Assembly (NCBI GenBank): GCA_922989275.2
Contig: OV277867.1
Coordinates: forward strand, 5,022,001-5,086,000
Origin: Gari tellinella
Lineage: Eukaryota > Mollusca > Bivalvia > Cardiida > Psammobiidae
DNA: 64,000 nucleotides
Direction of reading: 5' to 3'
Below the pieces are notes generated by a model. The model was not told the DNA's origin, ran no database searches, and saw only the letters and a list, made by a program, of their open reading frames with translations. Shown here piece after piece: positions 1-64,000 of this stretch. The translations under genes were made by a program, and so were the position numbers. Numbering within the stretch: the first letter of the stretch is position 1; every line of letters starts with the position of its first letter.

Positions 1-185
1 GAAGATGGTAATGACTTCACCGAGATCTCCACGACAGATGGGACAGTTCCTGAGAGTAGAAGAACAGCTTAGACATGACACGGCGTGTCTACATGGTAAT
101 ATCACAGTCTCAATGGAAGTCTCCATGCAGATCTTACATGTCCACTCATCGTTTAGCTCACCTAACTGGGTAAGCGCCGGGGCAC
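1..185 (-). CDS. RING-finger protein copy B, last exon (partial)
   Basis: Read on the minus strand, this is the 3' exon of a gene whose end lies left of the window. The acceptor is TTTTTGTTTCAAG at 186-198 and the exon starts with two bases completing a codon. The frame is open to the edge and encodes L-N-D-E-W-T-C-K-I-C followed by a full C3HC4 RING with spacing C-x2-C-x11-C-x-H-x3-C-x2-C-x6-C-x2-C. That spacing is the one found in inhibitor-of-apoptosis (IAP) RINGs, so E3 ubiquitin-ligase activity is the likely role. Phase matches the donor of the exon at 3074-3278. Copy A (14712-15826) has the same RING with most residues identical, so the two genes are paralogs. No BIR domain is visible, so calling it an IAP would go too far. 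Confidence 0.8.
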
Positions 186-349
186 CTTGAAACAAAAATG
201 CAAAATAAGAAGTAGACATATACTGACACATACAATGGGAACACCGTAATTATTTCCCAATATATGAGCCGTGTCATAACAAAACCTGCCTTAATGCATT
301 GAAAACAATGTCGATCAATGCAAGTCGCTGCGTCTTTGACGCGGCAGCT

Positions 350-592
350 GGGGCCCGTTTCATAAAACTTCGTACGAAAAATCCGATCGTAAGTCAAAAC
401 TTTAAAATGCATTTAATTTCTTATTTCTCTATTTTATCCGGTCTTGTGACATATTTTTGGAATCGTCTTTTCAAGACGATTCCAAAAAGATGTCACAAGA
501 CAGGATTAGATGGAGAAATAAAAAAAATATTGAGACTTTTATAATCTGACTTACGACAACATTTGTCGTACGAAGTTTTATGAAACGGGCCC
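350..592. mobile_element. MITE family L (GGGGCCCG ends), copy 1
   Basis: Terminal inverted repeats begin GGGGCCCGTTTCATAAAACT and mirror at the right end. The flanks are CTG on both sides, suggesting a 3-bp target duplication. The centre is a long palindrome of core type III (AATCGTCTTTTCAAGACGATT at its tip). A second full copy lies at 57286-57529. Confidence 0.75.
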
Positions 593-1210
593 CTGGCCTT
601 GACATACTCTATTTGACACCCACATTCATCTAAAGCATTGCATTTAGCAGTAATGTATACGGTTTTTGGTAGAGTATACCAAACTCAGATGCAGAGTCAG
701 GGTTGGCAATGAAGCTTGGTCTGCACAATGTTACAATGCAATAAGACGTTTTGTCATGGCACGGCACATATGTATTTATGCTTAAAACATTTGATTTAGT
801 AAACAGTTTTGGGTAAGATCATACACCGAATAACTAATAAAAATACGATATTTACCCTATTAAATTGAAATGCAATGTCAAAATAATATTGCTAGTACAC
901 GTGTATAACATTTATTTATATATAGTCAAAATAGGAACTTCCAGCATAGTGGAAAATAACTTGCTTCCCGGGAAAAATTACAATGTCAAATTAAAACTTA
1001 CAGCATCTAGCATTCACTGATAACAATGATATCAAGTAACCTTATATCTTGCTACGGGGTTTACATATTATATACATGTATGTGAAATATAAGTGTGATG
1101 TTCAGTTTATATACAACTTATGACTATGCATTCTGAAAACAAGGTGATTACCAAGACAAGACATGTGTTGAAGTACAACCGAAAATCCCAAAGTTGACTT
1201 AAAGTGTGAC
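593..1210. other. AT-rich spacer, no feature recognised
   Basis: No open frame of note, no palindrome and no recognised repeat on either strand. It presumably lies in the intron between the two copy B exons. Confidence 0.5.
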
Positions 1211-1460
1211 TACAGTGGAGAATCTGTTATTCTTTCACAATAAACGCGTTTACGCTTAAACTATTATTTGCAGTGCAAACAGTTTGGAGCCAGATCAGAC
1301 GCCGGGTAACCCGGCGTCTGATCAGGCTCCAAACTGTTTGCCACCAAGATAAACATGAATTATCAGAATTGTCCAAAAGTTGTACTTTTCAACGTTTTAG
1401 TGTTTTGCGTTTGCGTACGTTTGCGTTTAAACGGGAAAGAATAACGTTTTCTCCACTGTA
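1211..1460. mobile_element. MITE family A, copy 1
   Basis: About 250 bp bounded by TA dinucleotides. Termini are CAGTGGAGAATCTGTTATTC and its inverse, ending TTTCTCCACTG. CAGT termini with TA flanks fit a Tc1/mariner-type non-autonomous element. The centre is a type I palindromic core (AAACAGTTTGGAGCC, GATCAGACGCCGGG and mirror). One side carries CAATAAACGCGTTTACG, the other GCGTTTGCGTACGTTTGCG, which gives the element an orientation. Confidence 0.85.
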
Positions 1461-2129
1461 TGCATAAAAAAGTCATCACGGAACCTCTTTATATGTGGCT
1501 ATATAAATTACTGTACCTTTTAATTGTAATTATAGTGAAGAAGACATTTTTAATTTTAATTATAGTGAAGAAGACCGGATTATATTTTCCCAATAAACGC
1601 GGTTATACAGAAGTCCTTATACCCACTGCAAACACTTTAGACCCAGATCAGACGCCTGGAAACTGGCACCCGACCAGGCTAAAAACTGTTTGCTACTCAG
1701 ATTAACATGGATGTTGAGAGTTGTCAAACAGTTGTTATTTTCTATATTTTATTGCAATGCACTTCCGTTTACACGGAAAGGAATTCCGTATTAAAAGGGT
1801 GTATACGTACTAGGTTTAACTCTGCTCCCCTTTCTTATCGAACGCACCATGGTCTGGTTGCCAAATGAATTTACCTGTTCCACAATTGATACAAAAAATA
1901 AAACAGTGTTTGTTACTTTCAGAATTTCAAAGGTGTTTAAAATTGAAACACTATTATATTGTGTTTAATATTGGAAGTTTAGCTTCAATTTTCAACAAAG
2001 GGTAGAATTAACAATGACACATCAATCCATTTAATCAGAAAACAATAATAAATGAACTTTACGACAATCACAAATGTATACTAGGTTTAACAGGGGACAC
2101 TGCATGGATTAGGTACTAGCATAATTGAA
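1461..2129. other. Spacer with a decayed family A copy
   Basis: From about 1565 to 1795 the sequence is a diverged family A element: it keeps CCCAATAAACGCG, an imperfect CAGATCAGACGCC core and TTTACACGGAAAGGAATTCC. The remainder is AT-rich with nothing recognised. Confidence 0.5.
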
Positions 2130-2337
2130 TACATTTCACCCTCTTTATTACGCCCACTAAATTGTGTCAAATATTAGTCGTTTAAGACAGGTGACTGCTT
2201 AAAGCAATGTGAAAGTGAAACAGAAAGCTCCTACAGGAGCTTTCTGTTTCACTTTCACATTGCTTTAAGCTGTCACCTGTATTTCATACAGACAATAAGT
2301 CTTCTTTTTAGTGGTCGTAATAGAGAGGTTCTACCCT
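2130..2337. mobile_element. MITE family O, copy 1
   Basis: The ends resemble TTATTACGCCCACTAA on the left and TTAGTGGTCGTAATAGAGAG on the right. Family O ends elsewhere are CAGTAAAACCTCTCTATTAC flanked by TA. The centre is a type II palindrome: GCTTAAAGCAATGTGAAAG, GAAACAGAAAGCTCC and mirror. Confidence 0.7.
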
Positions 2338-2675
2338 ATTGTGAAAATTACTACTTTACGTTATACGGAAAATGCAGAATTGATTACGGATAGCAAATAC
2401 AAGCAAACAACTGAACCTTCAAAACGATATGTGCGAATTTATGATAAGGTATCAGCAATATGATGACAAAAAGGGTTTATCTAAGTCAGACGCCCAGTTA
2501 CAATCTGTTTTGTCATTTCTTTAAACATTTCGCTACCAAGATCGATAACACTTACAAACGCGTCTGATGACGATCCAAACTGTTCGATACACATATACAT
2601 GCGTGTAAGTCAAACTACCTAAACTCTTAACTTTAGAAAACAAAAGATGACAATAAGTTTTCGACCAGATGATGT
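2338..2675. other. Spacer, no feature recognised
   Basis: AT-rich sequence with a weak remnant of a type I core around 2495-2590 (CAGACGCCCAGTTACAATCTG). No coding potential seen. Confidence 0.4.
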
Positions 2676-2855
2676 TACAGTGGAGAATATGTTATTCTTT
2701 CCCGTTTAAACGCAAACGAAACGCAAAGTACTAAAACGTAGAAAAGTACAACTTTTGGACAATTCTGATAATACATGTTTATATTGGTGGCAAAGAGTTT
2801 GGAGCCAGATCAGACGCCGGGATACCCGGCGTCTGATCTGGCTCCAAACTGTTTG
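2676..2855. mobile_element. MITE family A, copy 2, right end lost
   Basis: The left terminus is TACAGTGGAGAATATGTTATTC, followed by the type I core with GGAGCCAGATCAGACGCCGGG. The sequence breaks off just after the second core arm and runs into family B at about 2861. Confidence 0.75.
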
Positions 2856-2860
2856 TAAAA

Positions 2861-3048
2861 GTCTGCATTGGTAGTGTCGTCTGCTATAATTAAAAAGTCA
2901 GATTTAGGGCTTTTCGGATTAAAGAAATATTAATACGAGTGTCAAACAGTTTGGATCCTGATCAGACGCCGCGTGACGCGGCGTCTGATCAGGATCCAAA
3001 CTGTTTGCAAAGTCGCAGTTTTGTCGCCGTTGGCAGTGAAAGAGTTAA
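2861..3048. mobile_element. MITE family B copy next to a splice donor
   Basis: It contains GCATTGGTAGTGTCGTCTGC, then a perfect type I palindrome (CAAACAGTTTGGATCC, TGATCAGACGCCGCG and mirror), then GCAGTGAAAGAGTTAA. Family B is flanked by TTAA with CCCTTTCAC-like ends. Its right end lies 25 bp inside the intron from the donor of the exon at 3074-3278. The left end is missing. Confidence 0.7.
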
Positions 3049-3073
3049 ATAGTCGAGAAGATGAAAGCAATAC

Positions 3074-3278
3074 CAACTGCAGTACTTTGTAGTATAAACT
3101 CAAACTCCTTGTCAGACAGGAAGTCGTCACGTTCTACCCCGGGTATATATTGGGCTGGATGTTGTTGCCTCCGAGTGGTCGACTTTTTGTCTGGTGTCTT
3201 TTTGGATATATTCTGATTACTCTGGTTACTGCCATTTTGGTCTGCGCTGACATGGGGTTTGCTTTGAGGTGGATGTTT
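3074..3278 (-). CDS. RING-finger protein copy B, upstream exon
   Basis: Minus-strand exon of 205 bp (68 codons plus one base). The acceptor is TATCTATATCGCTGAAG at 3279 upward and the donor is GTATTG at 3073 downward. It encodes K-H-P-P-Q-S-K-P, a Gln/Asn/Lys-rich stretch, then Y-I-P-G-V, D-D-F-L-S-D-K-E-F-E-F and I-L-Q-S-T-A-V. The last part is shared with the exon at 18032-18259 (P-G-V, D-D-C-L-N-D-E-E-F-E-F, L-L-Q-S-T-A), which marks the two as paralogous. The donor phase fits the RING exon at 1-185 exactly, making a Gly codon at the junction. The conserved acidic motif is not one I can assign to a named domain. Upstream exons were not found. Confidence 0.7.
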
Positions 3279-3373
3279 CTTCAGCGATATAGATATACGA
3301 AATAAAAAATTAAAAACCCTTCTGATCAGCACCTTTACATGGATATTTAGATTGTAGAAATGTCACTAATAAT

Positions 3374-3830
3374 GTCAAACAGTTTGAAATCTAATCAGAC
3401 ATCGGGTACCCGATGTCAGATCTGGACCAGAAGGGATTGAAAATGTCGGTGTTGAAGTGTTTGAACAGGTTATGAATTTTATTTCATCATATTTCATATC
3501 ATACAAATTTATAATATATAAAGTACTTGTACGTGTATACACGTCATATACTTCATTTTTTATCAGAGAGAGAGAGAAAAATAAATAGAGATATACATAG
3601 AGAGTGAGAGAGAGAGTGAGAGAAAAAAGAGAGATAGTGTGAGAGAGGAAGAGAGATAGAGATAGAGCGCAAGGTAGAGAGATGTACATGTATATAGTGG
3701 AGGATAGGGAGATAAGAAGACGTTTGAAATTGGACTTTTTAAAGGATATATTACAAGACACCATGTAACTCAACGTCTGTTCAGGCTCCAAACTGTTTGC
3801 CACTCAGATGTTTATGAATATTCATTTTCT
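3374..3830. repeat. Decayed type I core split by a GA-rich microsatellite
   Basis: CAAACAGTTTGAAATCTAATC and CATCGGGTACCCGATG form half of a type I core. The other flank, CTCAAAC...CAAACTGTTTGCCACTCAGA, lies at 3780-3810. Between them at about 3564-3672 is an impure (GA)n/(GAGA)n run with AGAGATAGAGATAGAG. Confidence 0.6.
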
Positions 3831-3983
3831 AATGACAGTCATTTTCTCCACATAATTGCACAGCAATTGAGCTTATTTCGATTAAAAACGGGAAATAATA
3901 ATATTGTTCCCACTGTGTGTTCGTTCATGAATTTTGCAACCCGATCAGACGCCATACTCAGAGCGGTTGATTAGTCTTAAAAC

Positions 3984-4237
3984 AGGGCTGCCATAAGTTG
4001 ACATGAAAAATCCTAAGATTTCCAAATTTGCATTTCTCAAGTGCGATTTTACGAATCGTACCTTTACCCCATAGTATTTTTCTTGTTTTGTTGACATGCG
4101 AATACTTAAAGCAGGCTGTAAGTAAAGCAGAATGCGCCTTAGGGCGCATTCTGCTTTACTTTCAGTCTGCTTTAAGCTACCATAACCTGGGAAAAAATCC
4201 GGAGATTTAGGAAAAATCCGTCGAAATGGCAGCCCTG
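3984..4237. mobile_element. hAT-like MITE family E, copy 1
   Basis: Ends are CAGGGCTGCCATAAGTTGAC and ATGGCAGCCCTG. Internal sub-terminal blocks AAAAATCCTAAGATTTCC and AAATCCGGAGATTTAGG are partly inverted. The centre holds a type II palindrome (CTTAAAGCAGGCTGTAAG, GCAGAATGCGCC and mirror) that also occurs in family D. A clear target duplication is not visible here, but copy 3 at 42623-42876 shows an 8-bp one. Confidence 0.75.
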
Positions 4238-4792
4238 TAAAAACTGTTGTCAGTCAGATTTTACCTTCCTTTTTAACAGTTTCAAAACATTGTCATTTCT
4301 GCATTTTAATGCATTGAACTTGCATTTATTCTGGTTAGGGAAATTATAACGTGTTCGCCACTGTGCCTACCTGTATACTGACTGGTATGCCCATGATCAC
4401 TAGATAAAATCAAACATCATCCGTCATCATAATCCCAGACAAAAAATTATTACCCAAGCATTTAAATTGTCACGTGAATAATAGATCTACTTCCCGATCT
4501 TTTAACAAATGTTGTATGCTACAATGCCCTGTGTTTGAACACAGTTGATCTATCTGTGATTGGACAATACTTAGTGGGTGTATGCTTGGTTGGGTTTAAT
4601 CTTTAAACTGTCAGAATAAGTCCGCTTAAAGGTGTCATTTGCTATTTTATTTTAAATCTAGGTTTGAGTCGTTTTCATTGCAATAACTATGAAGAAGTGT
4701 CATCCAGTTTGGATTCTAATTAGATACCTAGTTTTGTTCTTCTTTTTTACTGATCCACACAGATTGAAAATACATATAGTAGTCGGATTATA
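4238..4792. other. Spacer, no feature recognised
   Basis: AT-rich with no convincing ORF. GTTCGCCACTGT near 4350 is a weak remnant of a family A end. Confidence 0.4.
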
Positions 4793-5118
4793 TACAGTGG
4801 AGAATGTGTTATTCTTTCCCAATAAACGCGTTTACGCTAAAACTATTATTTGCAGTGCAAACAGTTTGGAGCCAGTTTGGTAACCCGGCGTCTGATCAGG
4901 CTCCAAACTGTTTGCCACCAAGATAAACATGAATTATCAGAATTGTCAAAAAGTTGTACTTTTCTACGTTTTAGTGCTTTGCGTTTGCGTACGTTTGCGT
5001 TTAAACGGGAAATAATAACAGATTCTCCACTGTATGACGTCACTAATGACGTCAGAATAACAGATTATCCACTGTATGACGTCACTAATGACGTCAGAAT
5101 AACAGATTCTCCACTGTA
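4793..5118. mobile_element. MITE family A, copy 3, with triplicated right end
   Basis: Left end TACAGTGGAGAATGTG. The first arm of the core is shortened (GGAGCCAGTTTGGTAACCC). The terminal block ending in CTCCACTGTA is present three times, at about 5034, 5076 and 5118, separated by a 42-bp unit (see the separate entry). Confidence 0.8.
5035..5118. repeat. 42-bp tandem duplication with four TGACGTCA octamers
   Basis: Two copies of a 42-bp unit follow the normal element end. Each carries TGACGTCACTAATGACGTCA, so the perfect CREB/ATF octamer occurs at 5035, 5047, 5077 and 5089, plus a further transposon terminus (AACAGATTCTCCACTGTA). The octamer itself is the established CRE consensus; use as an enhancer here is inference. 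Confidence 0.85.
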
Positions 5119-5124
5119 TATATG

Positions 5125-5299
5125 TACAGTCGAAATTTCGAACTCGCACAAATATTTCTCAAGTAGAAATTCGATAAGTCGATCGCTTAAATCGAACACA
5201 TGCGTATTTCAATGTTAGAAAGTGACTAAACCACGTTTTTAGTTCGAAACATGGGTATGTGCGAACTAACTCGAGTTCAAATTATAGGGTTTGATTGTA
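5125..5299. mobile_element. MITE family J, copy 1
   Basis: Bounded by TACAGTCGAAATTTCGAAC and GGGTTTGATTGTA. The interior is an imperfect palindrome around ATTTCAATGTTAG and CTAAACCACG. A better preserved copy lies at 51970-52165. Confidence 0.6.
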
Positions 5300-5399
5300 C
5301 TTGTATCATTATCTACACTGACCAAGACTAAACTTAACGCACATCAAATGAAATAATGAAGAAAATGGCAGGTCATAGGAAATGTTGACGCTGTATTTA

Positions 5400-5665
5400 T
5401 CCCTTCACTGACATTACGTCATACCTTTCAAACAATTGTCGTCTGCTTTTAGTTTTCAAATTTAAATTTATGTTTGTTGACCTGTAAAATATTGCAATGA
5501 ATGTCAACCAATTTAAGACGCCTCTTTACGCGACATCTGATCAGGATCCAACCACCAAAACTGTTTGACATTCAAATATTTCTTATGTCAAATCCTTAAA
5601 TTTAAATATGAGACATAAAAGCAGACGAAAGTTGTATAAAATTGATGTCGTCAGTATATTGTGTA
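5400..5665. mobile_element. Decayed family B-like MITE
   Basis: Contains CAATTGTCGTCTGCTTTTAG, a broken type I core near 5510-5575 (ACATCTGATCAGGATCCAA) and AAAAGCAGACGAAAG on the far side in inverted order. Confidence 0.5.
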
Positions 5666-6850
5666 CTATGTAGCCAGGAATTGTCTTTATCGGTTTTAGT
5701 TTTAAGCACTGTTCTCACTGTCACGGTGCTGGTTCCGATATGACATAATCTGAATGAAAAAAAAATTGAATTACTGCACATAATAGAATGAGATGTCTTG
5801 ATATTAAATCATCTTAAATTTAATAAACTTTCTCTATTGATAATGTCATTATATTATAATAGAATGAATGAATACAAAATATAGCTGTTAGTTTAATCGT
5901 TAGCGTTTTTTTTCAGCTGCTGACTTTTGTCCCTCGTTTTCCTGTCAGTATCGAAACGGCATGGAGCTTTAGCCTGTATCTATTTTGAAACTGAGCGAAA
6001 TCCCTTCTGAAGTCATCAGAAGGGTTTCCCTATGCAGTCACATAGGGTAAACTTCGATTTAGCAACCCGAGTTCTACTATAAGAAATGGCCTCCCAAACG
6101 TTTATTATTTGTTGAGTATGTTTTCAGGTACTGGGTATATGCTTGAAATGATGAAAAATAAACAAGATTGTCATTACCGAAACAGTCATTACCGCAACGG
6201 CCTGTGGTACGGTAATGACATAACCTTTAATTATCTTGGTATCTGAACAACTATTTTGTGAAAATACGACTTTAACTTGCATCCAAAAACAAAATAAACA
6301 ATATTTCTGAATAAATTCAGACCATTTGGCTTTAGTGTTTTGCTGTCATTACCCGGCAACGTCATTACTGAAACGTTGACATTTTTTAAAAGTTAAGTAA
6401 TGGAAATGTTTGAGTTGTATAATTTTCTGATAAAGTAGTTCTGAAGGTATTTTATGTGTGCTTTTAGTTAATTAAAAGAAATAAAGCAACACTTTGGAGA
6501 CAATTTCTATACATCAAAATGTTAAACATTAGCTGTTTTTCATCATTTGAAGAGAAAAAGTATGATTTTGCAAGATGCATTACAAAAAGAAAGAGAAGTA
6601 CGTTATTCATATTCATAATTCACACTCATTTTGACCGAAAAACGCTTTTACACTAAATATTTAGATAAAACGAGCTCCAGTTATATCGTTGCGGTAATGA
6701 CATTTTCAGGTCATTGGCAAATCATAAAATGTAAAAATTAAGTTTTCTAGTGAACAATCAGCACGAACATTACTCTTTATAAGTTAAAGACGGTCGTAGT
6801 CATGGTATACATGTTAAACAAGCGCCTTCATTACCAAATTAAGTTTGAAT
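5666..6850. other. Spacer with recurring GTCATTACCG motif
   Basis: AT-rich. Motifs related to CATTACCGAAAC and its complement CGGTAATGAC recur at about 6174, 6190, 6212, 6347, 6366, 6693 and 6830. There is also a small hairpin CCCTTCTGAAGTCATCAGAAGGG at 6002-6025. No coding potential was recognised. Confidence 0.4.
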
Positions 6851-7135
6851 TTTATTTTGCACAATTACCAATTTTTGAGGAATCACCCGGATAAGCATCA
6901 ATTTTCTTTTGTCTCTCAGGGTAAAATGCAAACGCAATGCAATAACCTAAAACATTATTATGCTGTGGACTGTTAAAACTTCTTTTTAATTTGAGTTGCA
7001 AACAGTTTGCCCGGCGTCTGATCTGGCTCCATACTGTTTGTGGTTGACATAAAGACATAAACATAAAGATATTTATACTTCGTTTTTTTATGTATATTTT
7101 TATTTTATTCAAACGCAGACGAAACGCACCCGTTA
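6851..7135. mobile_element. Decayed family A copy
   Basis: Keeps GCAAACAGTTTGCCCGGCGTCTGATC, i.e. a core with one arm largely deleted, and CAAACGCAGACGAAACGC at the right. Both termini are lost. Confidence 0.55.
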
Positions 7136-7189
7136 ATAAATAAAAATATAGAAAATTGCATTTTTTAATTTTCTATCCATTTCTATGCT

Positions 7190-7300
7190 CGCCAATACCC
7201 CGGTTGTTCACGGTAGAGACGCGGACCTGCCCCGATTCAGCTCCGGCGTTGCTCCGGCATTCCCCAGTCGGTTCTGGTATTGGTGACCCCCGGTTGTATT
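7190..7300. repeat. GC-rich CCGG-type degenerate repeat
   Basis: Dense in GCTCCGG, TTCCCC and GGTATTGGTGACC. The same style of sequence (CCGGTGCC, CCGGGACAGTGAGAACG) resumes at 7560-7710 on the other side of the MITE at 7309-7559, so the MITE probably split one repeat. A phrase close to CGGGACAGTG recurs in the 34.05-34.55 kb block. Confidence 0.4.
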
Positions 7301-7308
7301 AATGTTCT

Positions 7309-7559
7309 TTAACCTTTACCCAATAACCCGTTTATAACATTAGATACAGGTGAACACTTAAAGCAGGTTGAAAGTAAAGCAGAATGTGCCTTAAGGCACA
7401 TTCTGCTTTACTTTCAGCCTGCTTTAATATATCATCTGCTAGGATATATAAAAATATTTGTTATTGAAATTGTTCATAAGGTATAAACTGGAACTATTTC
7501 CTTCAGCGGAGGAATAAATTAAATACGCTAAAAGTCGCTTCTATGTGGGAAAGGGTTAA
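7309..7559. mobile_element. piggyBac-like MITE family D, copy 1
   Basis: Flanked by TTAA on both sides with ends resembling TTAACCTTTACCC and GGGAAAGGGTTAA. The central type II palindrome is CTTAAAGCAGGTTGAAAG, AAAGCAGAATGTGCC and mirror. Right sub-terminal block: ACTATTTCCTTCAGCGGAGG. Confidence 0.8.
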
Positions 7560-8081
7560 GCATCCGGACTACTTGCCAGTGCGAGCCGGATGAACACGGT
7601 TCACCCAAGATCGTCCCCGGTGCCGCCAAGGTTGAACTCCTGGTGACTGCCGGTACGCTCAACCGGGACCCACCGGTGCCAAAACCGGGACAGTGAGAAC
7701 GTGGCTTAATATCTATAAGTACTACAATGGACCAGCCATAATTATTTACCAATGCAAGCATTAATGTAAAAAATATTTTTTTATTGCAAACAGTTCAGGG
7801 ATGGGGATCTAATCAGACTCAAAACTGTTTATAATACATATATTTTCTGATGTTTCCATCAAACCATGTCTTGTGACATCTCTTTGAATCGTATTTTTAA
7901 GACGAACCCAAAGAGACAGTTTAAGAAGGAGAAATAAATGAAGAGAATTTTAGTATCTGACTTACGTATATTTTTGTCGTAGGACATTACGTTAAACGAG
8001 CTCCACTAAAGCACCTGTACTGACAGAGACAGCAAAAGGAAGCTGTGTGCTAAAGTGACAAATAAAAACCATCCTGATAGG
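7560..8081. other. GC-rich repeat remnant, then decayed MITE pieces
   Basis: 7560-7710 is GC-rich (see 7190-7300). 7790-7835 is a ruined type I core. 7862-8005 is a decayed family L copy (TCTTGTGACATCTCTTTGAA, TGACTTACG, GTCGTAGGAC) without its ends. Confidence 0.5.
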
Positions 8082-8447
8082 TACAGTGTTCCCTCCCTAC
8101 AACGGCCCTCCCAACAACGACTCTCTCCTAACAACGGCCCTTGTCGCAGTAACCTAAACAGGAAAAAAATTACGTCCAAAATATTCACGCCTACAACGTT
8201 GTCTGCTTAAAATTGTTGTCTGCTGTTTTTCTCAAAATTACACAATGGACATCTTGAAAGAAAAAAAACTAAGTTACTAAGTGACAAACAGCTTGAATCC
8301 TGATCAGACGCCGCGTTACGCGGCGTCTGATATGGATTCAAGCTATTTGAAGATGTAAGCAAATTCCCTCCCTATAACGACTCCCTCCGAACAACGCACA
8401 CAGTTTTAGTCTCCAAGTGGGTGCCGTTGCAGAGAGGGAGTGCTGTA
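8082..8447. mobile_element. MITE family C, copy 1
   Basis: Ends TACAGTGTTCCCTCCCTACA and GAGAGGGAGTGCTGTA, flanked by TA. Internal CCCTCCTAACAACG-like runs lie on both sides. The type I core is AAACAGCTTGAATCC, TGATCAGACGCCGCG and mirror. Confidence 0.8.
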
Positions 8448-9510
8448 GGGGTATATTGTATATGCAGTATACATGAAGATGTATCAAGTACGTGAAGAAG
8501 TCCAATTTGTTGTATAAACACTCATTTAGAACTACATGTAATGTACCATTTCGAAAAGATAAAGGTAAATTGGTGTGCAGACCGTACCATAACGGGGTAC
8601 CAAAATGTTTCATTAAAGATATGTTATTACCGATGACGTATAAATGAAAGATTATTACGATGTCAATTTATCTATAACAAAAAGTACAAAAAGACCTGTA
8701 TAACATAATATTGTGTGAATAAAACATGTATGGCGCAACTAAACGAAATAAAGAGAATTATACGATTTTAATAAACTCAAAACTTCCTTTTTTTTTAACT
8801 GAGATGCAAAAAAATGTATCCATACATCAAAATATGGCACAACTAGACACAGGCTACGTTTTACAGACGATACGGAAATATCACTGTAATTTCTTCTCAG
8901 TTTCAACATGTTTTAGGTATTGTAATGTTTATGTATTTTAAAATCAGTCATCGGAATATAAAACCCCTAGAGGGTGGCTTTCCAAAGAAAGAGAAGAAAC
9001 TTTTCACAAAGTCTCTTATTCAGTTTTGGGTTGTTTTCTGGGCTGAGTTTGTTGTAATAGGTTTTTTCGCGAACATTCCACATCTTTTCTGTCTACGAGA
9101 GTGCTTCGAAAGGTAGTGCTACTTGATCCATAACTTCAATATCATACGTGAAAATTCATATGTGGTATATCATTTTAAAGAACAATTATTTGAGTACACG
9201 ATGGTATAGTTAAGAAATAATCTATGGTCTACCGTTATTAATCGGATAATTAACAGCTATTGTGAGTTGTGATGCGAAGGAATTGGCCTCGAAGCAACCT
9301 CGTATTTCTAATTGTTCCGAAAATCATTTCAACGGTTTGTATACATCTCGATCGGTAACAGTGTACGATTTTAAGTAGGTATTTAACTTAGATAAAAATG
9401 CTCAATGTATGCAAACACTTTGTCCCCGTTACAGAACATGTGCGCCAAAACTTTCAATCTGACATTAATCATCAGTTTTATTTGTCATCAAAGAATGGCT
9501 CTAATCTGCT

Positions 9511-9752
9511 TTAACCCTTTGAACCCTATTCCCTCATATAGGCTTCCTTTTCAAACAGTATTCGTGTGAAAAGTGCACTTGTCCTATGCAAACAGTGAAT
9601 ACCCAAACCGGAGGGCTCCTTGCGGAGCCCTCTGATCTGGGTCTTCACCGTTTGGCATGATGCAAAACATTGACAAAAACAACCCATAAAGTCAGAAATA
9701 GACTAGACTAAAATGGCAACTGGAATTGTCCATTTGAAGTTTCAGCTGCACT
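9511..9752. mobile_element. MITE family F, copy 1 (right end lost)
   Basis: Starts TTAACCCTTTGAACCCTATT. The core is type I with a different variable part: GCAAACAGTGAATACCC, GAGGGCTCC and a GGAGCCCTC mirror. The family right part GGAATTGTCCATTTGAAG is followed by loss of the GGGTTAA end. Confidence 0.7.
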
Positions 9753-9929
9753 CGTTTACAAGCAGACGAATCTCTTGGATTTTTAATGTTTTCTACGCTG
9801 TAGATCTACATTGTTTAGTTTATAGATAATTGTTGATTGTATATTTTCCGTTTAAAATGGCTCAAATAAAAGAATAGTTTATCTTGCCAAGAAACAAACT
9901 CGACAATGAACTGACAGCTTCCCGACATC

Positions 9930-10165
9930 AGTCAGATATAAGATATATATCCGATAACAGGATGGTATATTTCTGACAATAAATTGGTTTGATATCAAGC
10001 CTGTTATGTCTTTTTCAATATCGGTCCGATATCGGTTCGATCCGGGCCGATATCAATCCGACAATGATATCAATCCAACCGAGGTTGATGTTCAAAACAA
10101 TATCTACCGATAACATTTTATACGGGCTGATATGTTAATCAAATCGGTTCTATATCATACTGATA
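9930..10165. repeat. Degenerate CCGATATCGG-rich repeat
   Basis: Short motifs around GATATC and CCGATATCGGTT recur about ten times in 230 bp in both orientations. No unit length is constant, so it may be a decayed tandem repeat. Confidence 0.4.
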
Positions 10166-10236
10166 TGGTTTTGTTGACTGGGACGTACTGTTATCACAGA
10201 AACTAGGTCAGAAAATGTCTTTAACATTGAATCTTT

Positions 10237-10450
10237 TCACTGTCATCACGAGAATTTACGTCATGGGATTTAAACAAGTGTCGTCTACTTTTATCTAATA
10301 TTTAAATTTCAGGTATTTTGGTTTAAGAAATATTGAAGTAAGTGCCAAACAGTTTGGCCCTGCTCAGACGCCGCGTTGCGCGGTGTCTGATCAGGATAAA
10401 AAATGTTTGTAAATAACCCTTGTACTCGGGGTAAGGCAGTGAAGTGGTTA
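10237..10450. mobile_element. Family B-like MITE
   Basis: GTGTCGTCTACTTTTATC, then TTGGTTTAAGAAATATTGAAG, a type I core with CAGACGCCGCGTTGCGCGG, and GCAGTGAAGTGGTTAA at the right end. Confidence 0.6.
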
Positions 10451-10465
10451 AGGTAAGATGTCTTC

Positions 10466-10716
10466 TACAGTGGATAATCTGTTATTCTTTCCCGTTTAAA
10501 CGCAAACGTACGCAAACGCAAAACACTAAAACGTAGAAAAGAACAACTTTTTTAACAATTCTGATAATTCATATTTATCTTGGTGGCAAACAGTTTGGAG
10601 CCTGATCAGACGCCGGGTGACCCGGCGTCTGATCTGGCTCCAAACTGTTTGTATTGGAAATAATAGTTTTAGCGTAAACGCGTTTATTGGGAAAGAATAA
10701 CAGATTCTCCACTGTA
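10466..10716. mobile_element. MITE family A, copy 4
   Basis: Complete element with TA on both sides, TACAGTGGATAATCTGTTAT at the left and AACAGATTCTCCACTGTA at the right. The core is nearly perfect (GGAGCCTGATCAGACGCCGGG). Confidence 0.85.
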
Positions 10717-10779
10717 ATTACCAAATAACGGATTTCAAGTCAAACTTACAACTTCAGGTTTTCCGATTATTTAGCAAGG

Positions 10780-10925
10780 TAGTGTGACATAGTGGGGGAA
10801 AGGTTATTCTTTTTCTATAAAAAGCGTTTATGCCAAAATCTTTATGTCCAATCCAACCTGTTTGGAGCATTATCAGACGCCTAGTAACTCAATGTTTTAT
10901 CAGGTTCTAAATGTTTGCATCTCAG
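10780..10925. mobile_element. Decayed family A copy
   Basis: Retains AGTGGGGGAAAGGTTATTC, a degenerate GGAGCATTATCAGACGCC arm and TTTGCATCTCAGG. No right end. Confidence 0.5.
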
Positions 10926-11036
10926 GTAAAAAATAGAAACTTTAAGTTTCTTTAAATCGTATAATTCTCTTTATTTCGTTTAGTTGCGCCATACATGTAT
11001 TATCCACACAATATTATGCTATACAGGTCTTTTTGT

Positions 11037-12302
11037 GTTGTTCTCTCTAAGAAGGATTTAGGTCCACTCAAAACCATGTCATGATTTATTTTGGCGATGA
11101 AGGGGTTAAAGAAATCACAAGTCAGTGCATGCTTTATAAAAATCAAAAGAAAAAGAAAAAAGATGGAAGTATCAAAATTTGGCGAAGAGTATCTGGGCGT
11201 CAATGGCGACCTTCCTACCTTGTCGTATTTCTGGGACTTAATTGTCATAGGGCATTGTGTCTATTTATTAGACCAAGATTATCCCCTCTGCCAAGAACTA
11301 AATGAAGGCAGGTCAGTGGTTTTGATCCCATGCGTTGCTTCGCAACGAATAAGAGAAGCCGAAATCATCTTCCTGAAAACATCATCATCTTATCTCATCA
11401 TCTCTCATCATTCATCGGCGCTATATGACCTATTTTGTGTCGCAGTGCGGTAAAACCCATCTCATTCATCAATACGAGTTCAAACTGTATGCATAATGGC
11501 CACCCAGTCTTACTCTCCATCTAGTCATTTTATTGTTAAGAACATGTAATAGCTTGGCTTACTGTAAAACTCATAACAAGAGTTGTTTCTCTTTAATTAT
11601 ATTTTCTTTGCTATGTTTTATCGTCTGGTTTAACCCTTTTACCGCCAAAATTTCGTCGACGCAAATATCTTCAGTCATGCTGCGTTATATTTATACGCCA
11701 TCTCTGAAGATGATCATATATTGGCGTGGCACTATTCGCCTGTCCGTCCGTTCGTCCGTTCGTTCGTCCGTCAACATTTTGTTTGTTCTGAGTTATTTCC
11801 AGTCAAAAGGATATTAATGAAACTTTACAAAAATGTTATATACATCAAGATCTGAAGCTGAGTCAAGTTTGAGGTTCATTCGAAGAGTCGTTACAAAGTT
11901 ATCTACCCTTGATGTACTCAGTTATACTATAACTTGAAGGCTGCCAGTTGGCGCATTATGTACCCTTTGCGGTTCTCTCGCTTAACTTTGAAACGACATT
12001 GCAGACAATGAAATTGAAGCAGACGACAATGAAACGGCGAAGGAGTAAAACTATCACGAACAATTTGGCAGTGAAATGGTTAACAGTTGAACTTACTACA
12101 ATGTAAAAGACGTCATTCACAAAATAGTTCTTGCTATAACAATTACTTCCAAGGCAAACATTTTTGAGCCAGATCAGACACCTGGTAATCTGATGTCAGA
12201 CAATGCTTCAAACTAGTTGTAGCAGATTGAAATAAATCCTCAAAATTGTGTTTAAAAACTTATAAATATCTTGATTGCGTTTGTTTTAAAATCTACCTTC
12301 GT
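11037..12302. other. Spacer with a family B-like element and a fragment of family I
   Basis: Family B-like outer parts lie at 11630-11680 (CCCTTTTACCGCCAAAATTTCG) and 11990-12085 (GAAGCAGACGACAATGAAAC, GTGAAATGGTTAA). Between them is a family I-like fragment, 11690-11960, with the tandem CGTCCGTTCGTCCGTTCGTT and CTACCCTTGATGTACTC. A decayed type I core lies at 12140-12230. Open frames at 11091-11453 look spurious. Confidence 0.5.
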
Positions 12303-12495
12303 TTAACTCTTTCCTCCCTTAAACTTTAAATGGACAATTCCAGTTTCCATTTTTGTCTAGTCCATTTCTGACTTTTAAGGGTTGTTTTTGTCAATGTTTG
12401 GCATTATGACAAACAGTGAAAACCCTGAGCAGAGGGCTCCTTTCGGAGCCCTCTGATCTAGGTCTTCATTGTTTGCATAGGACATGTGTGCTATA
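12303..12495. mobile_element. MITE family F, copy 2 (reverse)
   Basis: TTAACTCTTTCCTCCC, TGGACAATTCCAGTTTCC, GTCTAGTCCATTTCTGAC, then a type I core GACAAACAGTGAAAACCC, GAGGGCTCCTTTCGGAGCCCTC. The other TTAA end is missing. Confidence 0.65.
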
Positions 12496-12878
12496 TGTGA
12501 TCTTTTCAATCGAGCCTGCAGTTTGGTCACCACAACTTGAATAAAAGTACCTATAACTACTAAATCGAACAAAACCGAGGGATTTTTTGCAAATATGACC
12601 AACTTCGCAGGGACAAAAATGTACTTCAAACATATTAAAAAATAAAAATATATACCTCACGCCACCATCTTATGTTTTATCTGTAAATGCTGCGTGTAAT
12701 TTACCCCCAATTTAGCTCGAGTTAGAAGTTTATACTGTTATAAAAAACAACACAAAAGCTTAACCGCTACACGCGTACGAGTAAGATATCGGGTAACACG
12801 TTATTTTGCGAAATTTCGCAAGACCCCAATCCCTATAATCTACGTTCCTGATTGTATTACATCGCTTTTCAGTTCATC
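12496..12878. other. Spacer, no feature recognised
   Basis: AT-rich. Frames open on the minus strand up to 84 codons but without any recognisable domain. Confidence 0.4.
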
Positions 12879-13130
12879 TTAACTCTTTCATGATCAAGTT
12901 ATTCGGGAGATGTTTACCCCTTCACCGCTTTATTGTCGCCTGCTTCAGTATTGTTGTCTGCAAAATACGTTTCAAAGTTAGATTGAAGGTTGTATGACTT
13001 AATATATAGATATCGATAAGAGTGTCAAACAGTTTGGGTCCTGATCAGACGCTGCGTTACGCGGCGTCTGATTAGGACTCAAACTGATTGCTATTGCGCT
13101 TTTAAGCGTCATTGAGAAAGAAGGGGTTAA
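12879..13130. mobile_element. MITE family B variant (TTAACTCTTTCATGATC end)
   Basis: TTAA at both ends (12879 and 13127). Left: TTAACTCTTTCATGATCAAG, TACCCCTTCACCGC, TTGTTGTCTGCAAAATACG. Core: CAAACAGTTTGGGTCC, TGATCAGACGCTGCG and mirror. Other copies: 18654-18898, 24699-24928, 27806-28545 and one entering the right edge at 63866. Confidence 0.7.
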
Positions 13131-13997
13131 CATAACGATTTTTCCCATGTAAAAACAGTTTGAAAAGATGTTCGATGCCCCGCTCATGTGACCATGACCT
13201 CTAAATGACCTTAACCTTTGTCTGATATGACTTGATCTGTACAGAGACCAAGAACTCTTGAGTTGGATACACATGCCAAGTATGACGTCTCTATCACATG
13301 TATTTCCAGAGTTCTTGCAAAGGCTAAAGATCAGCCTGTTTGACCTTAAATGACCTTGACCTTTATCGGCAATTATTCAAGTTGAATTGAGCTCAATGGC
13401 GTCGTTGGTTAAGTACACATGCCAACTATGAAGTCTCTTTTACATGTAGTTTTAAAGTAATGGTCAATGTTTAAGTTGTAGATATACAGACAGACAAACA
13501 CGCAGACAGGACAAAAACAATACGCTCTGGCTAAGTCGCGCTGCAGCATAATATTTTCTGTAGACGACATTTTAGAAATAAAGACAAGAAATGGATCGAT
13601 CCTTCCCCTGATGTAACAGTGTCATTCATTTTAAAATTCATTTTAGTCATTCTAGCTTATCAAACCATACTACGAGTATCAGACAGTCTTGGGTTCTGTC
13701 AGGTGCTACGTCTGTTTTCAAATTCTAGTGTAGTAGCGACTAGCACGGGAGAAGTATTAACAGTTTTGCGAATACAACATTTGTGTTTCAGCTAAATTGA
13801 CACATATACTTTGAAATATTTAAGCAGGCAATATTTAGGCAAAGACAAAAAAAGTATCTTCTGAAGATACCTTTGCATAAAGTGTATGATCATACTATAT
13901 TCACCAAACACTGTACTATTACATGTATTTGCTTATATCCCTTATCGGCACTCCTTTGTCTTCTATAATTCTTTCGCAGCCAATGTATTTCGTCTGC
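13131..13997. other. Spacer with TGACCTTGACCT-type motifs
   Basis: 13180-13460 carries two diverged copies of a block with TGACCATGACCTCTAAATGACC and ACACATGCCAAGTATGACGTCTCT versus GACCTTAAATGACCTTGACC and ACACATGCCAACTATGAAGTCTC, about 140 bp apart. This resembles the internal repeats of family I. The remainder shows nothing recognisable. Confidence 0.45.
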
Positions 13998-13999
13998 TT

Positions 14000-14212
14000 A
14001 ATAACCCTCTCACCGTCAAAACATCGTCTACATTGGTAGTGTCGTCTGCAATATGTTGAAAGTCATCTTTAAGGCTGTTTTGACTGTAGAAATATCAATA
14101 CGAGTGTCAAACAGTTTGGATCCTAATCAGGACCCACTTTACGCGACATCTGATCGGGGTCCAAACTGTTTTCAAAGTCGCGTTTTGGCGCCGTTAGCAG
14201 CGAAATAATTAG
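14000..14212. mobile_element. MITE family B copy
   Basis: Shows the family B left end best: ACCCTCTCACCGTCAAAACATC, ACATTGGTAGTGTCGTCTGC. The core is imperfect (GGATCCTAATCAGGACCCAC). The right part is AGTCGCGTTTTGGCGCCGTT, AGCGAAATAATTA. Confidence 0.65.
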
Positions 14213-14711
14213 CTCTAAGACCGTTGAATGCACGTTTTGTCAAATTTTCAAAACGATTGACTGAGAACAAATATGAGTCTAATTACAATCCAAATATTTC
14301 AAAATTATAAAATGATTAAATACTAGTAAGCCAAATACCATAGTCAAAATGTCTGCTACAATATACATGTAGTGCGTATCCGGTCCGTATGAAGTCCATC
14401 AAACCGTCCCACTCTAGAACTACACTTACATGCAGATAGTCATTCTTCATAGAAGGTCATGCATGCTACTACATATATCATGTATTGAATATATGAATAC
14501 ATATTATTTATGAATACTATATTATAGTACAAATATTTATGAATACTAATGCCTTATATTTTGACAAGCTGAAGCATATAACAGACTGAAAGGAAACCAG
14601 CAGAAAACTTCTAACGGGGCTTTGAGAATTTCAGTCTGCTATAAGCAATCACCTGTCTGAAATAGTGAAATAAACTATGCGAAAAAGACAGAAATGCCAT
14701 AAAACAAGCAC
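14213..14711. other. Sequence downstream of the copy A stop codon
   Basis: On the minus strand this is the likely 3' untranslated region. It contains a decayed type II hairpin (14585-14655, with AGCAGACTGAAATTCTC). I see no AATAAA on the minus strand near the stop, so the polyadenylation site was not located. Confidence 0.4.
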
Positions 14712-15826
14712 TCAACCAAAATAAATAGTCATAAGTTCTACTATATCACCGCGGCACATAGGGCAGTCCTTAAGTGTGGGTGAGCAGTCTCTGCACGACA
14801 CGGCGTGTCTACACGGTAAAATCACCTGCTGCACCGGCTTCTCCATACATATTTTACACAACCACTCGTCGTTCAAGTCATCAATACTGTCAGATTCCGT
14901 CGTATTTGATGCCGGAGTAACCTTGATAGCCGGTGTCGGAGTAACCTTCTTGGCTGGTGTCGTTGTACTCCTGGTGGCTGGTGTTGGAGAACCCCTGACA
15001 CCTGGTGTTTCGTTTACGTTAAGCGTTTGTTTCGGAGTACCTGTATGTGGGATTTTCAAATTATTGCGTTCATTAGACAACGTCGGCGTTGGAGTCGGGC
15101 TGATAGCGTATGGAGTGGTAAAATCACCAGTTTCGTGATATAGTGTCAGCGCTGGTGCTGGGGTTTTGGGGTATGGATTATTAAAGCCTGTGGTGTCGCG
15201 AAATGACGCTGTGTTTGATGCCGCCTGGGTATCTCGATTTGGTGTGTTCAAATACGTATGTTCGTCTATTGGGACTGGCTTTGGCGTCGGAGTACCAGGA
15301 TTTGGTATAGTCACATCACCAGTTTCGTGATATAGCGTCAGTCTTGGTGCTGGCGTACTTGGAATAGGGTTGTTTAAACCTGTAGTGTCACGAAAAGACG
15401 ATTGATTTGATGCCGGAGTACTTTGGTTTGGAGTGTTCAAATAATTACGTTCGTTAATTGGCCCCGGCGTTGGTGCAGGAGGACCGGAGTTTGGGGTGGT
15501 CACGTCACCAGTTTCGTGATATAACGTCAGTGTTGGCGCCGGGGTACTTGGGTATGGGATATTCGAACCTGTGCTTTCGTGAAATGGCGTCGGATTTGAT
15601 GATGAAGTACCTGGATGGAGCGTGTTCAGTTCATTACGTTCGTTAATTGGATCCGGCCTTGGAACAGGAGTGCCGGGTATCGGAGTGGTAAAATCATTGG
15701 TCTCGTGGTATAACGTCAGTCTTGGTGCAGGAGTACTTGGGTGTGGGTGGTTCAATTGATCATTTCCTCCATGATCTAAGGTCGGCCTCGGTGCAGGAGT
15801 AGCACGGGAAGCTCTTTTTGGTATAC
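14712..15826 (-). CDS. RING-finger protein copy A, last exon
   Basis: Minus-strand exon of 1115 bp ending in TGA at 14714-14712. The acceptor TATCCCTTGTTTAG lies at 15827-15840, and the exon starts with two bases finishing a codon, as in copy B. The first 300 or so residues are Pro/Thr/Asn-rich and made of four tandem repeats (separate entry), then a TPA-rich linker. The C-terminal 48 residues form a C3HC4 RING (C-K-I-C, P-C-R-H-A-V-S-C, C-P-M-C) ending M-T-I-Y-F-G. The spacing is identical to IAP-type RINGs, so ubiquitin transfer is the likely activity. Copy B lacks the whole repeat region. The phase here does not match the donor of the only upstream copy A exon found (18032), so an exon is missing from this model or the gene is damaged. 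A nested MITE begins 22 bp upstream of the acceptor. Confidence 0.8.
15000..15719 (-). repeat. In-frame 189-bp tandem repeat within the RING exon
   Basis: Four units of 63, 63, 64 and about 50 residues each begin L-T-L-Y-H-E-T. They continue with T-T-P, a P-x-P-x-P run, I-N-E-R-N, L-N-T-P, F-R-D-T-T-G and N-N-P-x-P-S-T-P-A-P. The units have drifted in sequence but kept the reading frame, apart from a one-codon insertion in unit 3. A further half unit precedes the first. The composition suggests a disordered spacer ahead of the RING. Confidence 0.85.
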
Positions 15827-15848
15827 CTAAACAAGGGATATAGGCAGG

Positions 15849-16268
15849 TACAGTAAAACTTCTCTATGACGACCATTCAATTGTGTTGAATATTAGGTGT
15901 TTAAAGTAAGGTGACTGCTTTAAGCAACGTGACAGAAAAGCAAAAAGCTCCATATACAGTAAAACCTCTCTATTACGACCACTAATTTGTGTTAATTATT
16001 AGGTGTTTCTGACTGGTGACTGCTTAAAGCAAGGTGACAGTAAGACAGAAAGCTCCTGTATGGGCTTTCTGTTTTACTGTCACCTTGCTTTAAGCTGTTA
16101 CCTGTATTCAATACACTCAATTAGCCTTCTTTTTAGTGTCCGTAATAGAGAGGTTTTACTGTATAGGAGATTTCTGATTTACTGTCACATTGATATAAGC
16201 TGTCACCTGTCTTTCATGCAATGAATTAGCCTTCTATTACTCGGTTGCTATACAGAGGTTTTACTGTA
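15849..16268. mobile_element. MITE family O, copy 2, interrupted by copy 3
   Basis: Outer element with TACAGTAAAACTTCTCTATG at the left and CAGAGGTTTTACTGTA at the right. Its type II core is split at the tip (AAAAGCTCCATA / TAGGAG) by a second, complete family O element. Confidence 0.8.
15955..16163. mobile_element. MITE family O, copy 3, nested in copy 2
   Basis: Ends TACAGTAAAACCTCTCTATT and AGAGAGGTTTTACTGTA. The near-perfect type II core is GCTTAAAGCAAGGTGACAG, GACAGAAAGCTCCTGT and mirror. It is inserted at a TA in the middle of the outer element's palindrome. Confidence 0.85.
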
Positions 16269-16803
16269 TTCATTTTCAATAATATTCGTTTTAACAACTA
16301 CTTTATTTGCAGTGTTCGCTTCTTACACTTACGTTAATCTAGTCCAATTTTACTATTGAAGGTTATTAATGATATATTTAAAAAGAAAAAACAAACCACC
16401 CAGTCACTATTCATAGGGCTACATGTACAAGAAAAGCTCCCTGATCTGGATATTCCCTATTTGCAACAAATAATGTACTATTTACGTACAATGCTTGTAA
16501 TGGACACGCATATTAGTCACTAGGTTAAAATTCAATATATGCAGCAGACGACCATTGATTAAAGCAGATGACGTCATGGCAGTTAATGGGTTCAAGATCC
16601 CATACTTTTTTTTCATGGTGGTCGCTTACGACAAGTTGTACTGTATCATCAAACACGTATACATACTGGCTATGATTGTGTTCCCGCGTCTTAACGAGTG
16701 GACTACGGTGGGATTCCAAACCCTGGTCTCCTCCTGATACGACAAAAACCAACAGTATCATGTGTAAATATTGCAGTTTGCATTCAAACGGAACACACGC
16801 AGA
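16269..16803. other. Intron-like sequence with an unsupported open frame
   Basis: A minus-strand frame at about 16630-16733 is open (…Y-V-Y-V-F-D-D-T-V-Q-L-V) and has AG and GT borders. It fits neither neighbouring exon in phase, and its far end is family B-like (GCCATGACGTCATCTGC). Not called as an exon. Confidence 0.35.
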
Positions 16804-17055
16804 TACAGTGGAGAAAACGTTATTCTTTCCCAATAAACGCGTTTACGCTAAATCTATTATTTCCATTGCAAACAGTTTGGAGCCAGATCAGACGCCGGGT
16901 TACCCGGCGTCTGATCAGGCTCCATACTGTTTGCCACTCAGATTAAAAAACAATAATTAGAAATGTCAAACAAATGTTAATTTCCTACATTTAGCGATTT
17001 GCGTTTGCGTTTCGTTTGCGTTTAAACGGGAAGGAATAACGTATTCTCCACTGTG
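16804..17055. mobile_element. MITE family A, copy 5
   Basis: TACAGTGGAGAAAACGTTAT at the left; the right end is ACGTATTCTCCACTG followed by TG rather than TA. The core is GGAGCCAGATCAGACGCCGGG with a near-perfect mirror. Confidence 0.85.
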
Positions 17056-17639
17056 CTCTTCATTGTGGTAAAAAGTTAGACAGAGAGTTTCTTGGAAACG
17101 TTTTTCGATTGTTTTCAGTTGATTGTCAAACAGATACACACGGCCTGGTCCCAAGGTTATAAATCGTTTGAGTTGAGTCTGAGGTCGTTCTGAAGCATTT
17201 GATTTGTCAGATTTGAGCAGAAGCTCAGATCTGACCAATCGAATGCTTGAGAACGGCTTGTCTAGCCTTTGACTATAAACTGTTTGCAACAAGCAACCAT
17301 TTTTGTCTACGGCGTATATTATATCGCATAAAGATACATGTCTCCTCAAAAGTCTGCTTCTATTTATTTCCTAAACTGTTCTCTTACTATTCGCGTTGAG
17401 TTAAACAGTTCTCCAAATGGAACAATAAACCGTGTCGATGTCACGATCTGGTATCGTTTAAAAAAAGAGTTTCCCCACCCAACCTACACTCAAAACAGTC
17501 CGCGAAACTATCATGCATAACTATATACATGTAACTACCATAAAAACTTAAAAAGTCCTAAAAACTGGGACACCGGTTGGAACGGCTGTAATTATCATAG
17601 AAATTGAACAAATTGCTTCTGTCACACAGTAGTTTGTCC
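17056..17639. other. Spacer with a family G inverted repeat
   Basis: 17146-17262 matches the family G palindrome of 60278-60424 (CCAAGGTTATAAATCGTTTG, TTCTGAAGCATTTGAT and mirror). This explains the long minus-strand open frame there. The rest is unrecognised. Confidence 0.5.
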
Positions 17640-17656
17640 AAAAGTTGCAAACTGAA

Positions 17657-17725
17657 TGGCAAACAGTGCAGACCCTGATCAGACTTCTCCATCTGGAGAA
17701 GTCTGATCAGGGTCTGCACTGTTTT
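17657..17725. repeat. Stand-alone type I palindromic core
   Basis: GCAAACAGTGCAGACCC, TGATCAGACTTCTCC and a perfect mirror. The tip block CTTCTCC differs from every other core in the window. No convincing transposon ends are visible around it. Confidence 0.75.
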
Positions 17726-17775
17726 CTCAGGCCTGTCTTTTCCAATAGTTAGGATTGTCAAAACGTCTGAGAAAA

Positions 17776-18026
17776 TACAGTGGAGAAAACGTTATTCTTT
17801 CCCGTTTAAACGCAAACGAAACGCAAATGCAAAGCACTAAAACGTATAAAATGACAACTTTTTAATAAATCTGAGAATTTGTTTTAATCAGAGTGGCAAA
17901 CAGTTTGGAGCCCGATCAGACGCCGGGTTAGCCGGCGTCTGATCTGGCTCCAAATTGTTTGCATTGGAAATAACAGTTTTAGCGTAAACGCGTTTATCGG
18001 GAAAGAATAACGTTTTCTCCTCTGTA
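17776..18026. mobile_element. MITE family A, copy 6, abutting a splice donor
   Basis: TACAGTGGAGAAAACGTTAT to CGTTTTCTCCTCTGTA. The end bearing TAAACGCGTTTATCGGG faces the exon at 18032-18259 and stops five bases from it. Confidence 0.85.
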
Positions 18027-18031
18027 CATAC

Positions 18032-18259
18032 TCGTATGGCAGTGCTCTGTAGCAAAAACTCAAATTCCTCGTCATTTAGACAGTCATCCGCGTTTACCCC
18101 GGGTGGTAGCTTTGGGGCGGGCTGCTGATGGTGCTGTTGGTGCAATTGTTGCAATGAAGGGTAGATCGATTGAGGGCTCGAACCTATCGTGGCCTGGCCC
18201 CAATTGTACTGCTGACCGCTGCCATCGTGTCTGGTCGCATGGACATTTGGATTGTGACT
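18032..18259 (-). CDS. RING-finger protein copy A, upstream exon
   Basis: Minus-strand exon of 228 bp (76 codons, phase 0 at both ends). The acceptor TATTTCATAACAG is at 18260 upward and the donor GTATGT at 18031 downward. It encodes S-H-N-P-N-V-H-A-T-R-H-D, a Gln/His-rich run (L-Q-Q-L-H-Q-Q-H-H-Q-Q), L-P-P-G-V, D-D-C-L-N-D-E-E-F-E-F and L-L-Q-S-T-A-I-R. The last 30 residues match the copy B exon at 3074-3278. In-frame TAA immediately before the acceptor fixes the 5' border. The phase 0 donor conflicts with the RING exon, which needs a phase 1 partner. The exon is closely bracketed by two inverted family A MITEs, whose termini supply part of the pyrimidine tract. Confidence 0.7.
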
Positions 18260-18270
18260 CTGTTATGAAA

Positions 18271-18507
18271 TACAGTGGAGAAAAACGTTATTCTTTCCCA
18301 ATAAACGCGTTTACGCTAAAACTATTATTTCTATTACAAACAGTTTTGAGCCAGATCAGACGCCGGGTAACCCGGCGTCTGATCAGGCTCAAAACTGTTT
18401 GCCACCAAGATAAACATGAATTATCAGAATTGTCCAAAAGTTGTCCTTTTCTACGTTTTAGTGTTTTGCGTTTGCGTACGGGAAAGAATAACGTTTTCTC
18501 CACTGTA
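18271..18507. mobile_element. MITE family A, copy 7, abutting a splice acceptor
   Basis: TACAGTGGAGAAAAACGTTA at the left, CGTTTTCTCCACTGTA at the right. It is in inverted orientation relative to copy 6, so both CGCGTTTA-bearing ends face the exon between them. The right sub-terminal block is shortened (GCGTTTGCGTACGGGAAAG). Confidence 0.85.
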
Positions 18508-18653
18508 AAATCTGAGATACTGAAATTCGTAGTTACAGTACTTTGATTAAATATATCTGTGCTTAAATACAAGTAAGTGTTAAACAAACATGTCTACATA
18601 CACAGAAAACCATCTTTTTCATGCAGGTTCTATATTACAAGTCGTCTTATAGT

Positions 18654-18898
18654 TAACCTTTCACTCTCAATGACGCAAACAAGCGCATTTGCAAACATTT
18701 TTTATCCTGATCAGACACCGCGTAACGCGGCGTCTGATCAGGATCAAAACTGTTTGCCACTTGTTTTGGAATTACGCCAGTTATACTGTCTTAAATCTAA
18801 CTTTGTAACGATATTGTAGACAACAATATTGAAGCACACGACAATATGGCGGTGAAGGGGTAAACACCTCAAGATCAATTTGATCATGAGTGAGTTAA
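18654..18898. mobile_element. MITE family B variant (reverse)
   Basis: GTTAACCTTTCACTCTCAATG to TTTGATCATGAGTGAGTTAA with a type I core (ATCCTGATCAGACACCGCG and mirror). Confidence 0.7.
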
Positions 18899-19251
18899 GA
18901 ACTATACATGTCTCTTTTATAGCGGAGAAGATGCAAACCACAATGCAATTCAGGAAATGAGCACAGTTTGAAAAACGTTGGAGATGTACATTTAGTTCCA
19001 AGTGGTTGGCAAAAGGTTTGGTGCCCGATCTGACCCGGCGATTTATCTGGCTCGAAAATGTTTGCAATGAAAATGTTACTCTTTTGACTAACTAGTTTAT
19101 TAGCAATATATAACATCTCCAGCATAGAATATCCATATTTAGCTATGCAAGTACAGAGCTAAGGTTTTAATTATTCTGCCTATAGTAACTTTGTTGGGAT
19201 GGGTTTTTTTTTCGATATTGAAGTGTTCAATTAGAATATTTCATTTTCTTT
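18899..19251. other. Spacer with a decayed core
   Basis: A ruined family A core lies at about 19007-19065 (GGCAAAAGGTTTGGTGCCCG...GGCTCGAAAATGTTTGC). Nothing else recognised. Confidence 0.4.
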
Positions 19252-19503
19252 TTAATTTTTTACCTGATATCCTATTTTATGTATTGAAGATATGTAACTA
19301 CTTAAAGCAGGTTGAAAGTAAAGCAAAATGCGCCTTAAGGCGCATTCTGCTTTACTTTCAGCCTGCTTTAAGCTATCATGTGCTGGAATATAGAAAATAT
19401 TCTCTATAATATATATTCATGACTGATTAAATTGGAACTATAATCTTCAACGGAGGAATAAATAATATTCGCTAAAAGGCGCTTCTATGGTGGAAAGGGT
19501 TAA
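19252..19503. mobile_element. MITE family D, copy 2
   Basis: Decayed left end TTAATTTTTTACCTGAT, right end GGAAAGGGTTAA, perfect type II palindrome (CAAAATGCGCCTTAAGGCGC tip). Confidence 0.75.
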
Positions 19504-20357
19504 AAAAATGTTAAGTTTATGTTGATATTAGTGTTATTATTTACGAACGTGTAAATTCTGATAAGATAGCTTAGTGGAGAGCACTCCAATAATGGTCAAC
19601 ACTGTTTGTAGAGCATGCCTGTTTCGAGCTAGTATAGAAAGGTTTGACTTCTATCTCTAATGTTGAACATATATTTATTTTATAATGCATGTAAATACAA
19701 GTTTTGTGAACAGTATATAGATTAACTTTAGAATGAGAACGAAAGCCAAAGCTTATTTGGTTCTTGTCATAGACAGAAATACTATCACGACTAACATATA
19801 GATCTAGTACTAGTATTATTTAAAGCAGTATTTGAACTTGATATCGTTCAAATCGGTGCATAATACATTTGCCAATTTAACAAAGTATAAAAATAATAGT
19901 AGAAAAAAACACTGTTATCCCTTTACTGCCATACCCAAATACACAGGCATTTTCAATCAGTTAAATTCTAGCTTTTTAGGTGTTCCACATTCTATTAATT
20001 CTGATCAGTTGTTGAATAGATCCAGTTCGGTGTCTGGTCAAGATCTAGCTTTTTGACGCTTGTCGACAATACTTTTTTATGTCAATTGTCGAGTTGTCAA
20101 TTGTTTGAAGAGGACATTGTGCTTTATTATTAGCACAAGCGTGTTTATCAGGAAAGGAAACTGTATCAATATCAACATGCAGCTGCTTCACTATATGATG
20201 CCTTACATTCCACTCAACTCAGCAGTGCAAATGTAAAACATATTCGAACAACGCTATTATATTAGCAGCGCCGGAATACAAAGGTGATGATTTCTCAGTC
20301 ATTTATGTTTTATGTTTCGTATACATGTACATAGTTTAGTACATAACTACATTGTTG
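19504..20357. other. Spacer, no feature recognised
   Basis: AT-rich. One open frame of 74 codons at 19832-20056 without domain signal. Confidence 0.4.
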
Positions 20358-21250
20358 GGAACTGAATGAATATATTTAGCGCAACAAACATCTCTTGATG
20401 CGAGCTTAAGCTTTACATCGACAGTGTTTGTTGTTGCTGTGTCACTCGGTGTGCACGTTACAAATGGTGGCAGCGGTAGGATTATGACAACTGCCGGACC
20501 GGCGTTGCCTTACCCATGGTTCTCTCATGAGACTTCTCGGAGAAGGAGAGTTATGTACAACGTTCGTGAAAAGTTGGTTTACGCAAATGAGGCGTCCCAA
20601 ATCATTGCATGGTCGGAAATGAATGAATATACATAGCGCAACAAACACCTCTTGGTGTTCGCAAAAGCGTTGCATCGATAGAGATTGTTGTTGCTGGATC
20701 ACTCTGTTTGAACGTTACAAATGGTGGCAGCGGTGGGATACATTTAAATACAACAGCCGGACCGGAATTGCCTCTTCTATGGTTCCCCTAGGTGCAAGTC
20801 TCGGGACGATACATATCGGATGGGAGAGTTATGTAACGTTGGAACGCTGGTATATGCAAATGAGGCTGCTAAAATCATTGTACAGTAGAGAAAACGTTAT
20901 TCTTTCCCAATAAACGCGTTTACGCTAAAACTATTTTTTCCATTGCAAACAGTTTTGAGCCAGATCAGATGCCGGGTAACCCGGCGTCTGATCAGGCTCC
21001 AAACTGTTTGCCACTCAGATCAACATGAATAGTCAAAATTGTCGAAAAGTTGTCCTTTTCTATGTTTTAGTGCAATGCGTTTGCGTACGTTTGCGTTTAA
21101 ACGGGAAAGGATAACAGATTCTCCACTGTATGATCGGAAGTGAATGAATATATGATTATAGTCCAAAAACACCTCTTCGTGTGAGCTTAAGCTTTGCATC
21201 GATAGGATTGTTTGTTGCTTGATCACCATGTTTGCACGTTGCACCTGTTT
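20358..21250. repeat. Tandem repeat of about 260-270 bp, 2.4 units
   Basis: Units start near 20358, 20615 and 21136. Shared blocks: GAATGAATATA, GCGCAACAAACACCTCTTG, GCTTTGCATCGATAG, ACAAATGGTGGCAGCGGT, CAAATGAGGC and AAATCATTG. Unit 2 is interrupted by MITE copy A8. Confidence 0.75.
20881..21130. mobile_element. MITE family A, copy 8, in the tandem repeat
   Basis: Complete element, TACAGTAGAGAAAACGTTAT to AACAGATTCTCCACTGTA. The neighbouring repeat unit supplies the empty site (AAATCATTGCATGGTCGGAA at 20599), showing a TA target duplication. Confidence 0.9.
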
Positions 21251-21385
21251 CCCCCTTATATGTAGTAGGCATTAACAAACAGTATGCATTATCAAACAGT
21301 ATAGACCGTGGTAAGACACCGAAATTAGCGGTGTATTACTGGAGCCCGCATTATTTGTTATTTGATATGAAGTGAGCATCCTCGT

Positions 21386-21637
21386 TTATCCCTTTCCCCC
21401 ATAGAAGCGCCTTTTAGCACATTTAATTTATTCCTCCACTGAAGAAAATAGTTCCAATTTATAAGGGAATGAATATGTATTATCAGCAATATTTTCTATA
21501 TCATTAAAGATGGTAGCTTAAAGCAGGCTGAAAGTAAAGCAGAATGCGCCTTAAGGCGCATTCTGCTTTACTTTCAACCTGCTTTAAGTTGCCACTTGTC
21601 TTCCATACAAGAAACAGATTATCAGGTAAAGGGTTAT
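21386..21637. mobile_element. MITE family D, copy 3 (reverse)
   Basis: TTATCCCTTTCCCCCATAGAA, GCGCCTTTTAGC, type II palindrome with GCAGAATGCGCCTTAAGGCG, and GGTAAAGGGTTAT. Confidence 0.8.
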
Positions 21638-22111
21638 CTATACTGAAATCTTCTAGCAAGCACATATGGAGGTTCCATGACAATGTCCGGGCATAAAAGG
21701 GCTATATGTGTATACCTCAACATACTACAATGGACTATTCATATTTTGTATTTAACTCAATGTTGACTGACCCGGAGTACACTAGCATCTGCAAACAGTT
21801 AGGAGTCGAATCAGACACCAAGCAACTCGGCGTCTGGCCATGCAGGATTCTTGTATTGATATTTCTTCAGTAAAAAAGCTCGGTTCTAGATGACCTTTTG
21901 TGTCGATGGGACGTAGTAAAAAATCATTTAATCTAGATTTTAGAAATAAAATCAGATGACGTGTTTAAGCAGATTGTTGGCTTTTGGCAGTAAAGGGGTT
22001 AACGTGACAATTTGATAGCAAGGATCCAGCTATTTAGTATTTACACAATGACCTTACAATAGATATTGATTTGAAAAACATTATTAACTCTTAAATTTTT
22101 GTCGTCTGCTT
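21638..22111. other. Spacer with a decayed type I core
   Basis: GCAAACAGTTAGGAGTCGAATC with ACTCGGCGTCTGGCCATG at 21791-21845, and family B-like GCAGTAAAGGGGTTAAC near 21990. Confidence 0.4.
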
Positions 22112-22315
22112 TAACACGTTCACCGCCAAAACATCGTCTACCTACTTAACTGTTGTGGGTGGTAGTTTTTAAAATTTGGATTTGCATATACATGTATAGA
22201 TTGACTAAATGAAACAACGATGCGATGGCCAAAGAGTTTCGCTCCTGATCGGACACCGCTTTACGCGTCGTCTGGTCAGAATCCAAACTGCGTGGTGTAA
22301 TGGCGCTGTAAGAGA
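22112..22315. mobile_element. Decayed family B copy
   Basis: TTTAACACGTTCACCGCCAAAA, ACATCGTCTACC, and a worn type I core (GCTCCTGATCGGACACCGC). Confidence 0.5.
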
Positions 22316-22401
22316 TGGGCGTATAAATCGCCGGAGTGCATGAATACAAGGTGTTTATCGGCCCATAGATATCAAAATCCAGAATCAATATGCATGTACA
22401 G

Positions 22402-22645
22402 TAGAGTGGAGAAAATGTTATTCTTTCCCAATAAACGCGTTTACGCTACAAATATTATTTCTATTGCAAACAGTTTGGAGCCAGATCAGACGCCGGATAA
22501 CCCGGCGTCTGATCAGGCGCTCCAAACCGTTTGTCACCAAGATAAACATGAATGGTCCAAAAGCTGTACTTCTCTGCGTTTTAGTGTTTTGCGTTTGCGT
22601 TTCGTTTGCGTTTAAACGGGAAAGAATAACGTATTATCCACTGTA
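22402..22645. mobile_element. MITE family A, copy 9
   Basis: AGAGTGGAGAAAATGTTATTC to ACGTATTATCCACTGTA. The core is GGAGCCAGATCAGACGCCGG with a small insertion in the mirror arm (AGGCGCTCCAAAC). Confidence 0.8.
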
Positions 22646-22804
22646 TAGCTGAATGTATATAACCAGTATCACTTGTACTACTTCACTGCCATGAAGTCGT
22701 CTGCTTTAAATAACCAATCGTCGTCTGTTTTAAATTCTCGTATTTAAACCTCAGGTAGACTCTATTCCGATGGAGTCCTACTAGCTCTATCTGACATTTT
22801 ACAA

Positions 22805-22980
22805 TACAGAACCCAGTGTCTGTATAAAAGACAGGTGACAGCTTAAAGTAATGCGAAAGAGAAACAGAAAGCTCCTGTAGGAGCTTTCTGTTTCCCTTTC
22901 ACATTGCTTTAAGCAGTCACCTGTCTTACACGACTAATATTTGACATATTGTATTGGTTGTAATAGAGAGGTTCTACTGT
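22805..22980. mobile_element. MITE family O, copy 4 (left end worn)
   Basis: Type II core: AGCTTAAAGTAATGCGAAAG, AACAGAAAGCTCCTGTAGGAG and mirror. Right end GGTTGTAATAGAGAGGTTC. Confidence 0.7.
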
Positions 22981-23005
22981 GTATATTTTAAAAGCCAATC
23001 GTAAA

Positions 23006-23356
23006 TACAGCGCTCCCTCTCTACAACGACATCCAATGGGAGACAACAAATATGTGCGTTGTTCGGAGGGAGTCGTTATAGGGAGGGAACTTGGTTAACA
23101 GTTGCAAACAGCTGGAATCCAGATCAGACGCCGCGTTACGCGGCGTCTCATCTGGATGCAAGCTGTTTTTCATTTGTCATTATGTTTTTTCTCTCAAAAT
23201 GTCTTTTATGTAAGAAAAAACAGCAGACAACAATTTTAGGTAGATGATGATGCATCAGTGCAAGCATAAAACATAATTTTCGTGGGAACAGCGGTGAATG
23301 TTGTTGTAAGGAGGGAGTCGTTGTTGGGAGGGCCGTTGTAGAGAGGGAACGCTGTA
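23006..23356. mobile_element. MITE family C, copy 2
   Basis: TACAGCGCTCCCTCTCTACA to GAGAGGGAACGCTGTA, reverse relative to copy 1. Core AAACAGCTGGAATCC, AGATCAGACGCCGCG and mirror. Confidence 0.8.
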
Positions 23357-23724
23357 CTTAAAAAATGGAATAGACTGAATTAGAAACAGGAAGTGTCTAT
23401 TTGAAGCCTCAGGTGCCTGAATGTGTTCACTAATTTGACCTTCGCTGTTTCTTGTAACATAATACGATGGATTGTATTTATTATATTTTACCAACAAGGC
23501 AATCAAACTATTTACACAATTATCCCTGAATATTAGAAATTGATTCATAGTTTTTACAAATGAAAAAAAAAACCGCTGTAATTAATTAATGGATATATGG
23601 TGTTTAGCGGTCCATGGACATCAAAAGCCAAAATCAATATAGTTGAATGTACCGTATATAGTTAATGTAGCAATTAACACAAATGATTTACGCGACACTG
23701 TTATTTTCAAAAACCTTTACGTTG

Positions 23725-23959
23725 TACAGTGGAGAATCTGTTATTATTTCCCAATAAACGCGTTTACGCTAAAACTATTATTTGCAGTGCAAACAGTTTG
23801 GAGCCAGATCAGACGTCTGATCAGGCTCCAAACTGTTTGCCACCAAGATAAACATGAATTATCAGAATTGTCCAAAAGTTGTTCTTTTCTACGTTTTAGC
23901 GCTTTGCGTTTGCGTACGTTTGCGTTTAAACGGGAAAGAATAACAGATTCTCCACTGTA
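23725..23959. mobile_element. MITE family A, copy 10, with shortened core tip
   Basis: TACAGTGGAGAATCTGTTAT to CAGATTCTCCACTGTA. The core tip is deleted: GGAGCCAGATCAGACGTCTG joins directly to ATCAGGCTCC. Confidence 0.85.
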
Positions 23960-23962
23960 ACA

Positions 23963-24120
23963 CTTTCACTGCTATGACGTCATCTGCTCAAAACAAGTGT
24001 CGTCTGCTTTAATTTTTGTTTTTAAATTTAGGTAAATTGACCAAAGTACTATTGTTATGAGTGTCAATCAGTATGGATCTTGATCAGACGCTGCGTTACA
24101 TGTCTTTTCAAGATCCAAAC
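23963..24120. mobile_element. Family B-like fragment cut by family C
   Basis: CACTTTCACTGCTATGACGTC, GTGTCGTCTGCTTTAA and a worn core ending GATCCAAAC, followed directly by the TACAG end of the next element. Confidence 0.55.
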
Positions 24121-24490
24121 TACAGTGTTCCCTCCCTACAATGGCCCTCTCAACAACGACTCCCTCCTTACAACGACCATTACCGCAGTTCCCTAAACAT
24201 GACAGTTATGTCTAACGCTTTTACTGCTGTAATATCGTCTGCTTAAAGTTGTCGTCTGCTGTTTTCTTTTTTTCAAAGTTACGTATTGGACATTTTGGCA
24301 CAAAAAAAAACTTTATAGACGAGTGACAAACAGCTTGAATCCAGATCAGACGCCGCGTTACGCGGCGTCTGATCTGGATTCAAGCTGTTTGCAAATGTAA
24401 ACCAAATTCCCTCCCTATAACGACTCCCTCCGAACAAGGCACACAAGTGTTGTCTGCCATCGGGTGTCGTTGTAGAGAGGGAGCGCTGTA
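24121..24490. mobile_element. MITE family C, copy 3
   Basis: TACAGTGTTCCCTCCCTACA to GAGAGGGAGCGCTGTA. Perfect core: AAACAGCTTGAATCC, AGATCAGACGCCGCGTTACG and mirror. Confidence 0.85.
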
Positions 24491-25312
24491 TTTACAAAGT
24501 CGACGTTTCCATGTCCGGTATTATGCTCTGTTGTGCGTTTCTTATTATTATTAAGTCGAAAATGAATGTTCTACGTTTATGCATTTTACCGCAAACGAAT
24601 CTATAGACTTTTATATGTTTTTTCTTTCAATGTATAAATCAGAAGATTCAAAGTTTATAGAAAGGTTTAATCTACACACTGACTAGTCCTTACAGCACTT
24701 AACCACCCTTTTCTCTCTCAATGACGTCATAACGCGCATTTTAGACAGCTTTGATTCTGAGCAGACGCCGCGTAACGCGGCGTCTGATCAGGTTCAAAAT
24801 TGTTCGCCACTTGTTTTGAAAATAAGGTCAGTTATACTGCCTAAAAACTAACCTTGAAACGATGTGGCAGACAATAATATTGAAGCAGACGACAATAAAG
24901 CGAACATTTTGATCATGAAAGGATTAAGCCTGATTTGCAAACAATTTGGATTCTGACTAAACGTCAAGTAACTTGACGTCTGATCAAGATCCTGGCTATT
25001 TCAGACTCATGTCGACATTTCCATAGTCAAAATCGCTGAGATGTAAGTGTATTGTATATAAGATTATACAATATTGCTGGAAGTGACCAGACTAAAGTAG
25101 TAGATCAACGCCCCCTTATGTAATTGGGCCAGTGAGGGTCAACAATGGTACTCTACGTAGAAAGATCGGACATTCTCGTCAACTGCTCGGACATAAATCG
25201 GGACGGCTATTCAGTTGACGATAATGACCGATTTACCTAATGTAGAGTATCAATACAGACCGAAATTGGCCCGATCTCGTTACGGTTGTTCTATCTTAAT
25301 TACGTTTGAATT
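24491..25312. other. Spacer with family B variant and a loose core
   Basis: 24699-24928 is a family B variant (ACCACCCTTTTCTCTCTCAATG, ATTCTGAGCAGACGCCGCG core, TTTGATCATGAAAGG). 24940-25005 is another type I core with tip ACGTCAAGTAACTTGACGT. Elsewhere nothing recognised. Confidence 0.5.
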
Positions 25313-25512
25313 AACCCCCAACTGCCCTGACGTCATCAATGTTAAACAATTGTCGTATGCTTTTATTTTTCAATTTTTTTTTTAGGTATTTTGACTTAAG
25401 AAATATTGAAATAAGTGTCAAATAGTTTGGATCCTGATCAGACGCCGCGTTACGCGGCGTCTGATCAGGATCCAAAATATTTACAAATAACTATTGTTCT
25501 CGGGATAAGGGT
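25313..25512. mobile_element. Family B-like MITE
   Basis: TTAACCCCCAACTGCCCTGACG, AATTGTCGTATGCTTTTA, ATTTTGACTTAAGAAATATTG, then a perfect core GTTTGGATCC, TGATCAGACGCCGCGTTACG and mirror. Confidence 0.65.
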
Positions 25513-25954
25513 GTTGATTTCTACTTACCTGAACGCTAGCTTTTGTACCCATAGCGTGTTTACATATACTCTCGTCAACATAATCCTAGAAAACCAATGT
25601 ATTATATCCTCTTACAGCAAATGGCGCCTCAAATGCATTTGCAAATAGTTTGGATCCATATCACACGTCGGGTAACTCCAATAGTTTCCTACTTCAGGCA
25701 ATGTATCTTTGGCCTCAAATATGTGAACAAAAATCTTACTTTGAACATAAGAAAAAAGCACCTGCAGCCGATAGTTGTTAAGTAGATGACAAAAGAACAA
25801 ACAGAATTGACACTGTACACCTATAATTCTTCATCACTTGATATAGAAGTGACATATTTTGCAAATTATGCAAATACTTTTATTAATCGTTAAAGATTGT
25901 AAATAACTCCGGTGTGCTTTACCAGTGTTAAGTATCGATCGAGCCGTGTGTTAT
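25513..25954. other. Spacer with a core remnant
   Basis: GCAAATAGTTTGGATCCATATC at 25640 is one arm of a type I core. The remainder is AT-rich. Confidence 0.4.
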
Positions 25955-26178
25955 TTAACCTTTTCAGTACCCTTAGCCCGGGCCTGCTTGCATTGCAAAC
26001 AGTTTTGGTCCTAGTCAGACGCCGAGTTATTCGGCGTCTGGTCATGATCAAAGCTGTTTGACACTATTATCGTGTTTTCATCAAGTCAAAATGACTAAAT
26101 TCTCATTTTTGCAAAAGGAAAACAACAGACAGTAACGTTTACATGTAAGCATACGATACCCTTCAAAGACGGGATTAA
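25955..26178. mobile_element. Family B-like MITE sharing a TTAA with its neighbour
   Basis: TTAACCTTTTCAGTACCC, type I core (TTTTGGTCCTAGTCAGACGCC, tip GAGTTATTCGGC), then GACGGGATTAA. Its right TTAA (26175-26178) is the left TTAA of the next element. Confidence 0.65.
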
Positions 26179-26421
26179 CCCTTTCACAAATAATTTTAAC
26201 CGTCTGTTTTACACCGTACCGTAGACCAAATATCTTCTGCTGAAATGTGTCGTCTGCAATTTGTAAGCAAAACTTAAAATTTATCAGTTTTTATTTAATG
26301 AATATTGATACGGGTGACAAACAATTTGGATCCTGAACAGACGCCGCGCTACGCGGCGTCTGTTCCGGATCCAAACTGTTTGCATAGTCGATGGTATTTG
26401 CTAGCCCGATGAAAGGTTTAA
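26175..26421. mobile_element. MITE family B copy
   Basis: TTAACCCTTTCACAAATAATT, GTGTCGTCTGCAATTTG, perfect core with GGATCCTGAACAGACGCCGCG and mirror, then GATGAAAGGTTTAA. Confidence 0.7.
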
Positions 26422-26937
26422 CTTTACGAGAGCATAGGACCGCTTCATTGGATTTAAATGCGTCTATGAATATACATTTGCTCAATGTTGAATGGCGGTC
26501 ATACAGAACAAATCTACTGCATAGAACCAAGTTTGATATTGGGCCAACATCAGGTCAGGTTTAATCTGTGAGCAAGGGACCAGCCGATCTTGTAAGATCT
26601 TGTAAGACTAATTATTAATTAGTGTCCAATTAGAGTTTAAACAATTGCCCGGGGCACATGTGTATTTAGTATCTTGTCGGGTCTTTATAATAGATCTAAA
26701 TTTATTTGTAAATGTATTTAAATTAGAAAATGTTCAAGGTAAGCTTCAAAGCAGCGTAGAAAAACAAAAGAAATAAACGTAATAAAGGTATTGTTTTTTT
26801 TCACAAAAGGTTTCCCAAATATAGGGTACAGATATATTTAGAATTTCGATATATCTGTAAGATAGAGAACTCAAGGGCAGATCTATTCTTAAAGAGACCG
26901 GAGTAAACGCAGTCACCTCGTGCGCATCATTGCAATC
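26422..26937. other. Spacer, no feature recognised
   Basis: AT-rich, with a short duplication (CTTGTAAGAT twice at 26590). Nothing else seen. Confidence 0.4.
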
Positions 26938-27189
26938 TTAACCCTTTACCCAATAGAAGCGCCTTTTAGCGGATATGATTTATTCATCCGCTTAAGAAAA
27001 TAGTTCCAATTTAATCAGTAATGAATATGTATTATATGGAATATTTTCTATATTATAGCACATGATAGCTTAAAGCAGGCTGAAAGTAAAGCAGAATGCG
27101 CCCTAAGGCGCATTCTGCTTTACTTTCAACCTGCTTTAAGTAGTCACCTATCTTAAGTACTAGAAATAGGCTATCAGGTAAAGGGTTAA
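26938..27189. mobile_element. MITE family D, copy 4 (reverse)
   Basis: TTAACCCTTTACCCAATAGAA at the left and GGTAAAGGGTTAA at the right; type II palindrome with AATGCGCCCTAAGGCGCATT tip. One of the best preserved copies. Confidence 0.85.
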
Positions 27190-27354
27190 ACAACTATATT
27201 TTACTTTTAACACCTTGAACACTAACGAAGAGTATATATATCACCCTTTGCCAACAATTTACAATATCAGAGATGTCTTATTAAGGTGTGGGTCTAAACT
27301 GCTGCAATGTCAGAGAGCTGCGATTTATCCTTTAAGACAAAACGGGCCCCAATA

Positions 27355-27604
27355 TACAGTGGAGAATCTGTTATTCTTTCCCGTTTAAACGCAAACGTAC
27401 GCAAACGCAACGCACTTAAACGTAGAAAAGAACAACTTTTGGACAATTCTGATATTTCATGTTTATCTTGGTGGCAAACAGTTTGGAGCCTGATCAGACG
27501 CCGGGTTACCCGGCGTCTGATCTGGCTCCAAACTGTTTGTATTGGAAATAATAGTTTTAGCGTAAACGCGTTTATTGGGAAAGAATAACAGATTCTCCAC
27601 TGTA
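27355..27604. mobile_element. MITE family A, copy 11
   Basis: Complete: TACAGTGGAGAATCTGTTAT to AACAGATTCTCCACTGTA with perfect core. Long open frames crossing it on both strands reflect its palindromic structure and are not genes. Confidence 0.9.
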
Positions 27605-27910
27605 GTTCCTGTGTTGCGCCCAGAGTGTAACCCACCCTTTGCTGAAATGCTAGGTCCGCGTCTGAACACAATTTGGTCAGACTTACCTAGAGCGTATAAA
27701 GTTAGATCTAGTACTACCCAACCCACAACCATACTGCAGTACCAAGCTTAATGAAACTATGCCAAATCTCAATATTAGATCAAATGTAGTTAATAGATGT
27801 CCCATTTAACTCTTTCGTGAGATTGTTACCCCTTCACCGTTACATTGTCATCTGCTTCACTTTTGTTGTTCGCAAGATCGTTTCAATGTAATATTCAATG
27901 TATTATGACT

Positions 27911-28454
27911 TTAAAGGGACTCGCAACCGGGTGGTGTACTTGTCAAAATAAAATAAAATACTCAAATAAAAGCAAATGTGTGGCATTATTGGGCTTCTGG
28001 CATTAAAAAAATATGATCAGTCCAAAAAAAGTATCAAGAACCGTCATCGAATCTTAGGTTTTTAGATATTTTCCATCGTTTTTCTATAGCGCCAGTCGAC
28101 GGTATTGTTGTTGTTGTTGCTTCTCTATAGAAATTGAACACGGGCTCAGACAGAAACCCGAGCCGAATAATCTACTATCCATCGCTACAAACTGAAGAAC
28201 GTTAATTCGATACCATAGAAATAAAGAGCCCGTAGTCGAGTGGGCTAAGGGGTTTCCTTAATTTTCGTGTTTGTCTCCATGCATGGAGGGTCACGGGTTC
28301 GAATCCCGCCAGAGCTTTTTTTTCTTTTTTTTTTGAAATGCATTTTTCAACAGAATTTCTTATCCTTAACTAAATCTTACCCATTTATATAAGCATTTGA
28401 CATATATTTACAAATTACTATTTTAATGCTTATTCCGGTTGCAAGCCTCTTTAA
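27911..28454. mobile_element. TTAA-flanked element R carrying a tRNA-like sequence
   Basis: Ends TTAAAGGGACTCGCAACCGG and CCGGTTGCAAGCCTCTTTAA form imperfect inverted repeats with a TTAA target duplication. Inside are a tRNA-like sequence followed by a T run (28224-28327) and a (TTG)n tract at 28106. Confidence 0.65.
28224..28317 (+). tRNA. tRNA-like sequence (pseudogene or SINE head)
   Basis: CGTAGTCGAGTGGGCTAAGG resembles an A box with D arm, and GGGTTCGAATCCC is a perfect B box with T stem. A long variable arm would fit a Ser/Leu-type tRNA. The acceptor ends do not pair well. A long T run follows, as a Pol III terminator would. It is probably not a working tRNA. Confidence 0.45.
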
Positions 28455-28607
28455 AACATATCGATACGAGTGTCAAACAGTCTGATCAGGAACCAAATTG
28501 TTTGCAAAGTCGCCCTTTTGGCATCCTTTGCAGTGAAATAGTTAAACCTTTCAACCACTAATGACGCATGTACGAGTCATTTAGAAACCCTGCATTTGTG
28601 AACAGCG

Positions 28608-28857
28608 TACAGTGGAGCATTTGTTATTCTTTCCCGTTTAAACGCAAACGTACGCAAACGCATTGCACTAAAACATAGAAAATGACAACTTTTCGACAAT
28701 TTAGACTATTCATGTTGATCTGAGTGGCAAACAGTTTGGAGCCAGATCAGACGCCGGGTTAACCGGCGTCTGATCTGGCTCCAAACTGTTTGCACTGCAA
28801 ATAATAGTTTTAGTGTAAACGCGTTTATTGGGAAAGAATAACGTTTTCTCCACTGTA
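28608..28857. mobile_element. MITE family A, copy 12
   Basis: TACAGTGGAGCATTTGTTATTC to ACGTTTTCTCCACTGTA; the core is nearly perfect apart from its GGGTTAACC tip. Confidence 0.85.
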
Positions 28858-29778
28858 ATATGTCTTATGCAAATAGTGTATACACAAATCAGAGGACTCA
28901 TAAAGGAGTCATCTGATCAGGGTTTGCATTGTTTGTAATTTTGCAATATTCATGTATTCTAAAAAACAACGCTAAATAGAAATAATTTTATTTTATCGTG
29001 TTTTTTTTGTTTTCTTAATAATGTCAATTCGTCGTTTTGTCATTTTGAGACGGAACAGCATCGTGTGATCATTTTTTTAAAAATCACAATGAAAGTAAAT
29101 TATATTAAAGCCAAAGGAAGTTTATCTTAACCTATGGAACATCACTGGGTTACACTTACATGTATTTTGAATTTTAAATCGCAAATTCATACTACGTTTA
29201 AACTAATTGTCTGATTTCTGTGTTGAAAGTAAATTTCATGTGATAATGAAATGTGATTCTTATAATGATACAATGTATAAGAAATTATATTTTACCAAGC
29301 TTCTGAAGTTGACACCCTTTTTTTCGCGACTCTATTGCAAAATCCCGACATCTTATTTTAAACAGACGCAGATGTCTACTATATAACGCTACATGCAAAC
29401 TGTGATATATGATTTTAGTGCAATTTGTATTTAACAATGCGGACCATGTCCGTGTTTTTTAGATTAAATAATGTTGTTATTCTTTTAAATACCTAGCCTG
29501 TGTTCATTTTGATAACACGATGATAGTCTCTTATAATTCACAATTGAATGACATGGGTCATTGACATGTATAGAAATAGTTATTAAGTAATTGTATGTAT
29601 GCTGTATTCATGACTTAAATTAAGATATATATATATATCCATGTGCCCTTCATACTGGATGATAGATATAGTAGAGCTCTACCATGTTACATTTACATAC
29701 CAATCCCCACAATATGGTGCATGGTAACATGACTGACTAGAGCGTACGTTGGTCCTTCTTATAAACAACAACAACTGG
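28858..29778. other. AT-rich spacer with a family F core remnant
   Basis: 28880-28940 carries an imperfect type I core (CAGAGGACTCATAAAGGAGTC, TGATCAGGGTTTGC). From 28950 on the sequence is very AT-rich with no open frame, palindrome or recognised repeat. Confidence 0.45.
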
Positions 29779-30027
29779 TACAGTGGAGAAAACGTTATTC
29801 TTTCCCAATAAACACGTTTACGCTAAAACTATTTTTCCATTGCAAACAGTTTGGAGCCAGATCAGACGCCGGGTAACCCGGCGTCTGATCAGGCTCCAAA
29901 CTGTTTGCCACTCAGATCAACATGAATAGTCAAAATTGTCGAAAGGTTGTCTTTTTCTATGTTTTAGTGCAATGCGTTTGCGTACGTTTGCGTTTAAACG
30001 GGAAAGATTAACGTTTTATCCACTGTA
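29779..30027. mobile_element. MITE family A, copy 13
   Basis: TACAGTGGAGAAAACGTTAT to ACGTTTTATCCACTGTA, perfect core with GGGTAACCC tip. Confidence 0.85.
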
Positions 30028-30048
30028 TGTACTTTATTTACCTGCACA

Positions 30049-30290
30049 CTTTGACGCCTTCACTGCCTTACCACGAATACAGTGATTATTTGCAAACAGT
30101 TTGAATCCTGACCAGATGCCACCGCGTGTTCAGGATCCAAGCTGTTTGACACTCATTTCAATATACATGTATGTATTTCTTAAGTCAAAATATCTAAGTT
30201 AAGTCTTTATTTAAGTTGAGTTGAGAAATAAAAGCAGACTATAAGTGTTTACAAATGATGACGCAATGGCAGTGAATGAGGTTACATGTA
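30049..30290. mobile_element. Family B-like MITE (reverse)
   Basis: GACGCCTTCACTGCC, a core with shortened tip (GACCAGATGCCACCGCGTG), ATTTCTTAAGTCAAAATATC, AAAGCAGACTATAAGTG, GCAATGGCAGTGAATG. Confidence 0.55.
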
Positions 30291-30486
30291 AGAGGGGTTG
30301 CACACAAGACAAATTTGATAAAATACTCAGTCGTACATAACATTTGCCCGGTTTTATCGATATGTTGAGCATCGTGGTTTTGTAAATTTGTTTTGCCTTC
30401 TTCGCATGAGTTCGAATCCTAAATGTATAAATAGGCGCCTGGCATACATTTGCATAAAGTAATACTAATAAATATACTCATGCAGT

Positions 30487-31609
30487 AGGGAATTCTCAGA
30501 AAACCATAGAACAAAAAAACACCAAAACAACCTATTTTCCAAGTTTTATTTATTTAATTAGATACATGTCTTGGCTGATCAAAATAGTTTCCTTAAGTTT
30601 ATAACCTTGCTGTAGCACTGTGTCAAGTAACCTACGGGTCAAAGTCAATTTTCAAAAAATAAGTGTCTATAAAGTAGTCCCTCGTTTTATGCAAAACACA
30701 TGATAAAAGTTCGAGTACTCATAACTTAACACTCAGTTCCTTTGATTGTCACATGAAATTAACGTAATTTTCATGATATCTTCAAATGTTCCGTATGGAA
30801 GATTAAAATATTCAAACAAGAGCGCGCGCATGCGAGTGCCAACGCTCGCCTGACTTGGAAGATCAGTACAATTAACAGTAAAATACGGGAAGACAACAAC
30901 TACACAGGCACTGGAGTGATTGCAATAGCATACTCCTAATAATTCTGGCGATTTGGTGCTGAGAGTTTAGTCTGCATTCCTCCTGTATGGCGGCATCAAG
31001 AGTCAGGAGGGTGGTTGGTGGCGTACTTTGTTTGGGACCCCGTCCCAGAATATTAAACATATTGTCCATAGGAGGCAATAAACTTGGCAGGAAAAGAGTT
31101 AAAGCTTGATTCACAAACTCGTCACTACAGGGAGTCATTTCGACTCATATGTTGCTCAGGTGTGTATTTACTGTGACTGTATTTTTCACTGATCTTCCAA
31201 AGCAGGCGAGCGTTGGCACTTGCATGCGGTGCTCTTATTTGAACATTCTTATCTTACATATGTGTAACATTTGAAGCTATCGTGAAAAATTACGCTACTT
31301 TCTTGTGACATTCAAAGGTACTGATTTTCAAGTTATGAATACTCGCAGCTTAATCATGTGTTTTGCATAAAAAGAGGGACTACTCTGTAGACACTAATTT
31401 TGTGAGAAACAAAAATGTCTTTGACCCATAGGTTATTTGACACAGTGCTACAGCGAGGATATAAGTGATATCAAACTAAAGGAAACCTTTTGGAAACATT
31501 TTGACAATCCGAGACATACATATAGATTTACATTGTAATCAAATGAATAGAAATTGGATAATGATTTGTTTTGATGTTTTTTGTTCCATTGTTTTCTGAG
31601 AATTCCTTA
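30487..31609. mobile_element. 1.12-kb inverted-repeat element T with arms of about 400 bp
   Basis: The left arm (30487 to about 30880) and right arm (about 31170 to 31609) are inverted copies with moderate divergence. Shared blocks include GGGAATTCTCAGAAAAC, GGTCAAAG, ATGCAAAACACATGAT and GTGCCAACGCTCGCCTG. The loop is only about 290 bp and contains the frame described next. No target duplication was identified. Confidence 0.75.
30872..31138 (-). CDS. Open frame in the loop of element T, unknown
   Basis: 88 codons from an ATG at 31138. The sequence is S-D-E-F-V-N-Q-A-L-T-L-F-L-P-S-L-L-P-P-M-D, then a basic Pro/Thr segment and Q-H-Q-I-A-R-I-I-R-S-M-L-L-Q-S-L-Q, ending in a Cys-rich tail. The two aliphatic stretches could be amphipathic helices. 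Codon choice is not AT-driven, unlike the surroundings. It lies wholly between the inverted arms. It may be a captured host exon or a chance frame; I recognise no family. Confidence 0.3.
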   Translation of the reverse strand: MTPCSDEFVNQALTLFLPSLLPPMDNMFNILGRGPKQSTPPTTLLTLDAAIQEECRLNSQHQIARIIRSMLLQSLQCLCSCCLPVFYC

Positions 31610-31790
31610 ACGTTTTTGTTGAGTATGTAGAGACATGGATATAGAATTTAACTAAAAATTGAAGGCCAATCGGAGTTTAAAGCGTTTTGAATTAAAAGAT
31701 AAGCTGTTTTTGAAATGCCATACGAAATTTAACCAGAAATTTAACTAGAATAATAATAATAATGATAATAAGACGAAGCTGCAAACATAT

Positions 31791-32320
31791 ATACAGTAAA
31801 ACACCTCTACCAGGCCCCGAGGTTATAAAACTTAAAACGAACTCTGTGCTCAAAACTCAGAAATTTTCTCAGCTCAGAATATTTGGGCAAACATTTTATT
31901 TTTTAACTAGTATTTCTAAACATAATTATTCTGTAATAATGTATCCAAATTAGGTTACAAAACTCAAATTAAACGTGTTTTGTAAAAATTAGAGCCTGTT
32001 ATCGAAACTGAGTTTTGAGCACAGAGTTCGTTTTAAGTTTTATAACCTCGGGGCCAGGGGTCCGTTTTACTAAACAACTTACGCACAATTTTTGCGTAAG
32101 TCAAAATTTTAAATTTTAATTTATATTTTTTATTATCACTTGCTACAAACAGCAAATAGCCAGATCAGAGGACGCGCTTTTAGCGCGTCCTCTGATCTGG
32201 CTATTTGCTGTTTGCAAACGTTTATGATCGAAAAATAAGAGTTAAACGATTTTGACTTACGCAAAAATTTTGCGTAAGTTGTTTAGTAAAACGGCCCCCA
32301 GGACCACTGCATAGTTCTAA
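31791..32320. mobile_element. Family O remnant containing two inserted inverted-repeat elements
   Basis: TACAGTAAAACACCTCTACCAG on the left and GGACCACTGC on the right are halves of a family O end. Between them are element G' (31813-32056; ends GGCCCCGAGGTTATAAAAC and mirror) and element K (32057-32300; ends GGGGTCCGTTTTACTAAAC and mirror). CAG triplets sit at each junction. Confidence 0.7.
32057..32300. mobile_element. MITE family K with a type I core
   Basis: Sub-terminal GCGTAAGTCAAAATTTT on both sides. The centre is a perfect palindrome ACAAACAGCAAATAGCC, AGATCAGAGGACGCGC and mirror: the type I framework with unique variable blocks. Confidence 0.8.
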
Positions 32321-34049
32321 GACTGATTGATTTAGGCCGTACCATTACAAAATCAGCCGTATTGCATTGCAACATTGTACAGACCAATCACCGTTGCCAA
32401 CTCGGGCTCTTTATCTGAGTTTGGTCTACACTGCCAAATACACTACATAATCTACAGCTACGTATATGCTTTAGATGCATGTGGGTGTTAAACAGTCAAT
32501 GACAGTCGCCGTACATGTATCTTTGACGCGGCGGCTGGACTTGATCTACACTGTCTGTAGTGCAATAAATCAGGTTTCTCATGACACAGTTGAGTTTGAA
32601 AAATAAAATTGGCTGCTTAAAGCAAATTGAAAGTTATAAATAATCCTTCAGGAGCTTTCTGTTTTATTTTCTCTTTGCTACCAGTGTTAATCACTTTATA
32701 TTTAACACACTTTATAGGTCGTAAAAGAGGGGTGTGCTGTAGTTATTCAAGTGTGCATCGGACCATGTTTTATAAACAATTTAATTAAAAAAGTCACAGA
32801 TTTAAACTAAAATATAATTTATATATGACTTAGCAAAGAGTCTAGATCCTGACGGGACTCGGGTACATCGCGATAACGCGGCGTCTGTCAGGACCAAATT
32901 ATAGGGCTGCCATTTCTCCGTATCTTTTCGAAAATCTTGGGATTTTACTTAATATCGCCGTACCTACGATTTTTTTCTCTCGAAATCTTCAGAATTTATT
33001 GAGATAAAGTTTACTCTGCTATTTGGTGTATGTTTTATAATGATGAATCATGGTTGTTATGATGTTATGTTTCGTTTTGAAAAGATGGTTTTGAACAAAA
33101 AAGCATACTAAAAGCGAGATTCCTAAAGTCGCGCTTGCCAGAAATGGAAATTTTGGAAATTTTAGGATTTTGAATGAGCTGTTTGCTGAATCAATTGTTT
33201 GACTCTCTATGTAAATATGTCTTCAGTCAAAGTGACTTGGATATAAATTTTAAAATATACCTTTTATGAAAAAAGATCCATGTCCAAGGATGCAGGCCAT
33301 ATTTACAGGATTGTCGTTCTTGCTCACTTTAGTATATCAGACGTAAACCATTATCTCCCTTTGTACACGAGATCAATTATCGATTTGTTAGGCATACTAT
33401 CGGGAATCGGTTGATCATCTTAGCCTTGATAAGAAATCACAAATGCTTCGTTATCATTCGGCTGCCTCCGGAACACTGGTTCCTGACTCCTTTTTATTCT
33501 CAGCGGGACCTCTGAAAAGCCATTTGTGTTTATCTGCTGATTAAATTGTTACTAAACATTCGCGTTCTACATCAATTATACCCTGACCAGCATTATCGAT
33601 CGAATATTTCACTAGTATATTACTCGTACATCCACACTTAACAAACGATAGTATGAATTATGATCAGACTAAGTATTTTGTCTATACGTCAATTTGCAAA
33701 CTGTTAACCAATCGGATCAAAACTAATTGATAGCTAAAATGGTAAAAAACAAAATTAAAATTCAATTAAAACATACATTTTTCGATTTTCTTTTTAAGGA
33801 GTGATTTACACATATAAGATTAATATGATGGAAATGCGTAAATATGTTTCGAATAAGATATATTTGTATGAAAAACACAGAAAAATGATATTTTCTGTTC
33901 TATTGCAAACAGTTTGGATCAAGATCAGACCCCCAACAATTATGTGTCGGAGATTACGTAGATTTTAAGTTACATTAGATCTAAAATCGGTAAATATATG
34001 GCGGCTTTTAATCTTAGATCAGCGACTGAACTTTCCCGCCGTCTACCGA
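32302..34049. other. Spacer with decayed MITEs
   Basis: 32560-32745 is a worn family O copy (GCTTAAAGCAAATTGAAAG, CAGGAGCTTTCTG). 32830-32895 is a ruined type I core. 32904-33185 resembles family E (AGGGCTGCCATTTCTCC and GGAAATTTTGGAAATTTTAGG). From 33190 onward I see nothing but AT-rich sequence and a single core arm at 33905. Confidence 0.45.
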
Positions 34050-34550
34050 ATGTTTAATACCATCGGAAGGTCATGTGATGCCTTCGTGACTGCATCATAC
34101 TCTCAACACGACGTCGTGTAGCTATCGTGTGACCTTCGTGTGGCCTTCGGGTAAACTTCCTGTTAAAATCCGCATATTCGTGTTGACTTCGTGTGTGGTT
34201 CGGTTGCCATCGTGTGGCCTTCTGTAGGCACCGTACTTGCCTTCGTGTTGGTTTGCCTGTTGAGCCAGGTTCGGGGCCACCTTCGCGCGAAATTCAAATT
34301 CCATGTTCGTGTGGCCTTCTGGTGTCAAAATCGGGACAGTGTGACACGGGCATCACGAAGTTGCTCCCGATGCCCGTAAAATTCAGCCGGAGCCTACACG
34401 GTGGCTGAAGAAGCCCTCACGAATGACCCGATGATTACACGATCAGGCCCGAATGTGAACATTTCGTCTATCGTGTGTCCATCAGTTGTCAACTTCGGGA
34501 CAGTGTGACGCGGGCATAAGGGAAGTCAGCCGGGAATTGATCGATCTCAA
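34050..34550. repeat. CG-rich degenerate repeat with CTTCGTGTGGCCTTC phrase
   Basis: Phrases such as CGTGTGGCCTTC, CTTCGTGTTG and CATCGTGTGG recur about every 20-40 bp. TCGGGACAGTGTGACACGGGC at 34331 reappears at 34495. Base composition is clearly richer in CG than the flanks. Open frames here (34122-34408) follow from composition and carry no domain. Confidence 0.5.
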
Positions 34551-34553
34551 TTT

Positions 34554-34622
34554 CATCGGCTTTTTGCAAGGGGGACAACCCACTTGATTAAGCCAGTCAA
34601 AATGGACTGAAAGTTGGGTATG
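34554..34622 (+). repeat. 68-bp conserved block, copy 1
   Basis: From ATCGGCTTTTTGCAAGGGGG through CAACCCACTTGATTAAGCC to GACTGAAAGTTGGGTATG. It is identical to 40359-40426 except for one base, while the sequences on either side differ. This pattern fits the conserved central domain of a SINE family. Confidence 0.7.
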
Positions 34623-34861
34623 GAAGAAAAAGTCTAAAGGGCAAATGTCTTTTTGCATCTGCCAATTTCACTTATAGATGTTTCACCTGCGTCTGCATTA
34701 TTGGCTATGATACATGCATACAGTTGTCCCAAATACACTTGCATATTAAGTGTTTCCGCTATTACAGAACTACTTACTGGCAATGTATCCCTTTAATATG
34801 CAAATACAACAAAGTGTTCATAAAATGTCTAGGTATGTATAGGTTCAACTTTAAGCATATA

Positions 34862-35110
34862 TACCCCTTTACTCAATTGCCTATTTCTAGTATTGAAAAT
34901 AAGGGACCACTTAAAGCAGGTTGAAAGTAATGCAGAAGACGCCTTAAGGCGATTTCTGCTTTACTTTCAGCCTGGTTTAAGCTACCATCTGATAATATGT
35001 AGACATTATATCTTATGGCGCATGTTTAAACCTGTTTAAATAGGAACTATTTTGTTCAGCGGAGGAATAAATTAAATACGCTAAAAGTCGCTTCTATGTG
35101 GGAAAGGGAT
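34862..35110. mobile_element. MITE family D, copy 5
   Basis: TACCCCTTTACTCAATTGCC at the left, type II core with an asymmetric tip (AGAAGACGCCTTAAGGCG), and ACGCTAAAAGTCGCTTC, GGGAAAGGG at the right. Confidence 0.7.
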
Positions 35111-35860
35111 ACTATGTGTTTCTATCTCATGTAATTAAGACATTTGAATGATCTTTTAGCCTTAATTTTGTTTTAAGCAACAACAAAGTACTTAACGACC
35201 ACTCATTGTTGACTGCAAGGTATGAATTGTTTCCGATTGAAATAATAGCTTTAACGCGTTTATTTGGAAAGAATAACGCCTTTTCCTCATTCTTGTATTT
35301 AATCCATCCTACAAAACGGAAATATGCAAACAGTGTAGACTCTGATCAGACACCGCATTATAGGAATTTCAATATCAAGCTAAACGAAAATGAAAATTTA
35401 AACCAGGCACCCCTGTTTGCTACTCAGATTGAAACCATAGATTACCTTTCTAAAAGTAAATTTCCCCAGTTTAGTGCATTGCGTTTAAACGGAAAAGAAT
35501 AATGTATCCTCTGCTGTATATTACCACGGAGTAATTAGAGCGAGTTCTAATTACTCCGTGACATTACGCACAAAAATAAGAGCTATCCGTATCTCTAACT
35601 GGATGTAGAGAAAACTCATCCCTTTTAAAGTTTTAGAATGTTCCAATCTAAACATAACTTGGACAGGTCAGAAGAAAACACTAATATAGACAAAGCACAG
35701 GTTTCAACAGCACACACATATCTACACCACTGTTATCTATAAATATAAAAAGTATAAACCGTAAAACGACATTTTTCTGATTAAAATTAAATCTCCCCTC
35801 CCCCAACATTTTGTCTTCTTCGAACATCTTTTAGACGGAATGCGAGTTACCTTTTCGTGA
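35111..35860. other. Spacer with a decayed family A copy
   Basis: 35240-35520 has AACGCGTTTATTTGGAAAG, GCAAACAGTGTAGACTC, GTGCATTGCGTTTAAACGG in the family A order. 35520-35565 contains a small inverted pair CACGGAGTAATTAGAG / CTAATTACTCCGTG. The rest is unrecognised. Confidence 0.45.
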
Positions 35861-35897
35861 AAGGTGGTGGTGGTGGTGGTGGGGGGGGGGGGGGGGA
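35861..35897. repeat. (GGT)n and poly-G microsatellite
   Basis: Six GGT/GTG triplets followed by about 17 G residues. It may form G-quadruplexes. Confidence 0.9.
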
Positions 35898-36083
35898 TAA
35901 TAACACGCAACGGGCATCTGAATGTTATAGGCGAATTCGTGACAGGTTACACTCAATTTCTGCGCTAACGGAAAGCATCTCGCCATTTAATGTTTATTTG
36001 AAGTATAGGTGTTCGGGATTCAAAGGTTCCACTGTAATCAGTGGAATCTCTGAATCAGTCGAACACAACTCTATTGCTATAAA

Positions 36084-36255
36084 TAGTAAAACCTCTCTAT
36101 TACGACCACTAAAAGGAGGTTAATTGAGTGTTTAAAAGACAGGTGACAGCTTAAGAAAGTTGACAGTGAAACAGAAAGCTCACCTTGCTTTAAGCAATCA
36201 AACTATTAATTCAAACTACATGTAATAAACAGGTCGTATTAGAGACGTTTTATTA
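36084..36255. mobile_element. MITE family O, copy 5, with one core arm deleted
   Basis: TAGTAAAACCTCTCTATTAC to GTCGTATTAGAGACGTTT. The core keeps GACAGTGAAACAGAAAGCT and then jumps to CACCTTGCTTTAAGC. Confidence 0.7.
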
Positions 36256-36388
36256 ACACTCAGAACAAACATACATGTATTTCAAAACTAAAGCTTTAAA
36301 AGAAGTATGTATGTTTGATTTAAGCAAGCTTTGAGAATCGAAAGCAGAAATAAAGCAGACCATTTTGGGAATGAGTTGAAACTGATAG

Positions 36389-36553
36389 TCCGACGACAAT
36401 ATGTCGGACTTCTATCCATTGATGCACCATCCCTTTAAAGGAATGGTGCAAAGGAAAAAACTGAGTGACTTACAAACCAAGCACTCAAAGAAGCCGAGTG
36501 ACTTACAGACATAGTCAGGCACTCGATTGCTGCTCTTTTACAAGAGCAGCAAA
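36389..36553. repeat. Array of five consecutive short hairpins
   Basis: Stems in order: TCCGAC/GTCGGA (36389-36408); TGCACCATCCCTT/AAGGAATGGTGCA around 36422-36450; GAGTG/CACTC (36463-36486); GAGTG/CACTC (36496-36524); TTGCTGCTCTT/AAGAGCAGCAA (36527-36553). They are unlike the MITE cores and lie in otherwise unremarkable sequence. Confidence 0.6.
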
Positions 36554-36987
36554 CGCACAGTCGATTTCACCCCGTCGGTGCAAGACCGGTGCATACAAAT
36601 ACAAATGACACCAAAGGCGTCAGTGATTACCCTTACGGGAATCTATTCAAAGAATGAAAGTATTACACTTTTCAATGAAATTGGCAGAAGGGAAAAAATT
36701 ATGACATCTTAAATAAAACATTTCTGACATTCAGCAAGTTAATATAAATTCTGAAAGTAATACAAAAAGCTTTTGAATTCACATGGTTACGTGGAAATAT
36801 ATCATAATAATTAATTCTTCATTCAATCTTATACTAGCTTTGCTATCTGAATTAATTTTAATGAAAATTATAAAACGTACATCAGTCGTTTTGTACTCCG
36901 TATCGCCACTGGCCCTAGATTAGCACATGAATAAAAGGTGTTAGGATCCCAGCACCCAGCTCATACATGTACCACCATTCTACATAA
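36554..36987. other. Spacer, no feature recognised
   Basis: A 61-codon plus-strand frame (36527-36712) overlaps the last hairpin and shows no domain. The rest is AT-rich. Confidence 0.4.
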
Positions 36988-37060
36988 GTGCTGATGGCTC
37001 AGTCGGTAGTGTGGTTGACTAAAAATCAAAAGGTCATAGGTTCGAGTCTCATTCGAATCA
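36988..37060 (+). tRNA. tRNA-like sequence (pseudogene or SINE head)
   Basis: TGGCTCAGTCGGTAGTG matches a D arm with A box, and GGTTCGAGTCTC matches a B box. An anticodon-like loop CTAAAAA is closed by TTGA/TCAA. The acceptor stem does not pair. A T run of about 30 follows from 37065, so transcription by Pol III would terminate here. Not a standard functional tRNA. Confidence 0.5.
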
Positions 37061-37199
37061 AAACTTTTTTTTCCTTTTTTTTTTTTTTTTTTTTTTAAAA
37101 AGTCCAATTGTATTGACCTGTGGGTAAATAGCGCAGATAAAGGACATATTTAGTCTTTGTTGGTTAGAATCATTGTTCGCTATATAGCTTGTCGAATTA

Positions 37200-37490
37200 C
37201 GTTTTGGTTCATGACTGACACATACCATTGTCTGGATGCAATGTCATCTGCTTTAAATTGTCGTCTGCTTAAAATTGTCATCTGCTGTTTTTCTCAGAGT
37301 TACGTAATGGACATTTTGACATAAAAAACTTAATGATGAGTGACAAACAGCTTGATTCAAGATCAGACGCCGCGTTACGCGGCGTCTGATCTGGAATCAA
37401 TCTGTTTGCAAAGTTCCCTCCGATAACGACTCCCTCCAAACAACGCCCACAATTTTTCTCTCCTGTTGGGTGTATCACCTGGTTCCTCTT
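37200..37490. mobile_element. MITE family C, copy 5 (ends lost)
   Basis: ATGTCATCTGCTTTAAATTG, TGCTGTTTTTCTCAGAGTTACG, perfect core (AGCTTGATTCAAGATCAGACGCCG variant), then TTCCCTCCGATAACGACTCC. The CAGCG-type ends are not preserved. Confidence 0.7.
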
Positions 37491-37994
37491 GTCCGTAGAA
37501 GTGTGCACCTTCATGTCCTTCATGCACTGTAGATCGTAAGACCAAATCATGCATTGGTTATGTTCCGTATTGCAATCACGCTATTGCAGTCCTCAGTCAT
37601 TGTGCACAAACTGGCACACTCTGCAACACTCCGTGCTGGTACCTCAAACCTTATGACACTACAATAACAGAGCTGGTTAACAAACGACTCGTCTAAGATG
37701 TTACCATTGTTCAATAATCCTAATAATCTTTCAAATGTGTATAAGTCTAGATACCAAAGAACAGGAGCTTCGTATGGCTGTTTTAGAGATGGAGCACTGT
37801 ATTTTAAACAGGATTGTTGTTGCTAACTACATCACTTAAGTTAACGTACGTGTCTTCACTATAGCTTGTATTAAATACATGTTCCGTGGAACCTTTTTGT
37901 TCTTTTATTCTGTTTGTAAAAGACTGGTGTCTTCTTCTGGCGTTTTGGAAGCAGCTTCCCTAAGGTGTGTGTTGTTTAGCTGACGTGGTTAGTT
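37491..37994. other. Spacer, no feature recognised
   Basis: No coding signal. GAGCACTGTA at 37791 could be a displaced family C end. Confidence 0.4.
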
Positions 37995-38655
37995 CAGAAA
38001 TTAACTGATTTTTTCGGCGTTTAAGCGAAATAAACGACAGAAATGATCGGCAAATTCCATGAATCGCCAATACGATGGAATTTGCCGATCATTTTCTGTC
38101 GTTGTTAGCAATTCATTGAGTTTGCTGGTAATTTTCTGTCGTTTATTTAGCTTAAATCACCAAAAACAAAACCTCAGTTCATTTGTTATAATATATTTGC
38201 TGTAATTTAAATGAACATTTTATTGGTATTCATGTAAGTTTAATCCATATTAGAGGTTGTTAACACGAATAATGTGTACCCTGAAAGGAATAACCATAAC
38301 GGCCGTGGCCGGCGTTACTGAAGCAACGCAACAAAATGAATAGTCGAGAGCAGACTATAAGCCCCGCGTCCTCTGCGGAAAGATGTTTACAAGTCCCGCC
38401 CCAAGAGAAATTGCGTTTATATAAAATTAACGTCATTTTGTTCAATGGAATTGAATGGGGCGAATGTAAATATTTCCAGATACCTAATGGATCGTGGGTG
38501 TCATTGTCCTGTTTCTGATTTGTAGCTCAGTCTGTGGTTCTGACAGTTTGTAATCGTCAGCAAACACATATTGACCAATGTCTGTCTTGAGTTTATTGTC
38601 TGTCTTGAGTACGCGGGGCTTATGAATCTGCTCTCGGCGATTCATTTTGTTGGAT
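37995..38655. mobile_element. Repeat family N, copy 1
   Basis: Contains AAATAAACGACAGAAATGATC with a distant mirror GATCATTTTCTGTCG, then a segment with CTGAAAGGAATAACCATAACG. Two inverted blocks, CAACAAAATGAATAGTCGAG at 38331 and GGCGATTCATTTTGTTGG at 38635, bracket part of it. Most of it recurs in reverse at 61495-61965. Confidence 0.65.
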
Positions 38656-38813
38656 CCAGATCAGATGCCGCGAAACATGGTGTCTGTTCTGGATCCAAGC
38701 TGTTTTCCCTCGAATAGTTATTTTTCTCAAGATTAAAAATATCAAAATTAATTATGATATTTTTCGCTGACGATATATTTGAAGCAGACGACAATTGAAC
38801 ACGATAAGGGCTT

Positions 38814-39033
38814 AATTGTGACACGTTTCCTGTAAACTTATTCAACCATAATCTAATGTAAATGGACACTTCCGATTTCCAATTAAGTCTAGTCCATTCT
38901 TGACTTTTTACGGTTGATGTAAACAATATATTGCCAAAAGACAAACAGTGCAGACCCTGGTCAGACGAATTCTGCTAGCATAGGACAATTGTACACTTCA
39001 CAAGTATACTGTTTGTTAATGGCAATGGGTTAA
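38814..39033. mobile_element. MITE family F, copy 5 (reverse, core half lost)
   Basis: TTAATTGTGACACGTTTCCTG, TTTCCAATTAAGTCTAGTCC, GACAAACAGTGCAGACCCTGG, then the second arm is missing; GCATAGGACAATTGTACAC and GCAATGGGTTAA. Confidence 0.6.
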
Positions 39034-40358
39034 TATATTGTTATTGTTTTGAGATTGCTGTACTGCAAGGTCAGATGTAATGATCTGGATAAACATTGTT
39101 TGCTAATGTAATTCAAGTGGCATTCAGCCATAGAATTATACAACACAGTTGCATAATTCCGACTATACAATACAGTTGTATAAATCCGTGACGCAGCAAA
39201 GCAATGGTTAATTAACTGGAAAGAAGAGTCGATGTGGAGTTGATTCTGTATCCAAACTGTTGGCAAATATATCGGACTCTTTCCCTCTCTCTCTCTCTCG
39301 CGCGCACACGCTCTCTCTATATCCCTCTCACAATGTTTGTATGAATCTCTTTCTTTCTTCCCTCCCTCTATCGATGGTCTGATCTGAATTCAAACTTGAG
39401 GCCTGATTATGATATAATGTGCTAGGCGATATACATATATGTATATCTATGGAACGAATTTCGGTAAACATCTATATATTCAAGTGTAAAACTTTTTTTT
39501 ATTTATTTAGACTTAATCCTAAGAGAAATTACAAAGTTTCAAATAGTTTTCCCAATCCCAACTAATGACCGCCATATTCATATTTATATTTATCTAATAC
39601 TTGTATAATGTCAATGCTGTCCATGGTAAAGTGGACCTTATACAATAATGATAAATAAAAAAAATGAAAGTTTGATAAGTTAAGTTAGAATTTATTAAAT
39701 CAAAATATCCGGTACTCTGAAAGCATGTATAATAGACATAAGTATGTCTCTAGGGTCCTTTACCCCCTATATATATATGGCATTTATTTATCACACATGG
39801 ACATCAGCCCCAATCAACACACATCGGGAATCAGATTAGTGAGATCACTGCCCTTGAACGATTACGGTGAATTACGGAAATACATGTATCCGATTATGGG
39901 TTGGGGAAATGACTAAGTCCGATTTCAGCATCACGACATTTGTCAATATTCAAATTAAATTGGAAGCAAAAAGACTTTATTCAAATTTAAAGCAAAAGAG
40001 ATTTTATAACTGTTTTGAAAACATTCTTTCACCTCATAACTGCTAAAAAAAATCGCAGATATTAAAAAGGATACTTTATTTGCGTTCAAAATCAGCAAAC
40101 TACACACTTTCATTTTTTTTTTACTATATGTTTAATGTGTCCGACACCAACCATTTTAAAATCAAAATGGAAGCAAAAAGTCGTTAAAATAGAAAATTAA
40201 AATTTACATCATGTGAAAAAGAAGAAAATAAAGTTTATTGCTATAACTGCTAAAATATTGACAAATATATGCAACACCTTAAAATATGACTTTGAAAAGT
40301 ATTCCCCTATATATTCTATATAGGGCAGTCAGGCCAGAAATTTATCCATATCGTTTTT
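39034..40358. other. AT-rich spacer with a CT microsatellite
   Basis: 39281-39365 is (CT)n-rich with CTCTCTCTCTCTCGCGCGC. The rest is AT-rich. A 63-codon frame at 39725 shows no domain. Confidence 0.5.
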
Positions 40359-40426
40359 ATCGGCTTTTTGCAAGGGGGACAACCTACTTGATTAAGCCAG
40401 TCAAAATGGACTGAAAGTTGGGTATG
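40359..40426 (+). repeat. 68-bp conserved block, copy 2
   Basis: Same block as 34554-34622 with a single substitution (ACCTACTTG for ACCCACTTG). The flanks differ. Confidence 0.7.
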
Positions 40427-40805
40427 TACATTATTTTTGAATATATTAATTTAAATGCATACTTTTTAACAACCCCCCTGTCGTTCTGAACCAAAATCTC
40501 GCTAGATCTACATCTTTTCGAGATTTATTTTTGGGTTACTAACCTCTAACAAGCTACTGCTAATTGGTAATGAGATTTTTAGCTTAACGGGTTATCCTTA
40601 GGCCATTAGGCATACATAATTATTCAAGCGTATGTTCAATGTTAAATTGTTAAAGGTATGTATGCATATATTGGCTATTAACAATTTCGCAAAATTATTT
40701 AAAACCTTTTTTTAACTTATAAACACATTTTTAAAATCGGGTTAATTCACTTCTATATATACTCACGATGTACTGACACCATGTCGTTATTACTTCGCAT
40801 GACTT
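40427..40805. other. Spacer, no feature recognised
   Basis: AT-rich with no open frame of note and no palindrome. Confidence 0.4.
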
Positions 40806-41052
40806 CCATAAGTTGACATGAAAAATCCTAAGATTTCCAAATTTGCATTTTTCAAGTGCGAATTTACGAATCGTACCTTTATCCTATAGCCTGTTTCTAG
40901 TTTAGTTGCCACGTGACTACTTAAAGCAGACTGGAAGTAAAGCAGAATGCGCCTTATGGCGCATTCTGTTTTACTTTCAGCCTGCTTTAAGCTACCATGT
41001 TCTAGAAAAAAATACGAAGATTTAGGAAAAATCCGGATAAATGGCAGCCCTG
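40806..41052. mobile_element. hAT-like MITE family E, copy 2
   Basis: CCATAAGTTGACATGAAAAAT at the left (first bases of the end mutated), type II core with AATGCGCCTTATGGCGCATT tip, and ATGGCAGCCCTG at the right. ACTTCG occurs on both flanks, a possible damaged target duplication. Confidence 0.7.
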
Positions 41053-41214
41053 ACTTCGTGATATACTGTAATATTTTATGAGTTGTGTTTTTATGTGTTT
41101 GTAAATATGCTGGTGTAGCCCTTACCTGTAAATTAATATAATAGAGCTATGTATTACAGACAACAGTTTCAATGCAGACGATATTATATGGTAGTTAAAA
41201 GGTTGACAACATCA

Positions 41215-41350
41215 TTTTACAGAGAAACCTCTATATAACGACAACTAAAACGAATGCTAATTGCGTGTATAAACGATAACTTATAGAAAGGTGGTGGTAA
41301 ACAGAGAGCTCCTAAACTATATTTCTGTTTTACCGGGATACCGTGATACC
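41215..41350. mobile_element. MITE family O, copy 6 (damaged)
   Basis: TTACAGAGAAACCTCTATATAACG and GAGAGCTCCTAAAC...TTTCTGTTTTACC remain. Most of the core is lost. Confidence 0.55.
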
Positions 41351-42622
41351 GCATATACAGGATAAAGGCCTAAGCCTGTGACTCCCGCTCATGTCTTCTT
41401 TGAATCGTCGCATGCGTGGGGCGAGTGTTATATTGTGTGTCTCTCATATAATTGTCAATCTTGTCCTTGAACCTATTTACATCTTTGGCACTAAACACCC
41501 AGTCTGGCAAGGCATTCCACCCATTCACCACACGTAGACCGAATGAATGCTTCCTGATGTTTAATCGCACGTGTCTCTTTGCCAGTTTCATCGCATGACC
41601 CCTGGTTCTTGTTTCGTGGGGTTGTGGTAGTAAGGCCTCCTTATTTATCCTGTCTCTGCCAGTGAGGATCTTAAACACCTGGATCGTGCCCCCTATCTCA
41701 TGCCTGTAGTACAATGATGGCAGGTTTAATCTTTCGAGTCTCTCTTCATAAGGAAGGTCTCTTAGGTATTTGCAGAGCTTTGTTGCTCGCCGCTGCACAT
41801 TCTCAAGTTTGTCCATGTCTCCCGAGAATTGGTGTATCCTGGGAGCATTTCCGTACTCCAGGATAGGCCTGACTAGTGTTGTAAATAGCCGCTTGATGAT
41901 AGTCTTTTCTCTGCTTACAAATGTGCGCTTGATGATGCCGATGACTCTATTTGCCTTATTGGCCGCTTGGCTTACGTGCTGGTGGAATGTCAACTTACTG
42001 TCAACGTGTAGGCCTAGACCTTTCTCAAGTTTGGTTTCTTCAAGTTGTCTGAGGTGCCCATCATTGTCACTCATCTGGTATGAGTGGTTAGGGTTGTTAT
42101 GACCCAAATGCATAACACTACATTTATTGGTGTTGAATTGTATCTGCCACTTGTCTGACCAGGCTGACAGTCGCTCAATGTCCTCTTGGAGCTAAGTTCT
42201 GTCTTTCACTGTCGATACCCCCCCAGACAGCTTGGTATCATCCGCAAATATCCTGGTGACACTGGTTACGGCATCGGGTAGGTCGTTGATAAACACGACG
42301 AAAAGGACTGGACCCAACACACTACCCTGAGGGATGCCACTGGTGATATCGGACCATCCCGAGGTGTGACCGTTTAGTGAGACTCTCTGTGACCGTCCGT
42401 GGAGGAAACTTTTTATTTAGGTTCCTATCTGACCCTTAATACTATAACTGTTTAGTTTACTTGTAAGCCTTTCATGTGGGACCGTATCAAACGCCTGTTT
42501 GAAATCAAGGTATAGATAGTGTCTAGTGGCTCGCCCCTGTCTAGTGCGTCTGTCCATGCACTCATCGAGGCACACAAGCAGTTGTGTCATGCATAAACTC
42601 CCTGGCACAAAACCATGTTCAG

Positions 42623-42876
42623 CAGGCCTGCCATAAGTTGATAAAAAATCCTAAGATTTCAACTTTTTCCATTTTTCAAGCCCGATTTTCCTGATTATAC
42701 CTCTAACCCATAGTCTGTTTCTAGTTTTTTAGACACGTGATGCTTAAATCAGGTTGAAAGTAAAGCAGAATGCGCCTTAAGGCGCATTCTGCTTTACTTT
42801 CAGCCTGTTTTAAGTTTACATCTGTTGGAATAAAAATCCGAATATTTCGGAAAAATCCGGAGAAATGGCAGCCCTG
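42623..42876. mobile_element. hAT-like MITE family E, copy 3, inside the LINE
   Basis: CAGGCCTGCCATAAGTTG to ATGGCAGCCCTG with a type II core. The flanks ATGTTCAG (42615-42622) and ATGTTGTT (42877-42884) are a worn 8-bp target duplication: the RT frame (…D-E-Q-H then G-F-V-P-G-S) is restored when element plus one flank copy are removed. Confidence 0.85.
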
Positions 42877-43276
42877 ATGTTGTTCATCACAAAAAAGTTC
42901 ATTATCTGTCATATGGGCCATCACTGCTTTTCTAATAATGGATTCCAGGATCTTGCAAAGAACTGAAGTCAGGCTGACTGGTCTGTAATTGCCTGGTGAA
43001 CCCATATCTCCCTTTTTAAAGATTGGCGTGACTTGGCCCTGTTTCCATTGAAATGGTAACTCTCCTGACTCCAATGATTTGGAAAATATAATCCTTAAAG
43101 GCGTTGCAATGCATGGAGCTATTTCCTTCAGGACCCTTAGATGAAAGCCGTCTGGTCCTGCAGACTTGCTGACTTTCAAGCTATGTAGCTGTTTTAATAT
43201 GATATAGAATGCCATCCTCAGATATACTCAGACCTGTCAACTCTGCTCGTAAACACACTGCAAAAGAATTTATTTA

Positions 43277-44620
43277 AGGTAGTGACTTGGGGTACGTGAC
43301 CGTACCTCTAATATTTGAAATTAGCGGTACGGTCACGTACCCCTAGCGAGCCCTGTGAGGGTTGACTAGGGGTACGTGAGTCCAAAACACTATATATGTA
43401 AACGTATATATGAAGTGCTATTGATTATGTAGTTTTCCTACTTAATTATGTGTCTGGTTGCTACCATATATCTATCAGGGAAACCAAACTTTCGAAATTG
43501 CAAAAAATCATTTATTCGAAATGTTTAAGTCTACCACCTTCCCCCACACTGAAAGTTATAATAACCCATAAGAGCTAGTCTGACCCATAGAGGTCCGGAG
43601 TTTGACTCTTGCCAAACTCCTGGTCCCTATGGTTTGACCTTTCAGTGCATTTTCAATAACCATGTTACCACTGCCATATTGAATATATTGTATTTTGATC
43701 ACATGCTGTTACACTCTGTTGTAAACTGTGACTAATAAAAGATATGTTCTGTTCTGTTCTGTTCTGTAGCAACACTTTATTGTGTCTGCAGATACGTTAA
43801 TATCGATGCTAATGTTAATTATATCTCATTTCAACCTTTTATTCTGACTGTTTAACGCATAAAAGCAAAGAAACTTCATTAAAAAAAATTCCAATCGGCA
43901 TTTTTTTCCACGGCCGCGAAAACTATATAGATCTACCTATGAATAAAGAACGTTCACACATTTTTACAAACATCTTGGAGGAATTATGCTTCCTCCATGC
44001 AAACATGTATTAATATCCAATGCTTTGTTTAGAATAATTGCACTGTTTAATTGCGATCATGCAATTGTCAAACGTGTTTTTCGAGTTGATTGTGTAGGTC
44101 ATTAACCAACATGTTTCGATACTTGATGAGAGCCGAAGCTTCGATAGTTTTCATTTTCTCAGATCTACCACTTTATTTTCAAAGCTAAGTTAGGAAGCTA
44201 CACCAGCAGTAATTTTCAACAAACTTATTATATAAAGTTACCTTTGAATCAAATTTTTAAGAAAAAAACTTAACATTGGTCACGGATTTGCAGATATCGG
44301 GCGTATCTGGCGATAATTAACCCTATACATGTATGCGGAATACATCTATTCTCATCGCTGCCGTGAGAACAAGTTGGGTCGGGAATATTTATCGAAGTTT
44401 CTTTGTTTTTCTCCAATAAATATCCACAAGTAAAGGTAGAAATGAGAGATTATTAATATTAGCATCAAAAAACGTATCTGCAGGCAAAATAATGTGTTGC
44501 TACATAGTTTAAACGACTCACGTACCCCTAGTCAACCCTCACAGGGCTCGCTAGGGGTACGTGACCGTACCGATAATTTCAAATATTAGAGGTACGGTCA
44601 CGTACCCCTAGTCACTACCT
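43277..44620. mobile_element. 1.34-kb DNA element V with near-identical 106-bp inverted ends
   Basis: The ends start AGGTAGTGACTTGGGGTACG. Over 106 bp the two ends differ at only about two positions. Each end itself contains a perfect 18-bp hairpin (GGGGTACGTGACCGTACC and mirror). It is flanked by TTATTTA on both sides (7 bp). The interior has no transposase frame, so it is non-autonomous. It interrupts the LINE reading frame. Confidence 0.85.
43560..43767 (+). mobile_element. Possible LINE 3' tail inside element V
   Basis: Ends in GACTAATAAAAGATATGTTC and a (GTTCT)n run with four units, as in LINEs with microsatellite tails. The upstream part has no open frame. Confidence 0.4.
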
Positions 44621-44799
44621 TTATTTAACAGTTCCAGCTTTTGGCATCATCTTCACTATACACAGTCCCGTCACTATCTTTAAGATCACTCACTCCGCTT
44701 TTGACTGTAAGTTTCGAGTTTTTATATTTCCAAAATGCCTTTGGGTTAGTCTATCTATCTTCCATTTAGTTAAACCCTTTGCAGGGACTTAAACTGTTG

Positions 44800-45670
44800 C
44801 GCGTCAACCGCCAAGACTGTTAAAAGAGTAAAATAATAAGAATAAAAGAAAGAAGAGAATGTGTTAAAAACAGGTTAAAACAGGGCAGGTGTGATTAAGG
44901 GGAGATGTGTTCAATCTGGCTTACAGCCTGATTGAACTGGGGACCAGACAGGGTGACAATGTCTGCTGGCAGGACATTCCAATGGACCACTGTTCTAGGA
45001 AAGAAGGAGAATTTATGATAATCTGTTTTTGTTTGAATAATTTGGAATGCCTGAGGATGAGAGGAGTGCGAGAGTCGCTGGGGAGGGGTCACATATTTGG
45101 GAAGGGGAATGGCAACCTGGTCATGCAGGATGTTATGGAACATGACCAGGCGCTGATCTATGCGTCTGAGATCTAGCCGTCTCCACTTTAAAGAAGTTAG
45201 CATGTCAGTGACAGAAGAGGTGCGCCCGTAGTCCCTTTTGGCCCAGCGGGCGGCCCTCCTCTGTACTGACTCTATCTGGTCTATGAGAGTTCCGGAGTGA
45301 GGAGACCAGACAGACGAACAATACTCCAGCTGCGGCCTCACCAGTGTCTTGTATGCCATTGATTTTAGCTCTTCTGAGTGTACCTTGATGTTTCTTCGTA
45401 AAAAGCCAAGAGTTTGATTTGCCTTTGTTGTAGTACTATTTATATGTGAGTGCCATGAAAGGTCATTTGAGATGGTTACACCCAGGTATTTGGCGGTGTT
45501 GACAGAGTCTAAAGTTATGTTATGCAGGGTGTATTTTGTGGGAATGGGGTGTCTTGCGTTTTGTGATGTGAAGTACTTGGCATTTAGAAGGATTAAAAGC
45601 CATATCCCATTTAGACTCCCATAGTTCGAGTCTTTGTCTCTTTAGCAAAATCTTCTTCAAATTTTTGTCT
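44800..45670 (-). mobile_element. Second LINE fragment (RT thumb and C-terminus)
   Basis: Minus-strand frame 44895-45359 encodes T-L-V-R-P-Q-L-E-Y-C-S-S-V-W and V-Q-R-R-A-A-R-W, and ends in a stop at 44895. Upstream, through a frameshift near 45560, come W-D-M-A-F-N-P-S-K-C and T-A-K-Y-L-G-V-T-I-S, typical of the CR1/Jockey thumb. It differs clearly in sequence from the LINE at 41366-44770, so it is another family. Truncated at its 5' side by a family O MITE. Confidence 0.8.
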
Positions 45671-45685
45671 TGCCTCTCTTGTGTG

Positions 45686-45820
45686 GTTTTACTGTCACCT
45701 TGCTTTAAGCACGGAATTATACAGTGTATAATTCTGTGCTTTAAGCAGTCACCGATGTCGTCAATTATTTATACCTAATAATTAACATATTTTAGTGATC
45801 GTAATAGACAGGTTTTATTG
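45686..45820. mobile_element. MITE family O, copy 7 (one end lost)
   Basis: Type II core with a divergent tip (GCACGGAATTATACAGTGTATAATTC) and right end TTTTAGTGATCGTAATAGAC, GGTTTTATTGTA. It ends about 170 bp upstream of the ACSS3 start codon. Confidence 0.65.
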
Positions 45821-45991
45821 TATATTTGAGGCAGAATACTGTCAAGTTATACATTAACTACTATAAAGTGATAAACCAATCATACAAATGTTTGAATAAA
45901 TGTTTGGTAGAGAACGAAGAAAAATGTCCTTTTCAGTCATTCCGGTAATTTTGTTCGTTTCGGTATTATCCCAGCCGGTTGTAACTGCGAT

Positions 45992-46278
45992 ATGTCAACA
46001 ATGGAGTTTGCAAAAGTTTTAGCCAGAAAATCTTGCGTTTTTCAGAAATTGACAGCTCGACATTTTCACGCATCGATTGCTAATTGTTTGCGAGTTAGTG
46101 GGTGTTGCAGTTTACATGACGCAAGTGCCGCAGACCGACGCGTTGGTGATTATAATGAGGTGTTTAAAAGGTCGGTGGAGAACCCCGAGGATTTCTGGGC
46201 AGAGCAGGCTGAACAGCTGATTTGGGATAAGAAATGGACAAAAGTTTTAGACAATTCACGTCCACCTTTCTCAAAGTG
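45992..46278 (+). CDS. ACSS3: ACSS3 exon 1: targeting peptide and N-terminal domain
   Basis: Start at ATG 45992 or the in-frame ATG at 46001. The first 40 residues ([11 protein letters not shown], then T-A-R-H-F-H-A-S) are basic and lack acidic residues apart from one Glu, as expected for a mitochondrial presequence. Then comes [16 protein letters not shown], the start of the ACS N-terminal (ACAS_N) domain, and W-D-K-K-W-T-K-V-L. Donor GTAAAT splits the Trp codon (TG|G) with exon 2. The 166 bp between the MITE at 45820 and the start would hold the 5' UTR and perhaps the promoter. Confidence 0.92.
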
Positions 46279-49200
46279 GTAAATATTTGAAAAATGAGAG
46301 TATATATCTGATTGCAAATTTGCAATCTGCTTTACCCTCATTTGCATGACGTTATCTATAGATGCTTCTTAATTGCCAATTTGCAAAGGCTGACAGCTAT
46401 TTTCTTAATTGCCAATTTGCAAAGGCTGACGGCTATTTTCTTAAAGGGAAATGGACAGCTGGTGATAAATATCTTTTAAATGAAAGATATTGAGAAAAAA
46501 ATCGCCTTCTGCCTTTGAAATTTTGAAAAATAATAAAAAATGAAGTAGTTAGAGCCGTTTAAACTTTGTGATATATGACTGTGCAAGCGACCATGGGGGC
46601 CGCCATTTTGTTTACCTGTGTGACGTAACTAAGGCCTTCCGCGACCTTCCGGTTAAAGCGAGACTAACCAGGAATGCCGTAGAGTGCGCGGAATTTACAT
46701 CGATAACATTAATAAACTGAAATACTGAGAAAAATTGGACATGTGGAGGAAGGTAAAAACACTTTAGAACTTCAGTGTTACGATTTCGATCCTAAATTAT
46801 CAGAGAATGTAATATTAGAAGACAGAGACTACGACGGGTCGGGCGAAGAGAAAGCGCATTCGCGGGACGAATTTGCGACTGCAATACTTGTGTTTAAATG
46901 CCTACAAAGGAGGTTAATTTTTTATAAAAATACTTGCTGCAGAACAAATGAAATGACGATTGGGTGTCTTGGTGACAATGAGTGCATAGCAGAACCATCA
47001 AAATTTCGAGCTATTAGTGCTTAATCCAGCCATACTTGAGGTAGCGTATATCAGGCAAATCTCATAGGACACCGGAATCGGGCACGGATACTCTTGATAA
47101 TATTTGCATACTGGTTGTGAATAAAGGCATCGAAGCCCTGTGACTTTCGAAAAAAGTTTCTCTGATATATTTAGTCTTATCTGTTAATATTTCCGTAAAT
47201 ATTAATCATAAACATCGGCTCCAGGATATCTTCGTTTTTTACGGGGCTACGACTAAAACACGAGCAGATAAAGACGATATTTACATGTGCCGATTTTTAT
47301 AACATCCAGTCAGAGACAGTGTATAGCCATATGGCTATACACTGTCTCTGCACCCAGTACAAAACGGATGAGATATTACGTTTTTATTTAATAAAATAAG
47401 GGGGATCAAATTATTTTTCTGGTCTGTTATGAACTTTCCGTGACGTTTAACATCGGTTCTGCTCCTCAATCGGACATACATTTTTAGAAAATAGACCATT
47501 TATTCTCGGTATCGCAACATCCGGGAACTTTCGTACATCCAGGTCTCAATCACAGAGTTTCTCAATATCTCATTTGGATCCAAACTGTTGCTGACCTTTA
47601 AGTACAGTCAGTTTTGATTCCGATCTGGGTCCTAACTGTTTGTCAGTCTCTCGTACGGATCAAAGTTTCTTCAATGAGCTTTTCAATACATTCAAACCCT
47701 AGTTTGGATTTTCAATCACAGAGTTTCTCAATATCTCAGTTGGATCCAAACTGTTGCTGAACTTTTTGCACAGTCATTGACATGACAAATGTGGAATATC
47801 AATTTATCATCTAGCAATTGAGACTGGCAATGTCTGATTAAGATCCAAACTGATTAATTGTCTGCTGAACAAAGTATTTGATATTATGATCTGGGTCAAA
47901 ACTGAACGCTCTAGATAACGTGACCCTAGTGCTCATTTATTGTATTAATGTCGTTTTTTACTTATCGTTATATATCTTGAGCTTATATAAAGATCTATGA
48001 ACATCATAATCGAAACAGATTCAGGACATATTTCAGCAGGCGGCTTTGATCTAGATCGCATTTTATGCTGACATTCATCATCAACCACTAATCAATTAAG
48101 CTGCCTTGCAAATTGTACGATATGGACCGGAAATGTTTATACACATTCCCTTTCTGCCTAAGACCCCCTCTGTGAAGAAGCTTTAGGCCTGCAGGGCATA
48201 AAGATCCATATTACGTAATCTAATTAGCCGCACTTGTCAAACAGGGTTGTGATTTTAAACACAGGCTAGCTAGTTGGCTACTTAAATATGCGATTACACG
48301 CCACGAGCCTTTTACCCTTTACCCCATAGCCTGTTTCTACTTCTGAAAATATGTGACCACTTAAAACAGGTTGAAAATACTTTCAGCCTGCTTTAAGCTT
48401 TTATCTGCTAAAATATAGAAAATATTTCTTATGATTTTTATTTGTGACAGTATGATATTGAAACTATTTTCTTCAGTATATGAAGGAATTAATTAAAGGC
48501 GTTAAAAGGCGTATTAATGGGGGAAAGGGTTACATCAAAACAAAAAAGCCAAGATCTTTAAAAAAAAAAAAGAAGAAAAAAAGAAGATTGGACACTTCTA
48601 GCTCTTGTGGTTTTGTATAGATCTAGATGTGTATGCTGCTTTTTTAAAAAGGTTAGAGTCTACCATAAAACTCAAATTTAAATTAAAATTCATTTAGGCC
48701 TATCTAAAAGTTGTTTGAATTTTTTTCTACAGAAATGACGAGTGTAAAACTACACCCAGAAATAAGAACGATAAAACTAGATCCAATCAAAATCGGTTTT
48801 GGACTCAAGTAAGATCGCTCTATCAGATCGGGATCTAGAGAATCGCGATGATTAAATTAAGAAAGAAAAAACCGATCTAGATCTGCCCGTACAATATGTA
48901 GATCTAGTAATGAGACTTTTTTCATTAAGAATTTCTGTAGGGTTGAATTCCTAAAGCGAGACGAACCAGCTAGAAAATGCTGATTTGTAAACGAGTTGGT
49001 AGATCTAAGCCAGTTCAACATTTAGGTCTAGATCAGCACAATATCGCACTGATTATCAGATTTTTTTTTATTGTAGATCTAGATCTAATAATTATAAGCA
49101 TCAATCAAGGTAATATGGATGTCGCCATACTCTACTGTTAGCCATTTCGCAGGATTGTTTTCCCAGATTCTATAGCTAGGAATTGGAACGGACATTTCTC

Positions 49201-52200
49201 TAAGCCGATTAACGATAGTAGCTTCTGATCGTATCTGGATCTACACGACCTTTCAAGTTCATCATAATCAATATGAATATACCATCTATCTATTATCTTT
49301 TTTTTAACTGTATGCGACCTTGAATTAAGCTTGCCGTTACATTTACTGACGAAGTGTGAAATGTCCGTCCAAGTTACAGCGGTTGAGTGAAAGAGCCAAT
49401 CAGCGTTTAGGCCTTTGTGACGTCACAAAATGGATAAAAATCGAGGGTTCCGAATGATAGCTTTGCCAATATGGCGGCGCCCGTTCCAATTAGCGATAGC
49501 TTACCTGTATGCAGTAAATCGATCTTTTTCGTACCTTATCGATGAGTAATAATTGCAGGACCTTCATGAATGTTGCTTTTAGGATAAAATCTAGGATCTA
49601 AGACCATATTGTCATCAGCTGTCCGTTTTCCTTTAATTGCCAATTTGCAAAGGCTGACAGGCACTCCATCAACAATATCCAATCCCTATAGTATACTATG
49701 ACTACTCATTACAATCATCTATGATCTAGAAGAGACGATTCAAATGATTCAAACAATTGTCATTGTGGAGGTATAGCCTTAACTCTTTGATTGACCCTAG
49801 TCACGCATATATGCATCATTTGCCAACAGCGTACATTCAATTGTTGTCACGTGACACATGATCTTGCGAAATCCCACAACCTCCGTGAGAACTCCGACTC
49901 TTGCCTATTCAACTCCATTGAGTTGCGATTCCGTGTATGTATAATTCCGTGATTTACTCATTCATCCTGAAATTTCAAATGTAAATGTCCAGTTTCCAAT
50001 TAAGTCTATGTCCAAGCCTAGAAGGCTCCAGATAAGAGGGAGTAAACTAAACAAATCCTACATTTTCTCACTCATTTTAGCACCAAATCCTATGGTGTAA
50101 CACTGTAACTACTCATTAGAATCGTCTCGAAGAGACAATTCTAATGAGTAGTGACACCATCGGGTTTAAATCAGAAATAAAGATTTTAGTTTTTGAAAAA
50201 CTCCCCTTATCTGGAGCCCTGCTATGTCCATTTTTGGGTTCATTTAGGGATGATTAAAATTACAATTCATTGCCAATTAGAAACAGTGCAGACCCTGATC
50301 AGATGCCTACTTCAAGGGCCCTTAGATGATAGATCTTGGTCTACACAGTTTGCAAAGGACAAGGGTACTGTTTATTGGAACACGGTTTGTGAAGGACTTG
50401 TATACAAGTCACTCTAGAGCATGAGTTCACTGAGTTAACCCATTAATTACCACATAGACTGTTTCTACAGCGTTTTTTTTCCTTCTTTGAACGGTACCGG
50501 GGAACGGACCCGTTCCCAATTGGAGACGGACCCTTCCCAATCAAAAGAAATCAATTATCGGACCTGTTCCCAATCAAAATAAACATATTTGCCAATTATC
50601 AATTACATTTTCCCTTTAAATCATAGCAAACCATCCATATTCCAACTTATCTTTTGCTACAATGAATGTAAACAAAGTTACGCAACTCCATTGACATTTT
50701 TTGGAGTATGTATAAAACAATACCAGTGATTACGGCAGAATTTCGGAAACGGTCTGAGCCAAGATTTATACATGCCCCTTCATCGAGACTGGTTAATGTT
50801 GCGTGATCGCAAAATCCGCTGAAATTGATAAGAGTTTACAAACCCAGTCTGACTCTGTTTACCATCATTTATAAAATAGAAAACCTACAATTAAAGAGTA
50901 CTGCAATTAAAACAATCATGAGCCATAATTCAAAGTATTACAGAATTGTTTTAAACAAGACGATAATGAAAAACTTGAATCTAGAGCACTGCATGCCTTT
51001 AACACTCGCGAGCGTGATTGGCAGTATCCAGAGATAGATAAGATAAGATTTTGGATTTTACCAAGTCATCAACTCTGTCTCGGCCGCAACAGCGTCTACT
51101 GTGAGTAACACACACAGCGTATATTAGTTTCTACACCATGTTTACCATCATAAACAGTTCTAACGGTTTAGTAACTTAAATTCCCAATTTCTGCGTTGTC
51201 ATCATTTCAAAACTCATTTTTCCCAATTTGACTTGAAAAATTCCCAATCTGAGGGGTACCGGACCCGTTCCCAATTGGGTGAAAAAAAAACGCTGTTCTA
51301 ACATATTAAAGATAAGTGCATGACCACTTAAAGCAGGTTGAAAGTAAAGCAGAATGCACCTTAAGGCGCATTCTGCTTTACTTTCAGCCAGCTTCTAGCT
51401 ACCATCTGCTAGAATAAAGAAAATATTTCTTATGATACATATGAATTCATAACTGTATAAATTGGAACTAATTCTTTCAATGGAGGAATACATTAGAGGC
51501 GTAAAAAGGCGTATTTATGGTGTAATGGGTTAACCTTTGCCCTATTGCCTGTTTCTAGTTTTGTAGACAGGTAACCACTTAGAGCAAATTGAAAGTAAAG
51601 CAGAATGAGCATTTACTTTCAGCCTGCTCTAAGCTGCCATCTATGAGGATATGGAAAATATTTCTTAAGGTGCATATTCATGATGACTGTATAAATTTAC
51701 TTCAGTAGAGGAATATATTAAAGTCGTATTTACGGTGTCATAGGGAGGTTAAAGGAAAACGTTGTAAATGGTCTCAGAGTTTATTGAGTGTTTCTTCTGC
51801 AGGTTTGTTGGAGGCGAGCTGAATACCTGCTATAATGCTGTGGATAGACATGTTGACGAGGGAAATGGGGGACAAATTGCCATAATACACGACAGCCCAG
51901 TCAGCAAGGAGATCAGAAAAATCACCTATCATGAACTGTGGGAGAAAGTAAGACTGTTGTAGACGTTTGTACAGTCGAACTTAGATATCTCGAACTCGCT
52001 TAAATCGAACTATCCGATAGTTCGACACATGAACTGCATTATTTCATGCTCGGTTAGGTCGAACATACCCCTATTTCAAAGTTAAAACGTGGCTAAGCCA
52101 CAGTTTAACTTTGAAATAGGGGTATGTTCGATTAAACGAGTTCGAGATATCTAAGTTTGATTGTATTCTGTACCTAACCCATTACCCCTTAGCTTTTTAG

Positions 52201-55200
52201 CTCACCTGAGCTAACTCAGGGTGAGCTTTTGCAATCCTTGAATGTCCGGCGTGCGTCGTCTGTCATCAACAATTTTAGTGTTTACACTCTAAAGGTCACA
52301 ATATTTATCCAATCTTTCTCAAATTGCTCAGATTGTATATTACCATAAGAGTTCGGATGAGTTCGATTATGGTTTAAATCGGACCAATAGGTCAGGAGTT
52401 ATCTGCCTTTGAATTGCTGAAAATGCCATATTTAATAGTGTTTACACTCTAGAGGCCACAAAATTTATCCAATATTTCTCAAACTTGCCCAGATTGTATA
52501 TTACTATAAGTGTTCGGATACTATAAGTGTTGGGATGAGTTCGATTATGGTTGAAATTGGACCAATAGGTCAAGAGTTACATGTATCTACCTATAAGTTG
52601 CTGAAAATGCCATATTTAACAGTGTTTACACTCTAGAGGCCACACTTTTTATCAAGTCTATCTCAAACTTGCTCAGATTGTATATGGCTACAAGAGTTCG
52701 AATGAGTTCAATTATGGTTGAAATCAGACTTATAGGTCGAGAGTTATCTACCTTTGAATTGCTGAAAATGTCATATTTAACGGTGTTTACACTCTAGAGG
52801 CCACAATATTTATCCAATCTATCTCAAACTTGCTCAGATTGTATATGACAATAAGAGTTCTAATAAGTGTGGTTTTGGTTGAAATTGGACAAATAGGTCA
52901 AGAGTAATTTGCCCTTGAATTGCTGAAAATGTCATATCTAACAGCGTTAGCACTTTTGCAACTACAGTTTTCAATTGATTTTGATCATACTTGCACACAA
53001 AGTATATAGCTGTAAGTTCTCAATGGAGTGCATTTATTGTTGAAATCTAATCATTGTGGCAATAGTTATCTGCCCTTGATATACTTTGAAATGCTAGAAA
53101 AGGCTTCATTTTAGTATTGTTTAGGCTCTAGTTATCTACCCTTGATGTACTCTACAATACTAGAAGTATGAGGTTGTATTCAAAAATTGTTTGTAAACAT
53201 GCTATACTACAAATTTGAATGGATTTAGATTAAAACGGGTGAAACAGAAAGGTAAAGCTATCAGGCTTCAGTACAACAGGTGAGCGATATCAGGGCCTTC
53301 AGGCCCTCTTGTTTCTAGTGTTGAAGACAGGTGACTACTTATAGCAGATTGAAAAGTAAAGCAGAATTTGCCTTAAGGTACATTGTGCTATAGGTACTGT
53401 CGGCCTGTTTTAACCCTTTCCCACATAGCATATCTCTAGTATTGAATATAGGTGTCCACTTAAAGCAGTTTGAAAGTAAAGCAGAATGCGCTTTAAGCGC
53501 ATTCTGCTTTACTTTAAGCCTGCTTTAAGCTATCATCTGCTAGAATATAGAAAATATTTTGTATTATACATATTTTTTAATGTATAAATTGGAACTATTT
53601 TCTTCAGGGCAAGAATAAACTGAATGCGCTAAAAGGCGCTTCTATGGGGGAAAGGGTTAAACTACCATTAGTTAGAATTATGGAAACTATTTTTTTATGC
53701 TACATATTCATGACTGTATAAAGTCACTTTAAAGTGGAACTAATTTTCTTTCGATGGAGTAATTAATAAAAGGCATAAAAAGATCTGCATAATGATTGGT
53801 TAAATAATCACATGTCATAAGAAAGTCCTGTCAATGTTTCTTCTGAGAGTGTCTTCTTTAGACAAGTTTCAGCGATTGATGTCATGACTTTGAATTTGAG
53901 TAATGATTTCAGGTGACTCTGTTTGCGGGTGTGTTAGAGAAGTATGGTGTGGAGCGGGGCGACAGGGTGCTCATCTATATGCCCATGATACCTGAGGCTG
54001 TGATTGCCATGTTGGCTGCGTCCAGGCTGGGTGCCATCCACTCACTTGTGTTTGGTGGGTTTGCTTCTAGGGAGCTGTCTACTAGAATTGATCATGCAAA
54101 GGTATTGGCTAGAATCATTCCATGTAAAACTGGCATACAACATTAACTCTATTCATGCTTGAAACAAATCACGTCTCCTACAGTTATTGTAAGTGTCTAA
54201 AAACAGAATTTTCAAATTTCTTTTTAAAACGGATTCAGAGTGTCAAAATCCATAGCTTATTTCCATTATTGAAAACAGATAATTACAGGTTTAATGTAAA
54301 GCAGAATGCGCTATAAAGGGCTTTCTGCTTTACTTTCAGCCTGCTTTAAGCTACCATTTGCTAGAATATTGAAAATATTTCTTATGATACATATCCATGA
54401 CTGTATGAATTGGAACAATTTTCTTCAGTGGAGGAATGAATTAAAGATGTTAAAAATGCATATCTTTAGAGTAAAGGTTTCAATCTGTATTTACTGTTAT
54501 AAATTTTTCCCATTCTTTTCTCAGCCCAAAGTTATTGTAAGTGCCAACTGTGGAATAGAGCCTGGCAGGACTGTCAAGTATAAGCCACTACTAGATGGCG
54601 CTCTAGACCTGATCAGCTTCAAACCAAAGAAGTGTATTATCTACAACAGACCAGGGGTACGTAGTCTTAGCTAACCCTCTACCGAATAGCTTGTTTCTAG
54701 TTTTGAAGACAAGTGGCTAATGAACTCTTTGAACCCTAGTCACGCATATATGCATCATTTGCAAACAGCCTACCTGTGAGGAGTACACTTGTCCTATGCA
54801 AACAGTGTTGACCCTGATCAGAGGGCTCCTTTAGGAGCCCTCTGATCAGGGTCTACACTGTTTGTCATTTTGACATACAGTAGAACTTCGATGTGTCGAT
54901 GTTGAAGGGACCATCATAAAAAACTCGACACATCGAAGCCTCGACTCATGTTTACCTGATGTTTCCTCGATTTTTTTTCTCAAATATACTCGATCTCCAT
55001 AAAGCCGACATGTCCGTATGTTACCTGTTGATATTGATTATTTCCAATTAAAAACATTCAAACGGAATTATGTCTGCCTCGTATCGCATCCAAACTGGAT
55101 GCATATTTACTAATTTTACCAAAAACCAATCTTAAAGATGTACGTTAGGCGAAAATACGTTTCCCGTAACTCGATTTTCAGAAAAAAACAACGGTATGGA

Positions 55201-58200
55201 CGGATGTCGCTTTTTATCTGCACACCGGTTCTTGTACCCATTCCAGCATATATATTCACGCTGGAACCAGATTAAGGGGAAACCCTTTTTAGCTCACCTG
55301 GCACGTAGTGCCAAGGTGAGCTTTTAGGATCGCTGGATGTCCGTCGTCCGTCGTCTGTCCATCCGTCCACAATTGTTCGTTAACTCTCTACCAGGTTCAA
55401 ATCTCATTGGATCTTGATGAAACTTGGTCACAATGTTTGCCTTAATGAAATCTAGGTCAAGTTCGAATGTGGGTCATGTCCGGTCAAAAACTAGATCACT
55501 AGGTCAAATTATCGAAAAACATTGTTAACACTCTAGAGGCTACAAATTTCATTGGATCATCATGAAACTTCATCAATATTATTGCCCCAATGAAATCTAG
55601 GCCAAGTTCGAATGTGGGTCATGTCCGGTCAAAAACTAGGTCACTAGGTCAAATCTTCGAAAAACCTTGTTAACACTCTAGAGACTACAAATTTCATTGG
55701 ATCTTCATGAAACTTCATCAAAATGTTTGCCTCAATGAAATCTAGGCCAAGTTCGAATGTGGGTCATGTCCGGTCAAAAACTAGGTCACTAGGTCAAATC
55801 TTCGAAAAACCTTGTTAACACTCTAGAGGCTACAAATTTCATTTGATCTTCATGAAACTTCATCAATATGATTGCCTTAATGAAATCTAGGCCATGTTCG
55901 AATGTGGGTCATGTCCGGTCAAAAACTAGGTCACTAGGTCAAATCTTCGAAAAACCTTGTTAACACTCTAGAGACTACAAATTTCATTGGATCTTCATGA
56001 AACTTGATCAAAATGTTTGCCTCAATGAAATCTAGGTCAAGTTCGAATGTAGGTCATGTCTGGTCAAAAACTAGGTCACTAGGTCAAATTATCGAAAAAC
56101 CTTGTTAACACTCTTTAGAGACTACAAAATTCATTGAATCTTCATGAAACTTGAACAAAATGTTTGTCTCATTGAAATCGAGGTCAAGTTAGAAATAGGG
56201 TCATGTCTGGTCAAAAACTAGGTCACACGGTGTACATGGTTACCAGGTGAGCGATTTAGGGCCATAGTGGCCCTTGTCTTAAAATAGTAGCAATTTACCG
56301 TTGATGCTACACATTTCTGGATGGGTTCCGCGTGAGTCATTCTTTGTCTATTACACACACATTCTCTTCCGGCATAAAAACATTGACCAAACTACGCATA
56401 TGCGTTAACGTTCGGTTTAAATTGACTTCACACAAAACGAAATAAGGGTGCTATGATTAAGTCCGTGACAAATAAAATATGGAAAAGAGTTGATGAATCA
56501 AGGAATACACGGGGCCTTTGACACATTCAGAAGGTGTTGGCCTGTTTGTCCTGGATAATTGGGTAGTCAGCTCATTCTGATTCACGACAATCAATCAAGT
56601 AAAGATGGTCACGGAGGTGTGAAAAACTCGACACACGAAATGACGGTCAGTCAATTTTTGTACAGTCGAACATCGACACATGTGTAATGAATTTTGAGTG
56701 AAACAGTACATACGGACCGAGAAAAAAAGTCGATATAGCGAAAACCTCGACTTATAAAAACTCGAGTCATACGTAGGTTTTTAATAAGATTATATAGGGA
56801 GAAAAGTTGGGACTTTAAGAAAAGATCGACACATCGAGAAACTCGACTCTTCGAAGTTCGACACATCGAAGTTCTACTGTATATTGTAAAAATCAACCCT
56901 AAAATGTCAAAAATGGACTACACTAAATTGAAACCTAGAATTGTCCATTTGAGGTTTCAGGGAGGAAAGGGTTAATATAGGTTTAAAGTCTAGAGGAATG
57001 TGCCTTTAAACCTTCTGCATACATTTTTAAAATCCAACCTGCTTTTAGTGACCATTTGTGAAGATATAGGAATACAGCTTATGGTGTGTAACTATTTTCG
57101 TCAGAGGATGCATAAATTAAAGGGTTAAAAAGGGTTTCTAGAAGCCTTAGATAAATAAATATACATTTATTTGCAATATAAGTGTTTTGGATATCTATTA
57201 TTTTACCAATGTTCTGTTGGATTCCATCTAATGATCGAAGTATACATGTATTTCCAGAAATAGAATACATGTGACAAACAGTTCTGGGGCCCGTTTTATG
57301 AAACTTTGTACGACAAAAATGGTCGTAAGTCAGATTCTAAAATAATTAATTATTATTTATTTCTCCATCTAATCCTGTCTTGTGACATCTCTTTGGAATC
57401 GTCTTGAACAGACGATTCCAAAGAGATGTCACAAGACAGGATTAGATGAAGAAATAATAAAAATTAGATGTATTTTAATGTTTTGACTTACGACTGTTTT
57501 GTCGTACAACATTTCATAAAACTGGCCCCATATCAGTATTAGGCACCAAGTTACTTGGCATATGACATGGATCCAAACTGTTTGAAAATGCTATCTAGTT
57601 CACCATAAGCACATGTTGTTAGACTTAACTGACTATTAGATTGTTTTTTTATGCATCTTTAAGTTTGAGTTTGCTCCATTGAGGAAGGATATTGACCTGG
57701 ACTTTGAGTTTGAGATGGCCCACTCACAGCCCACTGACTGTGTCCCTGTTCCTGCCACAGACCCACTGTATCTCCTTTACACGTCGGGAACCACTGGAAT
57801 GCCCAAGGTAAAATATGCGAACTGTCAGCCCAACAAACAGTATGTTACAGCAGTAAACTCATTTGCCCCTGAAACTTTTAATACACGGTTCCATTCTCCA
57901 AATAAGTTACGGTTGATTTTAACCCTTTACCTGATAGCTTATTTCTAGTATTGAAGATATATGACTACTTAAAGCAGGTTGAAAGTAAAGCAGAATGCGC
58001 CTTGATGCTTTTCTTTCAGTCTGCTTTAAGCTATCAAGTGTTTGAATATAGAAACTATTCCCAATAATATATATTCATGACTGATTAAATTGGAACTATT
58101 TTCTTCAGCGGAGTAATATATCATATTCGCTAAAAGGCACTTCTATGGGGTAAAGGGTTAACAATATATTTCAAAATGACAAACAGTGTAGACCCTGATC

Positions 58201-61200
58201 AGAGGGCTCCTTAAGGAGCCCTCTGATCAGGGTCTACACTGTTTGCATAGGACAAATGTAATCCCCACAATTACACTGTTTTGAATGACAAGTATACTCA
58301 TCACTAGGGTTGAATGTGTTATGAATCAGCATTAGGATCTGTAAGTTAACCCATTACCTCATGTCCAGATTCTTGTTTTCTCAGAACAGAAGATAATTTT
58401 TTAACCCTTTCCTCCATGTCAAACCACTTATATCCAACGGTGCTTGAGGAAGGTCACTGCTTAAAGCAAGGTGAAAGTAAAGCATTGGACAGGATTAGAT
58501 TATATAATTATGCTGAGTGGTAGAGTTATATGCGTTCTTATTTTAATTTTTATTTTCTGTTCTCAGGCAGTTGTGCGGCCCAGTGGGGGACATGCTGTTG
58601 TTCTGAAATGGTCTATGTGGAATATATATGGTATCAGGCCCAAAGAGGTGCGTTAACTATTATTCTAACACACCTCGCTCACACCCCTATATAAGCGAAG
58701 AAGGACCGTCTTGGTGTTCGAATTTTCAGTAGAACACTCACGCGCTAAACGTTCTAACGTGACGTCATGTGGCGTGGAAAATGCGTACGCCAAGAAATGT
58801 AGCGCTGTTACTTCGGTGCAATTTAAGGTTAAATTATGTGTTAGAATCGAAATAATAAATTAATACCAGTGTTCTATCTAACAATCGAACACGGATAGTA
58901 GTTGAGATGCTTGTAATTAAATCACTCGGCCTAAAGGCCTCGTGATTAAATTACTACGCATCTCAACTCCTACCAGTGTTCAATTGCACGATAGAACACT
59001 GGTATGAATTTATTATTTCTTAACTGTAGCCAGAAAAGGGGAGTACAGTAAAACCTCTCTATTAGGACCACTAAAACAAATGCTAATTGGCTGTATTAAA
59101 GGCAGGTGACAGCTTAAAACAAGGTGACAGTAAAACAGAAAGTTCCTAAAGGAGCTTTCTGTTTTACTGCCACCTTGCTTTAAGCAGTTAGCTGTTGTAA
59201 ACGGCTTATAATAAACACAATTAAGTGCCCGCAATAGAGAGGTTTGACTGTATTTCAAAAACTGAAATCTTTATTTTTGTTTTAAACTCTATGGTGTCAC
59301 TACTCCTTTGAATCTTCTCTTTGAGACGATTCTAATGAGTAGTAACACCATATAATTTGGTGCTGCAATGAGTAAGAAACTGTATGATTTGTTCAGTTTC
59401 CCCTCTCTTATCTGGAGCCCTGTGTACCTTACCATTTTTCAACCAAGAGCTTTTTGTTAGCTCTTCTCCCGATGAATATCCTTTTTTATAAAATTTTACC
59501 CTGTATGGATGTTTATCATCTGAACTTTAACCATTATCATCAGTGCTCCAGATAAGAGACAGAGTGAACTGAACTAATCCAACATTTTTTCACTCATTTT
59601 AGCACCAAATCCTATTGTGTCACTACTCATTAGAATCGTCTCTTTGAGACGATTCTAATGAGTAGTGACACCATAGGGTTTAAAGCAGAAATAAAGATTT
59701 TAGTTTCTGAATTTCTCCCCTTATCTGGAGCCCTGATCATTATTACATTGGTTAATAAAATAGAGAAAAGCTTCCCCACATGTCATACAGATCCAATAAG
59801 AGAAATAGTTCAGGCTCATGTCCTTTAGGAGCTTTCTTGATCTGCCAACAATTATTATCATTACAAAAAATTGGAGCCTGATAAGACCCCAGGTAACCCT
59901 CTGTCTGATCAGGCTCTAAACTCTTTGCAAATCAGACAAAAATAAATGGTAAGAATTTTCAAAGAGTTTTCATATTCTACATTTCATTGCATTGTGTTTG
60001 TGTGGGGTTTTATTTAAATTGGTAAGAATAACGTTTTCCTATTATATCAGTAGTTTGAATAATGAGGTTTTGGTGTACAGTGATACCTCTCTATTACGAC
60101 AACTAAAATAAGGCTAATTGATCGTATGAAAAACAGGTGGTTGCTTAAAGCAAGGTGGAAGTAAAACAGGAAGCTTTTATTTTCCCCTTGCTTTAAGCAA
60201 CCACCTGCCTTAAACACACAATGATAATATTAACACCATTTAGTGGTCTTTCTAGAGAGCTTAACTTTACTGTATTGGGTCCAAGGTTATAAAGCTTTTA
60301 AGTTGAGTCTAAAGTAGTTCTGAAGCATTTGATTGGTCAGATGTGAGCCTAGGCTCACATCTGACCAATCAAATGCTTCAGAACAATAACAGACTCAGTT
60401 TCAAAAGCTTTATAACCTTGGACCTTGGTATATTTTGTTTCAGGTGTGGTGGTCTGCCTCTGATTTAGGCTGGGTTGTTGGCCACTCCTATATTGCCTAC
60501 GCTCCATTGCTCAATTGTAATACCACAGTAATATTTGAGGTAATTTAAAGTACATGCACAGCGTTCCCTCCCTACAACGACCCTCCCAACAACAACTCCC
60601 TCCTTACACCAGCCCTTGTCTTAGTTCCCTAAACAGGAAATTTTTGTCTAACGATTTTACTGCCGTAATATTGTCTGCTTAAAAGTTGTTGTCTGCTGTT
60701 TTTCTCAAAGTTACATTGAACATTCTGACAAAAGAAGCCCAACTTATTGACGAGTGACAAACAGCTTGAATCCAGATCAGACGCCGCGTTACGCGGCGTC
60801 TGATCTGGATTCAAGCTGTTTGCAAATGTAAACCAATTTCCCTCCCTACAACAACTCCCTCCGAACAACGCACACATTGTTTGTCTCCCATGTGGTGTTG
60901 TGGTAGAGAGGGAGCACTGTACAAGAAATAGATCTGTCTACTCATTTCCATGCAGTGTTTAAACACACAGGATTTGAATATGATTTTAAATCTGATTGTC
61001 ACTTGAAATAAGTTCAAGCCCAGGGTCCATGCTTATAAATCGTTTGAGTTTAGTTTGTCATCTTTCTGAAGCGTTCAGTTAATCAGATTTGAGCACCAAT
61101 CAAAGTTTGGGAACAATCTGAGACTCTCAAATGCTTTATATGCATGGTGCCTTAAATAGATAAGTCTTAGAAAAATGCTCATGAATCTGAGAGGAGATTG

Positions 61201-63850
61201 CTAAAAATAGACTTCAAATAACTGCCTGCTTAACCCTTTACTCCATAACCTGTTTCTACATTGAAGACAGGTGACCACTTAAAGCAGGTTGAAAGTAAAG
61301 CAGAATGTTCCTGAAGGCACATTCTGCTTTTCTTTCAGCCTATTTTAAGCTACCTTCTGCTATAATATAAAAAATATTTCTTACGCTATATATTCATTAC
61401 TGTATTAATTGGGACTAGTTTCTTCAGTGGAGAAATGAATTAAATGCGTAAAAATGAGTTTGTATGGGTTAAATGTTATATAGCTATTGTCTTTCCTTAA
61501 AAGTGACATCCACCATTTCTATATATTTTCATTCGTCCCATTCAATTCCATTGGAAAATATGACATTTAATTTGTATAGACGCAATTGTTTGAGAGGATG
61601 GGTTTTGTGGATATATTTGGCAGAGGAGGCTGGGCTTATGGATCTGCTCTTCTTGAATCATTTTGTTGCGTTACTTCAGTAATGCCGTTTTGGCTATTCC
61701 TTTCAGGGTACACATTATTTGAGTTAACAGCCTCTAATATGGATTAAACATACATGCATTCTAATAAAATGTTCTTTTAATATTAGAAACTACAGCAAAT
61801 ATAATGTAAATTTAAGAAATGAACTGATTTTTTTCAGCGTTTAAGCAAAATAAACGACAGAAAATGATAGACAAATTTATGGTGGAATTTACCAATCATT
61901 TTCTGTCGTTTATTTTGCTTTAAGGCCAAAGAAATTCAGTTCATTTCTTAAATAAGTGAAAAATAAACCGTGCTGCAACAAGTTTTTTTTGTTCACAGGG
62001 TAAGCCAGTGGGGACTCCCGATGCTGGTGTGTTTTTCAGGGTAATTAAGGAACACAATGTGTCAGGGCTGTTTGTGGCCCCTACAGCCCTTAGAGCAATC
62101 CGCAGGGAGGTAAGTATAATGGTTATTGTACTGTTTTATATGTGTTCAAAATGAAATGTTTGGACTTTTGTTATATGTACGGTAATTTTATGCCACAGGA
62201 ATGCAATGCAAAGAAAACTCATATAACCCATTATCCCATAGTATGCTTCTAGTTTTGAAAACAGGTGATCACTTAAAGCAGGTTGAAAGTAAAGCAGCTA
62301 CCATCTACTAAAATATATAAAATATTTCTTATGATACATATCCATGGCTGTATAAAGTGGAACTGTTTTGTATACTGTGGGAATCGTTAACTCTTTGAGC
62401 CCTAGTCAGGCATGTATGCGTCATTTGCAAACAGCATACCTATGAAGAGTAAACAGTGTAAGGAACCCTCTGATCAGGGTCTACACTGTTTGTTTTTTAG
62501 CTCACCTGAGCCAAAGGCTCAAGGTGAGCTATTGGGATGGTCCTGTGTCCGTCGTCGTGCGTCGTCCGTCGTCGTTAACAATTGCTTCAAATGACATCTC
62601 CTCATATACCGCTTGACAGATTTCAACCAAATTTTACAGAAATGTTCCTTGGGGCAAAGAATTAAAATCAATGCAGAACTCTGGTTGCCATGGCAACCAA
62701 AGTGAAAAAATAAGGAAATCTTTAAAAATCTTCTTGTCAAAAACTGCAAGGGCCATAGCTTAGATATTTGGCACACAGCATCATCTACAGGTCCTCTATC
62801 AAGTTTGTTCAAATTATGTCCCTAGGGTCAAAATTGGCCCCATCCCGGGGGTCACAATTTTACATAGAGTTATATAGTGAAATTTTCAAACGTCTTCTTC
62901 TCTGAAACTAATATGGCTAGAGCATTGATATTCATCATGGTGACACTTCTAGATGTCCTTTACATATTTTGTTCAAATGGTTCCGGTCGGTTGCATAAGT
63001 AGGTCACAGGAGCTAAAAATCTTCTTGTCTAAAACCCTAGTACCCTGATCTTAGATATTTGGCACATAGCATCATCTACAGGGCCTCTATCAAGATTGTT
63101 CAAATTATGCCCCTCAGATAAAAAATGACCCCATCCTGGACATAAGTCATTACAATGTATCTCCGTTTTGTCAGTGATTCTCAGGTGAGCGCAATATGCC
63201 CCATGGGGCTCTTGTTTTATATATATTGTACAAATTAACCCTTAAAAGTCAAAAATGGACCAGACTGAATTGAAAACTAGAATTGATCATATGAGGTTAC
63301 AGGGAGGAAAGGGTTAAAAGGCCTATATATGAGGTTATGGGATAAGAACTTATGCCTTACCTCTGTCAGGCAGTAAGTACATGTAGTCAAGTGCCTTTAG
63401 CATATGATTGTTCATCTATCGTAGCCTTTAAACTGTGTTTTAACACATTTTATCACATATGATTTTGTTTTTATGCTCCCACAATGATAAGTCACAGCAT
63501 CTGGTTTGATAGAGACGGACAAGAGAAATATGTTGGGAACAGTTAGTTAACCTTTTGCTCCATAGCCTGTTTCTAGTTTTGAAGATATGTGATCAATTCA
63601 GGCAGGTTGAAGGTAAAGCAGAATGCGCCTTAAATTTCTTATTTTGCATTACTGTGTAAAATTATTTTCTTCAGTGGAGGAATAAATTAAAGGTGTAGAA
63701 AGGTGTTTTTATGGAGTAATCGATCTAAAGACTCATTGAATTGTTTCATATTTTGTAATCATTATGCAAGTCATTTAGTAGTACAATTTTATACTGTGTA
63801 TTTTAGGATCCAGAGGGTAGGATTGGTAAAAAGTACATGCCACTTTCAAG
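45992..63850 (+). CDS. ACSS3: Acyl-CoA synthetase short-chain family member 3, 5' nine exons
   Basis: Nine exons (45992-46278, 51803-51947, 53913-54101, 54525-54656, 57664-57807, 58567-58647, 60444-60539, 61999-62109, 63807-63850) join in one open frame of 409 codons plus two bases. The gene continues off the window. ACSS3 is a mitochondrial matrix ligase that activates short acids, with propionate as the preferred substrate reported for the mammalian enzyme, to acyl-CoA through an acyl-AMP. Identification rests on residue-by-residue resemblance along the whole length to the ACSS3 pattern I know, including exon-sized blocks such as [27 protein letters not shown] and [10 protein letters not shown]. 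Human ACSS3 is 686 aa, so about 60% is here. The C-terminal lid, with the catalytic lysine motif, lies outside. All introns are GT-AG. Confidence 0.95.
46743..47090 (+). pseudogene. Fragment resembling the P2X7-receptor intracellular zinc-binding domain
   Basis: Frame 46743-47024 encodes an acidic stretch, then C-C-R-T-N-E-M and [14 protein letters not shown]. One base out of frame follows [13 protein letters not shown]. The series C-C, C-I-x-E-x-x-x-F and L-N-x-x-V/I-L-E-V-A-Y is characteristic of P2RX7_C-type domains, which are abundant as orphan proteins in molluscs. The frameshift and missing CxC part suggest decay. The match is from memory and weak in the first half. Confidence 0.45.
47311..47350. 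repeat. 40-bp perfect palindrome
   Basis: CAGAGACAGTGTATAGCCAT followed by its exact reverse complement. No MITE ends were recognised around it. Confidence 0.8.
48309..48534. mobile_element. MITE family D, copy 6
   Basis: TTTTACCCTTTACCCCATAGC, a core reduced to its outer parts (ACTTAAAACAGGTTGAAAA / CTTTCAGCCTGCTTTAAGC) and GGGGGAAAGGGTTA. Confidence 0.7.
50014..50221. mobile_element. hAT-like MITE family M, copy 1
   Basis: GGCTCCAGATAAGAGGG at the left (outermost bases mutated) and CCCCTTATCTGGAGCCCTG at the right. CTATGTCC occurs on both flanks (50006-50013 and 50222-50229): an 8-bp target duplication. The core is type III (AATCGTCTCGAAGAGACAATT tip). It is inserted into a reversed family F copy whose halves lie at about 49953-50005 and 50222-50438. 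Confidence 0.8.
50435..51533. mobile_element. MITE family D, copy 7, interrupted by element P
   Basis: TTAACCCATTAATTACCACAT at the left, then element P, then the remaining D sequence with type II core (TGACCACTTAAAGCAGGTTG) and GTGTAATGGGTTAA. Confidence 0.8.
50468..51295. mobile_element. 0.83-kb inverted-repeat element P nested in D7
   Basis: Ends CAGCGTTTTTTTTCC and AAAAAAAAACGCTG. Sub-terminal inverted blocks GGTACCGGGGAACGGACCCG and GGTACCGGACCCGTTCCC. Direct TTCTA flanks on both sides (50463-50467, 51296-51300). No coding frame with a domain inside. Confidence 0.75.
51530..51753. mobile_element. MITE family D, copy 8
   Basis: Shares TTAA 51530-51533 with D7. TTAACCTTTGCCCTATTGCC, a reduced type II core (one tip arm lost) and ATAGGGAGGTTAA. 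It ends 49 bp upstream of exon 2. Confidence 0.75.
51803..51947 (+). CDS. ACSS3: ACSS3 exon 2
   Basis: Acceptor TTTCTTCTGCAG, donor GTAAGA. Encodes [18 protein letters not shown], then I-A-I-I-H-D-S-P-V, then Y-H-E-L-W-E-K. This is the end of the N-terminal domain and the start of the AMP-binding domain. The [10 protein letters not shown] run is a hallmark of acetyl/propionyl-CoA synthetases. MITE J2 begins 22 bp past the donor. Confidence 0.95.
51970..52165. mobile_element. MITE family J, copy 2
   Basis: TACAGTCGAACTTAGATATC to GATATCTAAGTTTGATTGTA. The interior palindrome has ATAGGGGTATGTTCGA-type arms around TGGCTAAGCCA. Confidence 0.8.
52194..53312. mobile_element. Family I element (TTTTAGCTCACCTGAG), copy 1
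   Basis: Starts TTTTTAGCTCACCTGAGC with a small inverted AGGGTGAGC, then TCCGGCGTGCGTCGTCTGTC. The body is about four tandem units near 160 bp, each opening GTGTTTACACTCTA (52279, 52438, 52622, 52783). It ends AGGTGAGCGATATCAGGGCC, TTCAGGCCCTCTTGT. I know this repeat type as common in bivalves. Confidence 0.8.
53410..53660. mobile_element. MITE family D, copy 9, nested in copy 10
   Basis: TTAACCCTTTCCCACATAGC to GGGGGAAAGGGTTAA with a type II core (tip AATGCGCTTTAAGCGCATT). Removing it and one TTAA restores the host element's GCCTGTTTTAAACTACCAT. Confidence 0.9.
53913..54101 (+). CDS. ACSS3: ACSS3 exon 3
   Basis: 63 codons, phase 0 on both sides; acceptor ATTTCAG, donor GTATTG. Encodes [27 protein letters not shown], then [14 protein letters not shown] and [16 protein letters not shown] and H-S-x-V-F-G-G-F are conserved blocks of acetyl/propionyl-CoA synthetases. 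Confidence 0.95.
54253..54480. mobile_element. MITE family D, copy 11 (ends worn)
   Basis: Occupies most of ACSS3 intron 3 (423 bp). Half core AATGTAAAGCAGAATGCGC, mirror GCCTGCTTTAAGC, and TTTTCTTCAGTGGAGG. TTAA ends are not intact. Confidence 0.65.
54525..54656 (+). CDS. ACSS3: ACSS3 exon 4
   Basis: 44 codons, acceptor CTTTTCTCAG, donor GTACGT. Encodes [15 protein letters not shown], then Y-K-P-L-L-D-G-A-L and [13 protein letters not shown]12 starts 14 bp after the donor. Confidence 0.95.
55286..56280. mobile_element. Family I element, copy 3, innermost level
   Basis: TTTTTAGCTCACCTGGCACG, TGCCAAGGTGAGC, TCCGTCGTCCGTCGTC, then a tandem array, and CCAGGTGAGCGATTTAGGGC, GTGGCCCTTGTC. Confidence 0.8.
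55381..56225. repeat. 145-bp tandem repeat, about six units
   Basis: TTAACACTCTAGAG-type starts at 55381, 55526, 55671, 55816, 55961 and 56106 give an exact 145-bp period. Each unit has AAATTTCATTGGATC, CATGAAACTT, GAAATCTAGG, TTCGAATGTGGGTCATGTCC and ACTAGGTCACTAGGTCAAAT. Confidence 0.9.
57286..57529. mobile_element. MITE family L, copy 2
   Basis: GGGGCCCGTTTTATGAAACT to CATAAAACTGGCCCC, with a long type III core (AATCCTGTCTTGTGACATC and mirror). It is inserted in a worn type I core whose halves lie at 57272 and 57540-57590. Confidence 0.8.
57664..57807 (+). CDS. ACSS3: ACSS3 exon 5 with AMP-binding signature
   Basis: 48 codons, acceptor TTTTTATGCATCTTTAAG, donor GTAAAA. Encodes [24 protein letters not shown]. 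The Y-T-S-G-T-T-G-x-P-K phosphate-binding loop (motif A3 of adenylate-forming enzymes) is intact. The next residue, first of exon 6, is Ala where ACSS proteins usually have Gly. Confidence 0.95.
57919..58161. mobile_element. MITE family D, copy 13
   Basis: TTAACCCTTTACCTGATAGC to GGGGTAAAGGGTTAA; the core has lost the tip of one arm (AATGCGCCTTGATGC). A reversed family F fragment with perfect core (AGGGCTCCTTAAGGAGCCCT) follows at 58176-58320. Confidence 0.8.
58567..58647 (+). CDS. ACSS3: ACSS3 exon 6
   Basis: 27 codons; acceptor CTGTTCTCAG, donor GTGCGT. Encodes [22 protein letters not shown]. The length equals the corresponding block of human ACSS3 as I recall it. Confidence 0.93.
58660..59025. 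mobile_element. Inverted-repeat element S
   Basis: Near 58851-59022 ACCAGTGTTCTATCTAACAA and CACGATAGAACACTGGT flank a palindrome (AGTTGAGATGC, GTAATTAAATCACTCGGCC and mirror). The left part of the element, with TCTAACACACCTCGC, lies just past the exon 6 donor. Confidence 0.6.
59044..59252. mobile_element. MITE family O, copy 8
   Basis: TACAGTAAAACCTCTCTATT to AGAGAGGTTTGACTGTA; type II core AGCTTAAAACAAGGTGACAG, AACAGAAAGTTCC and mirror. Confidence 0.85.
59258..59424. mobile_element. hAT-like MITE family M, copy 3 (reverse, one end lost)
   Basis: Type III core ATGGTGTCACTACTCC, AATCTTCTCTTTGAGACGATT and CCCTCTCTTATCTGGAGCCCTG. Confidence 0.7.
59541..59735. mobile_element. hAT-like MITE family M, copy 2
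   Basis: CAGTGCTCCAGATAAGAGAC to CTTATCTGGAGCCCTG. Type III core with perfect tip AATCGTCTCTTTGAGACGATT. Flanks ATTATCAT and ATCATTAT agree at six of eight positions. Confidence 0.8.
59865..60045. mobile_element. Decayed family A copy
   Basis: TTGGAGCCTGATAAGACCCC, CTGATCAGGCTCTAAACTC, TTGCAAATCAGACAAAAATAA and GTAAGAATAACGTTTTCC. The left end is lost. Confidence 0.6.
60075..60274. mobile_element. MITE family O, copy 9
   Basis: TACAGTGATACCTCTCTATT to AGCTTAACTTTACTGTA; the type II core is partly shortened (AGGAAGCTTTTATTTTCCCC). Confidence 0.75.
60278..60424. mobile_element. Palindromic element G, copy 1, next to a splice acceptor
   Basis: GGTCCAAGGTTATAAAGCTT to AAGCTTTATAACCTTGGACC, almost a full-length palindrome with TGAGCCTAGGCTCA at the tip. 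It ends 19 bp before ACSS3 exon 7, so it lies where the branch point would be expected. Confidence 0.8.
60444..60539 (+). CDS. ACSS3: ACSS3 exon 7
   Basis: 32 codons; acceptor TATTTTGTTTCAG, donor GTAATT. Encodes [23 protein letters not shown]. The S-D-x-G-W-x-x-G-H-S-Y motif lines the acyl and adenylate pocket in acetyl/propionyl-CoA synthetases. Confidence 0.95.
60557..60921. mobile_element. MITE family C, copy 4
   Basis: CACAGCGTTCCCTCCCTACA to GAGAGGGAGCACTGTA; perfect core AAACAGCTTGAATCC, AGATCAGACGCCGCGTTACG and mirror. Confidence 0.85.
61021..61152. mobile_element. Palindromic element G, copy 3 (decayed)
   Basis: AGGGTCCATGCTTATAAATCG and CTTTATATGCATGGTGCC with a broken middle. Confidence 0.55.
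61230..61472. mobile_element. MITE family D, copy 14
   Basis: TTAACCCTTTACTCCATAACC, type II core with AATGTTCCTGAAGGCACATT tip, and TTTGTATGGGTTAA. Confidence 0.8.
61495..61965. mobile_element. Repeat family N, copy 2 (reverse of copy 1)
   Basis: CATTTTGTTGCGTTACTTCAG, CTATTCCTTTCAGGGTACAC, AACAGCCTCTAATATGGATT match 38160-38345 in reverse. It then has AAATAAACGACAGAAAATG and the mirror CATTTTCTGTCGTTTATTTTG. It ends 33 bp before exon 8. Confidence 0.7.
61999..62109 (+). CDS. ACSS3: ACSS3 exon 8
   Basis: 37 codons; acceptor TTTGTTCACAG, donor GTAAGT. Encodes [16 protein letters not shown], then [19 protein letters not shown]-x-R-A-I is adenylation motif A4. P-D-A-G is diagnostic of ACSS3-like rather than ACSS1/2-like enzymes as far as I recall. 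Confidence 0.95.
62227..62386. mobile_element. MITE family D, copy 15 (core deleted)
   Basis: CCCATTATCCCATAGTATGC, TCACTTAAAGCAGGTTGAAAG, then directly AGCTACCATCTAC: the palindrome's tip and second arm are missing. Confidence 0.7.
62387..63316. mobile_element. MITE family F, copy 9, containing I2
   Basis: TTAACTCTTTGAGCCCTAGTC, a half core (AACCCTCTGATCAGGGTCTAC), then element I2, then TTAACCCTTAAAAGTCAAAAATG and GGAGGAAAGGGTTAA. Confidence 0.8.
62493..63215. mobile_element. Family I element, copy 2
   Basis: TTTTAGCTCACCTGAGCC, TCAAGGTGAGC, CCGTCGTCGTGCGTCG at the left and CTCAGGTGAGCGCAATATGC, ATGGGGCTCTTGT at the right. The body has two diverged units (CATAGCTTAGATATTTGGCAC near 62755, again near 63050). 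Confidence 0.8.
63547..63722. mobile_element. MITE family D, copy 16 (core deleted)
   Basis: TTAACCTTTTGCTCCATAGCC, GCAGGTTGAAGGTAAAGCAG, then loss of the mirror arm; TTTTCTTCAGTGGAGG. The GGGTTAA end is worn. Confidence 0.65.
63807..63850 (+). CDS. ACSS3: ACSS3 exon 9
   Basis: 44 bp; acceptor ATACTGTGTATTTTAG, donor GTAAGA, ending two bases into a codon. Encodes [14 protein letters not shown]. In the family this leads into the F-x-x-L-F-V-A-G-E-R segment, which must lie beyond the window. Confidence 0.88.
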
Positions 63851-63865
63851 GTAAGACCTTTCTGT

Positions 63866-64000
63866 TTAACCCTTTCATGCTCAAATTATTCAGGAGATTT
63901 TTACCCCTTCACCGCTTTCTTGTCATCTGCTTCATTATTGTTGTCTGCAAGACAACGTTTCAAAGTTAAGTCTAATGTTGTATGACTTAATTAATATCGA
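63866..64000. mobile_element. MITE family B variant entering the right edge
   Basis: TTAACCCTTTCATGCTCAAAT, TACCCCTTCACCGC, ATTGTTGTCTGCAAGACAACG match the element at 12879. It begins 15 bp past the exon 9 donor. Confidence 0.75.

Follow-up and report, generated by a model that had tools for sequence, protein, structure and literature searches.

Palindromic centres common to MITE families with different ends in a 64-kb window of Gari tellinella DNA: probable nested capture of TTAA elements

Transposons are classed by their ends, and MITEs are non-autonomous DNA transposons. Coral CMITEs and a MITE of Lucina pectinata are close precedents, as far as the cited parts of the two papers go, for the MITE families described here. 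The CMITEs are TTAA MITEs whose families have different terminal inverted repeats (TIRs) and a conserved internal region of ~75 bp, and CMITE-IN is a new element formed by CMITE insertion (Wang et al. 2010, PMC2872659). The left end of CMITE family VI (CCCTTTCACTGCCA) resembles the end of family B below; however, the CMITE families are all TTAA and ~100 bp long, whereas B and D here are ~200-245 bp long, and the passages cited describe neither a palindrome nor sharing across TA, CAGGGC and GGGG ends, the likeness being one of description only (PMC2872659). Lucina pectinata repeat 1 is MITE-like, 210 bp long, with inverted repeats that are imperfect and 30 bp long and a centre of 77 bp that is 96% self-complementary; it is like the present families, by description, in its long central palindrome, but no target duplication was found for it, the cited passages do not report its centre behind different ends, and it has a short segment in common with repeat 2 (PMC4732748). 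The Tc1/mariner MITE MER6, which captured and amplified a V-SINE domain, is similar in having amplified a captured piece of another element, although its cargo is a SINE domain and not the hairpin centre of a MITE (PMC6887750, in the part cited). Pearl-type modular MITEs and satellite DNA of bivalves have modules common to differently organised elements, but these are described in the cited part of PMC5139131 as tandem-repeat modules and not as central hairpins. Shared centres behind different ends are not described in the cited parts of PMC12479628, PMC3212995 and PMC12628747, and our searches of the open-licence literature turned up no report of a single hairpin centre occurring behind TTAA, TA and further end types. 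The opinion of the first-pass annotation of this DNA that no system like it had been described was nevertheless too strong, since the CMITEs share an internal region across families that differ in their TIRs (PMC2872659, as cited).

The stretch analysed here, called the window below, is 64 kb long, eukaryotic and dense with short non-coding repeats. An acetyl-CoA synthetase N-terminal exon (45911-46282) and a RING-finger stretch (14712-15863) have Pfam matches above cut-off, and a reverse-transcriptase fragment (42721-43227) has one below it; the RING finger is C-terminal in a 383-codon open frame that overlaps a 189-bp tandem repeat. Other tandem arrays lie at 55398-56226 (145-bp unit, 5.7 copies, 92% matches) and 52341-52948 (161-bp unit). 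No transposase was found in the six window ORFs scanned, and an ORF of family A used as protein query had no match in public collections. A search for near-perfect palindromes in the window gave 61 at a score of at least 14, against 0 in each of 10 dinucleotide-preserving shuffles, and 55 at a score of at least 18; the set of 61 takes in kinds other than the three types of core described below. Further palindromic features are a ~1.33-kb element (43286-44611) whose ~100-bp inverted ends hold two 61-bp palindromes, a perfect 40-bp palindrome (CAGAGACAGTGTATAG..., 47311-47350) between the near-identical 8-bp repeats CATCCAGT and CACCCAGT, a palindromic family Q (TTCTGAAGCATTTGATTGGTCAGA) with three loci (60277-60424, 17147-17268 and 61023-61151), and a TA element P (CAGTCGAACTTAGATATCTCGAACTC, 51972-52163) with a different central palindrome of its own and a second, P-like locus at 5170-5285.

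The MITE families of the window have a common layout: a terminal inverted repeat, a left arm, a palindromic core of ~65-110 bp, a right arm and a terminal inverted repeat, with target sites, where readable, of TA, TTAA or short duplications. With core profiles (E<=1e-4) we located 54 loci of type I, 24 of type II and 7 of type III in the 64 kb, many of them decayed; the recognised cores total 5331 of the 64000 bp and are found behind TTAA, TA, CAGGGC and GGGGCCCG ends. Type I is carried by families A, B, C, F and K, type II by D, O and E, and type III by L and M, as the first-pass annotation had assigned them, and its principal observation, that the same centres stand behind different transposon end types, holds through A, C, O, E, K and L/M. 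All copy numbers are those of one 64-kb window, and several families have three copies or fewer. Exact-match pattern scans for type I (viral_contigs and genome_contigs) and type II (viral_contigs) gave no match, which carries little weight as these collections are mainly viral and prokaryotic. Representative elements are listed in Table 1.

Table 1. Elements of the MITE families in the 64-kb window, with their cores and surroundings
Feature	Position	Strand	Remarks
A element (TA|CAGTGGAG..., 26-bp TIR)	29781..30025	+	type I core 29843-29907
Other full A copies	starts 1213, 4795, 10468(-), 16806, 17778(-), 18273, 20883, 22405, 23727, 27357(-), 28610(-)
B element (CCCTTTCACYGCC end type)	25310..25512	+	left arm, type I core 25419-25482, right arm
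Other B copies	near 12908, 14000, 18648(-), 24705(-), 25951(-), 26175, 10232, 22107
A/B chimera	2678..3050	+	A right arm and A core fused directly to truncated B left arm and B core
C element (CAGYGYTCCCTC...)	24123..24488	+	TA both sides; B left arm and type I core 24327-24391; inside core of a B element
C element	60559..60919	+	type I core 60758-60822; left CA, right TA
C element	23008..23354	-	TA both sides; type I core 23105-23168
C element	8084..8445	+	TA both sides; type I core 8285-8349
D element	53414..53656	+	TTAA both sides; type II core 53459-53529; inserted at TTAA, core edge of another D
D element	26942..27185	-	TTAA both sides; type II core 27069-27140
D element	57923..58157	+	TTAA both sides; adjoins F-type core 58180-58245
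E element (CAGGGCTGCCAT...ATGGCAGCCCTG)	3983..4237	+	5-bp TAAAA repeats; D left arm and type II core 4105-4176; in core of a decayed A
E element	40803..41053	+	type II core 40920-40991
E element	42623..42880	+	type II core 42743-42814
E0, candidate uncaptured form of E	32903..33171	-	matches to outer sequences of E at each side, 83% (54 bp) and 89% (44 bp)
F, left arm (CTCTTTGAACCC) with type I core	54725..54864	+	core 54799-54864, tip GGGCTCC
F copy	9510..9760	+	type I core 9589-9654; bounds approximate
K: L-family ends and arms, type I core	32057..32299	+	core 32146-32214
L element (GGGGCCCG)	350..593	+	type III core ~431-512; flanks match decayed A core weakly (13 bits)
L element	57286..57529	-	type III core 57366-57448; inside a type I core
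M element (CAGTGCTCCAGATAAG)	59541..59735	+	5-bp ATCAT repeats; type III core 59606-59683
O element (CAGTAAAACCTCTCTATTACG)	15957..16161	+	TA both sides; type II core 16023-16094; at TA in another O's palindrome loop (15851-15952 and 16164-16266)
O element	59046..59250	-	TA both sides; type II core 59113-59184

The target site of families B, D and F alike is TTAA, and their ends read CCCTTT or CTCTTT; the sharing of cores among these three therefore crosses no superfamily. The TTAA is duplicated on both sides of the three D copies, the only ones scored on two sides, and TTAA or a close variant can be read at one or both ends of several B and F copies. The terminal motif CC[C/T]T takes the form CCCTTT at the ends of D and also in copies of B, and the F copy at 54725, for which no F right arm was found beyond the core, starts with CTCTTT, one base off this motif. 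In A, C and O, which are candidate Tc1/mariner or pogo MITEs, TA flanks both sides of 10 of the 12 A copies as bounded (the right side of 16806 is TG, and the start of 22405 was set one base off), of three of the four bounded C copies (the exception is 60559) and of the O copies at 15957 and 59046, the O copies at 60078 and 2134 lacking it as bounded. An O-like locus at 45701-45747 has its stem split by a different 25-bp palindrome between 11-bp repeats (TGCTTTAAGCA). The ends of C and O may be related, since the O-arm profile matches the right end of C in two of five copies (E 0.025; score 12.0, top decoy 6.4).

Families E and M had been called hAT-like in the first-pass annotation. Elements of the hAT superfamily are defined by an 8-bp target duplication, whereas the best flanking repeats here are the 5-bp TAAAA of the E element at 3983-4237 and the 5-bp ATCAT of the M element at 59541-59735, and the remaining copies have no clean flanking repeat at their ends as bounded; we have thus dropped this assignment, the likeness being in terminal sequence only. 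Family K, listed there as a family of its own, does have the type I core, but it is a single copy with the ends and arms of family L. Because the K and L arms are homologous, the two belong to a single end-family, whose core is of type I in K and of type III in L.

The above shows that cores are shared behind different ends, but does the sharing extend past the core? The arms outside the palindromes were compared in three ways: their consensuses were aligned and scored against shuffles, arm profiles were run with decoys as controls, and alignments were anchored where the core ends (180 comparisons). The left arms of B and C are homologous (z 10.7, nhmmer E 4e-9), as are those of D and E (z 7.9, E 0.002, in all three E copies), and in the anchored alignments the right arms are similar near the core only (D/E z* 4.7, B/C z* 3.0). 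Under strict alignment positions 83-230 of E correspond to 9-152 of D, the block opening at the second base of the CCCTTT that ends D, and positions 97-267 of C correspond to 11-180 of B, starting no more than ~10 bp from B's end; on the right side the sharing stops soon past the core, after ~5 bp in C and ~16-28 bp in E. Judged from these alignments, what moved in C and E was not the hairpin alone but a sizeable part of a TTAA element taken from one side: its left arm almost complete, its core and a few bases further on. The D left arm resembles both O arms weakly over ~16-34 bp (best 9.1 bits, top decoy 6.8), and for L and M beyond the palindrome there is a hint of likeness (anchored z* 4.0; the profile score of 4.5 bits against 4.9 for the decoy is not significant). 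The A arms have no significant homology to those of B or C (anchored z* 2.4 with the B left arm and 2.6 with C, ranks 19 and 14 of the 180; none by profile), and the A-B arm homology that had been suspected by eye is below significance in all three comparisons. An anchored score of 4.1 between the left arm of A and the right arm of M may be chance among 180 comparisons, and the F arms have no clear match to other family arms. In A and K, then, the core is the only part that appears clearly shared.

The E0 locus has the outer sequences of E on both sides, and neither the D profiles nor the type II core profile has any match in it at E<=10. On the left its homology to E ends no more than ~20 bp from the point where the D terminus starts in E. 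This arrangement fits the entry of a D element into an E-type element followed by a deletion, as we would infer, of D's right arm and of part of the original interior; since the interior of E0 is also absent from E, more than a plain insertion took place. A possible coreless relative of A (35239-35519) was too decayed for use.

We consider nested capture to be the most probable explanation of these families, and would put its probability at roughly 70%: TTAA MITEs inserted in other MITEs, the far arm was lost, and the composite was amplified by the outer transposase. TTAA elements of the B, D and F types (with piggyBac-like ends), bearing a near-perfect central hairpin, would have entered MITEs that depend on other transposases (TA, CAGGGC, GGGG), the far arm of the newcomer would have been lost through a deletion from near the hairpin base, and the transposase of the outer element would then have amplified the composite, spreading the old centre behind new ends, about once for each receiving family. 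This reading is based on the shared blocks of C and E and their edges, the coreless relative of E, the agreement of cores with families, and the nested insertions (the last two below). The deletion, the transposases and the donor of the L and M core are presumed, and A, O, K (and M) would presumably have followed the same route. A shares little but the core with the others, and its capture is thus suggested by the core by itself; that of K is suggested by one copy, and no TTAA donor for the type III core was seen in the 64-kb window.

How well do the cores agree with the families that carry them? A type I core tree was made from 34 cores out of the 54 loci and a type II tree from 21 out of 24, both rooted at their midpoints; the nearest-neighbour count used 31 type I cores, with K and two unassigned cores left out. 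Each of the 31 assigned type I cores is closest to a core of its own family. Families A (99/99) and C (93/94) each form one clade among the B cores, while F, K and the two unassigned cores make up the other side of the tree (99/97), with K among F on a long branch, and the six type I groups require 5 changes on the tree, the minimum possible. In the type II tree O is one clade (99/99) beside D and E, and E lies among D (3 changes, minimum 2). AU tests do not reject a single clade for B (p 0.18), D (p 0.09) or F (p 0.24), so the trees do not prove the direction of donation. The incongruence between core tree and family that the first-pass annotation had proposed to look for was mostly absent, and found in one case: the cores of E do not form one clade (AU p 0.034), whereas its left arms do (99/97). 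This discordance hints at core exchange, and may rest on one or two sites. One capture per receiving family is the simplest history for these trees.

Nested insertions are present in the window itself. By their joined flanks, six of the 29 bounded elements lie inside (or at the edge of) another element's core: C 24123, L 57286, O 15957, D 53414, E 3983 and, weakly (13 bits), L 350, with the hosts given in Table 1; two others, A 28610 and M 50024, were inserted in arms of F. Six of 29 compares with 2.4 expected from core length (one-sided binomial p 0.03), in a count that was made after the fact and in which cores are easier to recognise than arms. These numbers hint that the hairpin core is a favoured landing site, which would feed further captures; they leave our estimates for the explanations discussed here unchanged.

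Alternatively, the hairpin itself might be mobile and insert in MITEs, or anywhere, independently of ends. The same cores behind several end types, the little that A and K share beyond the core, and the 12 of 54 type I loci with no adjacent family arm (every one at 32 bits or less) would agree with this; one of the 12 is a perfect 64-bp type I palindrome (17660-17724, tip CTTCTCC) without recognised family arms, which is either a further family or a lone hairpin. Against it, all 31 strong type I cores (at least 45 bits) adjoin family arms, 26 on both sides and 5 on one, and all 17 strong type II and all 6 strong type III cores have them on both sides, counts that are partly so by construction, as the profiles were built from many of the same copies. 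At the core edges of 10 family consensuses direct repeats of at least 3 bp are absent (M has a 2-bp match), the cores are family-specific, and homology in C and E continues past the core into one arm. We regard a mobile hairpin as most improbable; something did carry centres between end types, as the first-pass annotation had concluded, but the one-sided blocks of C and E and the lack of core-edge repeats give no support to its other suggestion, that the hairpin itself was the moving unit. It is likewise very unlikely that the cores were inherited from one ancestral element whose ends diverged past recognition. The similar TIRs of C and O and the TTAA and CCCTTT/CTCTTT ends of B, D and F, which could be old relatives, would suit such an ancestry; however, target-site types differ among the families, K and L have the same arms with different cores, and E0 has E's outer sequences without the core. 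The first-pass annotation had named continuous homology from core to ends as the observation that would favour inheritance, and in C, E and K/L the outer ends differ, with homology stopping at the block edges in C and E, so that common ancestry is largely refuted for these families.

The centres might instead have been swapped in place, by template switching or gene conversion between hairpins, and K (L arms with a different core), the discordant core and arm trees of E and the both-arm changes between family cores are each what a swap could give. We hold this to be very unlikely too, as the 31 assigned cores are all nearest to their own family, and the shared blocks of C and E include donor arms, which a swap does not need. 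The both-arm changes bear on the hairpin in another way. Among individual copies (43 cores, three E cores being included in the D group) one-arm changes outnumber paired both-arm changes by 117 to 20, whereas the family consensus cores in four chosen pairs (B-A, B-C, B-F and D-O) differ by 19 both-arm changes and 2 one-arm changes, the Fisher p of this contrast being indicative only because sites and copies are not independent; the 15 type I consensus pairs have at most one unpaired site each. Since the consensus cores differ almost only by paired changes, the copies that amplify carry near-perfect hairpins. Quasipalindrome correction, cited in the part of PMC6649704 used here, would yield paired changes in both arms. 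The symmetry would be kept either by such arm-to-arm copying or by poorer amplification of imperfect hairpins, both of which agree with the data of the window. A further reading, which we think unlikely, is that the hairpin is a portable cis-acting module that raises MITE amplification whatever the transposase, captured hairpins being kept, held symmetrical and thus common to unrelated superfamilies; the contrast of 19:2 and 20:117 is expected under it, though arm-to-arm copying would also give these ratios.

Under nested capture, the inside of one transposon class would have been taken up by others, with the donor arm, the recipient ends and a coreless relative all within one 64-kb window. 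This would be a concrete route for the origin of new MITE families, and it means that internal similarity can mislead repeat annotation. The families also make it possible to test if a MITE multiplies better for having a perfect hairpin at its centre.
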